A stretch of DNA of 64,000 bases from NCBI GenBank assembly GCA_032358255.1, contig JAULBX010015533.1, positions 186,001 through 250,000 of the forward strand. The letters are read 5' to 3'. The notes under the pieces are model-generated. The model searched no databases. It had not been told where the DNA came from and was given only the letters and a program-made list of their open reading frames with translations. Position numbers and translations under genes: made by a program. Below, in pieces: positions 1 through 64,000 of this stretch (positions within the stretch are counted from its first letter, which is position 1; each line of letters begins with the position of its first letter). The DNA comes from Heterotrichella gracilis. Lineage: Eukaryota > Sar > Xanthophyceae > Tribonematales > Xanthonemataceae.

Positions 1-432
1 GCGACTATCCCAGTTTCAGTTGCCCATCGAGATCGCATACGCCACTTCTAACCAACGCCTCTGAAACGCAAGGTGAGCTACACAGAACGCCCATCACTCA
101 GCAATGGCTCTTGTGTGACAGCATACATGCACCAAATAGGCCCACCTATGAAATGCGAAGTACATCAGAACGTTGCGTCCTGATAGAACGGTTCCCCGTG
201 ACGATACTTTTCGGGGTAGCCGGTTGTGCAGTGTGGCGGTTCCGGACCACAGGCATACAATCGCCTGGGGTCAAACTTTGCACCAACCTGTTCTACACGG
301 TGTTTCAACTCAGCCTGCGTTGCGACGCCCAACCCTACTGTGTATATAACATATTGCACGTTAAAAATAACACCTTTGTGCTGCATTTGCAGGTCTGAGT
401 GTTTGTAACATCGTCTAGCACAGCTCGCCACC
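1..432. other. Upstream stretch, no gene recognised
   Basis: I see no convincing coding segment here. Open frames on both strands lack recognisable protein features. The 3' part probably holds the promoter and 5' leader of the plastid-protein gene that starts at 433, because the bases before that ATG (GCCACCATGC) form a strong eukaryotic start context. Confidence 0.4.
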
Positions 433-1796
433 ATGCAGGCATCGACCACCACCTCACCAGCTGCAGGAGGGCTGCGGTACGGGCAAACCCTGTGCATACG
501 CTGCCAAACCTGCATATGAACCTGGCGCCTATGTCTGATGCTGCCCTGCAATACTTGCTTATGGCAGAGCAAGCATAGCAGTGGTGAGGTAGCTGCCAGG
601 CAAATGGCACCTGGCATGCGGGCAGCACTCCCAATCTATGGGAGCGTAGACTAGCTGTTGTCTCATACCTGTGGTCAACATACACTAAAGTAGACACCAC
701 CTAGTTTTTACTGGTACAAGGACGTCCCTGCTGCCCTTACTACTGCATCCACCAAAATACCCCCAGCACCACCCCTACCCCCACCCCTGTACCCACCACT
801 CCCACCACTCCTGGCGCAGCGCTCTGCCCGCCCCCGCTCGCGCCGCCCCCTCCGCCGCCCCCCGCCGCCGCGTGGCCGCCCACGCCTTTGACGCCGCCAC
901 CGTCCTCACCAACCTGGTGGCCTCGGGGGCCGCAGGCGCCGCCGCCACCGCAGTGACAGCTGTCACCAGCGAAAACACCATCGAGCAGGAGATTGAGCGC
1001 ATCAAAACCCTAGAAGGTGCCCTGCCCCTGGGTGCAGCCCTGGTTGCGAATGCGGTGTGCCAAAGCATACCGGGTGTAGACTTCATTGCGGGCACTGCCA
1101 GTGAGCTGGGGGGCGCAGCTGCGGGTGTGGCGTACATGTTCTCCCTGGTGCTCAGCTCACCCGCTGTGGACCCAAGCACACTGGCGCCAGCAGGTGCGCA
1201 TGGACCGGGGGTGGCGGTGCTGCATGGGTAGTGCTGTGCGCATGGTTGGCCGTTCTGCCACTGGCTGGTTGGTGAAAGGTGCTACAAGGTCAAGAGTGCA
1301 TATTGGCACTTCTTCCTGCTTTTGTTGAGGGACTGGTAAAATGGCCTGACCTGTGGATCGCCACCACCATGTGCCGTTTGTGGGTCCAATTCCTGGACCG
1401 CTTGGCTTTAGACCATTGAAGTGCTCCCGCGCCTGTATCGTCCTCTGCCCCGCTCACCCCACCCACCCACCCACGCCCTGCGCAGGCACCGTGCTGAACG
1501 CCGAGAAGGCCTCCGACGCGCGCGCCGCCGTGCGCGTGCCCTTCACCCGCATCGTGCCCACCGCCCTGGCCGTCATCGACACCACCAACGAGTTCAGCAG
1601 CGGCATGGGCTGGAAGCCGACCAAGGGCCAGCTGCCCAAGCTGCCCATCACGTCCGTGGCCATCGTGCTGGGGGTGGGGTGCCTCATTCTCGAGGCGGCC
1701 TCCCACGCGCCCGTGCTGTCGCTGGCCATGCCGCGCGTGCTGCAAATGGCGGGGTGGATCGCGCTCATGGGGGCCGTGCTGGACAAGCGGGAGTAG
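433..1796 (+). CDS. Predicted plastid-targeted membrane protein, unknown function
   Basis: Three exons, 433-476, 820-1193 and 1486-1796, join in phase to give 242 residues. The start was chosen for its GCCACCATGC context and because exon 1 ends in phase 2 at a GT donor and matches the acceptor at 818-819. Residues 1-35 are rich in Ala, Ser, Thr, Pro and Arg with almost no acidic residues, as in a chloroplast transit peptide, ending near an APRRRVAAHA stretch. The middle holds small-residue hydrophobic segments, and the C-terminal 60 residues contain two likely membrane spans (around LPITSVAIVLGVGCLI and MPRVLQMAGWIALMGAV) before a charged DKRE end. I do not recognise the family. An envelope or thylakoid location is inferred from the targeting and hydrophobicity only. 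The gene structure is well supported; the function is open. Confidence 0.75.
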
Positions 1797-3379
1797 GCGA
1801 TTTGGGGGATGCGGTGGTGCCCAGCTGCTGTCAAATGTAGGCTGAAATGGACAGCGAGTGGGGGATTTCGTGTGGGTGGCCATGGTGGGTCATGCAGTGA
1901 AAGGCTTTGCAGCGGATTTTGGAGTTTGCCATGCAAGTTTTGTTGTTCTTTTTGTTCATTGGGCTGCTGGTGCGGCAATGTGCGCGGTGCATTTCCCAGC
2001 GCTTGAATGCCATGCGGCACTCGTATGCTGGGCTGCTTAGACATGCATGCATCGGGCCGAAATGGCACACAGTGTCAGCAAATGATTACCATGCTGCAGT
2101 GCTGTTTTGATGGCAGCAGGGCTGACACTGGAGACTTAATATACCCCTTTTCCAGTGGGAGCGAACAGATATGCATAAGTAGTGCAGAGTAGGTTTGTGC
2201 AGAAAGTGCAGGTATTAATTGGTCAAGTACCTTTCAAACGTCGATTTGGTTTCTGAATTAGGCAAATACATGCCAATGGCCGTTTTCCCAGGTCAAGACA
2301 CAGCGAGTTTGGCAGGCATCACGAACTGATTGGCTATGTGTTGATCATTTATGAAGCATGAAATAATAATGCCCTTTGCATACTATGGCTGGGCACCGTG
2401 CTTGAAGCAGCGGTGCATACAGACTGTATGCACCAATTAGTATTATACTGAGTATTGCTCATACGCCAGGGCCCGGCACCTGGTCCAGCATGCATGCAGT
2501 GCCCCAAGGCCTGGCGCCAGCATGATGCCATTCGGCGTACTTGCACAGTCACTGTGGGCATGTGCGTTTACTCACTGAGTAAATTGGCAGTTCTAAAATG
2601 ACATTTAGAAAGAAGCAGCAAAGCAACGCGCTGAGGAGTCCTGCAGTGCCACTGGGGCGCCCATGAAGTTTGTGGACTAAGCTTGCACCGCTGCAGCAGG
2701 CGCACAAAAACACAAAGAAATCATGATGCAAGGGAAGGGACAGCGCAACCCCTCAGGAATCCGGCTGGTACTGGGCGGCCAGGCAGTCATCCCCGGGATG
2801 ACGGCGCTGCCAGTCAGAGGGCAGGTGACCTCTGACTGGCAGCGCGCCCACTGCCTTGGGCGACGCACATGCACGATGTTTTTCAGGGATCAATCAACGC
2901 AACGATACAACAAATGCTCCTGCCTAATTCTACTGGGGCATAGAAAGGGTTGAGCAGATAATCGAGATAGCTTCCTACCGTCCTAGTAACCTATGTGGCG
3001 GTGCCACTCGCAAGTCCTAATACTATTAGTTCACTCGCAATGTTGGTTGCGATGACCACCATTCCTATTAGGTTAGTAACATGGGTGAACCCATGGCTGC
3101 TGCACTGCACAGTGGTTGACCATAGCTGCCTCGTATAGTATATGTGCACCATTGCACGCATCAGCAGGGCGACCATATGCGCCTGCGCCCCCAAACCCCT
3201 GCCAGGACGCGATCATGGCTATCCATATGGCTGCCTGTATATGCGAGATGATGACCATGGCCGCCTACATATGCGCCAGCGCACATACCAGTGCACTGCT
3301 CGCATGTGCGCCACCGCCCCAGTACCCATGCCGCGACCCCTGCTGACCATGGCCGCCTATATGTGGGCCAGTGCACGCA
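1797..3379. other. Intergenic region between two tail-to-tail genes
   Basis: This 1.6 kb separates the 3' ends of the plastid-protein gene (+) and the chromate transporter (-). No coding segment is supported. It contains two adjacent inverted repeats at 2787-2845 and, from about 3140 to 3400, a degenerate series of phrases close to GACCATGGCCGCCTATATG and CAGTGCACGCATCAGTGCA, which runs into the last exon of the transporter. A vaguely similar phrase set occurs near 21680-21800. Confidence 0.5.
2787..2845. repeat. Two adjacent inverted repeats (hairpins)
   Basis: The first has 8-bp arms around one central base (GTCATCCC C GGGATGAC, 2787-2803 approximately). The second has perfect arms of 17 bp, GCGCTGCCAGTCAGAGG at 2804-2820 and its complement at 2829-2845, with the 8-base loop GCAGGTGA. 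Such a perfect stem in intergenic DNA could be a small-RNA precursor, the end of a foldback element, or a transcript-end structure. The sequence alone does not decide. Confidence 0.7.
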
Positions 3380-6300
3380 TCAGTGCAGGGCCAGCAGGTG
3401 TGCCAGCGCCCCCAGCACCCCACCCAGCACCACCGCCAGCGGGGCAGGCAGCTTCACCACGTTCACAGCTGCGTAGGTCAGGATGCCTGCGGGCGCGACA
3501 GGTGGCGGGTCAGTGGCGGAAGGATGAGCACGAGGAGGAAACACCGCACGGCCACATGTGCGCACTCATGGTTTAGGGTTTAGGGTGTTAGGGCAGGCAG
3601 CTTCACGTGGTGCCCATGTTGCAGATACATGGATAGCAGCTGGCAGGTCATTACACTCAGGGGGCGACGCTCAGTTTTGCAACGCCATGTTCATACTCAA
3701 TCCTCGGCAAGCGATGCAAAGAGAAGGAGCAGTCCAGACACTGTTCTGACAGCCAACCTGACCTGGTGTGCTAGAACTCAAGGTGGGGACACAACCCTAG
3801 CAATACCCTGACACCAAACCCTGACAGCCAACCCATCAAGTTTGCGCACCTATGCTGACTGATGCGTTTGGGAAGGGCGAGGTGTTGTACACCTTGAGCG
3901 ACAACGAGAACACTGCGGCCAAGATGAGGCCCACAGCTGCAGCGTTGACACCTGGCAGCAGCCTGGGGCAGGGACAGGTGTCAAGGTTTAAGATGAGCTG
4001 GATTGTACATGTAATGTCTGTGCATGGCTATGTATAGCAACAAAGAAAAAGCAGGCAACATGCAACGCACGGGCCGCAAGTATATGCCGCAGGTCCAGGC
4101 TGTGAATTGACTGACACCAGGGCACCACAAAGGCCTTAGGCGCCGTTACCAGGCGCACCTACAAATATTTAGGCTGATGTGCCCCTATTGCCAGAATGCA
4201 ACAACCCAAATTGAACTGATACACCAAAAATCTGACAACTTTCCCACATTGCGCACCTCTTGTACACCGCCACATCCCTGAACTGCCCCCACCAGGGCAG
4301 CACACCGAAAATGAGCATGATGCCGGGCGCAAACAGGCCAAGCCACGCGGCGGCGATGCCCACAAGCACACTGACGCCCGCGTTTGTGGCCATCACGGCG
4401 CCTGCGACAGGGGTGCACAATGGGGTGAGGGTCGTGCCAAGGGTGGATAGGCTGTAATCACAGGTCCTGACAAGGTTTTAGGTTTTAGGGTTTTAGGGTT
4501 TGGATTTAGGCCTGTGCTGAGGGTGGACAGAGTGTGTGCCCACATCCGGATAGGCTCGATAAATTGTATCCCTGTCCCAATCTGCTGCAATCCACAGTAG
4601 ATCAGCGGCAGTCAGTCCGATTACGTTCTACCAAACCCTACAAAGCACTGACTGCGACATTACCAACCCAACCAAGACCGGGGCACCTCAACCCAATCCC
4701 TACAACCCTGCGCTAGGGTCTCACCCAGATATGCCGCCAGGTTGAACAGGGGCCCTGGCATGGCCTGCGCCACCGCCAGTCCGGTGTAGAACTGCTGGTA
4801 GGTCATCCAGGAGTCTGGGGATGGGATGCATCCCTGGGTTGCCGCCCCCGTGTCCTCGCACTTGACCACCTCGTTCATGAGCAAGGGGAGGACAACCTGC
4901 GGGGAGGAAAATAGGCAGAATAATGTGAAAAGGCCAAGCCAGTTTTTGTACCTATGCAACTATCGTGAGAATCGGTTCCAAGTGCCATTACGAGAATTGG
5001 TAATAAAAATTACAAGACCTGTTCTGTGGTGTGGGCATTTTGTGGCTGACATGTGTCCAGGGGAGTATCTGAGTCCCCATTCCCCCAGTCTACCCCACCC
5101 CCCTCCATCCCCCCTCCTCACCTGTCCACCCCCAAAGATGAGGGACCCAGTGGCGTAGAACACTTCAAACCAGTGCACCCATGGCGCGCTGGAGTAGGGC
5201 ACTACCTGCACAAAGGGGTGGGTGGAATAATTACAAACTTCTGTTTGATAACAGTAGTTCATCCGCATACGTTGCTCATCGACAGCTCTGCTATTTATCT
5301 CAAATGATCCCATACACAGAAAATTTGCTGGGGAACATATACATAGGCAAGCGGAATACATATGAACGTAATGCGTGCCCATCCCTACCTGCCCGGCCAC
5401 CACACACCCCACCAGCAGCACCAGCCACACCGCCAGCAGCCCCGCCCCGCCCGCCTTGCTCAGGCCGAAACCCTCTAGGGTCTCGATCTCGTGCTCTGAG
5501 TGGATGGAGGAGTTGTTTGATGCCAGGAGGGTGGTCAGACCCCCCAGGATGAGCAGGACTGGGAAGAGCCACCAGGCGGTGTAGTAGAATGCGGGGACTG
5601 TGGCCAGCACCAGGATGATCTGTGGAAAAATATATACTCTTGTATAGACGTAAATTGTAAGGACTAAATACCGTTAAAATTCCATCATAAGGCACGCCAT
5701 GTAACAGGTTGTTCCAGCAGCACAGCCAGATATGCAGTCACACTCTTGCACATCTTGCACCATCCCATCTTGTCAGCCTTTTCCACTACTTGATAGGAAA
5801 GAAGCAATGGAATACAACATTACAACCATGTTGGCTACAGCCCTGACCAGCCCTTATCGCTCACCTGCAGCAGCTGTGTGGCGCACACCTTGGCGATCAG
5901 CCCCTGGGATGCGGCGGCCACCAAGGCAATGGCAGCGGCGCCAAGGCCTGCGCAAGGAAGGGAAGGGAAATGAATATTTATGAGGGCAGCAAAGCCACAT
6001 ACCCCAGCAAACACCATCCCTTGTAATGTATTCAAACAGAGACTTGGAGCAAACCTTGGTGAAGTACGCAGTGTACTGCAAGGTGGCTCCTCTCCATAGC
6101 AACCACCAGTCACCAGTCCCCCACTCACCTGCAGTGACAGCGCTCACCAGAGGCCCCGGGTTCTGAAGCCAAGACGCAGCCCCCACCCCCACCAGGGACA
6201 TCATTATTGCCCCGGGATAAAGAAACAGGGAGCCTGCAAAAAGAAAACCCGCACATTCAGCGTACTAGGCAGCATGCGCAAGGTTACACTTTTCTGGTTT

Positions 6301-7969
6301 AGGGGGTGACCTGGATAACATGCGTGCACACCAAGAGTAAAAAGTTTGGGCGCTCTGGGTAATGGGGCTTCTAAGCCTTTATGTAACACTGGCACTTCAA
6401 GACATGACGTGCCCCACTGCCATGTACATGTGTTGATGCTGGTGCATGTAGGGCGACAATGCATGTTGCAGCTAGTTGGGATCTGGGCGTATGTGCAGGT
6501 GTGCAGCCCTTGTGCATGGGCACACCAGTGGGAGTGCATGCCACATAGTCAGACTGGAGTGACCCAGTGGTGTGCAGCCCATTTGTGTGCGGCCCATGTG
6601 CCGGGACAAATGCAATATGTACACCTGCCCAGGGTGCCCCGCGCAAGGTGGTGCCATGCAACCATGCAGGCTGTGTGGTGTGGTGGCTGTCGTGCATGGA
6701 CCACCCAGGCATGCAGTGGATCACAGATCATTCATACATGGTACCCGGTGGATGAGCAGATCACAGATTATTCATACATGGTACCCAGTGGATGAGCAGA
6801 TCACAGATTATTTATGCATGGCACACAGTGGATCACAGGCTCCCCATGCCAGGTGATCACACCCCACCCATCCACCTGTACTCCCTCCCCACCTGACAGC
6901 AGCCCTCCCGTCACCCCCTTGTGCACCACCCCAATCACAAACGCCATCTGGGTGGAGGTGGGCCCAGGCAGGCACTGGCCCAGGGCAAACAGCTCAACAA
7001 ACAGGGTCTGGGACAGCCAATGAAGCCGCTCGACGAAGATCTGCAACAGGAAAGGGTCTCAGGAATGCCCCAATGTGCAGCTGGTGTGCGTAGATGCAGC
7101 AGTGCATTTTTTGGGTACGGGTGGCGAATGGGTATTGCACAGGACGCTTGTGATCCGCTCTTAAACCCTAAACTTCAACCCTAACCTGGCCACTGGCAGG
7201 ACAGGGCGCAGGTGCGGATTTGGAGATGGGCAGGAGCCGTGCATGAGCCCGACCCTGAGCATGTCAGATGGCACACGTGTTGTGCGCACCTTTTGGAAGA
7301 AAGCGACGTGTGCCGCCGGTCCGCCAAATGCCACCCACCCAATCAGCCCAAACTGGCGCGCTATGTCTTTGTACCCCACGCCATCGCTGCCGCTGGCATC
7401 GTTTGCCGCCACGCCATTCTGCTCCTCATCCAGCAGCCCCTCCCTGGGGTGGCCAGTTTAGGGTTTTAGGGTTTGTAGGCTTTGGGCTTACGGTCAGTTT
7501 AGGGTATAAGGGTTGGAGACTTGACTAATGGCCCTTGAAAGGCAACATATATGCTCCACGTGAAGCAGCCGCCTCCCACAGTAAAACCTGTTGTTGAATC
7601 GCAAATTCTTCACCAGCTAGCCCAGTGAGGTGCACGGGGCATGGTGAATGGAACAAGCAGTTCAGGAGTGTACATTGCAGTACGGGGCTGTACTTGTTGG
7701 CTGTGGGTTGTTGGTGCCTACGGTACCGGTTTGCCCGAGCAATTCCCACAAGAAGCAACGCAAGGCCGAGGTATAGAGTTTAGGTTTGAGGTTTGGGACA
7801 ACTATTTGGACCCACAGGAGACTGTTGGGTGGGCTGGTACAGTGGTGGCCAGGGTAATGAGCTGGCCAGATAAGCACACTGTGCAGGTTGAAACGGGTGG
7901 CGAGCCTTACCGCAGCCTCTCAGAGGTCGGGGGAGCCGATATGGGTATGGCAGGGTGCTGGGGCGCCAT
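3380..7969 (-). CDS. CHR-family chromate transporter
   Basis: Eleven minus-strand exons (7911-7969, 7290-7443, 6893-7040, 6129-6233, 5865-5947, 5389-5619, 5122-5205, 4725-4896, 4257-4401, 3850-3962, 3380-3486) join in phase to 466 residues, the usual size of a long-chain CHR protein. Family features: the N-half motif IGWVAFGGPAAHVAFFQK followed by ALGQCLPGPTSTQMAF, and the equivalent C-half motif FYTGLAVAQAMPGPLFNLAAY. The two halves are the known internal duplication of this family of anion exporters (chromate, possibly sulfate). About ten hydrophobic segments fit a polytopic membrane protein. The start is the ATG at 7969 in a CCCCATGGCG context; its short exon ends at CG|GTAAGG and fits the phase-2 acceptor at 7444-7445. 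The membrane (plasma, vacuolar or plastid) is not determined. The gene is divergent from the 103-residue gene at 8744. Confidence 0.9.
4473..4516. repeat. Telomere-like TTTAGGG tract in an intron
   Basis: Imperfect TTTTAGGG/TTTAGGG units lie in the intron between the 4257-4401 and 4725-4896 exons of the chromate transporter. Similar short interstitial tracts recur in many introns and spacers of this window. Confidence 0.7.
6712..6831. repeat. 40-bp tandem repeat, about three copies
   Basis: A 40-bp unit containing GATCACAGATTATTCATAC and ATGGTACCCAGTGGATGAGC is repeated about three times with few differences, in the intron between the 6893-7040 and 6129-6233 exons of the chromate transporter. 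It is a plain minisatellite. Confidence 0.8.
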
Positions 7970-8743
7970 GGGGACTGAATGCGTCGTGAGCAAGACTGCC
8001 CCGTGTGTTGATGAAGAACGTGGCTGACAGATATGGGCAACTGCGATGAGACCCACAACCTTTTTTTTGTGCCTTTGAATGCAGTTCACAGAGGTAGATG
8101 TCAGTGGGGCAACTTCGCCATCGCAATGGCCACTTCGAATGTCATCAACCTATCAGCACCCACGCCTATAACTTTGCAGTGTATACTCTACGACAGCCAG
8201 GTAACTGGCTAATATATTGACCAGGAATTTTCATATTGGGCTGTCCTTGATGGTGTACAGAAACTTGGTAATGTAAAGCACAAGATGTGCACCGAATGTA
8301 GGGATGCGCGCCACACTCACCTGGCCAACGAGCTCCACTGTCGACGTTGGCCCTCTGCTTCTACCACTTTTGATGCCAAGGCCAGTGTACTTGTGAGGCA
8401 AAATGGAGCAACACAACTTGTGGCAAAGGCACAAACAAGCCAGAGGATTTGGAGGGAATCTTATACCACCCGCCTCACATAAAACCCTACAACCCTAAAA
8501 TGGGTCACTTTTATTGGCGTAAATTGTTGGCCTCATTGCTTCAGCCTTCATTTGCTTGGTCGTTTGTCTTGACCCGTGTGCCCATCCTCCTTTCTTGTGT
8601 ATGTTGGTGCACCGCACTGCAAGGAACTAGCAACATCTCCCTCGCCGAAAACTGTCCCAGAAACCACAATGCCACGCCCCTTGCACCAGCAACGCGAACC
8701 CACTTCATGACAGAGAAAACCTTTTGTCGCTGTGGACTTGGCG
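7970..8743. promoter_or_regulatory. Divergent promoter region, CHR transporter / 103-aa gene
   Basis: This 774-bp spacer lies between the start codons of two divergently transcribed genes and so should hold both promoters. I see no clear TATA box and no protein features. The assignment rests on gene arrangement alone. Confidence 0.4.
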
Positions 8744-9320
8744 ATGTCTACTACTCCTCGCAGCCCTCGTGATAAGCTGGGGCCTACGTCACTGTTTGAC
8801 ATTTCCCTCGACACACTTGTAGCACATATTCAACACTGCTCGTCGTTGGAAGGCATACCAGAGGATATCTGCGTTGTGTTGTTCGACGTGAGTGAACGTG
8901 TAGCGCTATAGTATATTGTGGTGCTGCACACAGGACTCTGGATGCTTGCATGTGGTGGGGGTGGTGGAATGCATGCATGTGGTGTCGCATATGCATGCAT
9001 GTGCCTTGCAAGCTGGTTTAAAAAAAAGAGCAACCCTGCTTGTCCTCCACCCCACCATGTATTAAAAATATGAGAAGCATAAGATTTTTTATGAACCCAT
9101 ATATAATGCTTCTCCGTAGGGTTCTGACTGCCAACTTTTTGTCTCTGCGCAGAAGGTCATTGGGCGTGGCAAGCTCACCCCCGCTGTGCTGGAACTCTTC
9201 AAGGATACAGAGCACGCGCTGCTGATGGCACAAGTAAAGGCGCTGAACATACAGTGGGTGCCTCCAGTGGTTGCCGCACCTCGCGGGGCGTGGCTGGGTG
9301 ATAGGTCCAACCTGTACTAG
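8744..9320 (+). CDS. Small protein resembling the N-terminal cap of plant LRR proteins
   Basis: Two exons, 8744-8887 and 9153-9320, join in phase 0 to 103 residues ending at TAG. The protein has a polar N-terminus, then a segment around LEGIPEDICVVLF, then KVIGRGKLTPAVLELFKDT and an acidic-to-aromatic end (NIQWVPPVV). This resembles the short helical region before the repeats in some plant LRR and RAD7-like proteins (a P-D-hydrophobic turn followed by a K/R-LTP-VLE-LF helix). No leucine-rich repeats follow, so it is either a stand-alone cap-like protein or a truncated relative. The similarity is from memory of the family pattern and is weak. Function unknown. Confidence 0.55.
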
Positions 9321-10235
9321 AACACAAGGCTCTTGGAGGTTGGCTGCTGGCGCAGGGGTTTGGTACAATAAAATGTGCCCTGAAATAGTTGGCTGGATGA
9401 ATATTCAACACTGGCAGACTATGGCCTGGTTTGGAGGTGGCGGGGGTTTGGGCAGCTTTCAAATTTCACTGTCCAAGAAACCAGCACCACGTTTTCACGC
9501 TGCCAGCTTTGTAGCCGAATGCCAGCATACCTGCCAGCTGATGGTTTGTTTATGCTACTCCCTCGCGGGGTTTGTCTATTAACAGCTTGCTGGAAAAATA
9601 TGCAATCCACCCATACACATCATAAACACAGCAAAGCTAGATCGTAGACACCTGCAAGGTGTTATATTTTTCTGCGCAAGCTTATGGCATCCCAGCCTAG
9701 TACGCAACTGCTTGCAAGCCTTGGTGCCTTTCATGGGAGCGGTTCATCTTCCCGTGGCCAGGATTAGGGTTTACAATTGCAGATGATGAATTTGCCTACA
9801 ACCTCTGTGATGCCAGTCACTGAGTACATCACATACGTAGTTTAAACAGCAATAAAAGAAATAGTTAGCACACAAATGGCTGGCCGTTCGTGTTTTTTTG
9901 TGGTGCAGCGCTGGGGTTCTGGCTAGGGTTTCCAGTAGGGTTTCCCACTTGGGTCAGTGCCCAATTTTCCTAGGGCCAATGCTGTCCAACGCATAATAGC
10001 GTAACAAGCTTTGCACGCGTACCGTTGATCGGGTCTGGTCGAATTTGTCAGTCATGTGCATGCCGTAGCTGGTTGGGACAACAGACCGCTTCACACCCGC
10101 TTCACGCTTCAACTGAAAGCGCACACACCTACTCTAGGCGAAGCCTTGCCGGAAGGCTTGCAAGGCCGGTGTCACGCACAGTGCTAGTTGTTTACAAGTA
10201 CATTTCATACGTTCCTACGTGGTCTTCAGAGAACC
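9321..10235. other. Intergenic region upstream of thioredoxin
   Basis: This 915-bp spacer contains the 3' end of the 103-residue gene and the thioredoxin promoter. It is more AT-rich than the genes, with several short CTAGGGTTT/TAGGGTTT telomere-like phrases between about 9760 and 9950. No coding segment is supported. Confidence 0.4.
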
Positions 10236-11243
10236 ATGCTGCGACTAGCCAAGCTCTCGACCCAAGGCCACTTGGCGCCAGTGCGATGCCGTTCAGCCTT
10301 CACAGTATGGCAACGAGCGTTCAGCGAAGGTATGCATATTGTAACCTCTCTGGTGAGCTGCTTCTGCATCCAGGACTGCTACAATTACCTTGGTGTTTTT
10401 TTTATGGGTGCATGCATATGCATGCATGTGAGGTATTGGGCTTACCAGGGCACCTATATTGGACCAGAAGCAACAACGAGCTTACTGGCATAGGTGAATC
10501 GAACGTGATACAACTGACAACAGACCAAGACTTCCGAACGGCACTGGAAGGCAAGTACAGTAGCATGGCACCACGTTTCTGCCTGCACTGGTGCTGCGCC
10601 CCTACTGACAACACAGTACTGTGTGGTTGATTGCAGGCCAGGGTGCAGCAGTGATAGACTTTACAGCCAAGTGGTGTGGACCATGTGAGTAGCTTTCACC
10701 CACCTGCAACTTGTTCCATGCCATCTGTTTCTGTCTATCTAGTGTCACCCATGCAATGCACACCCGCAGGCAAGATGATCACTCCCATCTACGAGGCGCT
10801 CAGCAAGCAGCACAGCGACGTGCGCTTCTACAAGGTTGACATCGATCTGGAGGAGATGGTGAAAGCGGCAGAAGAGAGCGGCGTCAACGCAGTGGTGCGC
10901 TCTAACCCTAAACCCTGACCCTAGCCCTAACCCTCCGGGTGCATAACGCAGCCTTCACTGGGCATGGCAGCACCTGGAACTACCTACCATAAGACACCAC
11001 AGCGCTCTGCACATGTGCGCATGCATGGTCTGCATCCAACGGCACGCCCTGGTCAGCTAGGGGCGGGTGTTAACGGCTACTAGGGTTTCTATGCGCGGTG
11101 TATTGGCCCTAAGCTAGGGTTTCCCATGCTTTGCGCAGCCCACCTTTTCCTTCTTCAAGGACGGGCGCAAGATCGCCTCCTTCAGCGGTGCAGACCCTAA
11201 ACAGCTGGAGCAGTACGTCCAGATGATCAAAACCGCACCCTAG
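10236..11243 (+). CDS. Mitochondrial-type thioredoxin
   Basis: Five exons (10236-10329, 10494-10550, 10637-10684, 10770-10894, 11139-11243) join in phase to 142 residues. Residues 1-31 form a basic, Ser/Leu-rich amphipathic presequence without acidic residues until its end, suggesting mitochondrial import. The thioredoxin fold follows, with the redox motif WCGPC at residues 63-67 (Cys64 and Cys67), the conserved buried Asp58 in IDFTAKW, and the cis-proline Pro109 in AVPTFSFF. It should reduce protein disulfides using electrons from an NADPH- or ferredoxin-dependent reductase. The motif and fold are certain; o/h-type and the compartment are inferred. The second intron (10551-10636) starts with GC rather than GT (G|GCAAGT); only this donor keeps the frame. 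The end of the last exon is repeated downstream at 11305-11389. Confidence 0.92.
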
Positions 11244-11389
11244 GGTAGGGTTTACCGCAGCGGCAAGAAGCGCCAGCAAACCCTTCAATTGGGCTGACAT
11301 TGCTCGGCTGGAGCAGGACGTCCAGATGATCAAAACTGCACCCTAGGGTAGGGTTACCGCACTGGCGTGAAGCACCAGCAAACCCTTCA
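11202..11389. repeat. Tandem copy of the thioredoxin 3' exon end
   Basis: Bases 11202-11287 hold the last 14 codons, the stop and the first 3' UTR bases of thioredoxin. Bases 11305-11389 repeat them with a few differences, including GTCCAGATGATCAAAAC, GCACCCTAGGGTAGGG and CACCAGCAAACCCTTCA. The copy has no start and is not expected to be translated. The spacing is about 103 bp. Confidence 0.9.
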
Positions 11390-12384
11390 TCATGGTCTCC
11401 TGGGTCAGCAAGCCCAACGCACCTCCTGACAGAGAGCGCAGATGTGTGGGGGAGTTGATGGCGTTTCAAGTCAGATGCCATGCAGCTGTGCATGAGGTGA
11501 ACCCCAACATGGCATATACCTATGGTTTCATGCCATGCGCATGTGGTGATGAGGGCATGGGGCTGATCGTGAGTGGGTGGGTGCTCAGGGGCACCGCACT
11601 GAGTCAGGGCATCCAAATTTGTTCATCCGCAGACATTTGATCTTTCCCAAAGGCTGTGCTTTCTCCCAGCGGCATGGTTGCAGAAACGGACGGCTGCAGT
11701 TACATGAATGGTGCACGTGCAAGTATCACAGTGATAACATGGAACAGCCGCATCAATTGAGTTTACAGTGCGTGCACCCATTGCTGCACCTAAAACAGCC
11801 TACAGTTAGGGTTTATCCACCACTTGCACAGCGTCACGATTGGTGGCAAATTTGCAACCACTGACCCTGCACGTGTGAAAAGAATGAATACTGTACACGA
11901 GGAGCCCCTAAGCTAGAGGGCAATGTTTTCTGTAAAAACAAACTAGCCAATCAATGTGGCGTGATTTGTTCGTGCTGCACGACCGTGCTGGCCGGCCATT
12001 GTCTGCCATTGTGTTTGGTAGCCTAGGCTCCTGTACCACTTCTGGCCGCCACGTGGCGTGCCACAGCCCCTCCCATTGCGCTGGCTGGACAGGCATATCT
12101 GGCAGGGGGAGGCAGCTCACCTAGGCTGATCAGCGGGTCACCCATTGACAACCACAATTTTTTGCGGGAGAGATGCAAATGATATCAAGCTAATTTATTC
12201 TCCCCACTGCGGCAAGCAAATAACGCACGGGGGTTCTTATGCCATATGATACAAGATGATACACACCCTGGTCCGGCCAGAGGCCCCCGCTCTGCCTTTG
12301 TGCGCTCCCTTTCCTTGCCCTTTCTTGAATCCGTTTTGGTGATGTTGGCATACACTCTGCCTGGGCATCTCCCAGGAAGCCTCC
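11390..12384. other. Intergenic region, no gene recognised
   Basis: This stretch lies between the 3' ends of thioredoxin (+) and the F-box/LRR gene (-). I see no coding exon, RNA gene or clear repeat apart from short TAGGGTTT phrases. The two genes converge here, so both 3' ends should fall in or near it. Confidence 0.4.
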
Positions 12385-12840
12385 CTACTTGGTCATTCAC
12401 CAGGTAATGGCAGGTGCTGGCATGCAGGTCCCGAGGCGCATGCGCCGCCATGGCCTCAGTGCAAGGCGCTGGTCCAGCACCCTGCCAGCCCCTCCACGAC
12501 CAGGCCCTGGCACTTTACCATGCTCCAAAAGCTCAGCCTGGATGAGCCAGCTTGGTTGCTCGGTCGCAAACTTCTGGTCTCCAGGAGAGTTTGTCACGAC
12601 TGTCGGCTGATCAGTAGTCCAGGTCGTGGCAGGTGCTGACATGCATCGCCTGGGGCGCATCCACCGCCATGTTCATGGTCTTGCTGGTGTAGCTTGGCGG
12701 CTGCTCGCCCTGGTCTTGATTGATCATCTGCCCCAGGAGAGGTCTGAAAAGCAAGATTCAGTAGTCCAGGTAGTGGCAGGTGCTGACATGCAGCCCCTGG
12801 GGCGCGTTCACCGCCATGGCAAGCACCCGCGCCAGCCCCT
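12385..12840 (-). repeat. Three decayed-to-intact copies of the F-box/LRR terminal exon end
   Basis: Read on the minus strand, the last codons of the F-box/LRR gene (APQGLHVSTCHYLDY then stop at 12758) are followed by a second copy (APQAMHVSTCHDLDY, stop at 12611) and a third, more diverged copy near 12395-12480 (APRDLHASTCHYLV). The offsets are about 147 and 219 bp. The extra copies lie beyond the stop codon, so they are probably 3' UTR. They match the pattern of exon-edge duplication seen elsewhere in the window. Confidence 0.88.
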
Positions 12841-15800
12841 CCACACCCAGCCCCTGGCACTTGCCCACGTTCAAAAACCCTAGCCGGGGTGCACAGGCCA
12901 GCAGGTGCGACACCGATTCGAGTGTCACCCGGGGCACATGGAACAGCTCCAGGGTGGTCAGCCTGTCCCCCATGCCGTCTGCCAGGGCCCTGATGCCTGC
13001 GTCGGAGATTCCCACGCAGTAGGAGGCGTAGATCTGCTCCAGGAAAGGGCACTGCGTGAGGGTCTGCAGGCCCTGGTCGGAGATGGTGGAGCAGTGGCGC
13101 ACCTCCAGGCGGGTGATCAGCCTGCAGACCACCGGGAGGACCACATTCAAACACACAAATGCTAAAAGAGAGCGTCATGGGAGGAGGGTAGGTATAATTC
13201 AGACAGTGTGTACCGCTATGACATGGAATTGCTCCGCACTTTAAGTACTGCAGGCAGCAGGTTTGGTGTGAGCACAACAACGTGATCCCATGCAGCATTG
13301 CAAGCTCTCATCAACCATGACAACGGGGGTCTTTGCTGCCTGGTTCCTGCGTACCTGCAGCTAGCTGCAATGCGCTTTGCCGCCAAGTCCGCTGAGAACA
13401 GCAGCCCCTTGACGCTCAGGCTGCGCAGGTTGGGGGTGCGGGCCAGCACCTGGCACACCGCTCCCTCAGTGGCATTGGTGGAGTCGATGGCCAGGGTGTG
13501 GAGCTGGTCTAGGGCTGAAGCGGGGACCAGGGCCAGCTTCTGCACCCCCTTGTCCGTGACCGACTTCATACCTGCAGCGGAAAATTGGTGATATTCATTT
13601 ATAACATTCTACATTAAATTACAACTAGTAACATCCATCAGTAACATCCGTTGGAACGCCTTTTGCATGTTTGTTTGTTTGTTTGTTTATAACATCCGTT
13701 AATAATATATCCGTTTCCCCTGACTTCAGATAAGGGTATGGTTTGTGAATGTGCACATACAATAAAACTTCCCGATGCAACGTGCAACTTTATGAGCTCC
13801 ATGTAAGTCCTCGGAACGCCACAGAACCCCCCGCTGATCAGGCAAAGTCACAGTTACCTGAAATGACGAGGTGCTGCAGCTGCGTGCAGTGCTTTGCGAT
13901 GGTGTCCAGCGCGGCGTCCGTTGCTTGTGTGGACTGCGCATCAAACCTGGCTCTGGGGGACCGGATCGTGTAGCTGAGGCCAGAGATCTCCAGGATGAGG
14001 GTCTTCAGGCTCCTGCAGCCCTTGGCCACTGCTGTGATGCCTGCGTCCCCTGCATAGGTGTGCTCAAGGCACAGCTCCTGCACACCACATGGAACCTTCA
14101 CAACTTGTATGGGTTGCTGACGCTAGTAAGTGGACAGGTGTTTTATACTATTCACACAACAATCAAGAGAAGGCCAGCATGTCATCATAGTGGCCATTAA
14201 GAGGGCAATGGTTGCAGTGAGAGAGATATTGTAACAGATCGGAGCAATTTGGACGCATGTGTACCTTGCATGTATCTGACTGTGAAATGCAGTAGATTAC
14301 TACAAAGACAGTGATGGTGGCAATTATGCTGTACGCTGAAAAGGCAAATCGCAACTGGAGTTGAAGGACAGCCTCACCTCCAGTTTTGTGCACCTTGTGG
14401 CAAGGGCCTTCAGCGTGACGTCAGTGATGTCTGTGTGCTTCAGAGTCAAGCTGGTCAGGCTGTGGCAATGCTGGATGACTGTGGTCATGCACCGGTCGTC
14501 AATCACACCCACTTCCAGGTTCTGCTCAGATATGTGCAGCTCCTGCAGGGGAAAAGGTTGAATCGGGTGACTGGATTGCATGGGTGCAGACCCCCCAGAA
14601 TTGGCCCTGTACAATACCTTCACCACCGGCGTTGTCTCTGCAACACACAAATCCAACATGCGATCCAATCACCAACAAGAATTTGAATGCAAGTCTTAAA
14701 GGGTAACTTCCAACCCTACATCAACAAACTGTCTCCATGCTTGCAAGAAAGCACCCCAAGCACACATTGCTGCCCTGCTTTGCATCCCCACCTTGAGTTT
14801 CTTGCAGTTGTTTGCCAGGGCGATGGCTGCCGCGTACCCAAACTGGTCCCCCCCCAGCAGGTGCTGCTCCCACAGCAGCAGGTCACCCAGGCGCCTGGCG
14901 GCAACCAGGTGAAAGTGCTCCATGAGCGTGCAGGTCTCAAGGACAGTGATGATGGCGTGCTCAGAGATCTGCGGCAAGGACGTTCTGATTAGCTCACCAG
15001 TGTTGGTATATTACACGATTTGTTGGGAAATAGGGTGTCGATGCTGACTTTTGTTTGTGAAAGTGGTACCTGATGGGCATGGTTAGATGTGCACCATGCT
15101 AACTTGTGCCACCAGATGGACCCGCTCCATCAGTGTGCAGGTCTCACGGGCCACAATCTCAGAGATATGCGCCCACGCCAACTATAATCAGTACAGTTTG
15201 ACCCAGGCGTGCATGGTGCGGGCGCCGCACCAAAATACGTGTTCCTTCTGTGTTACCAAGCCTTTGACTGATCACATTGCCTCTATATCATCGACCCTTT
15301 GCTTTCACAACCGGTGCAAGGTTGTGCGACATCTCCGAGATGGCATGCATGGCCCACATTAATGCAAATGGCCCACATTAATGCAAATGGCCCACATTAA
15401 TGCAAATGGCCCACATTGATGCAAATGGCCCACATTAATGCAAATGGCTATAGCTACACTGTCCCAAAAAAGCTCCTCTGCGCATGGCCTGCTTTGCAAG
15501 GCAACGCGCGAAAGGTTCTCTCAAGTCGCGCCTTACCTCCGCACAGTCATCCAGGGTGAGGGACGTCAGCCTGGGGCATTGCTGGGCAAGCAGCGTGAGC
15601 CCATCGTCCGTCACCTTGTTGCAACGCAGCAGTGCTAGCTTCCTGCAGAGGGCAGCACGGGTGGCGGTTGGTGAATGCCAGTACAATGAATGAATTTGAA
15701 CAACCACATGCGGCAACGTGGGGTCCACATGGGACGTCGCAATCCTGCACTGCACTGGGGTAACTAAAAAGCGCTCCATGCTTGGCAGACTACTGAGGTG

Positions 15801-18568
15801 GTGTGACCAGACTGGGTGCTGGCATTGAATAGTTCAATGCACACCGTGCAATATGACTGACCAACAATAGAGAGCTGCCTCAAAACAACAGCCCATTGTG
15901 TCCAAGTTTATGCCCGCCATTACTAGGGTACCCACAGTTAGAGTCAGGGTTCAGGGTGTGTAGCTGCCCCCGACGTGGCCGCAGTTGGGGCTTAGGGTTA
16001 AGGGTTCAGCGCTGCACTGTCGCGGCCTATACAAATTTCAATACAGTGTATGAGGGCTGAGGGTCAGGGCTTGCACCTGAGGTGGCTGCAGTTCTGCGCC
16101 ACGACCTTGATGCCCATGTCTGTGACCGCGTCGCAGTAGAACTTGTGGTCCAGGTCAAACAGGCACTCCTGGCCACCGCTGTTGCCCAGGGTGAGCTCCT
16201 CGAGGAAGGGGCACTGCTCAGACAGCCTGCGGGGCATTAGGGTTTTGTTTGTCGTACTAGGGTTTAGTTTGTTGTGCCCAGGGTGAGCTCCTCGAGGAAG
16301 GGGCACTGCTCAGACAGCCTGCGGGGCACAGGGGGCAAGCTGGGGGTGCATGTCTCTTGCCTTGAAAGTTAACATTACGACTTGATGCTCCAGAACTATA
16401 ATACCATACATTCATTGATGTTGCATGCAGCTCCAGCTGGTGCTCCAACAGCCAATGAACGACATGTGACAGGAATAAGTCTTGTTGAATGTTGCCAGAA
16501 TGAGGTCGTCCATCTTCGCCGGCCCCTCCACCACAATGTCCTAGGGTTTAGGGTTCAGACTTCATTTGGGAATCAATTGTGTGTCCCGATGCGCACCCAC
16601 CTTGCCAGGATGAGGTCGTCCAGCTTTGCCAGCCCCTCCACCACATTCACCACCGTCACGCTGCGCAGCCCCTCACCGACCTGGTGCCACAGGGACAGCA
16701 GGCAGTAGCGGTCTTCGTATGCCAGCTGGGGGGCGCGGGAGCGCCAGGGGCCAATGGGGCGCAGCCAGCTGGCGGTGCCGTCGTCGGTGGCTGTTAAGGG
16801 AAATTAACACATCTGCTGAACAGTACAATATGCAACCAACAAAATCAAATCACGTATCCAGCACAAGAGACTAGGTATCCAGCCTGTCGGTGCCCAAAGC
16901 ATGCTTGTCAATAGAGGTAATAGCAGGCAAATGATCCCCAGGGGGAGGCGCACCCACCTCTGCGCGTGGGCAGGCTGGTGGTGCGTGCGATGGCGGTGCT
17001 GCCATCCCCGCTGCCCAGGTCATGACACACTGTGGCGCAGCGCAGCGACCGGTACAGCTTGCGCTGGGTGCCAACTGGCGCGTGGGGGAGGGTGAGGTCA
17101 AGCCTGGTGGCCCGCCTGCAGTGGTACAGAGGGGGTTGTTGTTGTTGTTGTTATGGGGTGGTGGTGCCAGGAGGCGTGTTGCCAGCTCATGTGTGTGCAT
17201 GAGTGCAGCACAATCAACTCTATGGCTTTAATGTGCGGCGGGCATTGAGCGGGTGGGCCACCATAGGGTTGGTATATCAGGCATGCCCCCACAGCCCTGG
17301 GTGAGGGGTTTGCCGTTCAGGTGGTGCAGTAATACTTCCGGCCTACTGCAGTAGAGCGTTTATGTGCCCACTAATGACATGCAACCTCTATAGGTTGACC
17401 CACCTCACGGGTACCGACACCAGGCCTATCACCAAAACCCTACGCGAGGGTTTTCTTCGCAGGGTGCGGTCCCACCCCCAACAAGGGTTTCCATGCGCGC
17501 CCTCGGCCTACCTGCAGTACGTCGCCACATACTTAATCGCCATGGGGAGGTAGGTGAGCAGCTGGGATCCCAGCTCATCCACTTCGCTGCCCCAGGGAAG
17601 CAGCAGGTAGGACTGCAGGCGGGACACAAAGGCAAAGTCCTCAACACTCACCACCTCCTTCTCAGATAACGCGCCCTGCGGAGAAAAAGTGCGGTTGGAG
17701 GCAGTGGCATTTGGTGGGGTTGGGTGTGTGTGGAGTGGACCCTACATACACCCTTTTAACCATACTGTCTACCGGTCAGGAGCGACCCGACCAGCTCAAA
17801 GTCCACTCTGTTCTCTACCAGTCCTTGGACCAGCCCTGGTTTGCAAGTATGGATAAAAAGAGTCCTTTGGGTTGTTTTGGTGCAAGTCTAGGTGCAGCCA
17901 GCGCTTAAGTAGAGCAGGGCGTCCGGTGGCACGTTAGTGGTAGCGAGGCACACGCATGCATGCATATGCAAACGGTGTCATATCACCAACACGTTTTGTA
18001 GGGCTGTAACGCTTCGCATAAGGATAAAAGAGCTGCCTGATAGTGGCGCGGCGCAAACGGTGAAGGCGTGCACGACAATAGCCCCCGTGGCAAGGTCGCC
18101 TGCAGGTGACAGGTGCAACTTCACGCAGGTATCGCCACGATCCCACACCACGCAGCAGGAGTGCCACTGAATGAAACAAGTATGGAATACATGTGCTGCT
18201 GTGATCGCACCGATCGAGGACGTACATCGAGCGCGACAGCGCAAAACCCCGACACAAGCCTGTCGTGTGGTACCCCCCGTGCAGCGGATTGGTACCCACG
18301 CCCAAACCCCTGTAGTCACCCAGTCCCTTTTCAAAGTGGGTTGCGCACTTTGTCACCCAACAACGCAGCGCTTGGTGCTTGCCTGCCCACGGCGCATACC
18401 CTAACGTACCCTGGCCAGTCGCTGGAAGCCCTTGTTGACAACACAGCACACGGCGCACTCCGACACGCTGAGCCGCTTGAATATGGTTTCGGCCACGCCC
18501 TCCGGCAGGTCAAAAAGGTGTATGTCGGGTGGGGCATTTGCATCGGGAGCGGGCTGTGCGACCTCCAT
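12758..18568 (-). CDS. F-box / leucine-rich-repeat protein
   Basis: Eleven exons (18410-18568, 17512-17675, 16958-17115, 16601-16790, 16077-16226, 15537-15642, 14792-14968, 14378-14542, 13858-14077, 13355-13571, 12758-13121) join in phase to 689 residues. Residues about 15-53 form an F-box (LFDLPEGVAETIFKRLS, then a Cys/Val-rich helix), the SKP1-binding module of SCF ubiquitin ligases. From the fifth exon on there are cysteine-type LRRs of the AMN1/FBXL kind, such as KLALLRCNKVTDDGLTLLAQQ and HCSTISDQGLQTLTQCPFL. It probably selects substrates for ubiquitination; the substrate is unknown. The 735-bp first intron separates F-box and LRR parts. Four exon-edge duplications lie within or beside this gene. 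It is divergent from RRN3, sharing an 837-bp promoter region. Confidence 0.88.
13667..13690. repeat. TTTG microsatellite in an intron
   Basis: Five to six TTTG units lie in the intron between the 13858-14077 and 13355-13571 exons of the F-box/LRR gene, within a patch that repeats the phrase TAACATCCGTT. Confidence 0.8.
15112..15166 (-). repeat. Diverged copy of the 5' edge of an F-box/LRR exon
   Basis: On the minus strand this intronic segment would read ISEIVARETCTLMERVHLVA, a diverged copy of the start of the 14792-14968 exon (ISEHAIITVLETCTLMEHFH). No further exon sequence follows. It lies about 200 bp upstream of the true exon in transcript order. Confidence 0.75.
15349..15447. repeat. 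Five tandem 19-bp repeats containing ATGCAAAT
   Basis: The unit ATGGCCCACATTAATGCAA occurs five times head to tail, with one substitution (TTGATG for TTAATG), in the intron between the 15537-15642 and 14792-14968 exons of the F-box/LRR gene. Each junction creates the octamer ATGCAAAT. Confidence 0.95.
16181..16328 (-). repeat. Duplicated splice-acceptor edge of an F-box/LRR exon
   Basis: The 5' part of the 16077-16226 exon with its acceptor (16181-16236) is repeated at 16271-16328 almost identically, sharing CAGGGTGAGCTCCTCGAGG and GGGGCACTGCTCAGACAGCC. Between them lie TTAGGGTTTTG and CTAGGGTTTAG phrases. The upstream copy keeps an acceptor, so it is a potential decoy. Confidence 0.9.
16498..16655 (-). 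repeat. Duplicated 3' part of an F-box/LRR exon
   Basis: The 3' end of the 16601-16790 exon (16604-16655) is repeated in the following intron at about 16496-16543, sharing ATGAGGTCGTCCA and CCCCTCCACCACA. A CTAGGGTTTAGGGTTCAG tract separates the two copies. Confidence 0.85.
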
Positions 18569-19405
18569 TGTCTTCCGCTCACAGCGCTGTGTTGGCCCCC
18601 TGTGTGTACTTCTAGCCACTGCCCAAAACCCCTGTGGAAGAACGAAGGAGCAGGCTAGACTGGGTGCGGCCCCACACCTGTGGATAAGCAAGGGCAAGAA
18701 GGATAGCCCAATGGTGGAGCCCACTCACTGCCTAGAAACTGTGTGGCGTGCTTTAGGCGTAAACACGGGCTCCAAACCTTTTGGCGCTAGGTTGCACTGC
18801 TTTTCGGGAGGCTTGGTCCCCAATCCCCGTCATCTCTGGGGATTCATCTAGGGACTCTGTGTCTCGAAATTGCGGGTGCGGCGCAAAACCTTTTTTTTGG
18901 CCGACACACTACGAGGTTTAAACACTCCAGACACAACACTGGCGCCCACTTCATCACCCAGGGACGACTGTGCTTTTTCATACTCCCTGTACTGCCTGTG
19001 TTCCGTTGCTCACTCGTTCTTGGCGTCGTGGGAACCACCAGAAAGTTCCAATCGGTGCTGCAAGGTTACCCATACCAGCGTGCTCGCCATACAAAACACA
19101 GCCAATTGGAACCCCTTCTGTAGAGGAATACTTTGGCCCTTCCTTGCTCTCGTCAGCTGTCTCTAGCCAGCTCCCTAGCACACAGGCACTGGCAGCCCAC
19201 AAACCATGTGAGTAAGCAACCAGGGCGTGCAGCGAGATGTCTGTGCGAAAAGGGAAGAGGAAAGGAACGTCCTTCTCTGAACAACCACCAGGTGAGGTGC
19301 AATCCACTAATAAGACCACCTGCGTGCTACCTGGATCGCTTGAAACCTTCTTAAACAGGTCCAATTATAGTTCAAGTGACCTTGGTTTGGTCACACCCGC
19401 CACTT
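18569..19405. promoter_or_regulatory. Divergent promoter region, F-box/LRR / RRN3
   Basis: This 837-bp spacer separates the start codons of the F-box/LRR gene (-) and RRN3 (+). No coding segment is supported and no strong TATA box was seen. The promoter role is inferred from arrangement. Confidence 0.4.
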
Positions 19406-22400
19406 ATGTTCTTTGGTGCTGCAGCCACCGCTGCAAACGGGCACGATGCCGACGTCAAGGAGCTGCTTCGTGACTTCGTCAGGGCTGCGTTGGAACAAAA
19501 GGCGAAGCAGGGAAAGAGCGAGCAGTACGACAAGTGAGTTGGGGTGGGGTCGGCCGTGGTTGCCAGAATACGCTGCAACGCATGGGTGCAAGCCTGTTTT
19601 CTAGCCACCTAAGCTGGCGAGATAAAATAAACGCTGTTTCTGACCCTTCCAGGCGTTGTTTAAGCAATCCACTCCAGGTTTCCCTTATGCATGCATATAC
19701 AAAACCCTAATACCCTTACACCAGTACCCTCTCAAACTCAGAGTGGGCCACAGCCTGTGGGTGCACATCGTTCCCTTAGGGTAAAGCTTGCGCTTACTAG
19801 TACTGCAAACCCAGCCTCCCTTCCTGTCCCCCTCTCCCCCCTGTGCCCACCCATCGCCACCACCACCACCGCCACCCATATCCGCACCCACCTCCATCCA
19901 CACCTCCACCCACACCTCCCACCCACCCCCACCTCCACCTCCACTCCAGGATCCTGGCCGAGGTGCAGCGGCAGGGCAGCGCCCCCGGGCGCGACGACGC
20001 CTTTGCTCGCGACATCCTGTGCGCCCTGACCGCCAGCGTGTCGCTCATCAAGGAGAAGGAGCATAAGGAACTGGTCAATGCGCTGCTCAACACGCGGCTG
20101 TGGGGGTGGCCAAAGGTGGGGGGTGGGGCTGGGCCAGTCAGCGCGCTGCTCAATAGGTGGCTGTGGGGGTGGCCAGGGGGGTGCGGTGGGGTGTGGCGGG
20201 ATGGGGTATGCAACGTGCTTGCAGCGCTTAAAAAACTTGAAGGCTGCGGCGTACCGACACAGCATGTCAACGCCAGCCCCTAGGCAGTGCCTGTTCAACA
20301 TGCACCCGTACCCCCACTCCATATAACCCCTCCCTTTGGCCCCCAGGCTGTGCGTCCTGCCCTCCTGCACGCCATAATCCTTTACTCCCCTTGCCCCCTC
20401 TTCAGGCTGTGCGCCCTGCCCTCCTGGAGTTCCTCTCCCACTTCACCCTGGCGCACGGCTCCATGCTCTACTTCTCCCTGCAGCTGCTGGTGTCGAGTCT
20501 CATACCCCCCCCTGGCGCCCTCCCCCCTGACGATCCGCAGCAGGGGTGGGTGGCGCCTGAGGAGTGGGTGGTCTTCATGGGGGAGGTGATAGCGGTGCTG
20601 GAACGGGTAGGTGTCGGCGAGGGGTAAAGTTTGGAGGAGGGGCGGGTGGAGCGAAATGTTGGTCCAGTGGGCCTTGTGGGGACGTGAAGTGCGGCGGGGG
20701 TACATGTTTTGCCTGATTACACTATATGGTAGGTCGGCAAACACATGTAATCAAGTGCATGAGGCGATAGTGGTGGTGGAGGGGGTTGTGATTGCTGTAT
20801 CGCAGCTGGGGTGTCTACTGTTTTAGGGTTCACCACTGAAGCACACTTCCAGTACAATTGCACGAGTGATCCCTAAAAAGCCACCTTCCTTCATATCCGG
20901 GTCCCTCACGCCGACCAAAACCCTACAAACCAAGCCAAAATTCTGCTGCAGATCCTGTCTCTCATGCCCATCGCCGCCCCCAAGCTGGTGCCCCTGCTGG
21001 TCAAATATAAACCCTACAACACCCCAATTAAAACCTTACAAATCTGCTGCAGATTCTGTCGCTCATGCCCATCGCCGCCTCCAAGCTAGTGCCCTTGCTG
21101 GCCAAGTCCATGCCCCACAAGGGGCGGGACCGCCACACCCACGCCGCCTACCTGACAGCGCTGTTTCGCCTGGCGGAAGGCGGCGCCGCCAACACCCTAG
21201 CAGACCCTATCCTGGGTGAGGTGGTCAAGCAGCTGCTGGCCATCGATGTGGACATTGAGTGGAATAAGCTGCCAGGGGTGGTGCACCAAGGGGAGGAAGA
21301 GGAGGAGGAGGAGGAAGAGGAGGTGGACATCTTCGAGCTGGAAGGTTGGTGGGGTGGTGGTGGTGATGGTGGTGTGGGTGTGGGGGTGCGATGGTGGGGT
21401 AAATGGAATGTTAGGGAGGGGAAGGGAGGGGGGGGGGAGGCAGTTCGTTATCGATGTTGACATGGAGTCGAACAAGCTGTCAGGGGTGGTACATCAAGGG
21501 GAGGAGGAAGGGGAGGTGGACATCTTTGAGCTAGAAGGTGGGTGGGTGGGTGGGTGGGTGGGGATGTGCCATGGGGACGAATGGTGGTGGGGAATGGGTG
21601 GTGGCGAGCGATGGGGATGCGTACATGGGGGTGGCAAATCTACCAGCCAATAACTTCTCCCACCTGGCAGCTTTGCTACATGGGCAGGACTGTACATGCG
21701 CCGGTCTATGCACATGCCCGTCTTGGCACATGCGCTGCCATGCATAGGCGGCCACATGCGCCGGCGCTGGCCTACCTGTGCGCTGTGCCGACCGTTACAT
21801 GCACCAGCGGCCCAGGGCAGAGAGAGCGCGGTGAGCCAAGTGGGGTGGGGTTTGGTTCTCAGGGTGTGGTGTATCACGACCCACACTCTCATGTTCACAG
21901 CTTAAACCCTTCTCACACCCTCCTCAAACCCTGCACACACCGCACCAAGCCTTCCTCAACCCATTCGGCTGCAGAGTTGAATTCAGTCCCAGTCTAAAAC
22001 TATGTTTTGAAACCTTTCCGCTGTGCTTCAGGTATGAAGGAGCTTCATCTGACCAATGGGGATGCAGGTGAGGGTGAGGCGGGTCCCCACCAAGGGGAGG
22101 AGGAGCGGCATCGCGGGGGTTGGGAGGGGACCATTGGGTCAGAGGAGGTGGGTGTGGCTAGGTTTAGGGTCTGGGGTTTGGGGTTGGAGGAGGTGGATGT
22201 GGCTGGGTTTAGGGTTCAGGATAGGAGGAGATGGGTGTGGCTGGGTAGGGAGCGGGGTGAGTGTGAATGTGAACATGGGACGGGAGGAGAGGTTGCAATG
22301 CCAACACTGGACAGGGCTGGTCTGTTAATACCTGAGGGTGGCTGTTTCAGGCTGCGACGGTATTCGCATCATTGTTACTTTGGAGCCAGCACCTGTGCTA

Positions 22401-25400
22401 CAATGTCCAGATGATATATCAGAGAAATCGACATAGAATTCTGAACCATACGACTACGAGATCGGCATGGAATTTAGAGCCGTGGATCAATCATTGAAAC
22501 ACATGGAATCACACAGGACCATACCCACCACCCACCGCCCACCCGCAGGCCAGCAGCTCCGAGGCCGCACGTGCTGAGGAGTGCGCCAACAAGCTTGACA
22601 CCCTGATGGAGCTCACACTGGAGCACCTGGAGCGGCGGTGTATGGGGGGAGGGGAGGCGCACGTGTGGGGGGCAATGGTGGGGGCGTTCGAGGGCAGCAT
22701 GCTGGGCACGCACAGGTGGGTGGGGTTGGGGAGGTTGGCCAGTTCAGCCCTAAACCCTGAAGCCTAAGCACTCGTGGGATCTCTCATCTCTTTCCCTGCG
22801 ACCTGTGTATGTAATACATCCCGCCTCTCTCCACCCATACTGATCCAAATTCACCCAGTTCCTACTCTTGACACACACCCTAAACGCAGATCTAAGTGCC
22901 TGCTGTTCTACTTGTGCATGCAAAATTGTTCCCTCCCCCCCTTCCACACACAAATGCCCCTTCCCCTCCCCTCTTCCAAGAGCCAAACTCACCCCTCCCC
23001 TTCCACTGTCCACCCCTTGCAGGTCCAAATTCACCCAGTTCCTGCTGTTCTATCTGTGCATGCGGGACCCCTCAAGATGTTCTCGCGCCTTCCTGGACCG
23101 CCTGTTTGCGATTCTTACAAACCCCTCGGCACCACCCGTGCACCGGAGCGCTGCTGTTGCCTACGTGGCGTCCTTCCTGGCCAGGGCGAGCTACGTGCCT
23201 GAACCGCTTGTGGCTGAGGCGCTGCACAAGCTTGGCGGGTGGAGCCTGAAGTGGGTGGGGGTGTGGGATGGCGGATGGGTGGGGGTGTGGGGGTGATACC
23301 CTAGGCAAGGGTTGCAGAGCTGCTCAAAGCTTGAGGGGATTGCGCCGCGATGGGGTCCCAGGCCTGGGAAGGGTTGGACAACAAGACCTTGCTTGTCGCA
23401 CGCATATACGCAGACCGCATTGCCTTTTGACGCATGCACTCTCATCCTCCCACACCCTCACATTTCCCCCTCTGCGTTCTTCAGGTATTGCCAATCGCAC
23501 GACACCCACGCCGCCGCCCGCAAGGCCGGCCCCATGTCCCACCTTGGCCCCTCAGCGCACCACCTGCTGGTACACACAGCATCAGCAGCAGCGGCAACCA
23601 GGCGCCACCAGGTCAGTGGCAATGACATTAATGACATGCATTTGGATGTAATAAGATATATTCATGGCGAATATGTGGATAATAAAAAAATCCATGCTGG
23701 CAGAGGTATGCTGCCAACGACATGTGCCAGACTAGCACTGAAGCATGCATCTCTCCAGTCTGTTGCGTATCTGATAGTCCCCTCGAAGCATTTTTCCTGT
23801 TTAGGGTTTAGGGTTTAGGGTTTTGTTCCTTGGCAACTGGTGTTCTTCTTGGCTGTCCAAGCCCTGCTGTACGCGCTGTGCTACCAGATGCAAACCCTAG
23901 ACCCTAAACCATTCTTCACCAGGTTTTCTTCTCAGCTGTGCAAGCCCTGCTGTACGCGCTGTGCTACCAGATGCAAACACTGCTGGCGGGGGATCCCGCG
24001 GGTGGCGGGGATCAGGGGGGAGAGGGGACGCGGGAGGAGAGGGCGAGTCGGAAGCGCGCCGAGGCTGAGGGGGCTGTGCGGAAGCTGGTGGCTGAGGTGC
24101 TGCCTAGGGTTTTGCAGCACGAGCTGAGACCCTTGGACGCCTGCCTGCCCACCGTGGTGGAGGAGTTTGCAAGGTAAGGGAGAGGGGAGGAGTTTAGACG
24201 TGGGTTAAAAGGGTGGGTAAACTAAAAGTCAAACAGTTTTTTTCTTCTAATTGTAAGTACATCTGTGATCCACGTGCATTAGGTCATACGAGCGCCTCTC
24301 CACGCCATGTGTGTGCAAGTAATGTATATTGTATATTGCTAATTTCTCAGCAATGGGATGTGGCAAATACCCTCGCTTGGCACCTGCTGAACGCCACCTC
24401 CCGCCACCCCCACCCACAGGCAAGCGCAGCAGCAGGGCCTCCTGGACCCCTCCCTCCAAGCCTTCATCACCGCCCCGCCCCCCCCCGCCACCAAGCCCTC
24501 CCCCCTCGACATGTTCTTCCCCTTCGACCCCTACCTCCTCTCCCGCTCTGCCCGCTTCCTCAACCTCCCAGAGAGCTTTGTGCAGTGGCGCCAGGGGCGG
24601 CCCGCAGGGGGGGTGACGTGGGACGTGAGCGACAGTGACGGGGAGGTTCTGGAGCATGCCGAGTTCATTGATGGGGCCTCGGAGGAGGAAGTGGAAGAGG
24701 AGGAGGAGGAAGAAGGTGGGAGGGGACGGGCGTGGTCCCTGGGGGGTTTCATTTGTGTCGGGGGACGGGCGCCATTTTTGAGGATTATCCCTTTGAGGCA
24801 ATGTGCACGATCCGCTGCACCCACCCACACCCCTACTGCCGCCCCCACCTTCACACCACCGCGCTGCGCCGCACCCATCCACCCCACCCCTGCACCCCCT
24901 TTCCTCTCCTCTCCTCCCCTCCTGGATTGTTAATAATACCCTTGGCGCAGTGCCCGCTCACACACCCCTTGTCCATCTTGCAGGCAGCAACAGCTCTCTA
25001 ATTTTCCTAAGATGTAACTTTCGTTTTAATTCAAATGGATTTGTTGATATATGTTCTGTTATTCTATGCAGGCAGCAGCAGCGACAGCGAGTGGGGCTCG
25101 GAGCGCATGGACGTCGGCTCACTGGACGCGCCCACCCACCACATGCACATGCAGTCCAAATCATCCAGCTTCGGTTTCCGACCCTTGGGCCACCCCTCAG
25201 GCCGCGCACATGACCCTCAAGCAGCCGAGGGCTCCTCCTCCTATGGTGGCAGCAGTTTACCCTACGGGGTTTCGTACCAGGGCAGCGACCTAGGGTTTGG
25301 GACCAGCCCCTTTGGGGTTTCACCCACCGAGGGCGGCCTAGCGGCCATGTCTTGCACGCCGGATGTGGTGCATGACGGGGCGGCGGTGATGCATGCGGTG

Positions 25401-25499
25401 ATGGGGGCGCGGGTGGCGGTGGCGGCGGCGCACCCGCTGCCCCCCACGGGCGCGGGGCGCAGCCATGGCGGTGGGGGTACCAAGGCGCGCGTATACTGA
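19406..25499 (+). CDS. RRN3: RRN3 / TIF-IA, RNA polymerase I transcription initiation factor
   Basis: Supported exons: 19406-19533, 19950-20115, 20406-20606, 21053-21344, 22549-22715, 23023-23250, 23485-23611, 23923-24173, 24420-24715, 25072-25499, about 760 residues. Family features in order: ALLNTRLW, then AVRPALLEFLSHF, the acidic loop ending VDIFELE, SKFTQFLLFYLCMRD, VAYVASFLARASYVPEPLV, HQVFFSAVQALLYALCYQM, and PLDMFFPFDPYLLSRS. RRN3 bridges RNA polymerase I to the rDNA core promoter factors in the nucleolus and is a target of growth signalling. The acidic serine-rich C-terminus and poly-Glu loop are typical. The link between 21344 (phase 1) and 22549 is unresolved: a short exon at 22032-22067 is possible but its phase does not fit, so at least one small exon is missing from my model. 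Six exon edges in this gene have extra copies in introns. Confidence 0.88.
20077..20175 (+). repeat. Copied donor-side edge of RRN3 exon 2
   Basis: The last 36 bases of exon 2 (GCGCTGCTCAACACGCGGC and TGTGGGGGTGGCCA) recur about 58 bp downstream inside the intron with a handful of changes and again run into a GTG-rich context. Confidence 0.85.
20343..20430 (+). repeat. Copied acceptor-side edge of RRN3 exon 3
   Basis: The acceptor and first bases of exon 3 (CAGGCTGTGCG, CCTGCCCTCCTG) occur at 20345-20369 and again, as the true exon, at 20403-20430. The upstream copy diverges after 26 bases and is followed by a pyrimidine-rich segment that serves the true acceptor. Confidence 0.85.
20942..21105 (+). 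repeat. Copied acceptor-side edge of RRN3 exon 4
   Basis: Bases 20942-21004 and 21043-21105 are near-identical, including the acceptor TCTGCTGCAGAT and the codons for LSLMPIA-SKLVPLL. Both are preceded by AACCCTACAA. The upstream copy is cut off after 63 bases; the downstream one opens the full exon. Confidence 0.92.
21237..21545 (+). repeat. Copied 3' part of RRN3 exon 4, still open
   Basis: The end of exon 4, from the AIDVDIEW codons through poly-Glu to VDIFELE and its donor (21237-21345), is repeated at about 21449-21545. The copy stays open in the same frame (VIDVDMESNKLSGVVHQGEE, then VDIFELE) and several differences are at third codon positions. It keeps a donor but I could not place an acceptor of fitting phase, so it is annotated as a repeat. 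Confidence 0.85.
22843..23064 (+). repeat. Interrupted copy of the 5' edge of an RRN3 exon
   Basis: The start of the 23023-23250 exon (TCCAAATTCACCCAGTTCCT and CTGTTCTATCTGTGCATGC) is present upstream at 22843-22921. That copy is split by about 35 bases that include ACACCCTAAACGCAG. Confidence 0.85.
23800..23824. repeat. Interstitial telomere-like tract
   Basis: Three and a half perfect TTTAGGG units, in the RRN3 intron just upstream of a duplicated exon edge. Confidence 0.95.
23837..23979 (+). repeat. Copied 5' edge of an RRN3 exon
   Basis: The start of the 23923-24173 exon is repeated immediately upstream at 23837-23899, with GCCCTGCTGTACGCGCTGTG and CTACCAGATGCAAAC identical. The copies are separated by CCTAGACCCTAAACC. 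The upstream copy has lost a usable AG before its VFF codons. Confidence 0.92.
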
Positions 25500-26689
25500 T
25501 GTGGGTGGAATGTGCACATGCGGTGTCGGACGAGGCAGCGTGGAATGCGTGGGGTTGCGCAAGCTGTGGGGTGCCTGGACGCTCTTTTCTGACAAGGGGT
25601 ATCTTGCAGCCTTCTGATTGGCAGTTTTTTCTTTGTGAACTTGTTTTGACGGCATCATTGATCTACCTGTACAATGCGACAAAATGGCAGTAGTCCCCAG
25701 TAGGATACCACACCAGTTGCCCAACGGGCTGTGTCTCTTGACAAGCGCATAGCAGTGATCACGGCGCATGGTTGCTGTTCCAAGACAAAACTGGATGTGT
25801 GGGGTATCTGCCCTTGCCAGTCATCTACTGGGTGTAAAACCCCGCAAGAGTTTGGCAGCAGCCTCTGATGCAGTTAGTGGATTGCAATGTAGGACTTGTG
25901 GCCCCACTCGTTCTACATTCACGTGTGGCATAGCCACCCAACTGCTAGCTAGGCTGGACAGGGGTGACCCTTCTGGGTCATGTGGGTCCTTGTAGGGTAA
26001 GTTCCGTCCACGTGTAGGAGTCTTCCTTGCAACGGCAGCAGCGGAACCCAACCGTTACCTTCGTTTCTTAGTGACATATCCCTTTTTACACAACCCTGCA
26101 GGCAGACACGGACGGAACGGGCTGGTGTGCTGATGCACGTGCTGGTATGCTGGTGCACCCCCGGGGCCCTACACTACCTGGGCGGCGCGTTGTCACTCGT
26201 CAACACACCCAACGCGAAGGTAAGCTTTGTAGGTCAGTCACTGGATCCTTTGGCGGCTAACCTCAGCAACTGTCGGCTGCTACGTACCGTAGCCTGCAAT
26301 ACCACCGTAAGTGCGTGATAGATACCTTTATAACCTCTGCAAAGGTTTTTAACCTCTTGAAGAGTTACGTAACCTCGACGCCCCGGCCATCCCATCCAAG
26401 GCCTCAGCCTTCTGTGTTTACACTCAGTGCCCAGGGCACGCCGAAGCGTTTCTCTCAGCCCAGTGGCTGCCTGTGTAGCTGCCTCTGTGGCTGCGTGAGT
26501 GGGTGCGGCATGCCATGGACCAGGAATGGTCCCTGTCGTCACCTAGAACTAGTCCTAGGGTGAAGTGCTGTTAGGTGAAGTGTGCACAGTGGGGAGGTGA
26601 GGAAGTCCACGGCATGGCTGCACCGCAGGGTCAGCTGGGGGTGGCGAGGGTGCCCTAAACCCTAAACCCCACACCTCGCTAGCCTGGAA
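25500..26689. other. RRN3 3' region and intergenic DNA
   Basis: A TGTAA motif at 25833-25837, about 330 bases after the RRN3 stop, is a plausible poly(A) signal. The rest shows no coding potential I trust. A CCCTAAACCCTAAACCCC tract near 26653-26670 marks the approach to the repeat cluster. Confidence 0.45.
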
Positions 26690-27005
26690 CCATATGGCGA
26701 ACTCAGTGATACGTGCAAACCGCCAATTGGACCAAACTGCTGCATGGGTCCCTGGCGCACCAAGGCTGCACCACACCGTGTCTCAAGTCCTGCTGCCTGT
26801 ACCCTTGTGCAGGGTTTGCAAGGCTGCAAGGGACTTCTGCCCTGCCGGTGCGCGTCATGTAGTTGTTTGTAGTTGTTGACTACCGCCCGCTGCCTCAGCA
26901 GCTGGGTGTTGCTGGGTGGTGCCCGGGTGGTCATCCGCTGCATGATGCACACCGGCTGCATGACTAGAAGCAAGGGGGCAGCGCAATCATGCCATGGGGT
27001 AGCCA

Positions 27006-27025
27006 TGGTGACCCATGGGTCACCA
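27006..27025. repeat. Perfect 20-bp palindrome
   Basis: TGGTGACCCATGGGTCACCA reads the same on both strands. It lies within a patch of CCATGG and GCCATGC phrases in the first copy of the repeat cluster. Confidence 0.95.
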
Positions 27026-27539
27026 GGGCCATGCCATGGCCATGCCATACAAGCACCGGAGGTGAGAATGGTGTCATTGGGAATGAAATAATAATTACAG
27101 CTACCGTTGTATCATCCTGTGGGCTCATACCTATCTTTCATTAGTTTGGTAGACTGATTGCTGATCTGGCTTTGTTGCCGTTATGCATGTAATTAGTTAG
27201 TTTGGTCAGTTACGGGTGGATGTATGTATGGGTCAGGTGAAGGGTGATATCATGGACAACTAATCTTATAGCCAATCATGGGCCAAGCAATCCAGATGCT
27301 CATGGGCCATGGCCATGCCAACCACTGGGGTTAATCTTTGAAGAGGCGACTGCTGCATGTCTCAAAGCGGCAAAGAAGAAACAAGAACCAATTATTTGAA
27401 CTTTAGTCAATTATACTTGGAGACGAGGACCGTGGTTATAATTTTGAAAACAAGGAAATTAAACAAAATAAGTATTAATAGTAAGCACGCCACGTCAATT
27501 AAATCAAGTTGTTCCTTTTCTATTTCCAAGAAGTGAATA

Positions 27540-27990
27540 TAGGGCTACTGGCTGCTGCGGTGCTGTTAGGTTGCATTGATAAGGGCGATATGCATGATGA
27601 TCAAAGTGCACACCAATGAATCCCTGCACTTACATCTCTCGCTGCCATGCAGCTGCTGGAACCACACCCCGAGGACTGCCGCGGAGCCCATCCCTTGGTG
27701 CCGCAGCCGATGCGCGTCATGTAATTGTTGACGACGCGTGCGCGCTGCCGGGCTGGCAGCTATGCTGCGCAGGCAGTGCCCCCGCGGTCGGCAATTGCAT
27801 GCCGTGCATCGCCTTCGGGGCCAGTTGGAGGGTGAGAGGGGCCACCAAGACTGGAAGGGCAACTATGTATGGCGCAGCACCAATCTATTCCTTGCAAAGG
27901 TATATTTATACCTTATAAGGTGGCAACTCTTGGAGGTGGGTGCATGCCATTGGATTACATTGACAGGGGTCAGATCCTCTATCCTCGTAT
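27540..27990. repeat. Repeat-cluster copy, well conserved
   Basis: It holds the whole pattern from GTGCACACCAATGAATC through the core at 27711 to GGTGGGTGCATGCCATTGG and a GTCAGATCC tail. Confidence 0.8.
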
Positions 27991-28144
27991 GAAATATCAC
28001 TTGTAAGATGTGGATAATGCCATACTGGGATTTGGCAAGCATTGAGATCCTTTTTTTTTGGCATGTTTGTAAGCATTGCAGCACCATTCATTCATTAAAA
28101 AACATACTTATTCTTTACTTAATACCTTTTTATGTATATACGCA

Positions 28145-28600
28145 GTTGCCACACCTTGTTGTAGGGTGCACAGCACTAAATCCCCGCCCTCACATCTCGC
28201 GATGCCGTGCAGCTGCTGGTTTCACCTATTTCACCCCCCGGGGACTGCTGCAAGGCCCATTCCTTGGTGCTGCAGCCGATGCGCGTCATGTAATTGTTGA
28301 CGGCGCGTGCGCGCTGCGGGGCTTGCAAGCGGTATGCTGCGCAGGCAGTGCCCCCGCGGTCGGCAATTGCATGCCGTGCATTGGCTGCTGAACCTTGGCC
28401 AAGGGGGAGAGTAGAGAGTGGGGCAGCGACATGAAGCCTGGAGGGGCAGCCATGCATGCAGCCTTATGGAGAACCACCATTTCCTGTTCTTTGAAAGGAT
28501 CATGTGAAGGAATGTAAACCGCCAACTCTCGGAGTTGGGTGCAAGCCGGAGAATAAATTTAGTTGCAACTCACAGAGGTGGGTCCCTGGGATGCGCGCTC
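28145..28600. repeat. Repeat-cluster copy, well conserved
   Basis: The core at 28276 is nearly identical to the copy at 27711, including the following CAGTGCCCCCGCGGTCGGC phrase. The tail diverges after 28460. Confidence 0.8.
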
Positions 28601-28914
28601 GGGAGGATGCACATAGAATGCATCAGGTCCTCATTTTGATGGCATAGTTGTAAGCATTGCAACACAAAAAAATCATTTATCTATCAGATTTTTTTTAACC
28701 TATTAATGATTCATATATGTATTACAACCTGAAATACAGTGCCACACCTGGTACAATTTCTGCATTTTGATGCTGCGCCGCAGTGGAGTGACTCCTTCAT
28801 TTGTTTCTGTCCATGACTTGAGCAGCCCTAGCACTGCATCATGTATTTCAATAATATATGATAAACGAATAAAACATAAAACAAAAAAAGAAAGTACATA
28901 CCCGTAATATAAGT

Positions 28915-29420
28915 ATTATGTGCATCACATCAAATTGTTTACATATTTTGTTTGCCTCTGGTTGCTGGGTGTATTGCAGCTATTTATAAGTGTACCACAG
29001 GGGACGCATGTGCCTCGTGATCAAGTAGATCGATCAGGGGTACACACCACTGAATCCCGCCACTCAAGTCTTGCGCATTCCGCGCAGCTGCTGGTACCAC
29101 CCTCAGGGGACACATCCTGCGAGGCACATCCCTTGGTGCCGCAGCCGATGCCCATCATGTAATTGTTGACGACGCGTGCGCGCTGCCGTGCTTGCAGCTG
29201 AGTGCTGTGTAGGCAGTGCCCCCGCGGTTGGCAATTGCATGCTGTGCATCGGTTGTGGGGCCTTGGCAAAGGGTGAGAGCACTGAGAGGGGCAGCGCCAG
29301 GAAGCCTGGAGCGGCAGCCATGCATGCAGCTTATGAAGGAGCACCAATCGTTTAGTCGCCATCTCGTGGAGGTGGGTGCATGCCATTGGCTTACAATGAA
29401 AGGGGTCACTCTGCGTAGAT
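28915..29420. repeat. Repeat-cluster copy, well conserved
   Basis: This copy shows the longest shared head, from ATGTGCATCACATCAAATTG through TTTGCCTCTGGTTGCTGGG, then the core at 29147 and the GGTGGGTGCATGCCATTGG tail. Confidence 0.8.
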
Positions 29421-29689
29421 ATTTATATATTCATTTATATTTATGTCGTGCATTAGCTGCAGGGCCACCGCTGAGATGAGTGCGCTCTAGCGCCAATTTT
29501 TTCTTCTTTTCTTTTTCTTTTCTTCAAGCCTGAACGCTGGCCTGCCATGGCGCACCCCCACCCACCTGCTTTTGCACACTCCCTGGGTTGTGCAGCCGAT
29601 GCACATCATGTAGTTGACCACCCACCCGCTGCCTGGGCATCTGGGTGGTGCTGGGTGGTGCCCGGGTGGCCATCAGCTGCATGACGCAC

Positions 29690-29735
29690 ATTGGCTGCAA
29701 ACCCTAAACCCTAAACCCTAAACCCATCGGCTGCA
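29690..29735. repeat. Telomere-repeat insertion between 10-bp direct repeats
   Basis: A 26-base run of AACCCTA units (29700-29725) sits between ATTGGCTGCA and ATCGGCTGCA. The related copy of the same repeat near 26950 has a single CACCGGCTGCATGACTAG at this point, with no tract and no second GGCTGCA, so the tract and the duplicated flank appear to have arrived together. Confidence 0.88.
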
Positions 29736-29864
29736 TGACTAGGGGCCAGGGGGGGGGCGCCACCAAGCCGTGAGGAACAGCCATGGTGACGCGTACACTG
29801 CCTTGGAGGTTCACTGAAGGCCAGAACGGTGCCATTGGTTTTAAAAGGAAGTAAATAATAATAA

Positions 29865-30350
29865 AATTATGCGCATCACATCAAGTTATTGGCATATTCT
29901 TTTGCTTCCAGTTGCTGCGCTGTTGCTAGGTGCATTGCCCAAGCGCTGCATATGCATCATGATCAAGGGTGCACACCACTGGATCTCTGCACACAAAATC
30001 ATGCGCTGCCGTGCAGCTGCTGGTGCCACTCCCCTGGGACTGCTGCTAATGCTGCGAGACCCATCCCTTAGTGCCGCAACCGATGCGCGTCATGTAATTG
30101 TTGACGACGCGTGTGCGTTGCCGGGCTTGCAGCTGAGTGCTGCACACGCAGTGCCCCCGCACTCGGCAATTGCATGCTGTGCATCGGTTGCGGGGCCTTG
30201 GCCAAGGGTGAGAGGAAACGTCACCATCAAGCCTGGAGGGGCAGGCAGGCTAAAGGCGCACCACCAATCAAATACTATGCAAAGTCATGGAAGTTGCAAA
30301 CCCCCGGAGGTTGGTCCATTCGATTATATTGAAAGGGGGGTCAGGCCAAC
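29865..30350. repeat. Repeat-cluster copy, well conserved
   Basis: The head (ATGCGCATCACATCAAGTTA), the core at 30081 and the CCAAGGGTGAGAGG phrase all match the 28915-29420 copy. The tail reads ATTATATTGAAAGGGGGGTC. Confidence 0.8.
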
Positions 30351-32080
30351 ATTATTTATTTATGGACAACCAATGCATGTGCCACTGTCATTTTCAATGG
30401 TGCAGACCCTGCTACAACCCATCTTGCTCAAAGGCACAGCATTGGATGCACCTTTGCATTGGGCATGCCAACATTAAGGACACCTTTTGATACCACCTAC
30501 TACCTAGACTGCTGCTTGGTGCAATGCACCCAATGAGCACCGTCGTTGTCTCCAGCATCAATCATGCATCCATTCATCAATTCATTCATTCTTTCACTCA
30601 CAAAATAATAAACCGGCATTACTGTATGTGTTTGTGCAAAGCCTTGAGATTGATTATAAATTCGTTTCTTTTGCCGCCGGTTGCTGCAGAATATAACGAG
30701 CCTGGGTGATGGCAGCTATATGCTGTGCAGCGGCGGCTGGGCCAAGGGCGTGGGGGCAGCGCCACCAAGCCTGGATTCCGCAAGGCCATTGGCAATGCAT
30801 GCATGGAGGTACGAAAGGCATTGTCCTAAGAATAACAGTTGTATTTTACCCACACTTGGTGTGTACAACAGGTGGTGGTTGTCATGAGGCGATACGTATG
30901 TATAGTGTGCACCTATGATAAGTACAAATGTTATCTGAGCCAGGTTGTGTTTGTACCCCTTCTGTCCATCCAGAATCACAACCCATGTTTGGAATCTTCT
31001 GTATAAAGCTAATAAAGTTTAAAAACCTGGGTGCAGAAGCTGGCAGACAATGTCAATATGTGCAGCGCACCCCTAGCCCCCGACTCAACATTTACCACTA
31101 ACTGCAGGGCTGGGCCATCCCCCCCCCCAGGCGCTGCCATGCCACCACCACCCGCCTGCACACGAGCGCCCGTGGGCTCGCTGCTGATGCGCGTCATATA
31201 GTTATTGATGACACGTGTGCGTTGCTGCTGCAACTGAGTGCTGCTAGGGTATCGCCTGCGTGGTCAGTAGCTACATGCCGTGCCCCCGGCTGCGGGGCCA
31301 AGGGCTTGCTTGGAGGGGCAGCGCCTCCAAGCCTGGACTGCACAGCCACTGTGGCAAGGCAGACTACGCACGTGAGGTGAGAACGGATATCTATGTCCTG
31401 GAAACATTAATCTTTTGTATGTTTACACTAGTACAATGGGGGGGTAAGATATTCCACCCCCTCCATCATGGGTCAAGGGTAATGAGATGTAATAGGTCCT
31501 ATGCTATGGGTACCCATGTATGGGATAGGTGCAATGGCAAGCATGGGAACACATGCATCCAGTGTCAGCATGCCTGTATGCTGGCAGACCCCGTCTGATT
31601 CCCAGGTAATCTACACAACTGCCCACCATCTGCAAGCCCATACATTGGAATATTGATCTTCAAATACGCATGCTAGAAAGGGGCATATCATTTGAGAGCA
31701 GCAACTAAGACACGGGGTGCAAAATGCATGTGATACATCTCAAATGCGTCCGCAGCCTTGCATCCACATTCAGCAATTGTGAATGCCCCTCTCAACTGTA
31801 CGATATTTGATAATCTGTTTTGGATGCAGGAGATTGCCCAGCGCCTACATTGTAGGCTACAATCACCGCAAGGACGCATTGCTGTTTACCAGCCTCCTGC
31901 CTATGCAGTACTGAGTGCTCACACCCTTGCAAAGGGTAATGCAGCCCATGCACGTCATATAGTTATTGACAACGCGGGCTTTGCCCTGGCAGCTGGACGA
32001 TGCTCAGGCGGTGACCCCGTGGTCAGTGGCTACATGGGACGTGCATTGGCTGTGTATGCAAGGGGGGCATTAGCGATTAA

Positions 32081-33000
32081 AGGACAAGGGCAACATAACT
32101 GAATGAAGTAGTCCGGTATCCATTGCCAGCAGGCTGCCAGTTTTCTGGAGTTTGATCAGACTGGCAAGTGAGATGACGATGTCTCAAGCTCAGATTGTAA
32201 CCACTGGCAGTACACGGGTGTTGCCAACTTGGAGGACCAACAATAATGGTTACAAAACGATGCAATATGACATACGTAGTACGGCACTGCCAGCAAAGTT
32301 TGGTATGCCATGGTGGTGATGGCACCGTGGCAGTCAGCCTGCTGCTGGAGACTGTCAGCACATAAAAAACCGCTGATCATGGAGTAGCACAGTGGGGAAG
32401 GGCACGCCCTTCACCAGGTCCTGCCAGGTGCACTGCGCATACATGGCTAGCTAGGCAGCGTGCAGCCTTTCCAGGGGCAGAACATGACGACTTAACCGCC
32501 TCTAGAGCCCAAGACCTGCCTCCACAACGCATCAGGCAAGTGATTACTGAATGGTCAATGAGGATAGAGTGACCCGGTGTGGCACAACCCGGTGTGGCAC
32601 AAACCAACCTGTCGAGCAGGGAAGCACATGCGGCAGCATGTGCCAAATCGGCAAGTTACAGTAAGCACGAGGTACAGGACACAGTTTGTTGTGTTTGCAG
32701 CCAAAAGGGTTGTATTGCGACGCAAGAAAGCTTTGTTGAGCAAGCTTACAGTCAGTTGAGCACAAAAACACATGCATGCATGTGAAAAATGCATGCATGC
32801 ATGTGAAGTTGTAGTCCCCCTGACACACTTGCAAGCACACAAAGGCCAACGTCAACACTGCTGCGCCAGTTGTTGGAAACATTTGTTGGTATACCAACCT
32901 GTCCTTGTCGCGGAGTAACTTACATAAGCCCCCACCACCTCTCACTTTGGGTTTCCCTTGTGGTAACTAGCAAGTCTCTGGTGGAGAGGTAGAGAGCAAA
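32081..33000. promoter_or_regulatory. Region upstream of the saccharopine dehydrogenase-like gene
   Basis: This 920-bp spacer holds no supported gene. It contains two short CATGCATGCATGTGAA direct repeats near 32770-32808 and should include the promoter of the gene starting at 33001. Confidence 0.4.
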
Positions 33001-36000
33001 ATGGTGGGAGAAAGTTCTCGAAAGTACGACATTGTGGTGTTTGGTGCAACTGGGTTCACTGGGAAGCGAGTGGTCAAGGAACTAATGGAGATCAACTGGA
33101 AAGGGTGCGAGGGCCCTGCTTCCCTGCACATGCACGTACCTTCCTGCAGCGCGGAAGTGCAACTGCTGTGTTCTGCTTTTCATAAGATACGGGTGTCTGT
33201 GTCTTGGTGTCACACACAGTGTGGTATCGCGTCTCGAACGTTTTGCCATGGCATGCGTATATGCATGCCAAAGCAGTGCATGACACCGTAGTAATCCAGA
33301 CTAACCAGGTGTTTCGTGGGTGCCTCCAGGACGTTTGCTGTGGCTGGGCGCAGTGCCTCAGCGCTTGCAGGGGTGGTGGGCAACGCTGGTATCCCGGTGC
33401 GAAACATATTTCCTTGTTCTACCCTAGAGGGTTTCACAGCAGTTTATCGCAGAGCGCACATCTTTGGCAAGCTCCCTGCATGGGCGCCACACATGCCAAC
33501 TGTCTGCTTGTTGTTGGGATGGTCGCGGTTGGGTGGTCAACGCCAACCAGGGAGAACCACTTGCTGCAGTCAAGTCTGAACCCTAGTGTGGGGTTTCTCT
33601 TGCGCAGGTGGTGGTAGCCGATGTTGGGGATGATGCCTCCCTCGTAGCCATGGCCCAGAAAGCAAGGTGGGCAATGCACCAAACCCTAAACCCTCAACTG
33701 TGCTCGCTCATGCTGCCAGTGCTGGTTCCATGGCCAGTGCACCCAGAAGCCCTAAACCCTAAACTCCAAACCTATGGTTCACCTGGCCAGTGCACATGGC
33801 AACATTCAGGAACCAAAAACCCTAAATTAAGGAAATTACACCCTACACTCAGTCTGCTTGACGTTGAGGTAGAAATTCGTGTTGCATTCACCCGTCACGC
33901 TCAGCGCGTTTGAATTTACCACTTCAGCATAGCCAGCACCTTTACCAGCTTTCCATCCTCGGCAATGAACATGTGTCCACAAGTATTCAAGGCTATCACA
34001 CTTTCATGCAGGGTTGTGCTCAACTGCACGGGTCCCTACCGGTTCCTGGGCGAGCCTGTGGTGAAAGCATGCCTGGCAGGGGGGGCGCACTACCTGGACG
34101 TGTGCGGGGAGCCAGGTGGGCAGTGACGCTGCTCAGCAAAAGGGTTATCTAATTTCTAGAGCTTTTGCTATGGCTTTTGTTAAGGCTTTTGCATGTGTCG
34201 CCACGGGATACCGTGCACTTACTGCCAAGGCTACCATCATCGGGCATGGCCATGCCACTACCAATCTTGCCATGCATCTCCTCTCACCCCCCCTCTGCCT
34301 GACACACACCGTCCACATACCCCTATGCCAAACTCTGCCATATCCCTAAACCCTACACGCAGAGTTCATGGAGCGCATGCAGCTGCTGTACCACCGCCAG
34401 GCAGCGGAGGCAGGCCTCCTAATCATCTCGGCAGCGGGATTTGACAGCGTGCCGGCAGACATTGGGGCGCTGGTGGCCGCACATTGCTTCCCGCCCCCAG
34501 GCGCCTGTGCGTACGTCGAGTCTTTCCTCACCCTGCGGAGCGGTGGCAAGGGCTTTGTTGGTGCGTGGGCGGGAGGGGATTGACGAAGGGCATGTTACTA
34601 GGATGGATGCAAGGGTTAGCACCAGTGAGGATGCAGGCTGCAATCTTGCCGATGTGCATGCAAGGCATGGGGCGCTTGGCTAGGCATTTCATAGTGTGCA
34701 TGTGATTGTCATGCATTTCAGCATTAATGTTGAACACCTTGAACCTTAAACCGCAAACCCTACGAGTGCCCAAAGGCCACCATTCCAAGGCGACCCATTG
34801 CATCCATGCAGAAACCTGGCAGGTCAGGGTTTTGCAGCCCTGATAGGGTTTTGTGTGTTTCCCTGCAGGCCACGCCACTACCTGGCAGTCAGCGGTGCAT
34901 GGTTTCGCCTCTGTGGGGCTGCTGGCAAAGGTCAGGCGCCAGCTGGCAGCGGCAGGCATGCGGCCAAAGTTATGTGCCCCAGGGCCGCCACCTCCCCGTG
35001 CCAAAAAAATGCCCACATTTGACGCGCGGGTGGGGGCCTACAAGCTGCCCTTCCCTGGTAAGTGCCTATCAGCAGATGGTGTGTACCAGCAACGCCTTAA
35101 CCTTTTAAACCCTAGACACCAAACTGCTGTATTGCACCAGCAATTCCTTGACCCCAAATGGTAAATACCTGTTGTGCACCATCAATTTCCCTTTGGCCCC
35201 AAATTAGGTGCACAATGGCACGAGCCATTTGACAGCATCTCTTCTACAACCCTTTGTGAAACCCTACAGGTTCGGACGCAGCCGTGGTGCGCCGCACGCA
35301 GATGCAGCGCCAGCTCAGCGGGAAATCCCCAATCCAATACTCTGCCTACTTCACTATAACATCTCCCTGGAACCTGGTCCTGTTCATCATCTTCGGTACC
35401 CTGTTCAAGCTCATGGCCACAACAAGTGGGTTTACCAGGAAGCTACTGCTGAAATTCCCTGGATTTTTCTCGCTTGGGGTGTTCACCAAAAAGGGCCCCT
35501 CCCAGGAGCAGCTGGACAGCACAGGGTTCACCATGACCCTAATAGGGTATGGCTACAAAACAGGTGGGTGGGTAACTATAGCCTACCCTTCCAATACAAC
35601 TCGAGTTTTGCAATGATGGGAGGGATGCACAGCATGCACGATATGGATCATTGATATTAGAAGAAGGACGGATGGAGAATGTGGTAATCGATTACTCACT
35701 CCTCCATGCCAGATGCAACCTGCCCCAGCGAGGCATGCACATAGTGCCTGTTGAATGGACGCTGATCTAAGGAATCACGCCCCTAAATTCCTGTGCAATA
35801 GCATGTCTCCCCCTTGCCCAGCCTTTTCCCTGTAATTTACTAAACTCACCACTCCCTCTTGCCTCCCCACAGCCCCCCCTCCTGGCAGGCCCCCACCCCC
35901 ACCAGACACCCGCGCCACAGTGAGGGTGAGCGGCCCCGAGCCTGGCTACGTGGCCACACCCATCATGCTGGTGCAGGTGAGACACCTGCTTACTACTAGC

Positions 36001-36631
36001 TAGGGACTGTACCACTGGAGTCCATGCGATGGCTTGCCACCCTTTGGGTGCATGCCGCATGTGTGGGCATCTGACAGCAGTGCCATGTGGTAGCATCCCT
36101 GCGTAGTGCTGTGCTGTGCCTCGTGGTGCCATTCCTTGTTGGAACCTTTCCACACCCTTGCTGCGTATGTTCTTCACACTCGTGGCATTGTGATGAGAAT
36201 GATGCCTGGTAGGGTACAACGTGTGCATTTACCCATGAGAATGAGCCTTTCAAAGCATGTACCGGGGTGCTCGAAAACAGGACCTCGTTATAAGTTGAAC
36301 TCTCCTGCATATTGCAAACAGCTTGCGTCCCACTGGCATGCATCCCCTCTACTCCTGCTGTCAGAGTGACTCTAGAGCTTGCGATCGCTGCTTGGCCCCT
36401 TGTCCCACCAGCTGACCCACCGTTAGCTGAGGCCACCACCCCCACCCACCTCCCATCCCCCTTCCCCAGACTGCGCTGACAGTGCTTGAGGAGCGGCAAC
36501 AGGTAGCTGGTGGCGGCGGGGGGGTGCTGACGCCAGGTGGCGCGCTGTGGGGCACTGGATTTGTGGGGCGGCTGCAGGGGAGGGGACTGGCGGTGGAGGT
36601 GGTGGAGCAAGGGGTGGATATCAGGGTGTGA
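33001..36631 (+). CDS. SCCPDH: Saccharopine dehydrogenase-like oxidoreductase
   Basis: Nine exons (33001-33104, 33330-33396, 33608-33666, 34012-34115, 34363-34560, 34869-35057, 35270-35563, 35873-35976, 36470-36631) join in phase to 426 residues, close to the 429 of human SCCPDH. The N-terminus carries the Rossmann nucleotide-binding motif GATGFTG (residues 16-22 in YDIVVFGATGFTG), followed by TFAVAGRS, VVLNCTGPYRFLGEPVV, HYLDVCGEP and AAGFDSVPADIG, all typical of this family of putative NAD(P)-dependent oxidoreductases. A hydrophobic stretch, NLVLFIIFGTLFKLM, near residue 290 fits the lipid-droplet or membrane association known for the family. The substrate is not known for this group; true saccharopine dehydrogenase activity should not be assumed. 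Confidence 0.92.
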
Positions 36632-37124
36632 GGAGTGTGAATGATGCATCAGGCTTCAGGAGAAAGAATTCTTTAAAGAAAGAAAGGCGCGAAGCCTTAG
36701 GCGGGGAAAAAGGTTAAGCACCACTTGGCATCACTTGGTTAAGCATGTCATAACATGCTGCATGACATGTGATGTTACAGTAATTGTTACAACGTGCCAC
36801 TATGTGCACGGGCCCTGCATCTCGGAGGCTTGTTGATGCAAGAATGGTGGGCCTTTCAGTTGATAAGACACTACACGGTAGTAGAAAAGTCTTGAAGAAG
36901 TTCTTAGAACGCAGTTTGTGTTAAATAAGAAATTCCTACGAATGAAAGGTGTAACAAGTGGGGGGCACAAGCGCAAACCAAAAGCCTCAAGTCAGTGTAG
37001 CCTTGTATACTAGCTGTAACAGTTACTTGCAGATTGCATTGCCACTGCCCACTGTATAGTGGCGGGGAGTCTGGAAGCGACTGTCTGGGAGAGAACGCAC
37101 GTGCGAATTTTCCAACGTGCCTGC
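36632..37124. other. Spacer between convergent genes
   Basis: The saccharopine dehydrogenase-like gene and the BET gene end tail to tail here. TGTAA motifs occur on the plus strand at 36950-36954 and 37015-37019, and on the minus strand (TTACA) at 36775-36779 and 36787-36791. If used, the two transcripts would overlap at their 3' ends by 150 bases or more. That is inference from motifs only. Confidence 0.45.
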
Positions 37125-40100
37125 TCATTGCCCACCCGCTGCATCTGCATTCTCCTCCGCATTTGCCGCTCCATCTTGGTCGGGCACCACAGCCACCACA
37201 GCTGCTGCAGCCTCATCCCCCTCCCCTTGCTTTGGGGATCTATTGGCATTAAGCTGCTCCCCCATGCTCCCCTCCTCTTGCTCATTGTAAACGGCATAGG
37301 GCGCCTCGTCCTCCCCTATGCCATCCTCATACAACTCCCCATCTGCCACCCCAACCCCCTTTCCCCCATCCTCCTCCCCATCCCTCGAGGAAACCCCCGG
37401 CGCGCCCGCCTCCCCTCCTATTTCCATCCAATCCTCCCTCCCCTGCACGGTTTCCTCCCCCTTGAGAGTCTGTGCCACCTCATCATCCAACTCCATGGCC
37501 TGCCGATCATCACCGCCACGTGGCGCAAACGTGGCCTCCGACCCACTGGGGATGGGGTCTGGGGATTCCTGTGCGGGCGGGTGCCCGAAAGGCTCCCCAG
37601 ATTCCAGCGCTGGGGATGCGTTGGCGATCAGCGGGGATGACGCGCACCGGTCGAGGGTCGGCCCGGAAGGCTCTGCACAGGCAGGAACAGGGACTTAGTG
37701 TCAATTGCCAAGCATTTCTGACGGCCCATACAGAGTGCTGATACCGGGAAAACAACACGTGAAAAGCGCCCTGCTAATCTATACCCAGGAACGCAATTAC
37801 CCAGCTCAGTGCAAACACACACAAATATCGCGATGTACTTCAAAACACAGGTGTTTGTGCACATGACCGTCCATCACCACATGTCAGCCGTGCAAACAAG
37901 CCATGCCCCCCCCCCCCACCCCCCACCCGCCACGTCAGCCGCATCCGCCACCGCAGCCGCAGCCGCAGCCATTGTCACCCCACTGGCCCTACTGGACAGC
38001 ACCCGCACCACACCCGCAGCCACCCCCGAGGGCTTGCGGGGGGGGAGGGGGGGCTTGCTGGTGGAGGGCTTGGCTGGTGGCGGTGGGGGTGGCATGGCGG
38101 TGGATGGGGACGGGCCGGAGGGGGTGGGTGCCTTGTCTGGGGGTTGCCACTGGGTGGCGCGTGGGCGGGGGATGCGCAGGCCTGCAGGGGTGGCGGAGGG
38201 GTGGTGGAGCGAGGTGGACAACAGGTGGGAGGATAGGGCAAGCAAGTTGCTCTGAGTGTCAAGATGAGTAGCCTGTGATTCCAAATGCAACGGGATGTAC
38301 TACATACATACCATTGTGCTGCATATTTTATGCATGAAACCCATTGCGGCATAAAGAGGTCTGGCTCACGTGACATCCAAAGATATATATGTCTCTCCCC
38401 CGACCAACCCATGTTCCATCCTGATCCACTGTTTTCACCCTATTGCAAGTGAACGCCCCCCACCCCCACCCCTCACCTGCCCCCAGCGTTACGCAGGGCC
38501 ACGTCAGCCCCCCCTGCTCCCCACCGCCACCACCAGCCTCACACGTGCGCACAAAGTCCTGGACCTGAGGAGGGGGGGAAGGAAAGCCGGGTCATTTCCC
38601 TTTGCAGCAGTGCAGCCAGAGCGCAGTTGTCACACTTGCAAGATGTAAAATTACATACTTGATGGCTGTTTACTACGCCACCCAATCCGATTAAACTTTG
38701 TAATCAGTTTACTTTGCCAATCAATAGTCGCTTCATGCCAGCCAGTAAAACCTGTATAAACCTTATCAGCCCTGAACAATAGCAAACTACAACCCTAACC
38801 AACCCCCACCTGGCGCAGCGTGAGCGCATCCATTGCATCCAGGTCCAGGTCAATCCCTGCATCCTATCAATTGCAAATCCCAACCAAACCCTCCACAAAC
38901 CCTGACCAACACCCCAATGCACCCCACCTGGCGCAGCGTGAGTGCATCCATTACATCCAGGTCCAGGTCAATCCCTGCATCCTCCCCGAGACCAGGCGCC
39001 AGCCCCGGGTATCGCTGGAGCACCAGGGAGGTGACGGTGTCAAACTGCTCGGGGGAAAGCTGGCTCAGGCCGTGAGCCACCTCATCCTGAAGGGGGGGGG
39101 CAGGATGTGTGTGTGAGAAGGGCCCAAACAGAATATATGGAATGTCCATGCCATCACCCTACCGTATATGGTATGCGCACGCCATTTGTGTCGCATGCTG
39201 GTGAGAACACCCCCACCGCCACATATTTCTTCGGCGTTGACCTAAAAGCCCGTCCTTCCCCACACACCTCCTCCCGGTGTGGCGCACGCCACTGGGTGGA
39301 GCATTCCCCCCTTCACCCCACCACCCTGTCACCGCCTGAGCTGGCGCAACCCCCCCCCCCTCACCCACCTTTTCCTGTGATGTGAGCGGCGCACATGCTG
39401 CCGCCGCCTGGCTCTTAGCATCCGACACCCGCCCTTGCAGCTCGTCTAGCTGCTTCAGGAGGAGCGCACACTTCTCCTCGTACGCCTCCTGGACCTGGAT
39501 GCGGGGATAGGGCGTGGGGATGAAATTAGTAATTTCTCAACAGTTGGATTTTGTTGAAATACGAGAAAAGTACTTCAGTCCTCATACGCCTACTGGACCT
39601 GGATGTAATGGAGAAGGGGGTGCGGGGTATCAATTTTGATTTGACCCAAGGAACATAGGGCGTGGGCAAGGCAGCGGTACCACCAGGAACAGGGGAAAAG
39701 AGGGTACTATGGCCAGGGAAGAACAAGGGACACGGGATTGCATGCAGTTGCATTGTACCCCCCAGCCAGGGTTGCGCCACGCGCTACATGCTACACTGTG
39801 CATGGTCATTACGTGAACACTCCTGCCCCACCTTCCCCTCTCCTCCTTTCCATCCCACCATGCACTCCACACCCTTCATTGTGCACCAAAACCCTAATGA
39901 TGATGCCCCCACCTTCCCCTGCGCCGCCTCCTGGTGCCTCTTGACTGCCGCAGCCTCCTCCTGGCGGCAGGTAGCTGAAACCCTAAACCCTAATGTTAAT
40001 AACCCACCTTCCCCTGCGCTGCCTCCTGGTGCCTCTTGACTGCTGCAGCCTCCTCCTGGCGGCAGGTGGTTGTCTCCTCCTGGAGCCGAGGCACAACCAC

Positions 40101-41826
40101 AGCGTTCCATCGCTCGTCGAAACGCTCCTGGGCAAGGAGAAAGGGGGGGTCAGCCAATGTGTGTGGGGCATTATTGTTAGGTGGGGGACGTCGCAGGGAG
40201 TGGTGCGCGTGGTGTGTGGGAATCTGTTTTGGGAGAGGGGGGGAAAGGTTGTATGATTACTTCCTGTCAAGGTGTTCAGGGTTTATGTGGCTAACTCCTG
40301 CAGGCCATTTTGGAATGAACTTTACCCCACGGGTGTGAGAGGCCATCACATGCACCCATCAACCCTTGCCTCCCCTTGTATGATCCACACCATCACATGC
40401 ACCACCCCACCCACCCCGCACCTGTATGGTGGAGGCCATCACATGCACGTCCGACCCCGGTGGGTTGAACGCCTTGGCGTTTGCAAAGATGAGGTGCGCG
40501 TCGGAGTACACCTGGTGGGGGGTGGTGTATGTGCCCGCATCGATATTTGCTCGGATGGTCCCAAAGTCCATGGGCTGCTTGACCACGTTCAGGTACTCCT
40601 TGAAGGTGGTGGTGTCCACGGGGGTGTTGAAGGGCCAGCACCACTGCGGGGGTGGTGGGAATGGGGCGTGAGGAGAGGAGAGGGGTATTGTTTGCAGGTG
40701 GGTATCGCCCAGCACAACTGTCTTCATGGCAACAGGACTTCCTTGGTCACCATAAACCCCAGGTTAGGGCTTTAGGTTTTACCGCCTAAAGCAAGGTAAA
40801 AACTCCCTTCTTGTGCTGCACGACTTGCACTCACCCTTGCTTGGCCACCACGACCGTCACGACTACCACGATTTAGGGTTGGAAGCTTCTGGTTCAGGGT
40901 TCAGTGTCTACCTTGTGCTGCATGACTGCCTTCACTGCTGGCAGCACATACTTGGGCACCACCTCAGCCAGTCGCCGCGAGTGGTGCAGCGCCAGGCGCG
41001 CGCGCTCGGGCGCGGGGAGCTGCGAGGTGGCGCTGAGGGCCTGCTGGGCAAAGCCCTGGTGGCGCTCGTCGACCACGTGGGTGCACTGCGGGAGGATGGG
41101 GTGGTTGGGTTGGGTGGGGAGGATGAATTGAGAGTGCTGGTGGATGCGAGGCGGTGGGGCTTTGCTTTGTGTAGTCTTGAGGGGGCCACTGTTGCCACTG
41201 TGGCCAACCAATTATGCATGCAATATAGGCTTGCGCACTCCTATGTCCCTGGGTGGCACGCCTGTCCATACACACTTTGCAAACTCCCTGAAGGCCAAGT
41301 GGCTTGCCTGTGAGGTGTGTTGCATATGCATGCATGCACAAATTGTTGGCCACAGTGCAAACAGTGCTTCGACAAGCCCTGGCCCTTTGATAAACGTGAA
41401 TAAACATTTTGCTAACTTGGCTAAACGGGTAAATTACTTGTGTGCTGTCCCCACCTGCTGTGTCAAAAACTCCAGCTCTGTGCTGATGTCAGCAAACCTC
41501 CGTTTAAGATCCCAGTGCTTCTGATCCTTAACTTCCTGGTTGTGCCTCTCGCGGCGCCTTTTTCTTTTGAGGGCCTGCTCTTCCTCCTCTGCCTTCTTTG
41601 CTGCTGCTGCCGTTGCTGCTGCTGCTGCTGCTGCTTCTGCCTCTGCTGCTGTTGCTTCTGCCTCAGCTGCTGTTGCTTCTGCTGCAGATGCTGCTGTGGG
41701 TGTGTCCACAGGTGCTGCTGGTGGTGGTTGGGCCTCGGCAGGAGCCTCTTCCACAGGTTGTGCTGGAGCCGCGTCAGCTGCCACTGGTGGGGTTGGTGCT
41801 GCTGGTGTCTGCTCTGTTGCAGCCAT
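37125..41826 (-). CDS. BET/GTE-type bromodomain and NET-domain protein
   Basis: Nine exons (41455-41826, 40912-41085, 40422-40643, 40008-40127, 39369-39494, 38928-39086, 38493-38564, 37927-38272, 37125-37672) join in phase to 712 residues. Residues 1-90 are an Ala/Glu/Pro-rich low-complexity stretch, then a basic LKRKRRRERH likely nuclear signal. The bromodomain spans about 140-256, with WCWPFNTPVD and VVKQPMDFGTIRANI and the acetyl-lysine-binding Asn in NAKAFNPPGSDVHVM (the usual Tyr is Phe). A coiled segment follows, then an NET (extra-terminal) domain from about 339 (LSQLSPEQFDTVTSLVL). The C-terminus is acidic. Such proteins read acetylated histones and recruit transcription machinery. 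The boundary between the 38493 and 37927 exons uses a GTAACG donor chosen for phase. Its promoter is shared with SAHH. Confidence 0.88.
38802..38984 (-). repeat. Copied donor-side edge of the BET NET-domain exon
   Basis: The 3' end of the 38928-39086 exon with its donor (38921-38984) is repeated at 38802-38867, sharing CACCTGGCGCAGCGTGAG and CATCCAGGTCCAGGTCAATC. CCCTAACC and AAACCCTGACC phrases flank the copy. Confidence 0.92.
39474..39606 (-). repeat. Copied acceptor-side edge of a BET exon
   Basis: The start of the 39369-39494 exon with its acceptor (39474-39503) is repeated at 39579-39606 with two or three changes (CTGGACCTGGATG shared). It is a shorter and older-looking copy. Confidence 0.75.
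39908..40070 (-). repeat. Copied donor-side edge of a BET exon
   Basis: The last 60-odd bases of the 40008-40127 exon (40003-40070) recur at 39908-39973, including CTCCTGGTGCCTCTTGACTG and CAGCCTCCTCCTGGCGGCAG. An AAACCCTAAACCCTAATG tract lies exactly between the copies. The downstream copy in transcript order keeps the donor. Confidence 0.95.
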
Positions 41827-42174
41827 CGTGTCCTGTGGTGGTTTAGAGGTGGTCCACTGGCATGGTGCGTGGTGTGACGCGGTGGGTGGTGAATGGCTAT
41901 TTTCTGTTCAGGAACAAAGAGAGAAGGTTTTTGCGTCGCAAAGAGATAAACAACCTGCGTCTTCACACAGTGAAGTTCACCCTGTTTCGCGCCACAATTT
42001 GCATGCACAGATTACACTCCCGTTTCAATTTCAGTATCGAGAACCTCTTCAAAGTGGTGGCGGCCTCGACTTGCAGAAAGCATATAAACGCTGACTAAAA
42101 CTGCCTACAACCACCCAACAGTCTGATCTACCTGATCAGATACCCAACTTTGAGTGCCTACCAAGTGAGGCAAC
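41827..42174. promoter_or_regulatory. Shared divergent promoter, BET gene / SAHH
   Basis: Only 348 bp separate the two start codons. A TATA-like TATAAA at 42083-42088 (in GCATATAAACGC) lies 87-92 bases before the SAHH ATG, a fitting distance for the transcription start of that gene. No matching element was seen for the BET gene. Confidence 0.6.
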
Positions 42175-44050
<1,876 letters not shown>

Positions 44051-44288
44051 GCGCTGCAAAGTGCAGCATGCCTATGGCCGCCAGGGGCCTATTCTTATGC
44101 TTACAGCAGCAGCAAGGGAGTGCAGCTAGGATATATGCAGTACAGCTCGCTTGATAATACGCACCATTGCAGCTTGCAGTCTAGGTTTTGTTTGTGTACT
44201 TTGTTTTTCTTCAACAGCAGGGTGTTGCTTGCCAGTCAAAGCCCCCAAAGGACATTCTCAATTTTGTCAATATCAGCGCTGTATGAAT

Positions 44289-44293
44289 TGTAA
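44289..44293 (+). terminator. TGTAA poly(A) signal of SAHH
   Basis: TGTAA, the usual chlorophyte polyadenylation signal, lies about 240 bases after the SAHH stop codon. Confidence 0.55.
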
Positions 44294-44711
44294 AACCCTG
44301 AACATATGAACTGTATTCAGCCTTTGCTTTTTATGCCTGCACTACCGGGTTGCCTTGAGGAATGCCCGTAATGCAGCCAGCCCATAAACGCTCGCATGCC
44401 TAGATTTAGCTGTTGTGACACTGCAGTACCTGATCAATCAACCTGTATGAACCCAGAACGAATTATGTCTGTACAGTGAGTGCAGTTTGTGTGTTGAACC
44501 TCCTGGTGGGGTCTGCAGCACACTACCTTTGCCTTGCAGCCGATTTTGCAGCAAACTCTATAGTGGGCTTGTTAGGTTGTGCTGATTGCACCAACAGTGC
44601 ATCGCCCTTTTGTGTTCACTCTGTGCACTGCTGATCTGTTCCACTGTGGCACCCACAAAACCTTTGATATGAACACAGTGACTAGCTAGTCCACAGTGTC
44701 AAGTGCCTTCG

Positions 44712-44716
44712 TTACA
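44712..44716 (-). terminator. TGTAA poly(A) signal of the WDR81-like gene
   Basis: TTACA on the plus strand reads TGTAA on the minus strand. It would give the WDR81-like transcript a 3' UTR of about 850 bases and end it just short of the SAHH 3' end. Confidence 0.45.
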
Positions 44717-45568
44717 AGCACAATGGCCACCAGGTACATACAGGTTGAGACACTGCTGGGTTTGGCTGGCTTGGGCCACAAACGGCTTCTTGGTGAGACT
44801 GTGCAACACCCGGTGAGTATCCCGGAGCTATGGGGCAGGGAGAAAGGAGACAAAATGCCCCACAACAGCGGCACACCGCCAAGGTTGCCTAATTTATTTT
44901 TGATGGCATCAAGTTTTATCACCCTCAATAAATACTCTGCAGGGCTTTGGCAGTCAAACAGATTTTGGCGTGTGATGCTGTAACAAAGTGGTCGGAAACC
45001 AACGGCAACAACAGAAAGAAAGGAAAAAGCCCACAGGTGACAGCCAGGCACAACACACAAAGCCATGGCAACAACTCTGACAAAGGACAACCACATACTT
45101 GCACAACTGTGATATCCTTTCTGCCCAGCCGAATGCCACCTGGCTGTGCCCCCCATACCTCTGACTAGTGTGCCCAGGTCAACAAACAGGGCACCCACCC
45201 ACAGGCAACCAAGTGTGAGAGAAAGAAAGGGGGCACACAAAAGTATGACAAAGCACACTGAACGGACAGCAAAATAAAACCAATACAAAAGGGGTTTGAA
45301 GTGCACTACAGATTGCCGCACCACCAGCCCCACACAATATGATACACCTGCCTTGCTACCACGCAGCATTGCCACAGTGCAATGGCATAGATAATTCCCA
45401 CTCTCACCTTCCACTCCTCGTCCTCCCTGCCTATCAACCTCAGGTGAACAAGTCCGCACTCCCCGACCTCCCGTTCACAACCACCCACCATACCCACGTC
45501 GCCCCGGGCCCCTGACGCGACCCCACCCACCACTCCCACCCTGGCCCCATGTCCCCCCCCCTCCCGCC

Positions 45569-48500
45569 TCACGTGCACACCCTTACCATCCCCTCCTCGC
45601 TGCACACCACCACCAGGCGAGACTGCGGCAGCATCAGAAGCGCAGAGATGGCAGCACTCGAGTGCCCGCCCCTCGCCCCCACCAGCCGGGTGGGCTGCAG
45701 CACGTGGCTAGCAGGCGCCGCCAGGGATGCCAGGCCGATGTTTGCACCCCAGTGGCAGATGACGTCGTCCCCGTGGACGGAAACCCCGCCGAGGGTTTCC
45801 GCAGGGGTGCGGTAGGAGTGGATGCAGATGGGGTTGCCCAGGCGGGGCGCGTGGGCGGGTGGGGCCTGGTGGGGATCCGTGTGGTTGCGCACCCCCATGC
45901 GCAGGTCCCACAACCGGAGGGAGCCGTCCTGGGCACGTGGGGTTGCGAGGCGGGGTCAGAAACCCTTACAGGTTTGAGGCCAGAACCCTATTGATTAGGG
46001 ACCAGGACCCCTACTAGGCGCGTGCCGAGGCAGTGCGGGGGTGGGTGGCCACATGCACAGGAGCAAGCATTTAATGCGGCTCTGCGGGATGTGACAACAT
46101 GTGGGTCCACCAGTGGTTCCTGGGCTGGGATGGGGAATGCGGTGGAGTGCAACATGCTCTGGATGCAGCGTTCAACAGCAGGAAACCACATCATGCAGCA
46201 ATCCACCCCACCCGCCCACCCACCCACCTGGGACGCCGTGAGAAGGGTGTCCCCCGTGCCCCCCGCCACCCGCACCACCGCCCCCTCGTGCGGGTGCCAC
46301 CACCACAGCACCTCCCCGCAGCGCGCATCCGCGATGGCCACCTGCCCCCCCGCCAGGCCCGCCCCCACCCACCAGGAGGAGGATGAGGCACCGGATGCAT
46401 GCACCGCAGTCACCGCCACCCCATTATTGCCCTGCACAGAGGGGAGATTTTTTCCAGTCGAACATGTTCCAGCAAGCTGTGCAAGGGTGACTGCTAGCCT
46501 GGCTGTACTGCTGCAACACATGTAACAGATCCACTTCAGAGCTTGAGTTGAAGGCAGGCATATGGCCTATTACAGCAGAGCTGAGTGGCGCAAGCTGGCC
46601 AAGGGTGACTGCCAACCTTGCTGTACTGCTGGAACGCATGTAACAAACCAGCTCCAGGGTATTAGATTTAGGGTTGTGCAGGCCCGCACCTGTGCCTTGA
46701 AGTCAGCCGGCAGGCAGCTGATCTGCGAGTCAATGCAGCCCACCACGGGGTCAATAAGATGAATCCCCCCGGCCGAATTTCCCGCCACAAATGTGGGCCG
46801 CCCCGCCATGCCCCCCCCTTGGTCCAGGCAAGTGTACCCCCCTGGCACCTGCCCTCCCCTCCGGGTGGTTCCGCCTGGCGCTGATTTGGCACTGTCTGCA
46901 GTGCCTGCTGAGGTGGCAGTGCCAGGTGGCACAGCCCCGTTGGACGGGTGATCGCTGATGGCGTTGAGGTAGCGCCAGCCTGGGAGGTGAGGGGCAAATG
47001 GCATTCACAGCTGTACTGTACTGTAATGTTCTAGCATCTCTTATGTTCATTTTTTGCTCGAGAAACATGAGCGCTACCGCGGGGTACACCACCACTGTTA
47101 CAACCGGAAAGAACAGAAACAGTGAATGGTGGAGCGCAAACAGCGACCCATTACCTGGGGCACTCGTGACTGTCAATAGAGACATGTGAATGCGGCTGCA
47201 GCGGCTACAAACACATGCACCTGCAAGTCATGACATTCCCCTTCCCACCTGTGTTTTTGTAGTACTGGCCCCCTCCCCCGGGTATGACCGCCCCCTGCGC
47301 CCCGCTGGCCCCGCTCCACAGGTGCAGCGCCCCGCCTGCGTCGCATGACGCCACGCATGCCGAGCCGCGATCCAACAGGCTGAGGCAGGTCACTGGGGCC
47401 TCGTGCTGAGTGTACTGGATGACTGCACAAGGGATATAAGAATAAGAGCAATAAGGAGTACCCATTATTGTTCGCGTTGGGTACCTTACGCTGCGGCGCA
47501 AGGGCTATCCTACGTTGGTAAAATATTAGCGACATGTATTCTCGCCATACAGCAACATTTGAAGGCTGCGCCAGATCACAGGGGCCTCGTGCGGAGGTTA
47601 CTGGATGGCGTGGTCTGGAATCAAACTTGCTGATAAAATATAGCCTTGTATGGAGTCAGATAACTAGCCAGCCTGTAGCCAGAATCATGATGTCGCCATG
47701 CGTTTTGGGGTTATGACCAGCATTACCGGCACATGATCGAAGCCCTTTTAAGAGTGACCCACCATTCACCACGCAACACCACTCCAAAATCCTGTCCTAG
47801 GGTCTCCCACCCACCACCCCATACCTGCTTCGCAATCCGCCAGCTCCCAGCACCGCACCACATGCGCCTCCCCCACTCCGCCCCCACCCCCCAACCCCCT
47901 CCCTGCCGTCAGCAGCAGCCTCTCCCCCCCATCCACAGCCGCCGCCGCCAGCCCTCCATCCCTGTGCGCCCGCCACTGGTGGCACACCCGCGCCCTCAGC
48001 TGCCACCGCCGTCGCCACCAAGGGGAGGAGTGGGTACTGGGGAGGAGACCTGCGCGGTGGGGGTTGGGCAAGGAGGGGTGCTGGTGAGAGTCTTTGGTGG
48101 GATGGTATTTGAACCCGACTTGGTGATCCATGCTCCAGGGATGACTGCTGTGCACATTAAATGCTTCACACCCCAACTTTGCCCAAAGAGGATGTGCATG
48201 TGGAAGCTGATCCCCTGAGCAGCACCTATCCTGCGTGTTCCGGTAACTACCATTAATTCTGACAGGGTTCACAGAAACAGCAGACGACCCCCCATGCCAC
48301 CCCACCCATGCACCCCACCATGCAGGCGCCTGTCCCCCACCATTCACCTCACCTGCCCTGCTGCGCGCTACTCCCCGCGGCCCCCTGTCTCCCCCTGTCA
48401 CATCCGCCAGGTCACTCCCCTGCCATCCAGGCACCCAGCTCCAATCCCGGCCACTGGTGGTGGTACGGTGGGCGGCTGCGGCTGCGACTTGGCTGGCACG

Positions 48501-51500
48501 GGAGGGGGGTCGGGTGGGGGTGGCGGCTGCGGGGTGGGGGATTGGGGGGGGTCATGTGATTGTGGTTTTAATGGGCGAGGGGGTCACATGGATGCAAGTG
48601 AAGTAGGGGGGTGCTAAGATAGGCAGGGTTACAAATACAGTTGAAATTTGTAACTTGAAACACGAAACAAAAAGCATAATACTATCGATATATTGAGAAT
48701 GTGGGATATGACAGCAGGTGCCACCCTGTGTGCCCCGATACCGTACCTGGGCCCCCATTGCCCCCTGCCCCTCTGTTCCCCGCCTCCCCTCCCCCCACTG
48801 CTCCATCAAGTAGCTCCGCAGACGCGGACCGGCTCACCGGCTGCGACTGCGGCTGCGGCTGTGGCTGCGGCTGTGGTGGTGGTGATGTGAGGCCCTGTGG
48901 GGGGCGGGGTGGTGTGCGCGATGAGGTGGCGCCACCTGGCGAGGATCTCTGCTTTTGTGCGGGCAGGCTCCAGGAGGATTCGTCTAGCAGCCACCCCTCC
49001 AGCTCCCGCAGCTCCTGACCACCCCTGCAGGGTGACATTGTAGGGTATAGGGAAGGTAATGTAAGGCTTAGATTATGCGCTCCAGATGGATTTGTTGTTG
49101 TAGCAAAACCATTTTATTTTAAACAGGGTTTAGCAGGGGTACCCATTAAGCAGGCTGAAGCAGGGTCTAGGGTGCTGTCTTGAGGGTCTAGGGTGCGTAC
49201 TTTTTCTTGTCCGGTGTTGGGCTGTTCCGCATCATGCGCACAACCGTAGCCCTCAGTGCTGCCACATGGCCTGCCAGCTCAGCAGGGGGGGAGGCAAGGG
49301 AGGAGGCGAGGGAGGGTCGCCACTTGTAGCGGATCTGGAGCGGGAAAGGGGTGGGTAAGGAGACCAAAAAAAAAGGAGCATGCTGACAAATTTTGAGCTG
49401 TTTCTATGCCAGCGCTATGCGGTTTGCAATTTCCACAGAAACATGAAATGTCTTGGTCGATCCTGGACCAACATGTAACGCATCTCTTGTGGAGTGTGTT
49501 CAACAACATTGCAGATGCCCTCTCAAGCAGAAAAACACTAACAATACCCTGTGGGGGTTGCAAGCACCTCTAGGTTGTCCTCGATGTCCTCCCATGTGGG
49601 CACCAGGTCATGCAGCGCCTGGAGGCCAATAACCTCCATGAACTCGGGGTACAAAATGTACACCAAGTCCCAATACCCGGCATTTGGTGGGCCCTCCAGG
49701 TCGAGGGCCCTGCCAGTGGCATGGGCTGGGGAAGCATCACGGCCAGAGGCAGAGTCGGCCAGAAGGGTAGAAGCCTTGTTTGTGGAAGGAGAAGGGGACA
49801 GTGATTGGCTGGGGCTGGGGCGTCGCAAGGTGGGAGTGGGTTTGGTCTGGGTGCGGGCGCTGCATGGGGGACCAATGGTCATTTGACAGCGGAAAAGGAG
49901 CATGAGCTCAATCGACAGTACAACGTAGGGTGGCAATGATTTCACTGCATGCATTGCATTGCATTAGCCCACTGTGCAATAACACAGAGACACTATGAAT
50001 CGCGCACAGCCTCCATATTTGTAGCCAGCGCCATGAATGGCACCCTCTAATGCAAAGTCCAATGTGTGTGCAAATACAGCAATGCTGTCAATAACTGCCA
50101 GTTCTGATATTGTAATCAGTTGCAAAAGGTACCAGGGATAGCATAAAGATTCATCAAGAATGCCAGCTACGGGAATAGCACCTTTCGCTAGGGCTGGGCA
50201 TGGTGCGCGGGAAGCATGCCCCATAGTCTGCCTGCTGGTCCTCTGAGTACAGGAAGATGGGCAGAAGCTGGGGGAGGACATCCTTCACAAGCACCTCGTT
50301 GCCACCGGAAAGCTTGCTGGCCTGTACAGGCAGCAACAGAAACAGTAAAATATACATGCCAGACGCAGTCAACATTCACTTAATAGACTAATGCAACTTA
50401 ACAATGGCAGAATCTCCTACATGACAATGTGTATGATGTAACACAATATGTGTACTGCGTTGCCTGCGTACTGCGTTTGCCATTGCCTATTTGGCATAAC
50501 ATGATGATATTCGCCAACGGCAATCTCCTACTCGACCAAACATATGGTTTATTGGGACAGCTGCATGGCTTATGACAGGGCAGCTGTGTAGCGCCAGATG
50601 GCAATCGATACCTGGAGCAGCAACGCAGCAATTCGATTAGCCATCTGCGACGAGTGGCTGATGCTGAACTCAGGCTGGAGTAGCAGACTGCACAGCGCCG
50701 ATGGACGCAGCTGGGACTGGGAAGGGGTTGCGGGCTCTGGGGATTGGTGTGGGGATAGGAGCAGCGGGTAGAGCATGTGCTGAGGGATGATGGCAAGCAG
50801 GGCCTCCAGAGCAGTGATGGCGTTGAGCAGGGACTGCTTGTGACGCTTGCTGTGCTCACCTGTGGAAGGCAACCCATGTTAGCGGAGACAGTTTACAGGC
50901 GGAAAAGTCCACAGACAAAGATGTGTACATATTTAAAAGATCGATTGAAGCCCATACACATCAAGCAGACAGGAAGCTCGAAAGGGCAATAAGACACCAT
51001 GAAGTATGAATTAAGAAATTTGTTTAAGGGAGCATGCAATTTGGTAATATATAACTACACTAAAGTCAGCATGATGGGATTTGCGATGCAAGTGCCTGTA
51101 TCTTTGCAACTTAGGTGCAAACCCCGTACCAGGAGACAGTGTTTCCTCTGGACCAGGCTGGCACAGCACCACCAGCAGCGATGGCAGCAGCAGCTTGGCA
51201 GTCAGCTCCCCACCCATGACCTCGGCCACGTGGATGATTGCCAGGGCAACGTCTGGGTTGTTGCCTACGCACATCAGCATGGGGCGAAGGACCTGCTCCA
51301 GGATGATGGGGACTGCCAGCTTGGATGACACACCCACGAGTGCATGGATGCATGCCTGCAACCAGGGAGGATGTGGTGAAGGCATGGTTGTTACCGCGCT
51401 GAGTAGCCCCCTCGGATCACGTATCAATGAGCAGTAGGCAACAGCGTTCAATCAGAGGGTGGCATTGCCGTTCAATCAGAGACATACACACGCATGGCAT

Positions 51501-54500
51501 TGAGCTATATAAAAAACTGGTATGCTGACGTGTACCCGCACAGAATTCCCCTGATTGCATAATTGCCATTTAGGGAGATCAGTAGATCATATACCTACAA
51601 AGTACCCTTGTTGATCCTTCGTTTGCTACACCAGGTCTCAATTCACAGCCAGCAACCAGGGAATGACTACTGTCATGAGAAATACAGCTTTCAATACCTG
51701 GACCAGTTGAAGGCTGCATGACGTGGTGGCTTCCGACCTCCTGATTGGAGAGCTCCCTTTGCACAGGATGTCAATGATGACTGGGTGCAGCTGGGACAGG
51801 TACAGCTCCACTCCCACCAAGTCCACAAGGGTTTGGAAGATGGCAGGCTCTAGCAGGACCAGGATGGCAGCTGCACCCATGCGCTGCTGACCTGTCAACC
51901 ATCTGTAGAAGATTGGGAGCAGGTACTGCCTGGCGGTGGAGCTGCAAGAGAAAGCACAGCAGCCTGTCAGATACCGCCTTGCTGCTATCATGGTACAACT
52001 TCAAACTTAGCCCTATAAAAAGGTTAGGCGGGTGACATGGGCGAATGTTTCGTTGGCCTTAGCAAACTTGAGGATGACAAGCATAGGCTTACGTTACATG
52101 CATATAAATTCCTGGTGCTTGTACACTGCTATAATGTCTGCTGCAGCTCAGTCTGATGGTTGCATGCACACCTGCTGGTGACTCCAACCAGTTGCTGTAG
52201 ACTGGACCTGAGCAATTGAACCTCCTGGGGATCTGCACATGCACCTCCAGAGGACGCAAGCGCGTGCGCAATGCTTGGCATGCACAGCCTCAGGGCCTCC
52301 TTGTTGTGGGCCAATGCAGCTAGCTTCCCCGAGGTGGACTGCTTGACAAATTCTGCCAGCATTGCTGTTGGTGCTCCTGCAGGTTTGAGATCGATCAATG
52401 CTGATCAGTAAATACATGACCTGCTGGTGATGCGCATTATGTTCAAAAGTTTCTTCAGTCAAAATGGACAGAAAGGACACCCCAACATGAGACCAAGGGT
52501 TACATCCAGCCAAAGATGCTCAAAGACCAAACTGGACCATGCAATCCAAGAATTAACTCTTGGCATGTTGTGCTTTTGACAACACAAGGCAACTCCTACC
52601 TGGCTGGTCAAGCTCTGCCCTCCAAAGTGGGATCAGAAAGCTGCTGGCCAACCGCACAGGCTGCGAGAAAAACTCCGACTGCATCAGAGCCAGGGCAGGC
52701 TGAACCGCAGGCTGTGACAGGCTGTCGATGTCCAGGCAAGCAAACACAAAGGGCCGGATGGCAGATGGGAGCTCTGAGATGTGCACCTGCCACGTCCTGC
52801 AGTGGGGCAGCAAAGGTCTGGTTGTAACTGATGGAACAGAGCAATCTGTACCGTGGATGATCTAACCTATGCACAACGTCACCGGAAGGACCTCTCAGAG
52901 ACAATGGATGCCTTTCTGACAATCGCAGCGTTACTGGCATTGACAATGGTGCTCATTATATGCATCAGCACGTCAAAATAGTGTACAATCCCTGATGAGT
53001 GCCTCACGCGCACCCACCTTTCATCGCTGTCAGGGACAAAGAGCGGTTTGCCCAGGTATAGTTGCACAGCCACTCGACCAAGAGCCGCAATGTCTTGCAG
53101 CTGCTTTCTTCTCAACTCATCCTCAGCGGTGGAGCAAGCCATAGCATCCATTATCTCAATATCTTCCAAACAGCCCAGCGTCGATGGCATGCCTTCCAGT
53201 GTGGAATTGGAGCGCTGGTGCTTTCCTAAGCTTGCATTGGCATGGATTCCAATTGGCTGCACTGGCGGTGTGATGGTGTGATGGCTGGTGGCTGTCTGCC
53301 ACTGCCCCAGGTAGCTCTGAAGGTTGGTGATGTTTTCGAATGGTGCGATGCACGCCGAGGTGTTCTCAAAAGCCAGCAATTCAGCAAGGGCTGGGTCACA
53401 TTCCAACCCTGTAGTGCTGTCTGTGGTTGGGGCATTGGATGGTAGCCTCCCAGTGCTCGTGAGGTTGTTCCCATGGCCGATGGCATTGGCATTTGGAGCA
53501 GTCGCATCTGCAGGGCTGTGCACCATTCTGGGTGGGTGAGGCGTATGGAGGATCTGGAATCTGCCTGTGTTTTTTGGCTTTGTGGGGTCAGCTGCTGGCA
53601 AGCTGACATTCTTAGCTGCAACTGCTGCATCCCCGCTGGCTTTGTAGCCAAAGGTGAGGTCGATCCAGAGGTGAAGGTTGTGTGACACATAATCACTCTC
53701 CAACGCCTGCCTGCATGGCATCAAAAGTCGCTCAAAAACCGGAAAGTAAATCATAATGATGTGTCACAGTCCCAATTGAACTTGATCACATCTCCATTAG
53801 TTGCACCACATGCCAGGGAGTCTTGTTCCGGCAGGCCACAAATTTGTACAGAAGCATAATTATATTCCTGTTGCAGGATTCGGGAACGCATGTGCAAGAC
53901 TGACTGTTAATCTGGCTGTATTGCTGGAATGCATGTAACTAAGTAACTAGCTAACTAGATGTCGGGGACAGCACACTTTCACTGCAGTCCTTGTGCCAAA
54001 CCTGTGCATTTCTACAAACTCCTCGGGCCCATGTGCCCACGACGGCACCGCCAGGTCCGACATTTCCGGGTGGGTGGATTTGAACACCTCCGGGTCGGTG
54101 TAGAACTCTGGGATGCACTCATCTGGGGACCAGTTGTACAGCCGCTGCATTGATGCTGGGTACTCGTTGGCCTGGAAGGTGGCTCGGACCACTTGCGTGA
54201 GCTTTTCTTTGGGGAGCCGGCGCGCCTGACACCACACGCAAACATTCATGCGGGTATTCCAGTGAGCATTGTCTAGCAGTCAGGAAATTTAAATATGCCT
54301 TTGGGGTTGTTTGGAAATTTGTCAAACACCGCAGTTGACCATGGTGCACAATTTTCAGCCTGAATCCCTGCAGTCATGGGGGTATGAAGACCCGAAACAT
54401 ACCACATCACACTGCATAATTTGCAGGACGGTTTGAACCTGCTGTGTGCGCTTCATACATGACTAACAGCACGCCATACCACCTGCATCACCCATTGCAT

Positions 54501-55976
54501 TACACAATGCATGCATGGATGCTCTCATGCTTGCGTTAGGCATTTTGAGGCTTGGGTTCACAGTCTGGGATCGTCATGGGGGCGGGTCACTTGGATGAGG
54601 GGAATGGGTGCTCAGCATTGGCTGGATTGCGCAAGCCGAGGGGGATCAGGCTGCCCATACAATCACTAGGGGTGCTGCCGGGATGGGGGGGATCTGCTCT
54701 GCAGGGATTTGCAAGGAAGTGGCTGGAGCGGTGTGGGATGCAGGTTTCGCCAGCTGCAACTTAGGATGCAGTGTTTGGAGCTCGAGTGGGGGAGAAGGTC
54801 CTGTCACGGGAGGCAATATCCAAACTTCAAGGCTATGCCAACCACTGGGGGAATCCAAGGGTAGGGCCAGGCATGAAGTTTTGTATGTTGCCTTCCTTGA
54901 CATGACCAACTTCACCTCCCAAGCTCCCAACAATGCATCCCCAATTGCACCTGCTGGCAATTCCCAAGTCCCGTGCTCCCGACAATGCCTTTGCAGATTT
55001 TCGGTGCAGCTTGCGCACCCTCAGCTTGTCCTGGACAATCCCTGGGCAATCAACAGCACCCAGTCCCCACACAATCCCCGTACAATACTTTCCCTGAAAA
55101 TCCCGGCCAGTGGACCCACCTTGTAGATACAATATGTGACATCGCTCAGTGGGTCATCCGACACGTGGTGGGGGGGGCTGGAGGTGGCGTAGGTGAAATC
55201 CAGCTGCTCGTCCCCCTTGGCAATCCTCCACTTGGTCCTGCTCAGATCCCGCCAGCCCTCAGGAACTGATTGCCCCTGCCCAGTATATGCCCCAATCAAG
55301 ACCTTGACACAGCAGCATTCCCCCGTGGGCATCAGGGCTGGTGGGCGCCTTGTGGGGTGTTCAGGGCTAAACCCTAAACCCTAAACCCCAATCATGAGCC
55401 ATCAAAAGTGCGCGCGTATGTGCATAGCCTTAAGTAGCTTATAGCAATCTCACATGCCTATACGGGGTCACCCAAAGGCTAGGAGCATACCTTTTCCAGG
55501 TGCGTGGCTGCCTGGCCAGGGGGGCACGTCATGTCCAGTGTCCACGGCAGGATGGGGTGGAACGCCTCGCGCCCGTACTGCCTCCCCGCCAGCTCGTTGA
55601 GGAACATGAGGTAGTCGAAGTTGCTGACGGCGCCCTGCTGCCACCGCTGGAGCATGTGTGAGAGGCCCTGCTGGTTGGCATGCAACCGGCAATGGGCGCT
55701 GCTGGGTTGTGGCCAAGAAGTGGCATTAGGGCTGGTGGGATCACGCCTTCCGGATGTGGTTGTGGTGGGGGTGCAATGGCAGGCCTCCAGGCGAGCCCAG
55801 AGAGCCTCCTCCAGGGCGGTGTGGTGTATGGACACGCACCCACTGCTGCTGTGGTTGCAGTGCAGGGTGTCGAGCTCGTGCAGAAGCTGGTACAGGTACA
55901 GCCGTTTCTGAGCATCGTCGCCCAACGCCTGAGGCGAGAACCTGAGCAGGTCTGACAGCAAGAACCTTCCCACCAT
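45569..55976 (-). CDS. WDR81/GFS12-like BEACH and WD40 protein
   Basis: Nineteen exons (55491-55976, 55120-55275, 54002-54225, 53018-53710, 52600-52796, 52172-52376, 51698-51941, 51130-51355, 50612-50859, 50182-50321, 49568-49859, 49201-49334, 48747-49024, 48353-48526, 47825-48049, 47249-47422, 46690-46979, 46228-46431, 45569-45928) join in phase to about 1649 residues. The BEACH domain is clear: [83 protein letters not shown] and [14 protein letters not shown] long helical middle follows, then WD40 repeats from about 1180 ([36 protein letters not shown]). WDR81 and Arabidopsis GFS12 act in endosomal trafficking and control of class III PI3-kinase. The first residues ([28 protein letters not shown]) resemble the end of the kinase-like region seen in relatives; its N-lobe was not found, so the start at 55976 is provisional. 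A possible donor (GTAAGG) overlaps the last five codons. Confidence 0.87.
55367..55389. repeat. Interstitial telomere-like tract
   Basis: Three CTAAACC units in the first intron of the WDR81-like gene. No exon copy adjoins it. Confidence 0.95.
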
Positions 55977-56738
55977 GCCGATGGCGCTCACGGCGATGTC
56001 GCATATGCATGCATGCCAATATATGCATGCATTGTCATCTATGCACGCATACTGATCTTTCACCTTCTTTCGGTAAAGGAAAGTTTCAACTATCAACCAG
56101 AAAGTGGCCTACGCACAGTGCTTCAAGCTTGTGTTTGGAGCTTTGCGGAGTCGACACATCCATGTTTACGACATGATTTAGATATCGTAGAAGCGATATT
56201 GTCTAGACACTTTCGCAGCAGATCTGTAGGCCTGAGCAAGTGGTGTGTACTCTGATAACGAGGGTTGTCCAGTTCTCGTGCTATTGTAGCGCGAGTCGAC
56301 GCCGAGAAAACTGCAATAAAAAACACGTGGCACACCTTGGGCTGCTTGGCCAAGCGGCGCTTAAACGCAGCTGCATATTTGTGTGTCTTATGCTACGCGA
56401 TACAACTCGCAACCCAGTATAGTCTACCTATTCCTTGTATGTATTTGCAAGTGTTGGTCTGCACAGGAGGGTTAAAAGCTGGTCAAGCCAAGCCATCCCT
56501 ACACTGTTGTTGGCGGGCAACCCTGGCGCCAAACCACACCGGACAGTCCTTTGTTGGGCTTGGCACGTGCCTGTCACCGCCTACCGCTTTAGCTCATGCG
56601 CTTTTTGTCAAGAAGTCCTTTCAATTTCGTGGTGCTGAAGTCTGTTTGGTACACACGGGGTGCACCCATGACCTAGTGAGGGGCCCAGCACCATCCCAAT
56701 GAGATGGGGTGGCTACTAGACTGGCTTTGTCAACTGCA
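55977..56738. promoter_or_regulatory. Divergent spacer, WDR81-like / GH99
   Basis: This 762-bp stretch lies between the provisional WDR81-like start and the GH99 start. It opens with TATGCATGCATGC phrases. It may also hide an upstream exon of the WDR81-like gene, but I could not identify one with matching phase and family residues. Confidence 0.4.
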
Positions 56739-59700
56739 ATGAAGCCTTTACCAACTATGGGTTGTGTCTCATGGTGGGCGTTAACTGTCATCCTGCTGGG
56801 GTTTGTGCTTGGGGTCACTCCCCAGGAGGCAGAGGAGGAACAGGTCAAGCCAGCCCATGACACAAGGAGGTCACTGTGCAGGGCGGATGAACGAGTGCAC
56901 GCCTTCTACTACCTGTGGTAAGCCCTGAGCCACTTCAAACAAGGCGTTTTGACCTCTACGTCACTCAGATCAGGAGCATCATGGGGTCAACTTGACAGAT
57001 CCAGACCAACCCCTGTGCAGGTATGGCAACCCAGAGACAGATGGCAAGTACAAGCACTGGGACCACGAGGTGCTCCCACACTGGAACCCCGCCATACGGA
57101 AGCAATACCCTTCAGGTACTGCAAAACCCCTCAGCACTTTGCGCATGGGCGGAATATGAATATTTGCCAAGGAAGGGTGTTGACCAGTGCGTTGTTGTCC
57201 CTCCCACTGCAGGACACCGTTTTGCACCCCCAGACAACTTGCACTCGCCCTTTCACCCGTTTCGGGGCGCCTACAGCTCGCACAACCTCTACACTGTCAA
57301 GGTGAGCTGCTACTGTGCCACTTTTAGCACTGAACTGACCTGCTTGAGCAACTGACTCCGCACAGCCAGTTCTTTCTGGGCTTTGCCCAGCATGGGTTTT
57401 CTCTGGCACTTGCTTTCTCCGCAAGGGGATACAGTAAGGATGGTGACAGGCGCTTTGTCCTTGCAGGACCAACTGTTGGAGCTGCAGGCAGCAGGCGTGC
57501 GAGTGGTGGTGAGTTGCCATGCGCTGCGAGCCATGCAACCCTACTCACCATCCCACTGCCCTAAGCACGCCCGAATCATGGCAATACACCCCACGTTGGC
57601 ACAGGCCGGGAGAGGCTCTGCAGCAGAGCCACCGTCAGCACTCAGCACCCATAATCTCAAAACCGGATACTCCGTTGACGCCCACACTCTCAAAAAACCA
57701 TGAAAATGGTCATGACTGGTGGCATACTTTAGATGCCTGTGAAGCAAAACAGGGTGGCGAGTGTGTATTAGCGTCTGGAACCCCCCACCACCACCACATT
57801 CACACACACGCCTTACCCCCCCCTCGCAGGTTGCCTCCTGGTGGGGCCCTGCGTGGCGCGACGGCTCCACCGACACCCAGGGCGTGACCACTGACCTGGT
57901 GCTGGCAACGCTGTTCCAGGCAGCGGAGGCAACGGGCAGCAAGGTGGCGCTGCACATGGAGCCGTACCCAGGTGGGAACCCAAGGCTAGGGTTTGTAGGG
58001 TGGTCTGCATGGGGCAGCAAGGTGGCGCTGCACATGGAACCATACCCAGGTGGGGTTAGGAACCCTAGGCTGGGGTTTGTTGGGTGTTCTGTAGGGTTTG
58101 TAGGATGGTCTGCGGTGGGGCAGCAAGGTGGCGCTGCACGTGAAGCCATACCCAAATGGGGTTAGGAACCCTAGGCTAGGGTTAGGTCATGGTTTCTAGT
58201 GCGGCGCTGCACGTGGAGCCATGGCCAGGTGCGCATGGCCGTACCAAATGCACACGGCCGCTCTAGGAGGGTGTTGGTAGGGTATGGCCTTTGGAGCCAC
58301 CGCCCGCACCTACCTCCATACACCAACACCCCACCCCACCCCCTGCACCCCACCCTTGCAGGCCGCAGCACCTCCACCATCCGGGATGACCTCGCCTACC
58401 TGACAAAAACAGCACATTCCACCTACCCATCATAATTCATATGTCATTTTAATCCTGCTTGATTTGTCACTCACTTTGCAGGGCGCAGCACCTCCACCAT
58501 CCGCGACGACCTCGCCTACCTCACCCGCAAGTACAGCTCCTCCCCTGCGCTGCTGCGCTTTGCCAGCCGCCCCGTGTACTACGTGTATGACTCATACCAC
58601 ATACGACCCCACGACTGGGCGCGCCTGCTGGCGCCGGGGGGCAACGAGAGCGTGAGGGGGACGGGGCTGGATGGTGCGTGGCGGTTTGGTGGGACGGGGG
58701 GAGGGGGGGAGGGAGATGTGGCTGTGAAGGGCATAGGCTGGATGGTGATGGTGGTGGCCACTGTGGGTGGGCGTTTTGGTGAAGGGAGGGGAGGAGGTGT
58801 TGGGGAGGGGGACTGTGAGCGGGGGTGGGCTGAATATTGGCTGTTGGCGCCAAAGGGGAACAGAATCGTGAAGGGGATGGGGCAGTGGTCTGGTCACCTG
58901 CATTTGTACACGCAACACACCACCCACCATCCCATGCCGCCATTGAATGGCACCATCGCATGCCACCATGCATGCCAACGCGTAACCCCATGCCACCTTG
59001 CGCAGGCTTCTTCATTGGCCTGTGGCTGGGCCATGCTGATGGGGACCAGGAGATCCTCCCCTCGGGATTTGACGGCTTCTACACCTACTTTGCATCGGAG
59101 CAGGTGTCGTACGGGGCCAACCCTGCCAACTGGGCGGAGCTGCACAGGTGGGGCCAGGGGCAGGGTGGTGGGATATGGGGGCGATGGTTGGGGAGGAGGT
59201 TATATGGGAGTGTGGAAGATGGTGGGGCGCTTCGGGGTGCCAGGGATGCTGCCTTTTACTTTATAGGGATTCTGCCCTACCAGGACGTACTCTCTACATA
59301 TTCTTTGTGGCGGAGCAGGTGTCGTACGGGGCAAACCCTGCCAAAACTGGGCGGAGTTGCACAGATAGGGCCGGGTAGAGGGGGTGGTATGTTGGAGCGG
59401 GCGATTTGAAGTGGCGGCGAGGATGCAAGACCAGGTGGTGGGGGGGGTGCATGCAGGGGCATATGGCAGGTGATGGGGGTGGGGACTACAGTGGTACGGA
59501 TGTGCACGAGGGTGTGGGGGGTGCAGTGGTAAGCAGTGCGAAGTGCGGGGTGGTGGTAGGGCGATGAGCATATGGAGCACCCTGATGGGAAGTGTAGGAG
59601 GGTGCATGTGGCGCCCATGTGCTTCAAATCCAGCAAGGCGTCACCCAGGGTAGATATGTTACATATTACATGTTCTAAGCATTAAATTACATACTACAAA

Positions 59701-61163
59701 AAGGAAAACTATTTACTAAACGCTGGCTCCCTCTCGCAGGTGGGGCTCTGCGCACGGCAAGCTGTTTGTATCCAGCGTTGGCCCAGGGTACAACGACACA
59801 CGCATCCGGCCGTGGAATGAGCTGGCCACTAGGGGAAGGGAGGGGGGGATGAGGTGAGGGGGGTAGGGTGGGGGAGGTGTGCGTTCCATTTTGAGATTGG
59901 TTGGGTAACAAGGGGGGGAAAGGGAGGGAATAGGAAGAGGTGGGTGGTGGTGGGGGCATCTGGAACAAGGTGGGGATACATTTAAAGGGATGGAGAGGAG
60001 AGGAGGGGAGGGGACGAAGGTGGGGGTGCGCGCTTCCTTCCAGCTCTGTAGTAAGCTGAGTGTCAGAGGGAACGAAGGTGGTGTGTGTTTTGGGGCTGGT
60101 GTGCCCTCCCTATATTGACCACCTCCACCATGACCAGCACAACCCTAGAACCCTAAGTCCTAAATCGCATTCACTGCTCACCCCAAGTGGTCACAGGCAC
60201 CAGCCTCAGCCTGAACCACTATTAAACCCTAAACCCTAAACCTAAACCCTAGTGCTTGACTCTGAACCCTAAGCCTAAACCCTAATCAGTAAACAACGTA
60301 CCCCTGACCCCCAGGTACCAGCGGATGTGGCAGCAGGCAGTGGATTCCTCCGCTGACGTCATCTCCATCACGTCATACAACGAGTGGGGCGAGGGCACGC
60401 AGATAGAGCCGGCTGCGTGGGACCTGGGGGAAAACAAGTAAGGGGCAGGGGGACAAGGGGGGGGGGGGGCCAAGGGGGCGAACAGCTGCAGCATGGCCAT
60501 TGCTGTGCCTAACACCACGCCAATACTGGCTGTTGCACATGCTAATTAGCTGTCGCTGTTGTCCCCAAGTTTATCAAAACGGAGACAGGTTGCTGCAACA
60601 CTTCAACTGCCTAAAAAGGCATTGAGCACTTTTGAACCTTTGTTTCAGGCACTCGTGGTCGTCCTCAGGCCACCATCGCAAATAATAGTGAATAGTAATG
60701 TACTAAACACGATACTATTTCACTGATAGTATCTTGTACTATACAAGATAATTAAAAAAAATTGAAGTAGCACAGTGCGTGCCCATATATGGTCTGGCTA
60801 CTGTTGCATGATGCATGTGTGCACCGCATTTAAATTATGATCCCCAACTACACCCACAGGTTTGGGTACGACAGCTATGGCAGCCAGCCCGGCTCCGAGC
60901 AGTTGTACCTAAACCCTAAACCCTAACAATTACACCCTAAACCCCACAGGTTTGGGTACGACAGCTATGGCAGCCAGCCCGGCTCCGAGCAGCTGTACCT
61001 AAACCCTAAACCCTAACAATTACACCCTAAACCCCACAGGTTTGGGTACGACAGCTATGGCTACCAGCCCGGCTCCGAGCAGCTGTACCTCAACATCACC
61101 AAGGGCTTTGCGGAGGCATTTGTCAGCAAGGCCAAGGCGAGCTGGGCCAAGGAGGAGCTGTGA
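56739..61163 (+). CDS. MANEA: Glycoprotein endo-alpha-1,2-mannosidase (GH99)
   Basis: Ten exons (56739-56917, 57021-57115, 57213-57301, 57467-57508, 57830-57971, 58482-58673, 59006-59147, 59740-59853, 60315-60437, 61040-61163) join in phase to 413 residues. A short N-terminus and the hydrophobic WWALTVILLGFVLGV (residues about 12-26) fit a type II signal anchor, placing the enzyme in the Golgi lumen. GH99 hallmarks include HAFYYLWYGNPETDGKY with HWDHEVLPHW, the loop VVASWWGPAWRDG, VALHMEPYPGR, and the catalytic segment TSYNEWGEGTQIEPA (Glu355 and Glu358, matching the known catalytic pair). The enzyme removes glucosylated mannose from N-glycans, a route around glucosidase trimming. Four exon edges are duplicated in introns, more per length than in any other gene here. 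Three equivalent acceptors precede the last exon; only the third gives the full C-terminus. Confidence 0.93.
57934..58230 (+). repeat. Four copies of the GH99 exon 5 donor edge
   Basis: The exon end GGGCAGCAAGGTGGCGCTGC followed by ACATGGAGCCGTACCCAGGT is repeated in the intron at 58012, 58118 and, shortened, 58201. Each copy is followed by CTAGGGTTTGTAGGG-like phrases. The spacings are about 78, 106 and 83 bp. Copies 2 and 4 keep the CCAGGTG donor; copy 3 does not. Confidence 0.93.
58352..58531 (+). repeat. Copied acceptor edge of GH99 exon 6
   Basis: Bases 58354-58410 repeat the true exon start at 58474-58531, sharing CGCAGCACCTCCACCATCC and GACCTCGCCTACCT. The upstream copy retains its AG acceptor in the same phase but meets a stop codon shortly afterwards. 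Confidence 0.92.
59076..59368 (+). repeat. Copied donor edge of GH99 exon 7
   Basis: The exon end 59076-59147 is repeated at about 59291-59367, sharing GGAGCAGGTGTCGTACGGGG and GGGCGGAG-TGCACAG. In the copy the donor has become CACAGATAGG and is no longer a GT site. Confidence 0.9.
60223..60250. repeat. Interstitial telomere-like tract
   Basis: Four near-perfect AAACCCT units in the intron before GH99 exon 9. Confidence 0.95.
60860..61095 (+). repeat. 90-bp unit repeated three times at the last GH99 exon
   Basis: Units start at 60860, 60950 and 61040. The first two are 90 bp and differ at a single base. Each has a 51-base exon edge (GTTTGGGTACGACAGCTATG onward to CTGTACCT) followed by AAACCCTAAACCCTAACAAT and TACACCCTAAACCCCACAG, which supplies the next acceptor. 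The third unit continues into the true exon. Confidence 0.98.
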
Positions 61164-62531
61164 GCGAGGTGGAACGGGGAGGGAGGGGGGGAGCGCGTGC
61201 AAATGAGGGACTCGGTAGGGTGCCATCTCTGGTTGGGCCAGGGAGAGGCTGTGAGAGAAGTGGAAATGGGGAGGGAAGGGGGGGAGTGTGTGACGCTATG
61301 GTACCGTGCAACTACTTGCTATTTAGGGTTTAGGGTTCCATGGGCACCAGGCGACACTGAGCACAGCGTCAATAGTGGCGTTGGAAGGCGAACCCCTTCA
61401 CTTCAGCCTTGGAGCGTGCAACTGCTGTAGAACGACAGCCACTTATCGCTCACTTTTTACTGCAGTGCACAGCTGTGCGGAGCAGTCTCTTGAGAGGACG
61501 GATGCTTTGTATGTAGCTTGTTTTAACATGCACATGCCACACCAGCATAGTGCCCAATGCAATTGGGTCTCAAGGGGTGGTCCACTCCTCTTAGCAAACC
61601 ACTTACAGTGGTCGTTTATTATTTGTGTAGTTCTATAGTGAAGAGAAACCGTAATAAAGGCATGCTAGTGCCAGCGAGCAGTGGTCACCAGAACAGCAAG
61701 GGGGTGAAAGTAAAAACACCTATCCATCGCGAAGGCACACAACTTTAAGAAACACAGTTCCGAGCTTCAGGACTGAAGTTCGTGTCGTGATGTCACGATC
61801 AGACGCATAAATATTGCGCTAGCTCACTGGAGCAACCGTTGTTCAAGTTGAGATGCAGTTGGCATTGCTGGCCAGTTGTGGCCAACCCGTTTGTTTGTTA
61901 CAGCCAGGAAAACACTGATGTTCTATCCATAAAGTACAAAACTGGCGGCAGACGACTTTTGACGTGACATGGCAATTTCCCTTCAACACCAGCGTATGTG
62001 GGGAACGAGATAGCGCAGGCAAGGATAGCCTTGGCAAACGACCATATGCATGCATGCAAAACTGCGCACACCCTATATATATGCCTGCTGCTGGTAGCAC
62101 CTAATGAAGCATATGTAGGCTATGTGAGGTGAACGAACGGAGGGAACGGCAGTGTCGGAACGCACTGAGAGTTTTCTTCCGGTATCTTTGCATGATTGCA
62201 GTGTTGCAACAGGTGGTCAATGCCTGCATCGTCAAACAGTGAGACGTAGGACCGTCTGTGTAGCGCGCCATATTTCCTGACAAGTACGCCATTGCGCTTC
62301 CATTAATGTAACGCCAGAGCTTGTTGACGTTAGTTGATTGGTGGCACCCTGCCGATCGGTTAACCGGTTAAACAATCGCACAGTAGTCGTTCTACCTTAA
62401 CCAACAGGATCCAAGGCTTTTAACTGTTGCCAGCCCCAAAAAGCAGCACTCTGCAACCCTTCAGGCTTGCTGCAATTTGTCTTTCTCCCCCATTCCTCAG
62501 GCCGGTCCCATCTTGGTCACTGGCCTGACAG
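61164..62531. other. Intergenic region, no gene recognised
   Basis: This 1.4 kb follows the GH99 stop. It includes a diverged copy of the bases around that stop (61225-61270 resembles 61138-61190, sharing CTGGGCCAAGG/TTGGGCCAGGG and GAGCTGTGAG/GAGGCTGTGAG), a TTTAGGGTTTAGGG phrase at 61322-61337, and an AATAAA-type phrase near 61650. The 5' exon of the gene at 62532 should lie here or be lost, but I could not find it. Confidence 0.45.
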
Positions 62532-63755
62532 TGGGCCAATCTGGTCACCCCCAATCTGTGGCAGACGTTCAAGTACAAAAGCTACAGTCGCCAGCGCCTC
62601 CCGCTCATCACTTTCCTGCCAATGCTGTGCCACACGCGCCACATCGAGATTGCGGAGGCAAACGCGGGAAAGGTGGTGCAGATCCTGCAAGCATTAGACC
62701 CAGGGGTGGTGGAAACCGTCACACTTGGACATGACATCTACACTGGTCATGGGGGCACGAATTTGGTGGCCATGTGCCAGCAGCTGGCTCGTCTGCGTGG
62801 CCTGACTAAGCTGGTCCTGTGTGGGAGAAGCTACTTCAGGGGCGACGACCCATCGGTTGAGCAGCTCACTGCGTGCAGCGCCCAGCTTGCCTCAATGACG
62901 TCGCTCACCAGCTTGGAATGGCGCCAGCGGGATGCAACTGGCAGGCATGTGCCGGGTCCTCCCTTCAGCCTGCCCCTCCTCCTCCACGCCAAGCTCTACC
63001 TGCCCACCCAAGATCCAAGCGCCGCCGTCACCCTGCCCCACTTGGAGCTGGTATTGTTCCCCTCTGAACGCCAAGGAGTACCCCAGCCGCCCAACTCTGT
63101 GGATCTGCGCCGCCTCACTGCCCTCACCGCACTCAACCTCCACGCCTGCCAAGCGCACCAGCAATGCGACCTCCAGGGCGGTGCAAGCTGGTGCACCTCT
63201 CAGCTGCAGCGCCTGGCGTTGTGCGGACCAACGCGTGCGGAAAACTCAGGCAACCGCAACGCATGGCTTGCTGGCCACTACGATGCGCGCACCCTGCTGG
63301 CCCCACTGCAGCTGACGTACCTAGAGCTGCGGGGCTGTGCGGTGAACCACCTGGAGGAAGGGCTGGCCATGCTGCAAGGGCTGTGCAAGCTGTGTGTGGA
63401 GAGCATGCGGCAGGTGGGGGAGGTAGTGGTGCCTCCCCTCCCCGCCCTGCGCGTGCTGCGCATCGGTGTCGGGGTGGTGGTGCTGCGCCTGCCGCTGAAC
63501 CTGGGGCTGGAGGTGCGCGACTGGGATTTTGACAACTCGGTTGAGAGGGCGGTGCGCTTTGTTGGGAGCAAATATGAGGCGGTGGTGGGGGACAGCTCGG
63601 ATTGCCTGCAGCACGTGCCGTTTGGGCCCAAGTTGTTGGGCAGCAGGGCGGCGGAGCGGCAGCATGTGATGGAGTGGCTGGGGTCCAAGGCGGCGTGGGC
63701 GGTGCCGCTGCTGGTGGAGCGCAAGAAGGGGAGGAGGATGAGCGTAGGTGGATGA
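62532..63755 (+). CDS. F-box/LRR-like protein, 5' exon not found
   Basis: One long open exon follows an AG acceptor at 62530-62531 and ends at TGA 63753-63755, giving at least 407 residues (an internal ATG at 62622 would give 377). Its first residues, WANLVTPNLWQTFKYKSY, fit the second half of an F-box (W..LV.P.LW..F), and the rest contains loosely spaced leucine-rich segments such as LTSLEWRQRD, LTALTALNLHAC, LTYLELRGCAV and LPALRVLRIGVGVV. It is probably an SCF substrate adaptor. An in-frame TGA at 62526-62528 lies just before the proposed acceptor, so the exon cannot extend further upstream. Codon use is strongly GC-rich. Whether the gene is intact depends on the missing first exon. Confidence 0.65.
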   Translation, partial: WANLVTPNLWQTFKYKSYSRQRLPLITFLPMLCHTRHIEIAEANAGKVVQILQALDPGVVETVTLGHDIYTGHGGTNLVAMCQQLARLRGLTKLVLCGRSYFRGDDPSVEQLTACSAQLASMTSLTSLEWRQRDATGRHVPGPPFSLPLLLHAKLYLPTQDPSAAVTLPHLELVLFPSERQGVPQPPNSVDLRRLTALTALNLHACQAHQQCDLQGGASWCTSQLQRLALCGPTRAENSGNRNAWLAGHYDARTLLAPLQLTYLELRGCAVNHLEEGLAMLQGLCKLCVESMRQVGEVVVPPLPALRVLRIGVGVVVLRLPLNLGLEVRDWDFDNSVERAVRFVGSKYEAVVGDSSDCLQHVPFGPKLLGSRAAERQHVMEWLGSKAAWAVPLLVERKKGRRMSVGG

Positions 63756-64000
63756 TGGGACACGCATGGGGAGGGGAATGTGAACCATTGTGGTGATTCC
63801 CATGGGGCGACTGCGCTTGGCGTGGTCACCAAGCGCCGGCTGCATGCGACGAAATGAAATGCAGGAGGTGAAAGGAGAATGCAGGAGGTGAAAGAACAGA
63901 GCACACAGAATGCATCATCAATCTTAAAGGAAATATTGAACTCAATGGCAGCTAGAGTATCCACTATTATAGTAATTGGTGCAGGATGTATACATAATGT
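63756..64000. other. Downstream region at the window end
   Basis: The likely 3' UTR of the F-box/LRR-like gene, turning AT-rich. It contains the direct repeat ATGCAGGAGGTGAAAG at 63859-63874 and again at 63879-63894. Confidence 0.5.

Follow-up and report, generated by a model that had tools for sequence, protein, structure and literature searches.

In Heterotrichella gracilis, introns have repeatedly received copies of the adjoining exon ends, splice signals included, and this has happened at exon ends well above chance. Our sample comprised 314 kb, namely the window (the whole 64-kb stretch of DNA presented here) and 25 further stretches of 10 kb each, in which a custom ungapped scan with low-complexity and short-period matches removed and a copy distance of up to 520 bp revealed 88 local direct repeats. 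The copies are separated by a filler, defined as a gap of at least 8 bp, in 75 of these 88 sites. As the original prediction required, the copies in this class are commoner at borders than in noncoding DNA: 59 lie at one exon edge and 3 at multi-copy edges, with 5 entirely in noncoding DNA, while random placement would put 19% at edges and 63% in noncoding sequence. The filler-free, head-to-tail repeats (n=13), which we treat as a separate class, display little edge bias (5 at edges, one of them multi-copy, 6 noncoding and 2 within an exon), albeit in numbers too small to exclude a slight edge preference. BLAST self-comparison was rejected as the sole detector, since it leaves short-offset tandem repeats unlisted (e.g. 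6719-6833); the exon-edge bias persists under both detectors, with noncoding sites changing from 5/90 (BLAST) to 11/88 (ungapped scan, 5 of them with filler). Stop codons also act as edges (11/58); three of eight stop-edge alignments terminate no more than 1 nt from the stop codon, and the other five extend 36-110 nt beyond it.

The sites in the window are collected in Table 1. About 17 copied exon edges had been predicted in five genes, and we count 15 in these genes (thioredoxin 1, F-box/LRR 3, RRN3 4, BET 2, GH99 5), all in the predicted direct orientation and with copies of 44-119 bp, except for two copies of 26-27 bp in RRN3. Under the names SAHH, SCCPDH and WDR81-like, which we took over from that first reading, and CHR, four genes had been regarded as free of such copies. 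This holds for SAHH and SCCPDH, in which none was seen (0/18 edges in SCCPDH), but not for the WDR81-like gene, nor for CHR if this label denotes the chromate transporter. Taken together, the 25 stretches sampled outside the window show the phenomenon as well; 9 of them contain no site.

Table 1. Copied exon and coding ends in the window, with positions of the copies and their identity
Gene	Edge	Span	Strand	Copies and remarks
chromate transporter (Pfam PF02417)	3' end	3249..3420	-	coding end 3341-3420; 3' flank copy 3249-3327; 79%
thioredoxin (Pfam PF00085)	stop codon	11204..11389	+	copies 11204-11287 and 11307-11389; 90%; telomere-like phrases within and before copies
F-box/LRR	stop codon	12400..12818	-	coding 12758-12818; decoys 12611-12671 (92%; homology stops at stop codon) and 12400-12452
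F-box/LRR	acceptor	16183..16328	-	54 bp unit (44 exon + 10 intron); 100%; filler 16237-16274 includes TTAGGGTTT and TAGGGTTTAG
F-box/LRR	donor	16492..16645	-	real 16602-16645; decoy 16492-16535; telomeric filler
RRN3 (Pfam PF05327)	acceptor	20939..21105	+	decoy 20939-21004; real 21040-21105; AAACCCTA in filler
RRN3	copied exon end	21242..21553	+	21242-21360 and 21450-21553; 76%; class "both": both outer flanks called coding by the gene finder
RRN3	intron before exon 23023	22715..23022	+	two 26-27 bp exon-start copies, 142 and 180 nt off
RRN3	acceptor	23839..23981	+	decoy 23839-23898; real 23922-23981; telomeric filler; 3 TTTAGGG units upstream (23800-23820)
BET (Pfam bromodomain match; Pfam BET slightly below cut-off)	donor	38804..38983	-	decoy 38804-38865; real 38922-38983; 97%
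BET	donor	39886..40067	-	decoy 39886-39972; real 39982-40067; 91%; filler with CCCTAAA
WDR81-like	acceptor	47377..47607	-	real 47377-47421; copy 47563-47607; 84%
GH99	donor, exon 57830-57971	57934..58183	+	real 57934-57993; decoys 58012-58077 and 58118-58183; exon confirmed by tblastn of relatives
GH99	acceptor, exon 58482-58753	58356..58524	+	decoy 58356-58404; real 58476-58524; 92%; whole-genome DNA search with the exon matches own locus and decoy only
GH99	donor, exon 59006-59147	59078..59399	+	real 59078-59183; decoy 59293-59399
GH99	acceptor, exon 61040-61163	60853..61094	+	decoys 60853-60914 and 60943-61004; real 61033-61094; 90 bp unit period; CCTAAACCCTAAACCC filler
GH99	stop codon	61143..61292	+	real 61143-61199; copy 61234-61292; 83%; TTTAGGGTTTAGGG at 61322

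The copying is local and of one polarity. Of 856 exon edges, 74 gave a 60-nt probe that matched its own intron at a score of at least 36; against foreign introns the full set of probes gave 0/856 matches, and the reverse complements gave 0/856 in the own intron. Inverted local repeats were absent across the 26 loci at E 1e-4; a looser listing for the window contains four minus-strand near matches, three of which are palindromes. The copied part is locus-specific by the comparison with foreign introns and by the genome-wide search with one GH99 exon, fillers having been compared between loci for telomere words only. Introner-type mobile introns are marked by the same insert at many unrelated loci.

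The copied unit consists mostly of exon, with a median of 51 nt of exon and about 9 nt of intron, and the exon part exceeds the intron part in 34 of the 35 young sites used for these lengths (including two with a negative intron part, i.e. a misplaced exon edge, which were counted as exon-longer). On the intron side the homology ends 0-18 nt beyond the exon in 31/35 young sites. At the 59 filler-type edge sites the copies lie 65-426 bp apart, with a median filler of 65 nt. Most copies are spaced by about 105 or 195 bp. Neither the composition of the unit nor the bimodal spacing had figured in the original prediction. A negative correlation between the length of the exon part and that of the filler was disregarded as a product of the 125 bp cut.

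Identity between copies varies from site to site between 70 and 100%. This range, equivalent to differences of 0-30%, speaks against faulty assembly and against recombination involving divergent alleles or haplotypes, an explanation that we considered because differences between the copies are concentrated at third codon positions and homology is lost in introns, as would fit allelic copies. Among sites of at least 92% identity, however, 12/14 become unalignable within 18 nt of the exon, although alleles that similar should align, and the two exons searched genome-wide, one of GH99 and one of SAHH, proved to be single-locus (apart from the GH99 decoy). For these two reasons we hold divergent alleles as templates to be unlikely, and the artefact or allelic explanation as a whole to be hardly credible.

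We propose that error-prone DNA repair duplicates the exon ends, through local re-copying and telomeric filler followed by a filter imposed by splicing; we assign this reading a probability of about 45%, i.e. slightly under an even chance. A break or a pair of nicks would arise at a coding exon end and would be repaired by brief local templated synthesis, whereby some 30-100 bp of the exon end, reaching slightly beyond the splice signal, would be re-copied. The new end would then be joined via filler, often with telomeric repeats that might be added by telomerase or captured, so that the exon end would be followed by filler, a second exon end and then the intron. Only products with an intact splice signal beside the exon body would survive. 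The arrays with a period of about 100 bp could reflect repeated events or unequal pairing of copies. Among classes of mechanism, repair or replication is the best candidate at hand, since it accommodates the filler, the direct orientation, the locality and the telomeric inserts alike. The confinement of copies to their own introns, the strong edge bias of the filler class beside the slight one of the head-to-tail class, the presence of telomere words in fillers and the higher frequency of copies at edges near such words, the greater length of introns with copies and the broad range of identity are all consistent with this scenario, and in vertebrates the duplication of DNA during repair, with filler, is an established process (PMC2671141).

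On the other hand, breaks spread evenly over the DNA predict about three times more noncoding than edge duplications, while the noncoding ones are observed to be more than ten times rarer. The intron-side cut-off is also tighter than expected of random copying, the two preferred spacings are unpredicted, and many fillers as well as most telomere tracts remote from coding sequence do not follow the scheme (see below). The splicing filter could sharpen the cut-off, yet it could not eliminate noncoding events. Repair alone therefore leaves the near absence of noncoding filler-type duplication unexplained.

Alternatively, RNA or chromatin might direct the process to exon ends, e.g. through exon-bounded RNA-DNA hybrids, nucleosomes on GC-rich exons, or spliceosome-linked RNA. 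With the exon so marked, cutting or template switching at its border would let the copy stop just past the splice signal. The tight border, the scarcity of noncoding filler-type events, the GC content of exons (0.64, against 0.51 in introns) and the two spacings, about half and one nucleosome repeat, agree with such guidance. Nonetheless, stop codons are edges without a predicted splice site, the majority of the stop-edge alignments run well past the stop codon, and GC content alone is insufficient: the 27.8 kb of noncoding DNA with a GC content of at least 0.60 contain only 4 noncoding filler-type units, so that we rejected GC as the sole cause. Exon methylation, looked for as an exon-specific loss of CpG, was likewise rejected, because the CpG observed/expected ratio is 0.59 in exons and 0.48 in introns. 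On balance we regard guidance as rather unlikely. We also consider unlikely the fuller scheme in which coding-exon borders are recognised through RNA, splicing or chromatin and their ends and splice signals are copied outward in steps of about 100 bp with telomerase-type filler; if it were true, the introns of this lineage would lengthen from their edges and bear decoy splice sites.

The predicted enrichment of telomere words between the copies is evident: they occur in 36/90 gaps, compared with 13.6 +/- 3.1 at random (maximum 23 in 1000 trials). At the filler-type edge sites, telomere 7-mers are found in 31/59 fillers and are absent from the other 28; in matched noncoding DNA, 11.3% of the stretches contain one (p = 1e-14). 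The window contains TTTAGGG at 48 places, where 6.0 are expected, and in genome-wide word counts a donor-like word followed by a telomere word within 30 nt is about 50-fold over control. Acceptor fillers are usually CCCTAAA-oriented on the sense strand, in a count that omits two sites with both orientations and misplaces a few multi-copy sites; this orientation could provide a branch-point-like CTAA as well as a pyrimidine tract. Copies are present at 41/167 edges that have a telomere word within 70 nt, compared with 33/689 of the others (odds ratio 6.5). Direct repeats flank 68 of the 174 telomere tracts within 60 nt of coding sequence and 2 of the 61 that lie more than 250 nt away.

It might be argued that the tracts came first, and that interstitial telomere repeats at intron edges stall replication forks, whereupon the nascent strand slips back and re-copies the exon end. 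At 13/59 sites a telomere word does follow each of the two copies, real and decoy, and at sites of at least 90% identity it follows 11/24 decoys, as opposed to 99/782 copy-free edges. However, arrays also account for tracts on the decoy side, slippage would be expected to copy intron-ward also, and both the rarity of repeats around distant tracts and the fillers without a telomere word argue against this order of events, which we consider improbable.

Selection might instead retain the decoys for a function, either in regulating splicing or as alternative exon ends; their coding and splice parts would then last while the remainder decays. The differences by codon position (85, 71 and 191, highest at the third), the 3 stops in decoys where 7.3 are expected (P = 0.067), the ungapped exonic part in 28 sites of at least 88% identity and the loss of homology just beyond the splice signal at most young sites could be read in this way. 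However, the stop deficit is not significant, the third-position excess could stem from the exon copy by itself, older copies contain indels, and the spacing shows no preference for multiples of three (21, 18 and 20 sites with remainders 0, 1 and 2). This flat distribution and the insignificant deficit led us to reject the decoys as in-frame alternative exons, and functional retention in general appears distinctly improbable.

Ordinary tandem duplication might also occur everywhere and remain visible only at exons, where one copy is conserved; constraint on one copy would halve the divergence, and identity does drop with distance. This is contradicted by the filler class at at least 90% identity, with 24 edge sites (and one multi-copy edge) and 1 noncoding site, while equally similar head-to-tail repeats do appear in noncoding DNA (4 sites). 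We regard this explanation as very improbable. Ordinary tandem repeats arise by slippage, head-to-tail, with no filler and no edge preference, unlike the main class described here.

Splice signals are also duplicated in direct orientation when an intron is gained by tandem duplication of an AGGT-holding segment, but there both copies border exons with the new intron between them, whereas in Heterotrichella only one of the copies adjoins the exon, its partner being located within the intron or 3' flank; coding sequence on each outer side was found in only 2/88 sites. Related work concerns paired nicks and tandem duplication in plants, introners between nucleosomes, and splice-site proximity rules. 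Closer in structure are the repair-mediated duplications by capture of proximal DNA, which, in Pace et al. 2009 (PMC2671141), are short, linked, with filler at the junction and with splice sites among the copied sequence. Linkage is defined there as less than 5 kb on one chromosome, and the distances here are shorter still, with no copies in foreign introns; breakpoints are characterised there by filler, deletion or microhomology, and filler marks most of our sites. Such duplications are further recognised by an empty orthologous site in a relative, as are telomeric insertions, with break ends in register. The human donors, as a reported feature rather than by definition, are mostly intronic (278, with 4 partial exon/intron; Table 2), in contrast to the edge sites prevailing here; their filler measures 1-68 nt (Table 1), whereas that of Heterotrichella has a median of 65 nt and is often telomeric; and no fixed spacing is reported there in the sections consulted. 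Telomeric insertion at double-strand breaks, at times with target duplication, is likewise established (PMC2246262 and PMC7215372); plain duplication goes with 4.6% of the insertions in rodents (n=130), 16% in primates (n=25) and 4.5% in the horse (n=66), where complex events add 3.0%. Telomeric repeats at the junction are common to both systems, but the human insertions appear random, 31% being in introns, and the repeat-flanked tracts of Heterotrichella are concentrated near exons. The internally symmetrical stwintrons of the Hypoxylaceae, introns within introns, are another case of odd repeated intron-end structures in a single lineage, although copying of exon sequence is not described for them in the sections consulted (PMC8469720). 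Nothing found in the literature predicts exon-edge anchoring, and no listed title or abstract opening describes exon-edge copies with telomeric filler, in a survey from which subscription journals were mostly out of reach.

The original prediction had attributed to a repair or replication process both the enlargement of introns and the creation of decoy splice sites. Both outcomes find support, as introns with copies have a median length of 390 bp, compared with 272 bp without, and splice signals are copied; the process itself is favoured as a class. Intron lengthening and the origin of new splice sites are usually deduced from old traces, while this one genome, by extrapolation from 314 kb, seems to hold thousands of such steps, linked to exon borders, at identities from 100% to about 70%. 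It offers a direct way of asking if exon ends carry breaks, R-loops or nucleosomes, if telomerase contributes to internal repair, and how the correct splice site is chosen beside a near-identical decoy. A conveyor-belt age gradient within arrays is not demonstrated, because the nearer copy is more similar in 16/25 successive pairs (p = 0.23) and the nearest outdoes the farthest in 12/21 arrays; overall, nevertheless, identity declines with distance (Spearman -0.32, n=130 copies).

Of 856 exon edges, 74 matched their own intron, as against none of 856 with foreign introns and none of 856 with the own intron in reverse complement. In the same own-intron test, probes from the exon interior, 70-130 nt from the edge, matched in 9/330 cases, and probes placed 10-70 or 40-100 nt into the intron matched the rest of it in 21/724 and 16/724; some of these matches are taken to be parts of multi-copy edges. 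Donor and acceptor edges carry copies about equally often (33/428 and 41/428), and stop codons also behave as edges (11/58).

An ungapped scan of 314 kb at offsets of 18-520 yielded 88 direct-repeat sites, 75 with a filler of at least 8 bp between the copies and 13 head-to-tail. Of the filler-type sites, 59 lie at one edge and 3 at multi-copy edges, 5 are noncoding, 4 fall within a single exon, 2 enclose an exon and 2 have coding sequence on both flanks; random segments fall at edges in 19%, in noncoding DNA in 63% and inside an exon in 17% of cases. The original prediction was to fail if border copies were no commoner than noncoding duplications, and in the filler-type class they are far commoner. 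At an identity of at least 90%, this class retains 24 of the one-edge sites (the other 35 lie below 90%), with 1 multi-copy edge, 1 noncoding site, 1 site that encloses an exon and 2 that fall within one. The head-to-tail sites are divided into 4 at an edge, 1 at a multi-copy edge, 2 within an exon and 6 noncoding. The edge bias cannot be put down to conservation of one copy, because equally identical noncoding head-to-tail repeats were found (4 sites). Two intronic minisatellites of the window (see the table) belong to the head-to-tail control class.

Among the 35 filler-type edge sites of at least 88% identity, the exon part of the copied unit exceeds the intron part in 34 (p = 2e-9), with medians of 51 and 9 nt, and the intron part measures 0-18 nt in 31. 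The sharp border is weaker at stop edges, since 5 of 8 alignments run 36-110 nt beyond the stop codon, the other 3 ending at most 1 nt from it. Copy offsets (n = 130) have two maxima, 44 lying at 80-120 bp and 33 at 180-220 bp, against 4 at 160-180 bp, in agreement with the bimodal genome-wide spacing of pairs of the donor-like word CAGGTGNG (631 pairs at 50-80 bp, 1089 at 90-120, 660 at 130-160 and 884 at 180-210; controls 43-59). Candidate causes are a step of about 100 bp taken once or twice, or the nucleosome repeat and its half.

Telomere words (TTTAGGG or CCCTAAA) occur in 31/59 fillers compared to 11.3% of length-matched noncoding stretches and, as predicted, are enriched between copies: across the 26 loci the 7-mer lies in or beside the gap at 36 of 90 BLAST sites (13.6 +/- 3.1 expected). 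Telomere density and duplication density correlate across loci (Spearman 0.79). Telomere tracts are flanked by direct repeats in 68/174 cases at less than 60 nt from coding sequence, 16/75 at 60-120 nt, 7/71 at 120-250 nt and 2/61 beyond 250 nt; foreign flanks gave 1 match per distance class, and random points without telomere words scored 9.5, 11.0, 4.5 and 0.9%, respectively. Short sub-threshold copies were found at 18/97 edges with a tract (0/97 using foreign introns) and at 21/563 without one (1/563). Among sites of single orientation, the sense strand is C-rich at 11/12 acceptors and 8/14 donors; the acceptor bias probably reflects selection for the pyrimidine tract and branch point. Genome-wide, where overlapping matches at one site were counted repeatedly, CAGGTGNG is followed within 30 nt by CCCTAAA in 902 matches (17 in the reversed-pattern control) and by TTTAGGG in 1305 (control 23); CCCTAAA on the upstream side gave 326 (control 14), and part of these matches look like acceptors. 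The predicted enlargement of introns is borne out by a median of 390 bp with copies (n = 80) versus 272 bp without (n = 348), the telomere word being present in 60/80 and 129/348, respectively.

The local placement and direct orientation of the copies, the filler, the telomeric inserts and the greater intron length together fit error-prone repair in which nearby sequence is copied again, combined with telomere insertion at breaks. The first part is as in the repair-mediated duplications of vertebrates (PMC2671141), and the second has been described at breaks elsewhere (PMC2246262, PMC7215372). Two features go beyond both systems: noncoding DNA has almost no filler-type events, and most copies end 0-18 nt outside the exon. 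The latter limit can be tightened by a splicing filter, which cannot, however, create the noncoding near-absence. Either exon ends are where breaks and copying are directed, or the repair of breaks in exons is unlike repair elsewhere. Plain repair with a splicing filter is the reading to which we tentatively give a probability of roughly 45%; guided targeting of breaks or copying to exon ends is considered less likely than this.

Real and decoy copies differ at codon positions 1, 2 and 3 in 85, 71 and 191 cases. The deficit of stops in decoys is not significant (3 versus 7.3 expected, P = 0.067). A neutral decoy alone predicts 74 position-3 differences; by estimate, the surplus may mean that the exon copy has changed synonymously about twice as fast as the decoy, or that the decoy was at one time under constraint.

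The base-by-base analysis covers 0.46% of one genome, that of the window (68.5 Mb, 903 contigs). The 25 sampled places were chosen blind to sequence, on contigs from the listing of matches to the telomere 21-mer (TTTAGGG)3 and, in one case, on the window's own contig, a frame that leaves out contigs without the 21-mer; the 21-mer occurs 834 times genome-wide and its reversed control 0 times. All exon-edge results depend on models from a small gene finder trained on the same 314 kb (donor CAG/GTGAG-like, acceptor TGCAG/G; median intron 256 bp before cleaning), from which 64 of 608 predicted exons (those under 12 bp and those that are decoy copies) were dropped, leaving 544 exons and 428 introns of at least 40 bp. 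Nine of nine predicted proteins checked matched a fitting Pfam family: chromate transporter, thioredoxin, LRR protein (the F-box itself without a match), CAF1B-type WD40, amidase, glutamine synthetase, cation ATPase, RRN3 and bromodomain, the BET profile match of the last (24.3 bits) being just below the cut-off of 24.5. The GH99 exons are confirmed by tblastn with proteins of relatives; among the 120 matches listed, the nearest named relatives of this protein are green algae (Chlorella variabilis 56%, Micractinium 53-58%, volvocaleans 47-54%).

Coordinates of repeats and genes in the window and at loci outside it (L)
Location	Position	Feature	Details
Window	16183-16236, repeated at 16275-16328	Cleanest copy	Zero changes; 38-bp filler with TTAGGGTTT-like words
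Window	6719-6833	Intronic head-to-tail minisatellite	40 bp x 2.9; no filler
Window	15349-15448	Intronic head-to-tail minisatellite	19 bp x 5.3; no filler
Window	27553-30284	About 4 direct repeats, perhaps from a decayed mobile element or a satellite	200-440 bp, 73-84% alike, spaced 0.4-2.1 kb; gene models doubtful
Window	54751-54953	Imperfect palindrome in WDR81-like gene region	203 bp, 71% self-complementary
L031	1-4104	Cation ATPase gene	0 copies at 18 edges; 0 telomere words in introns
L019	7504-9317	Predicted gene	

In the window, the recurrent copies claimed for thioredoxin, F-box/LRR, RRN3, BET and GH99 were recovered, at 15 edges instead of about 17. The chromate transporter adds one further edge with a copy, at its 3' end, and another lies in the WDR81-like gene, which had been described as free of them. 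The claimed non-uniformity stands, copy counts varying strongly from gene to gene: edge matches are unevenly spread over loci (chi2 65, 25 df), and 28 of 53 genes with at least 6 edges lack any match to their own intron. GH99 has 25.9 telomere words per kb. Few or no copies were seen in some multi-exon genes, namely the cation ATPase, genes of L015 and L023, and SCCPDH in the window; the introns of the L031, L015 and L023 genes are also almost without telomere words. By contrast, other genes are rich in them, whether they share a stretch with these or lie at other places. The predicted gene of L019, whose protein we take to resemble phage-type lysozyme, also has few telomere words in its introns and is possibly a recent arrival.
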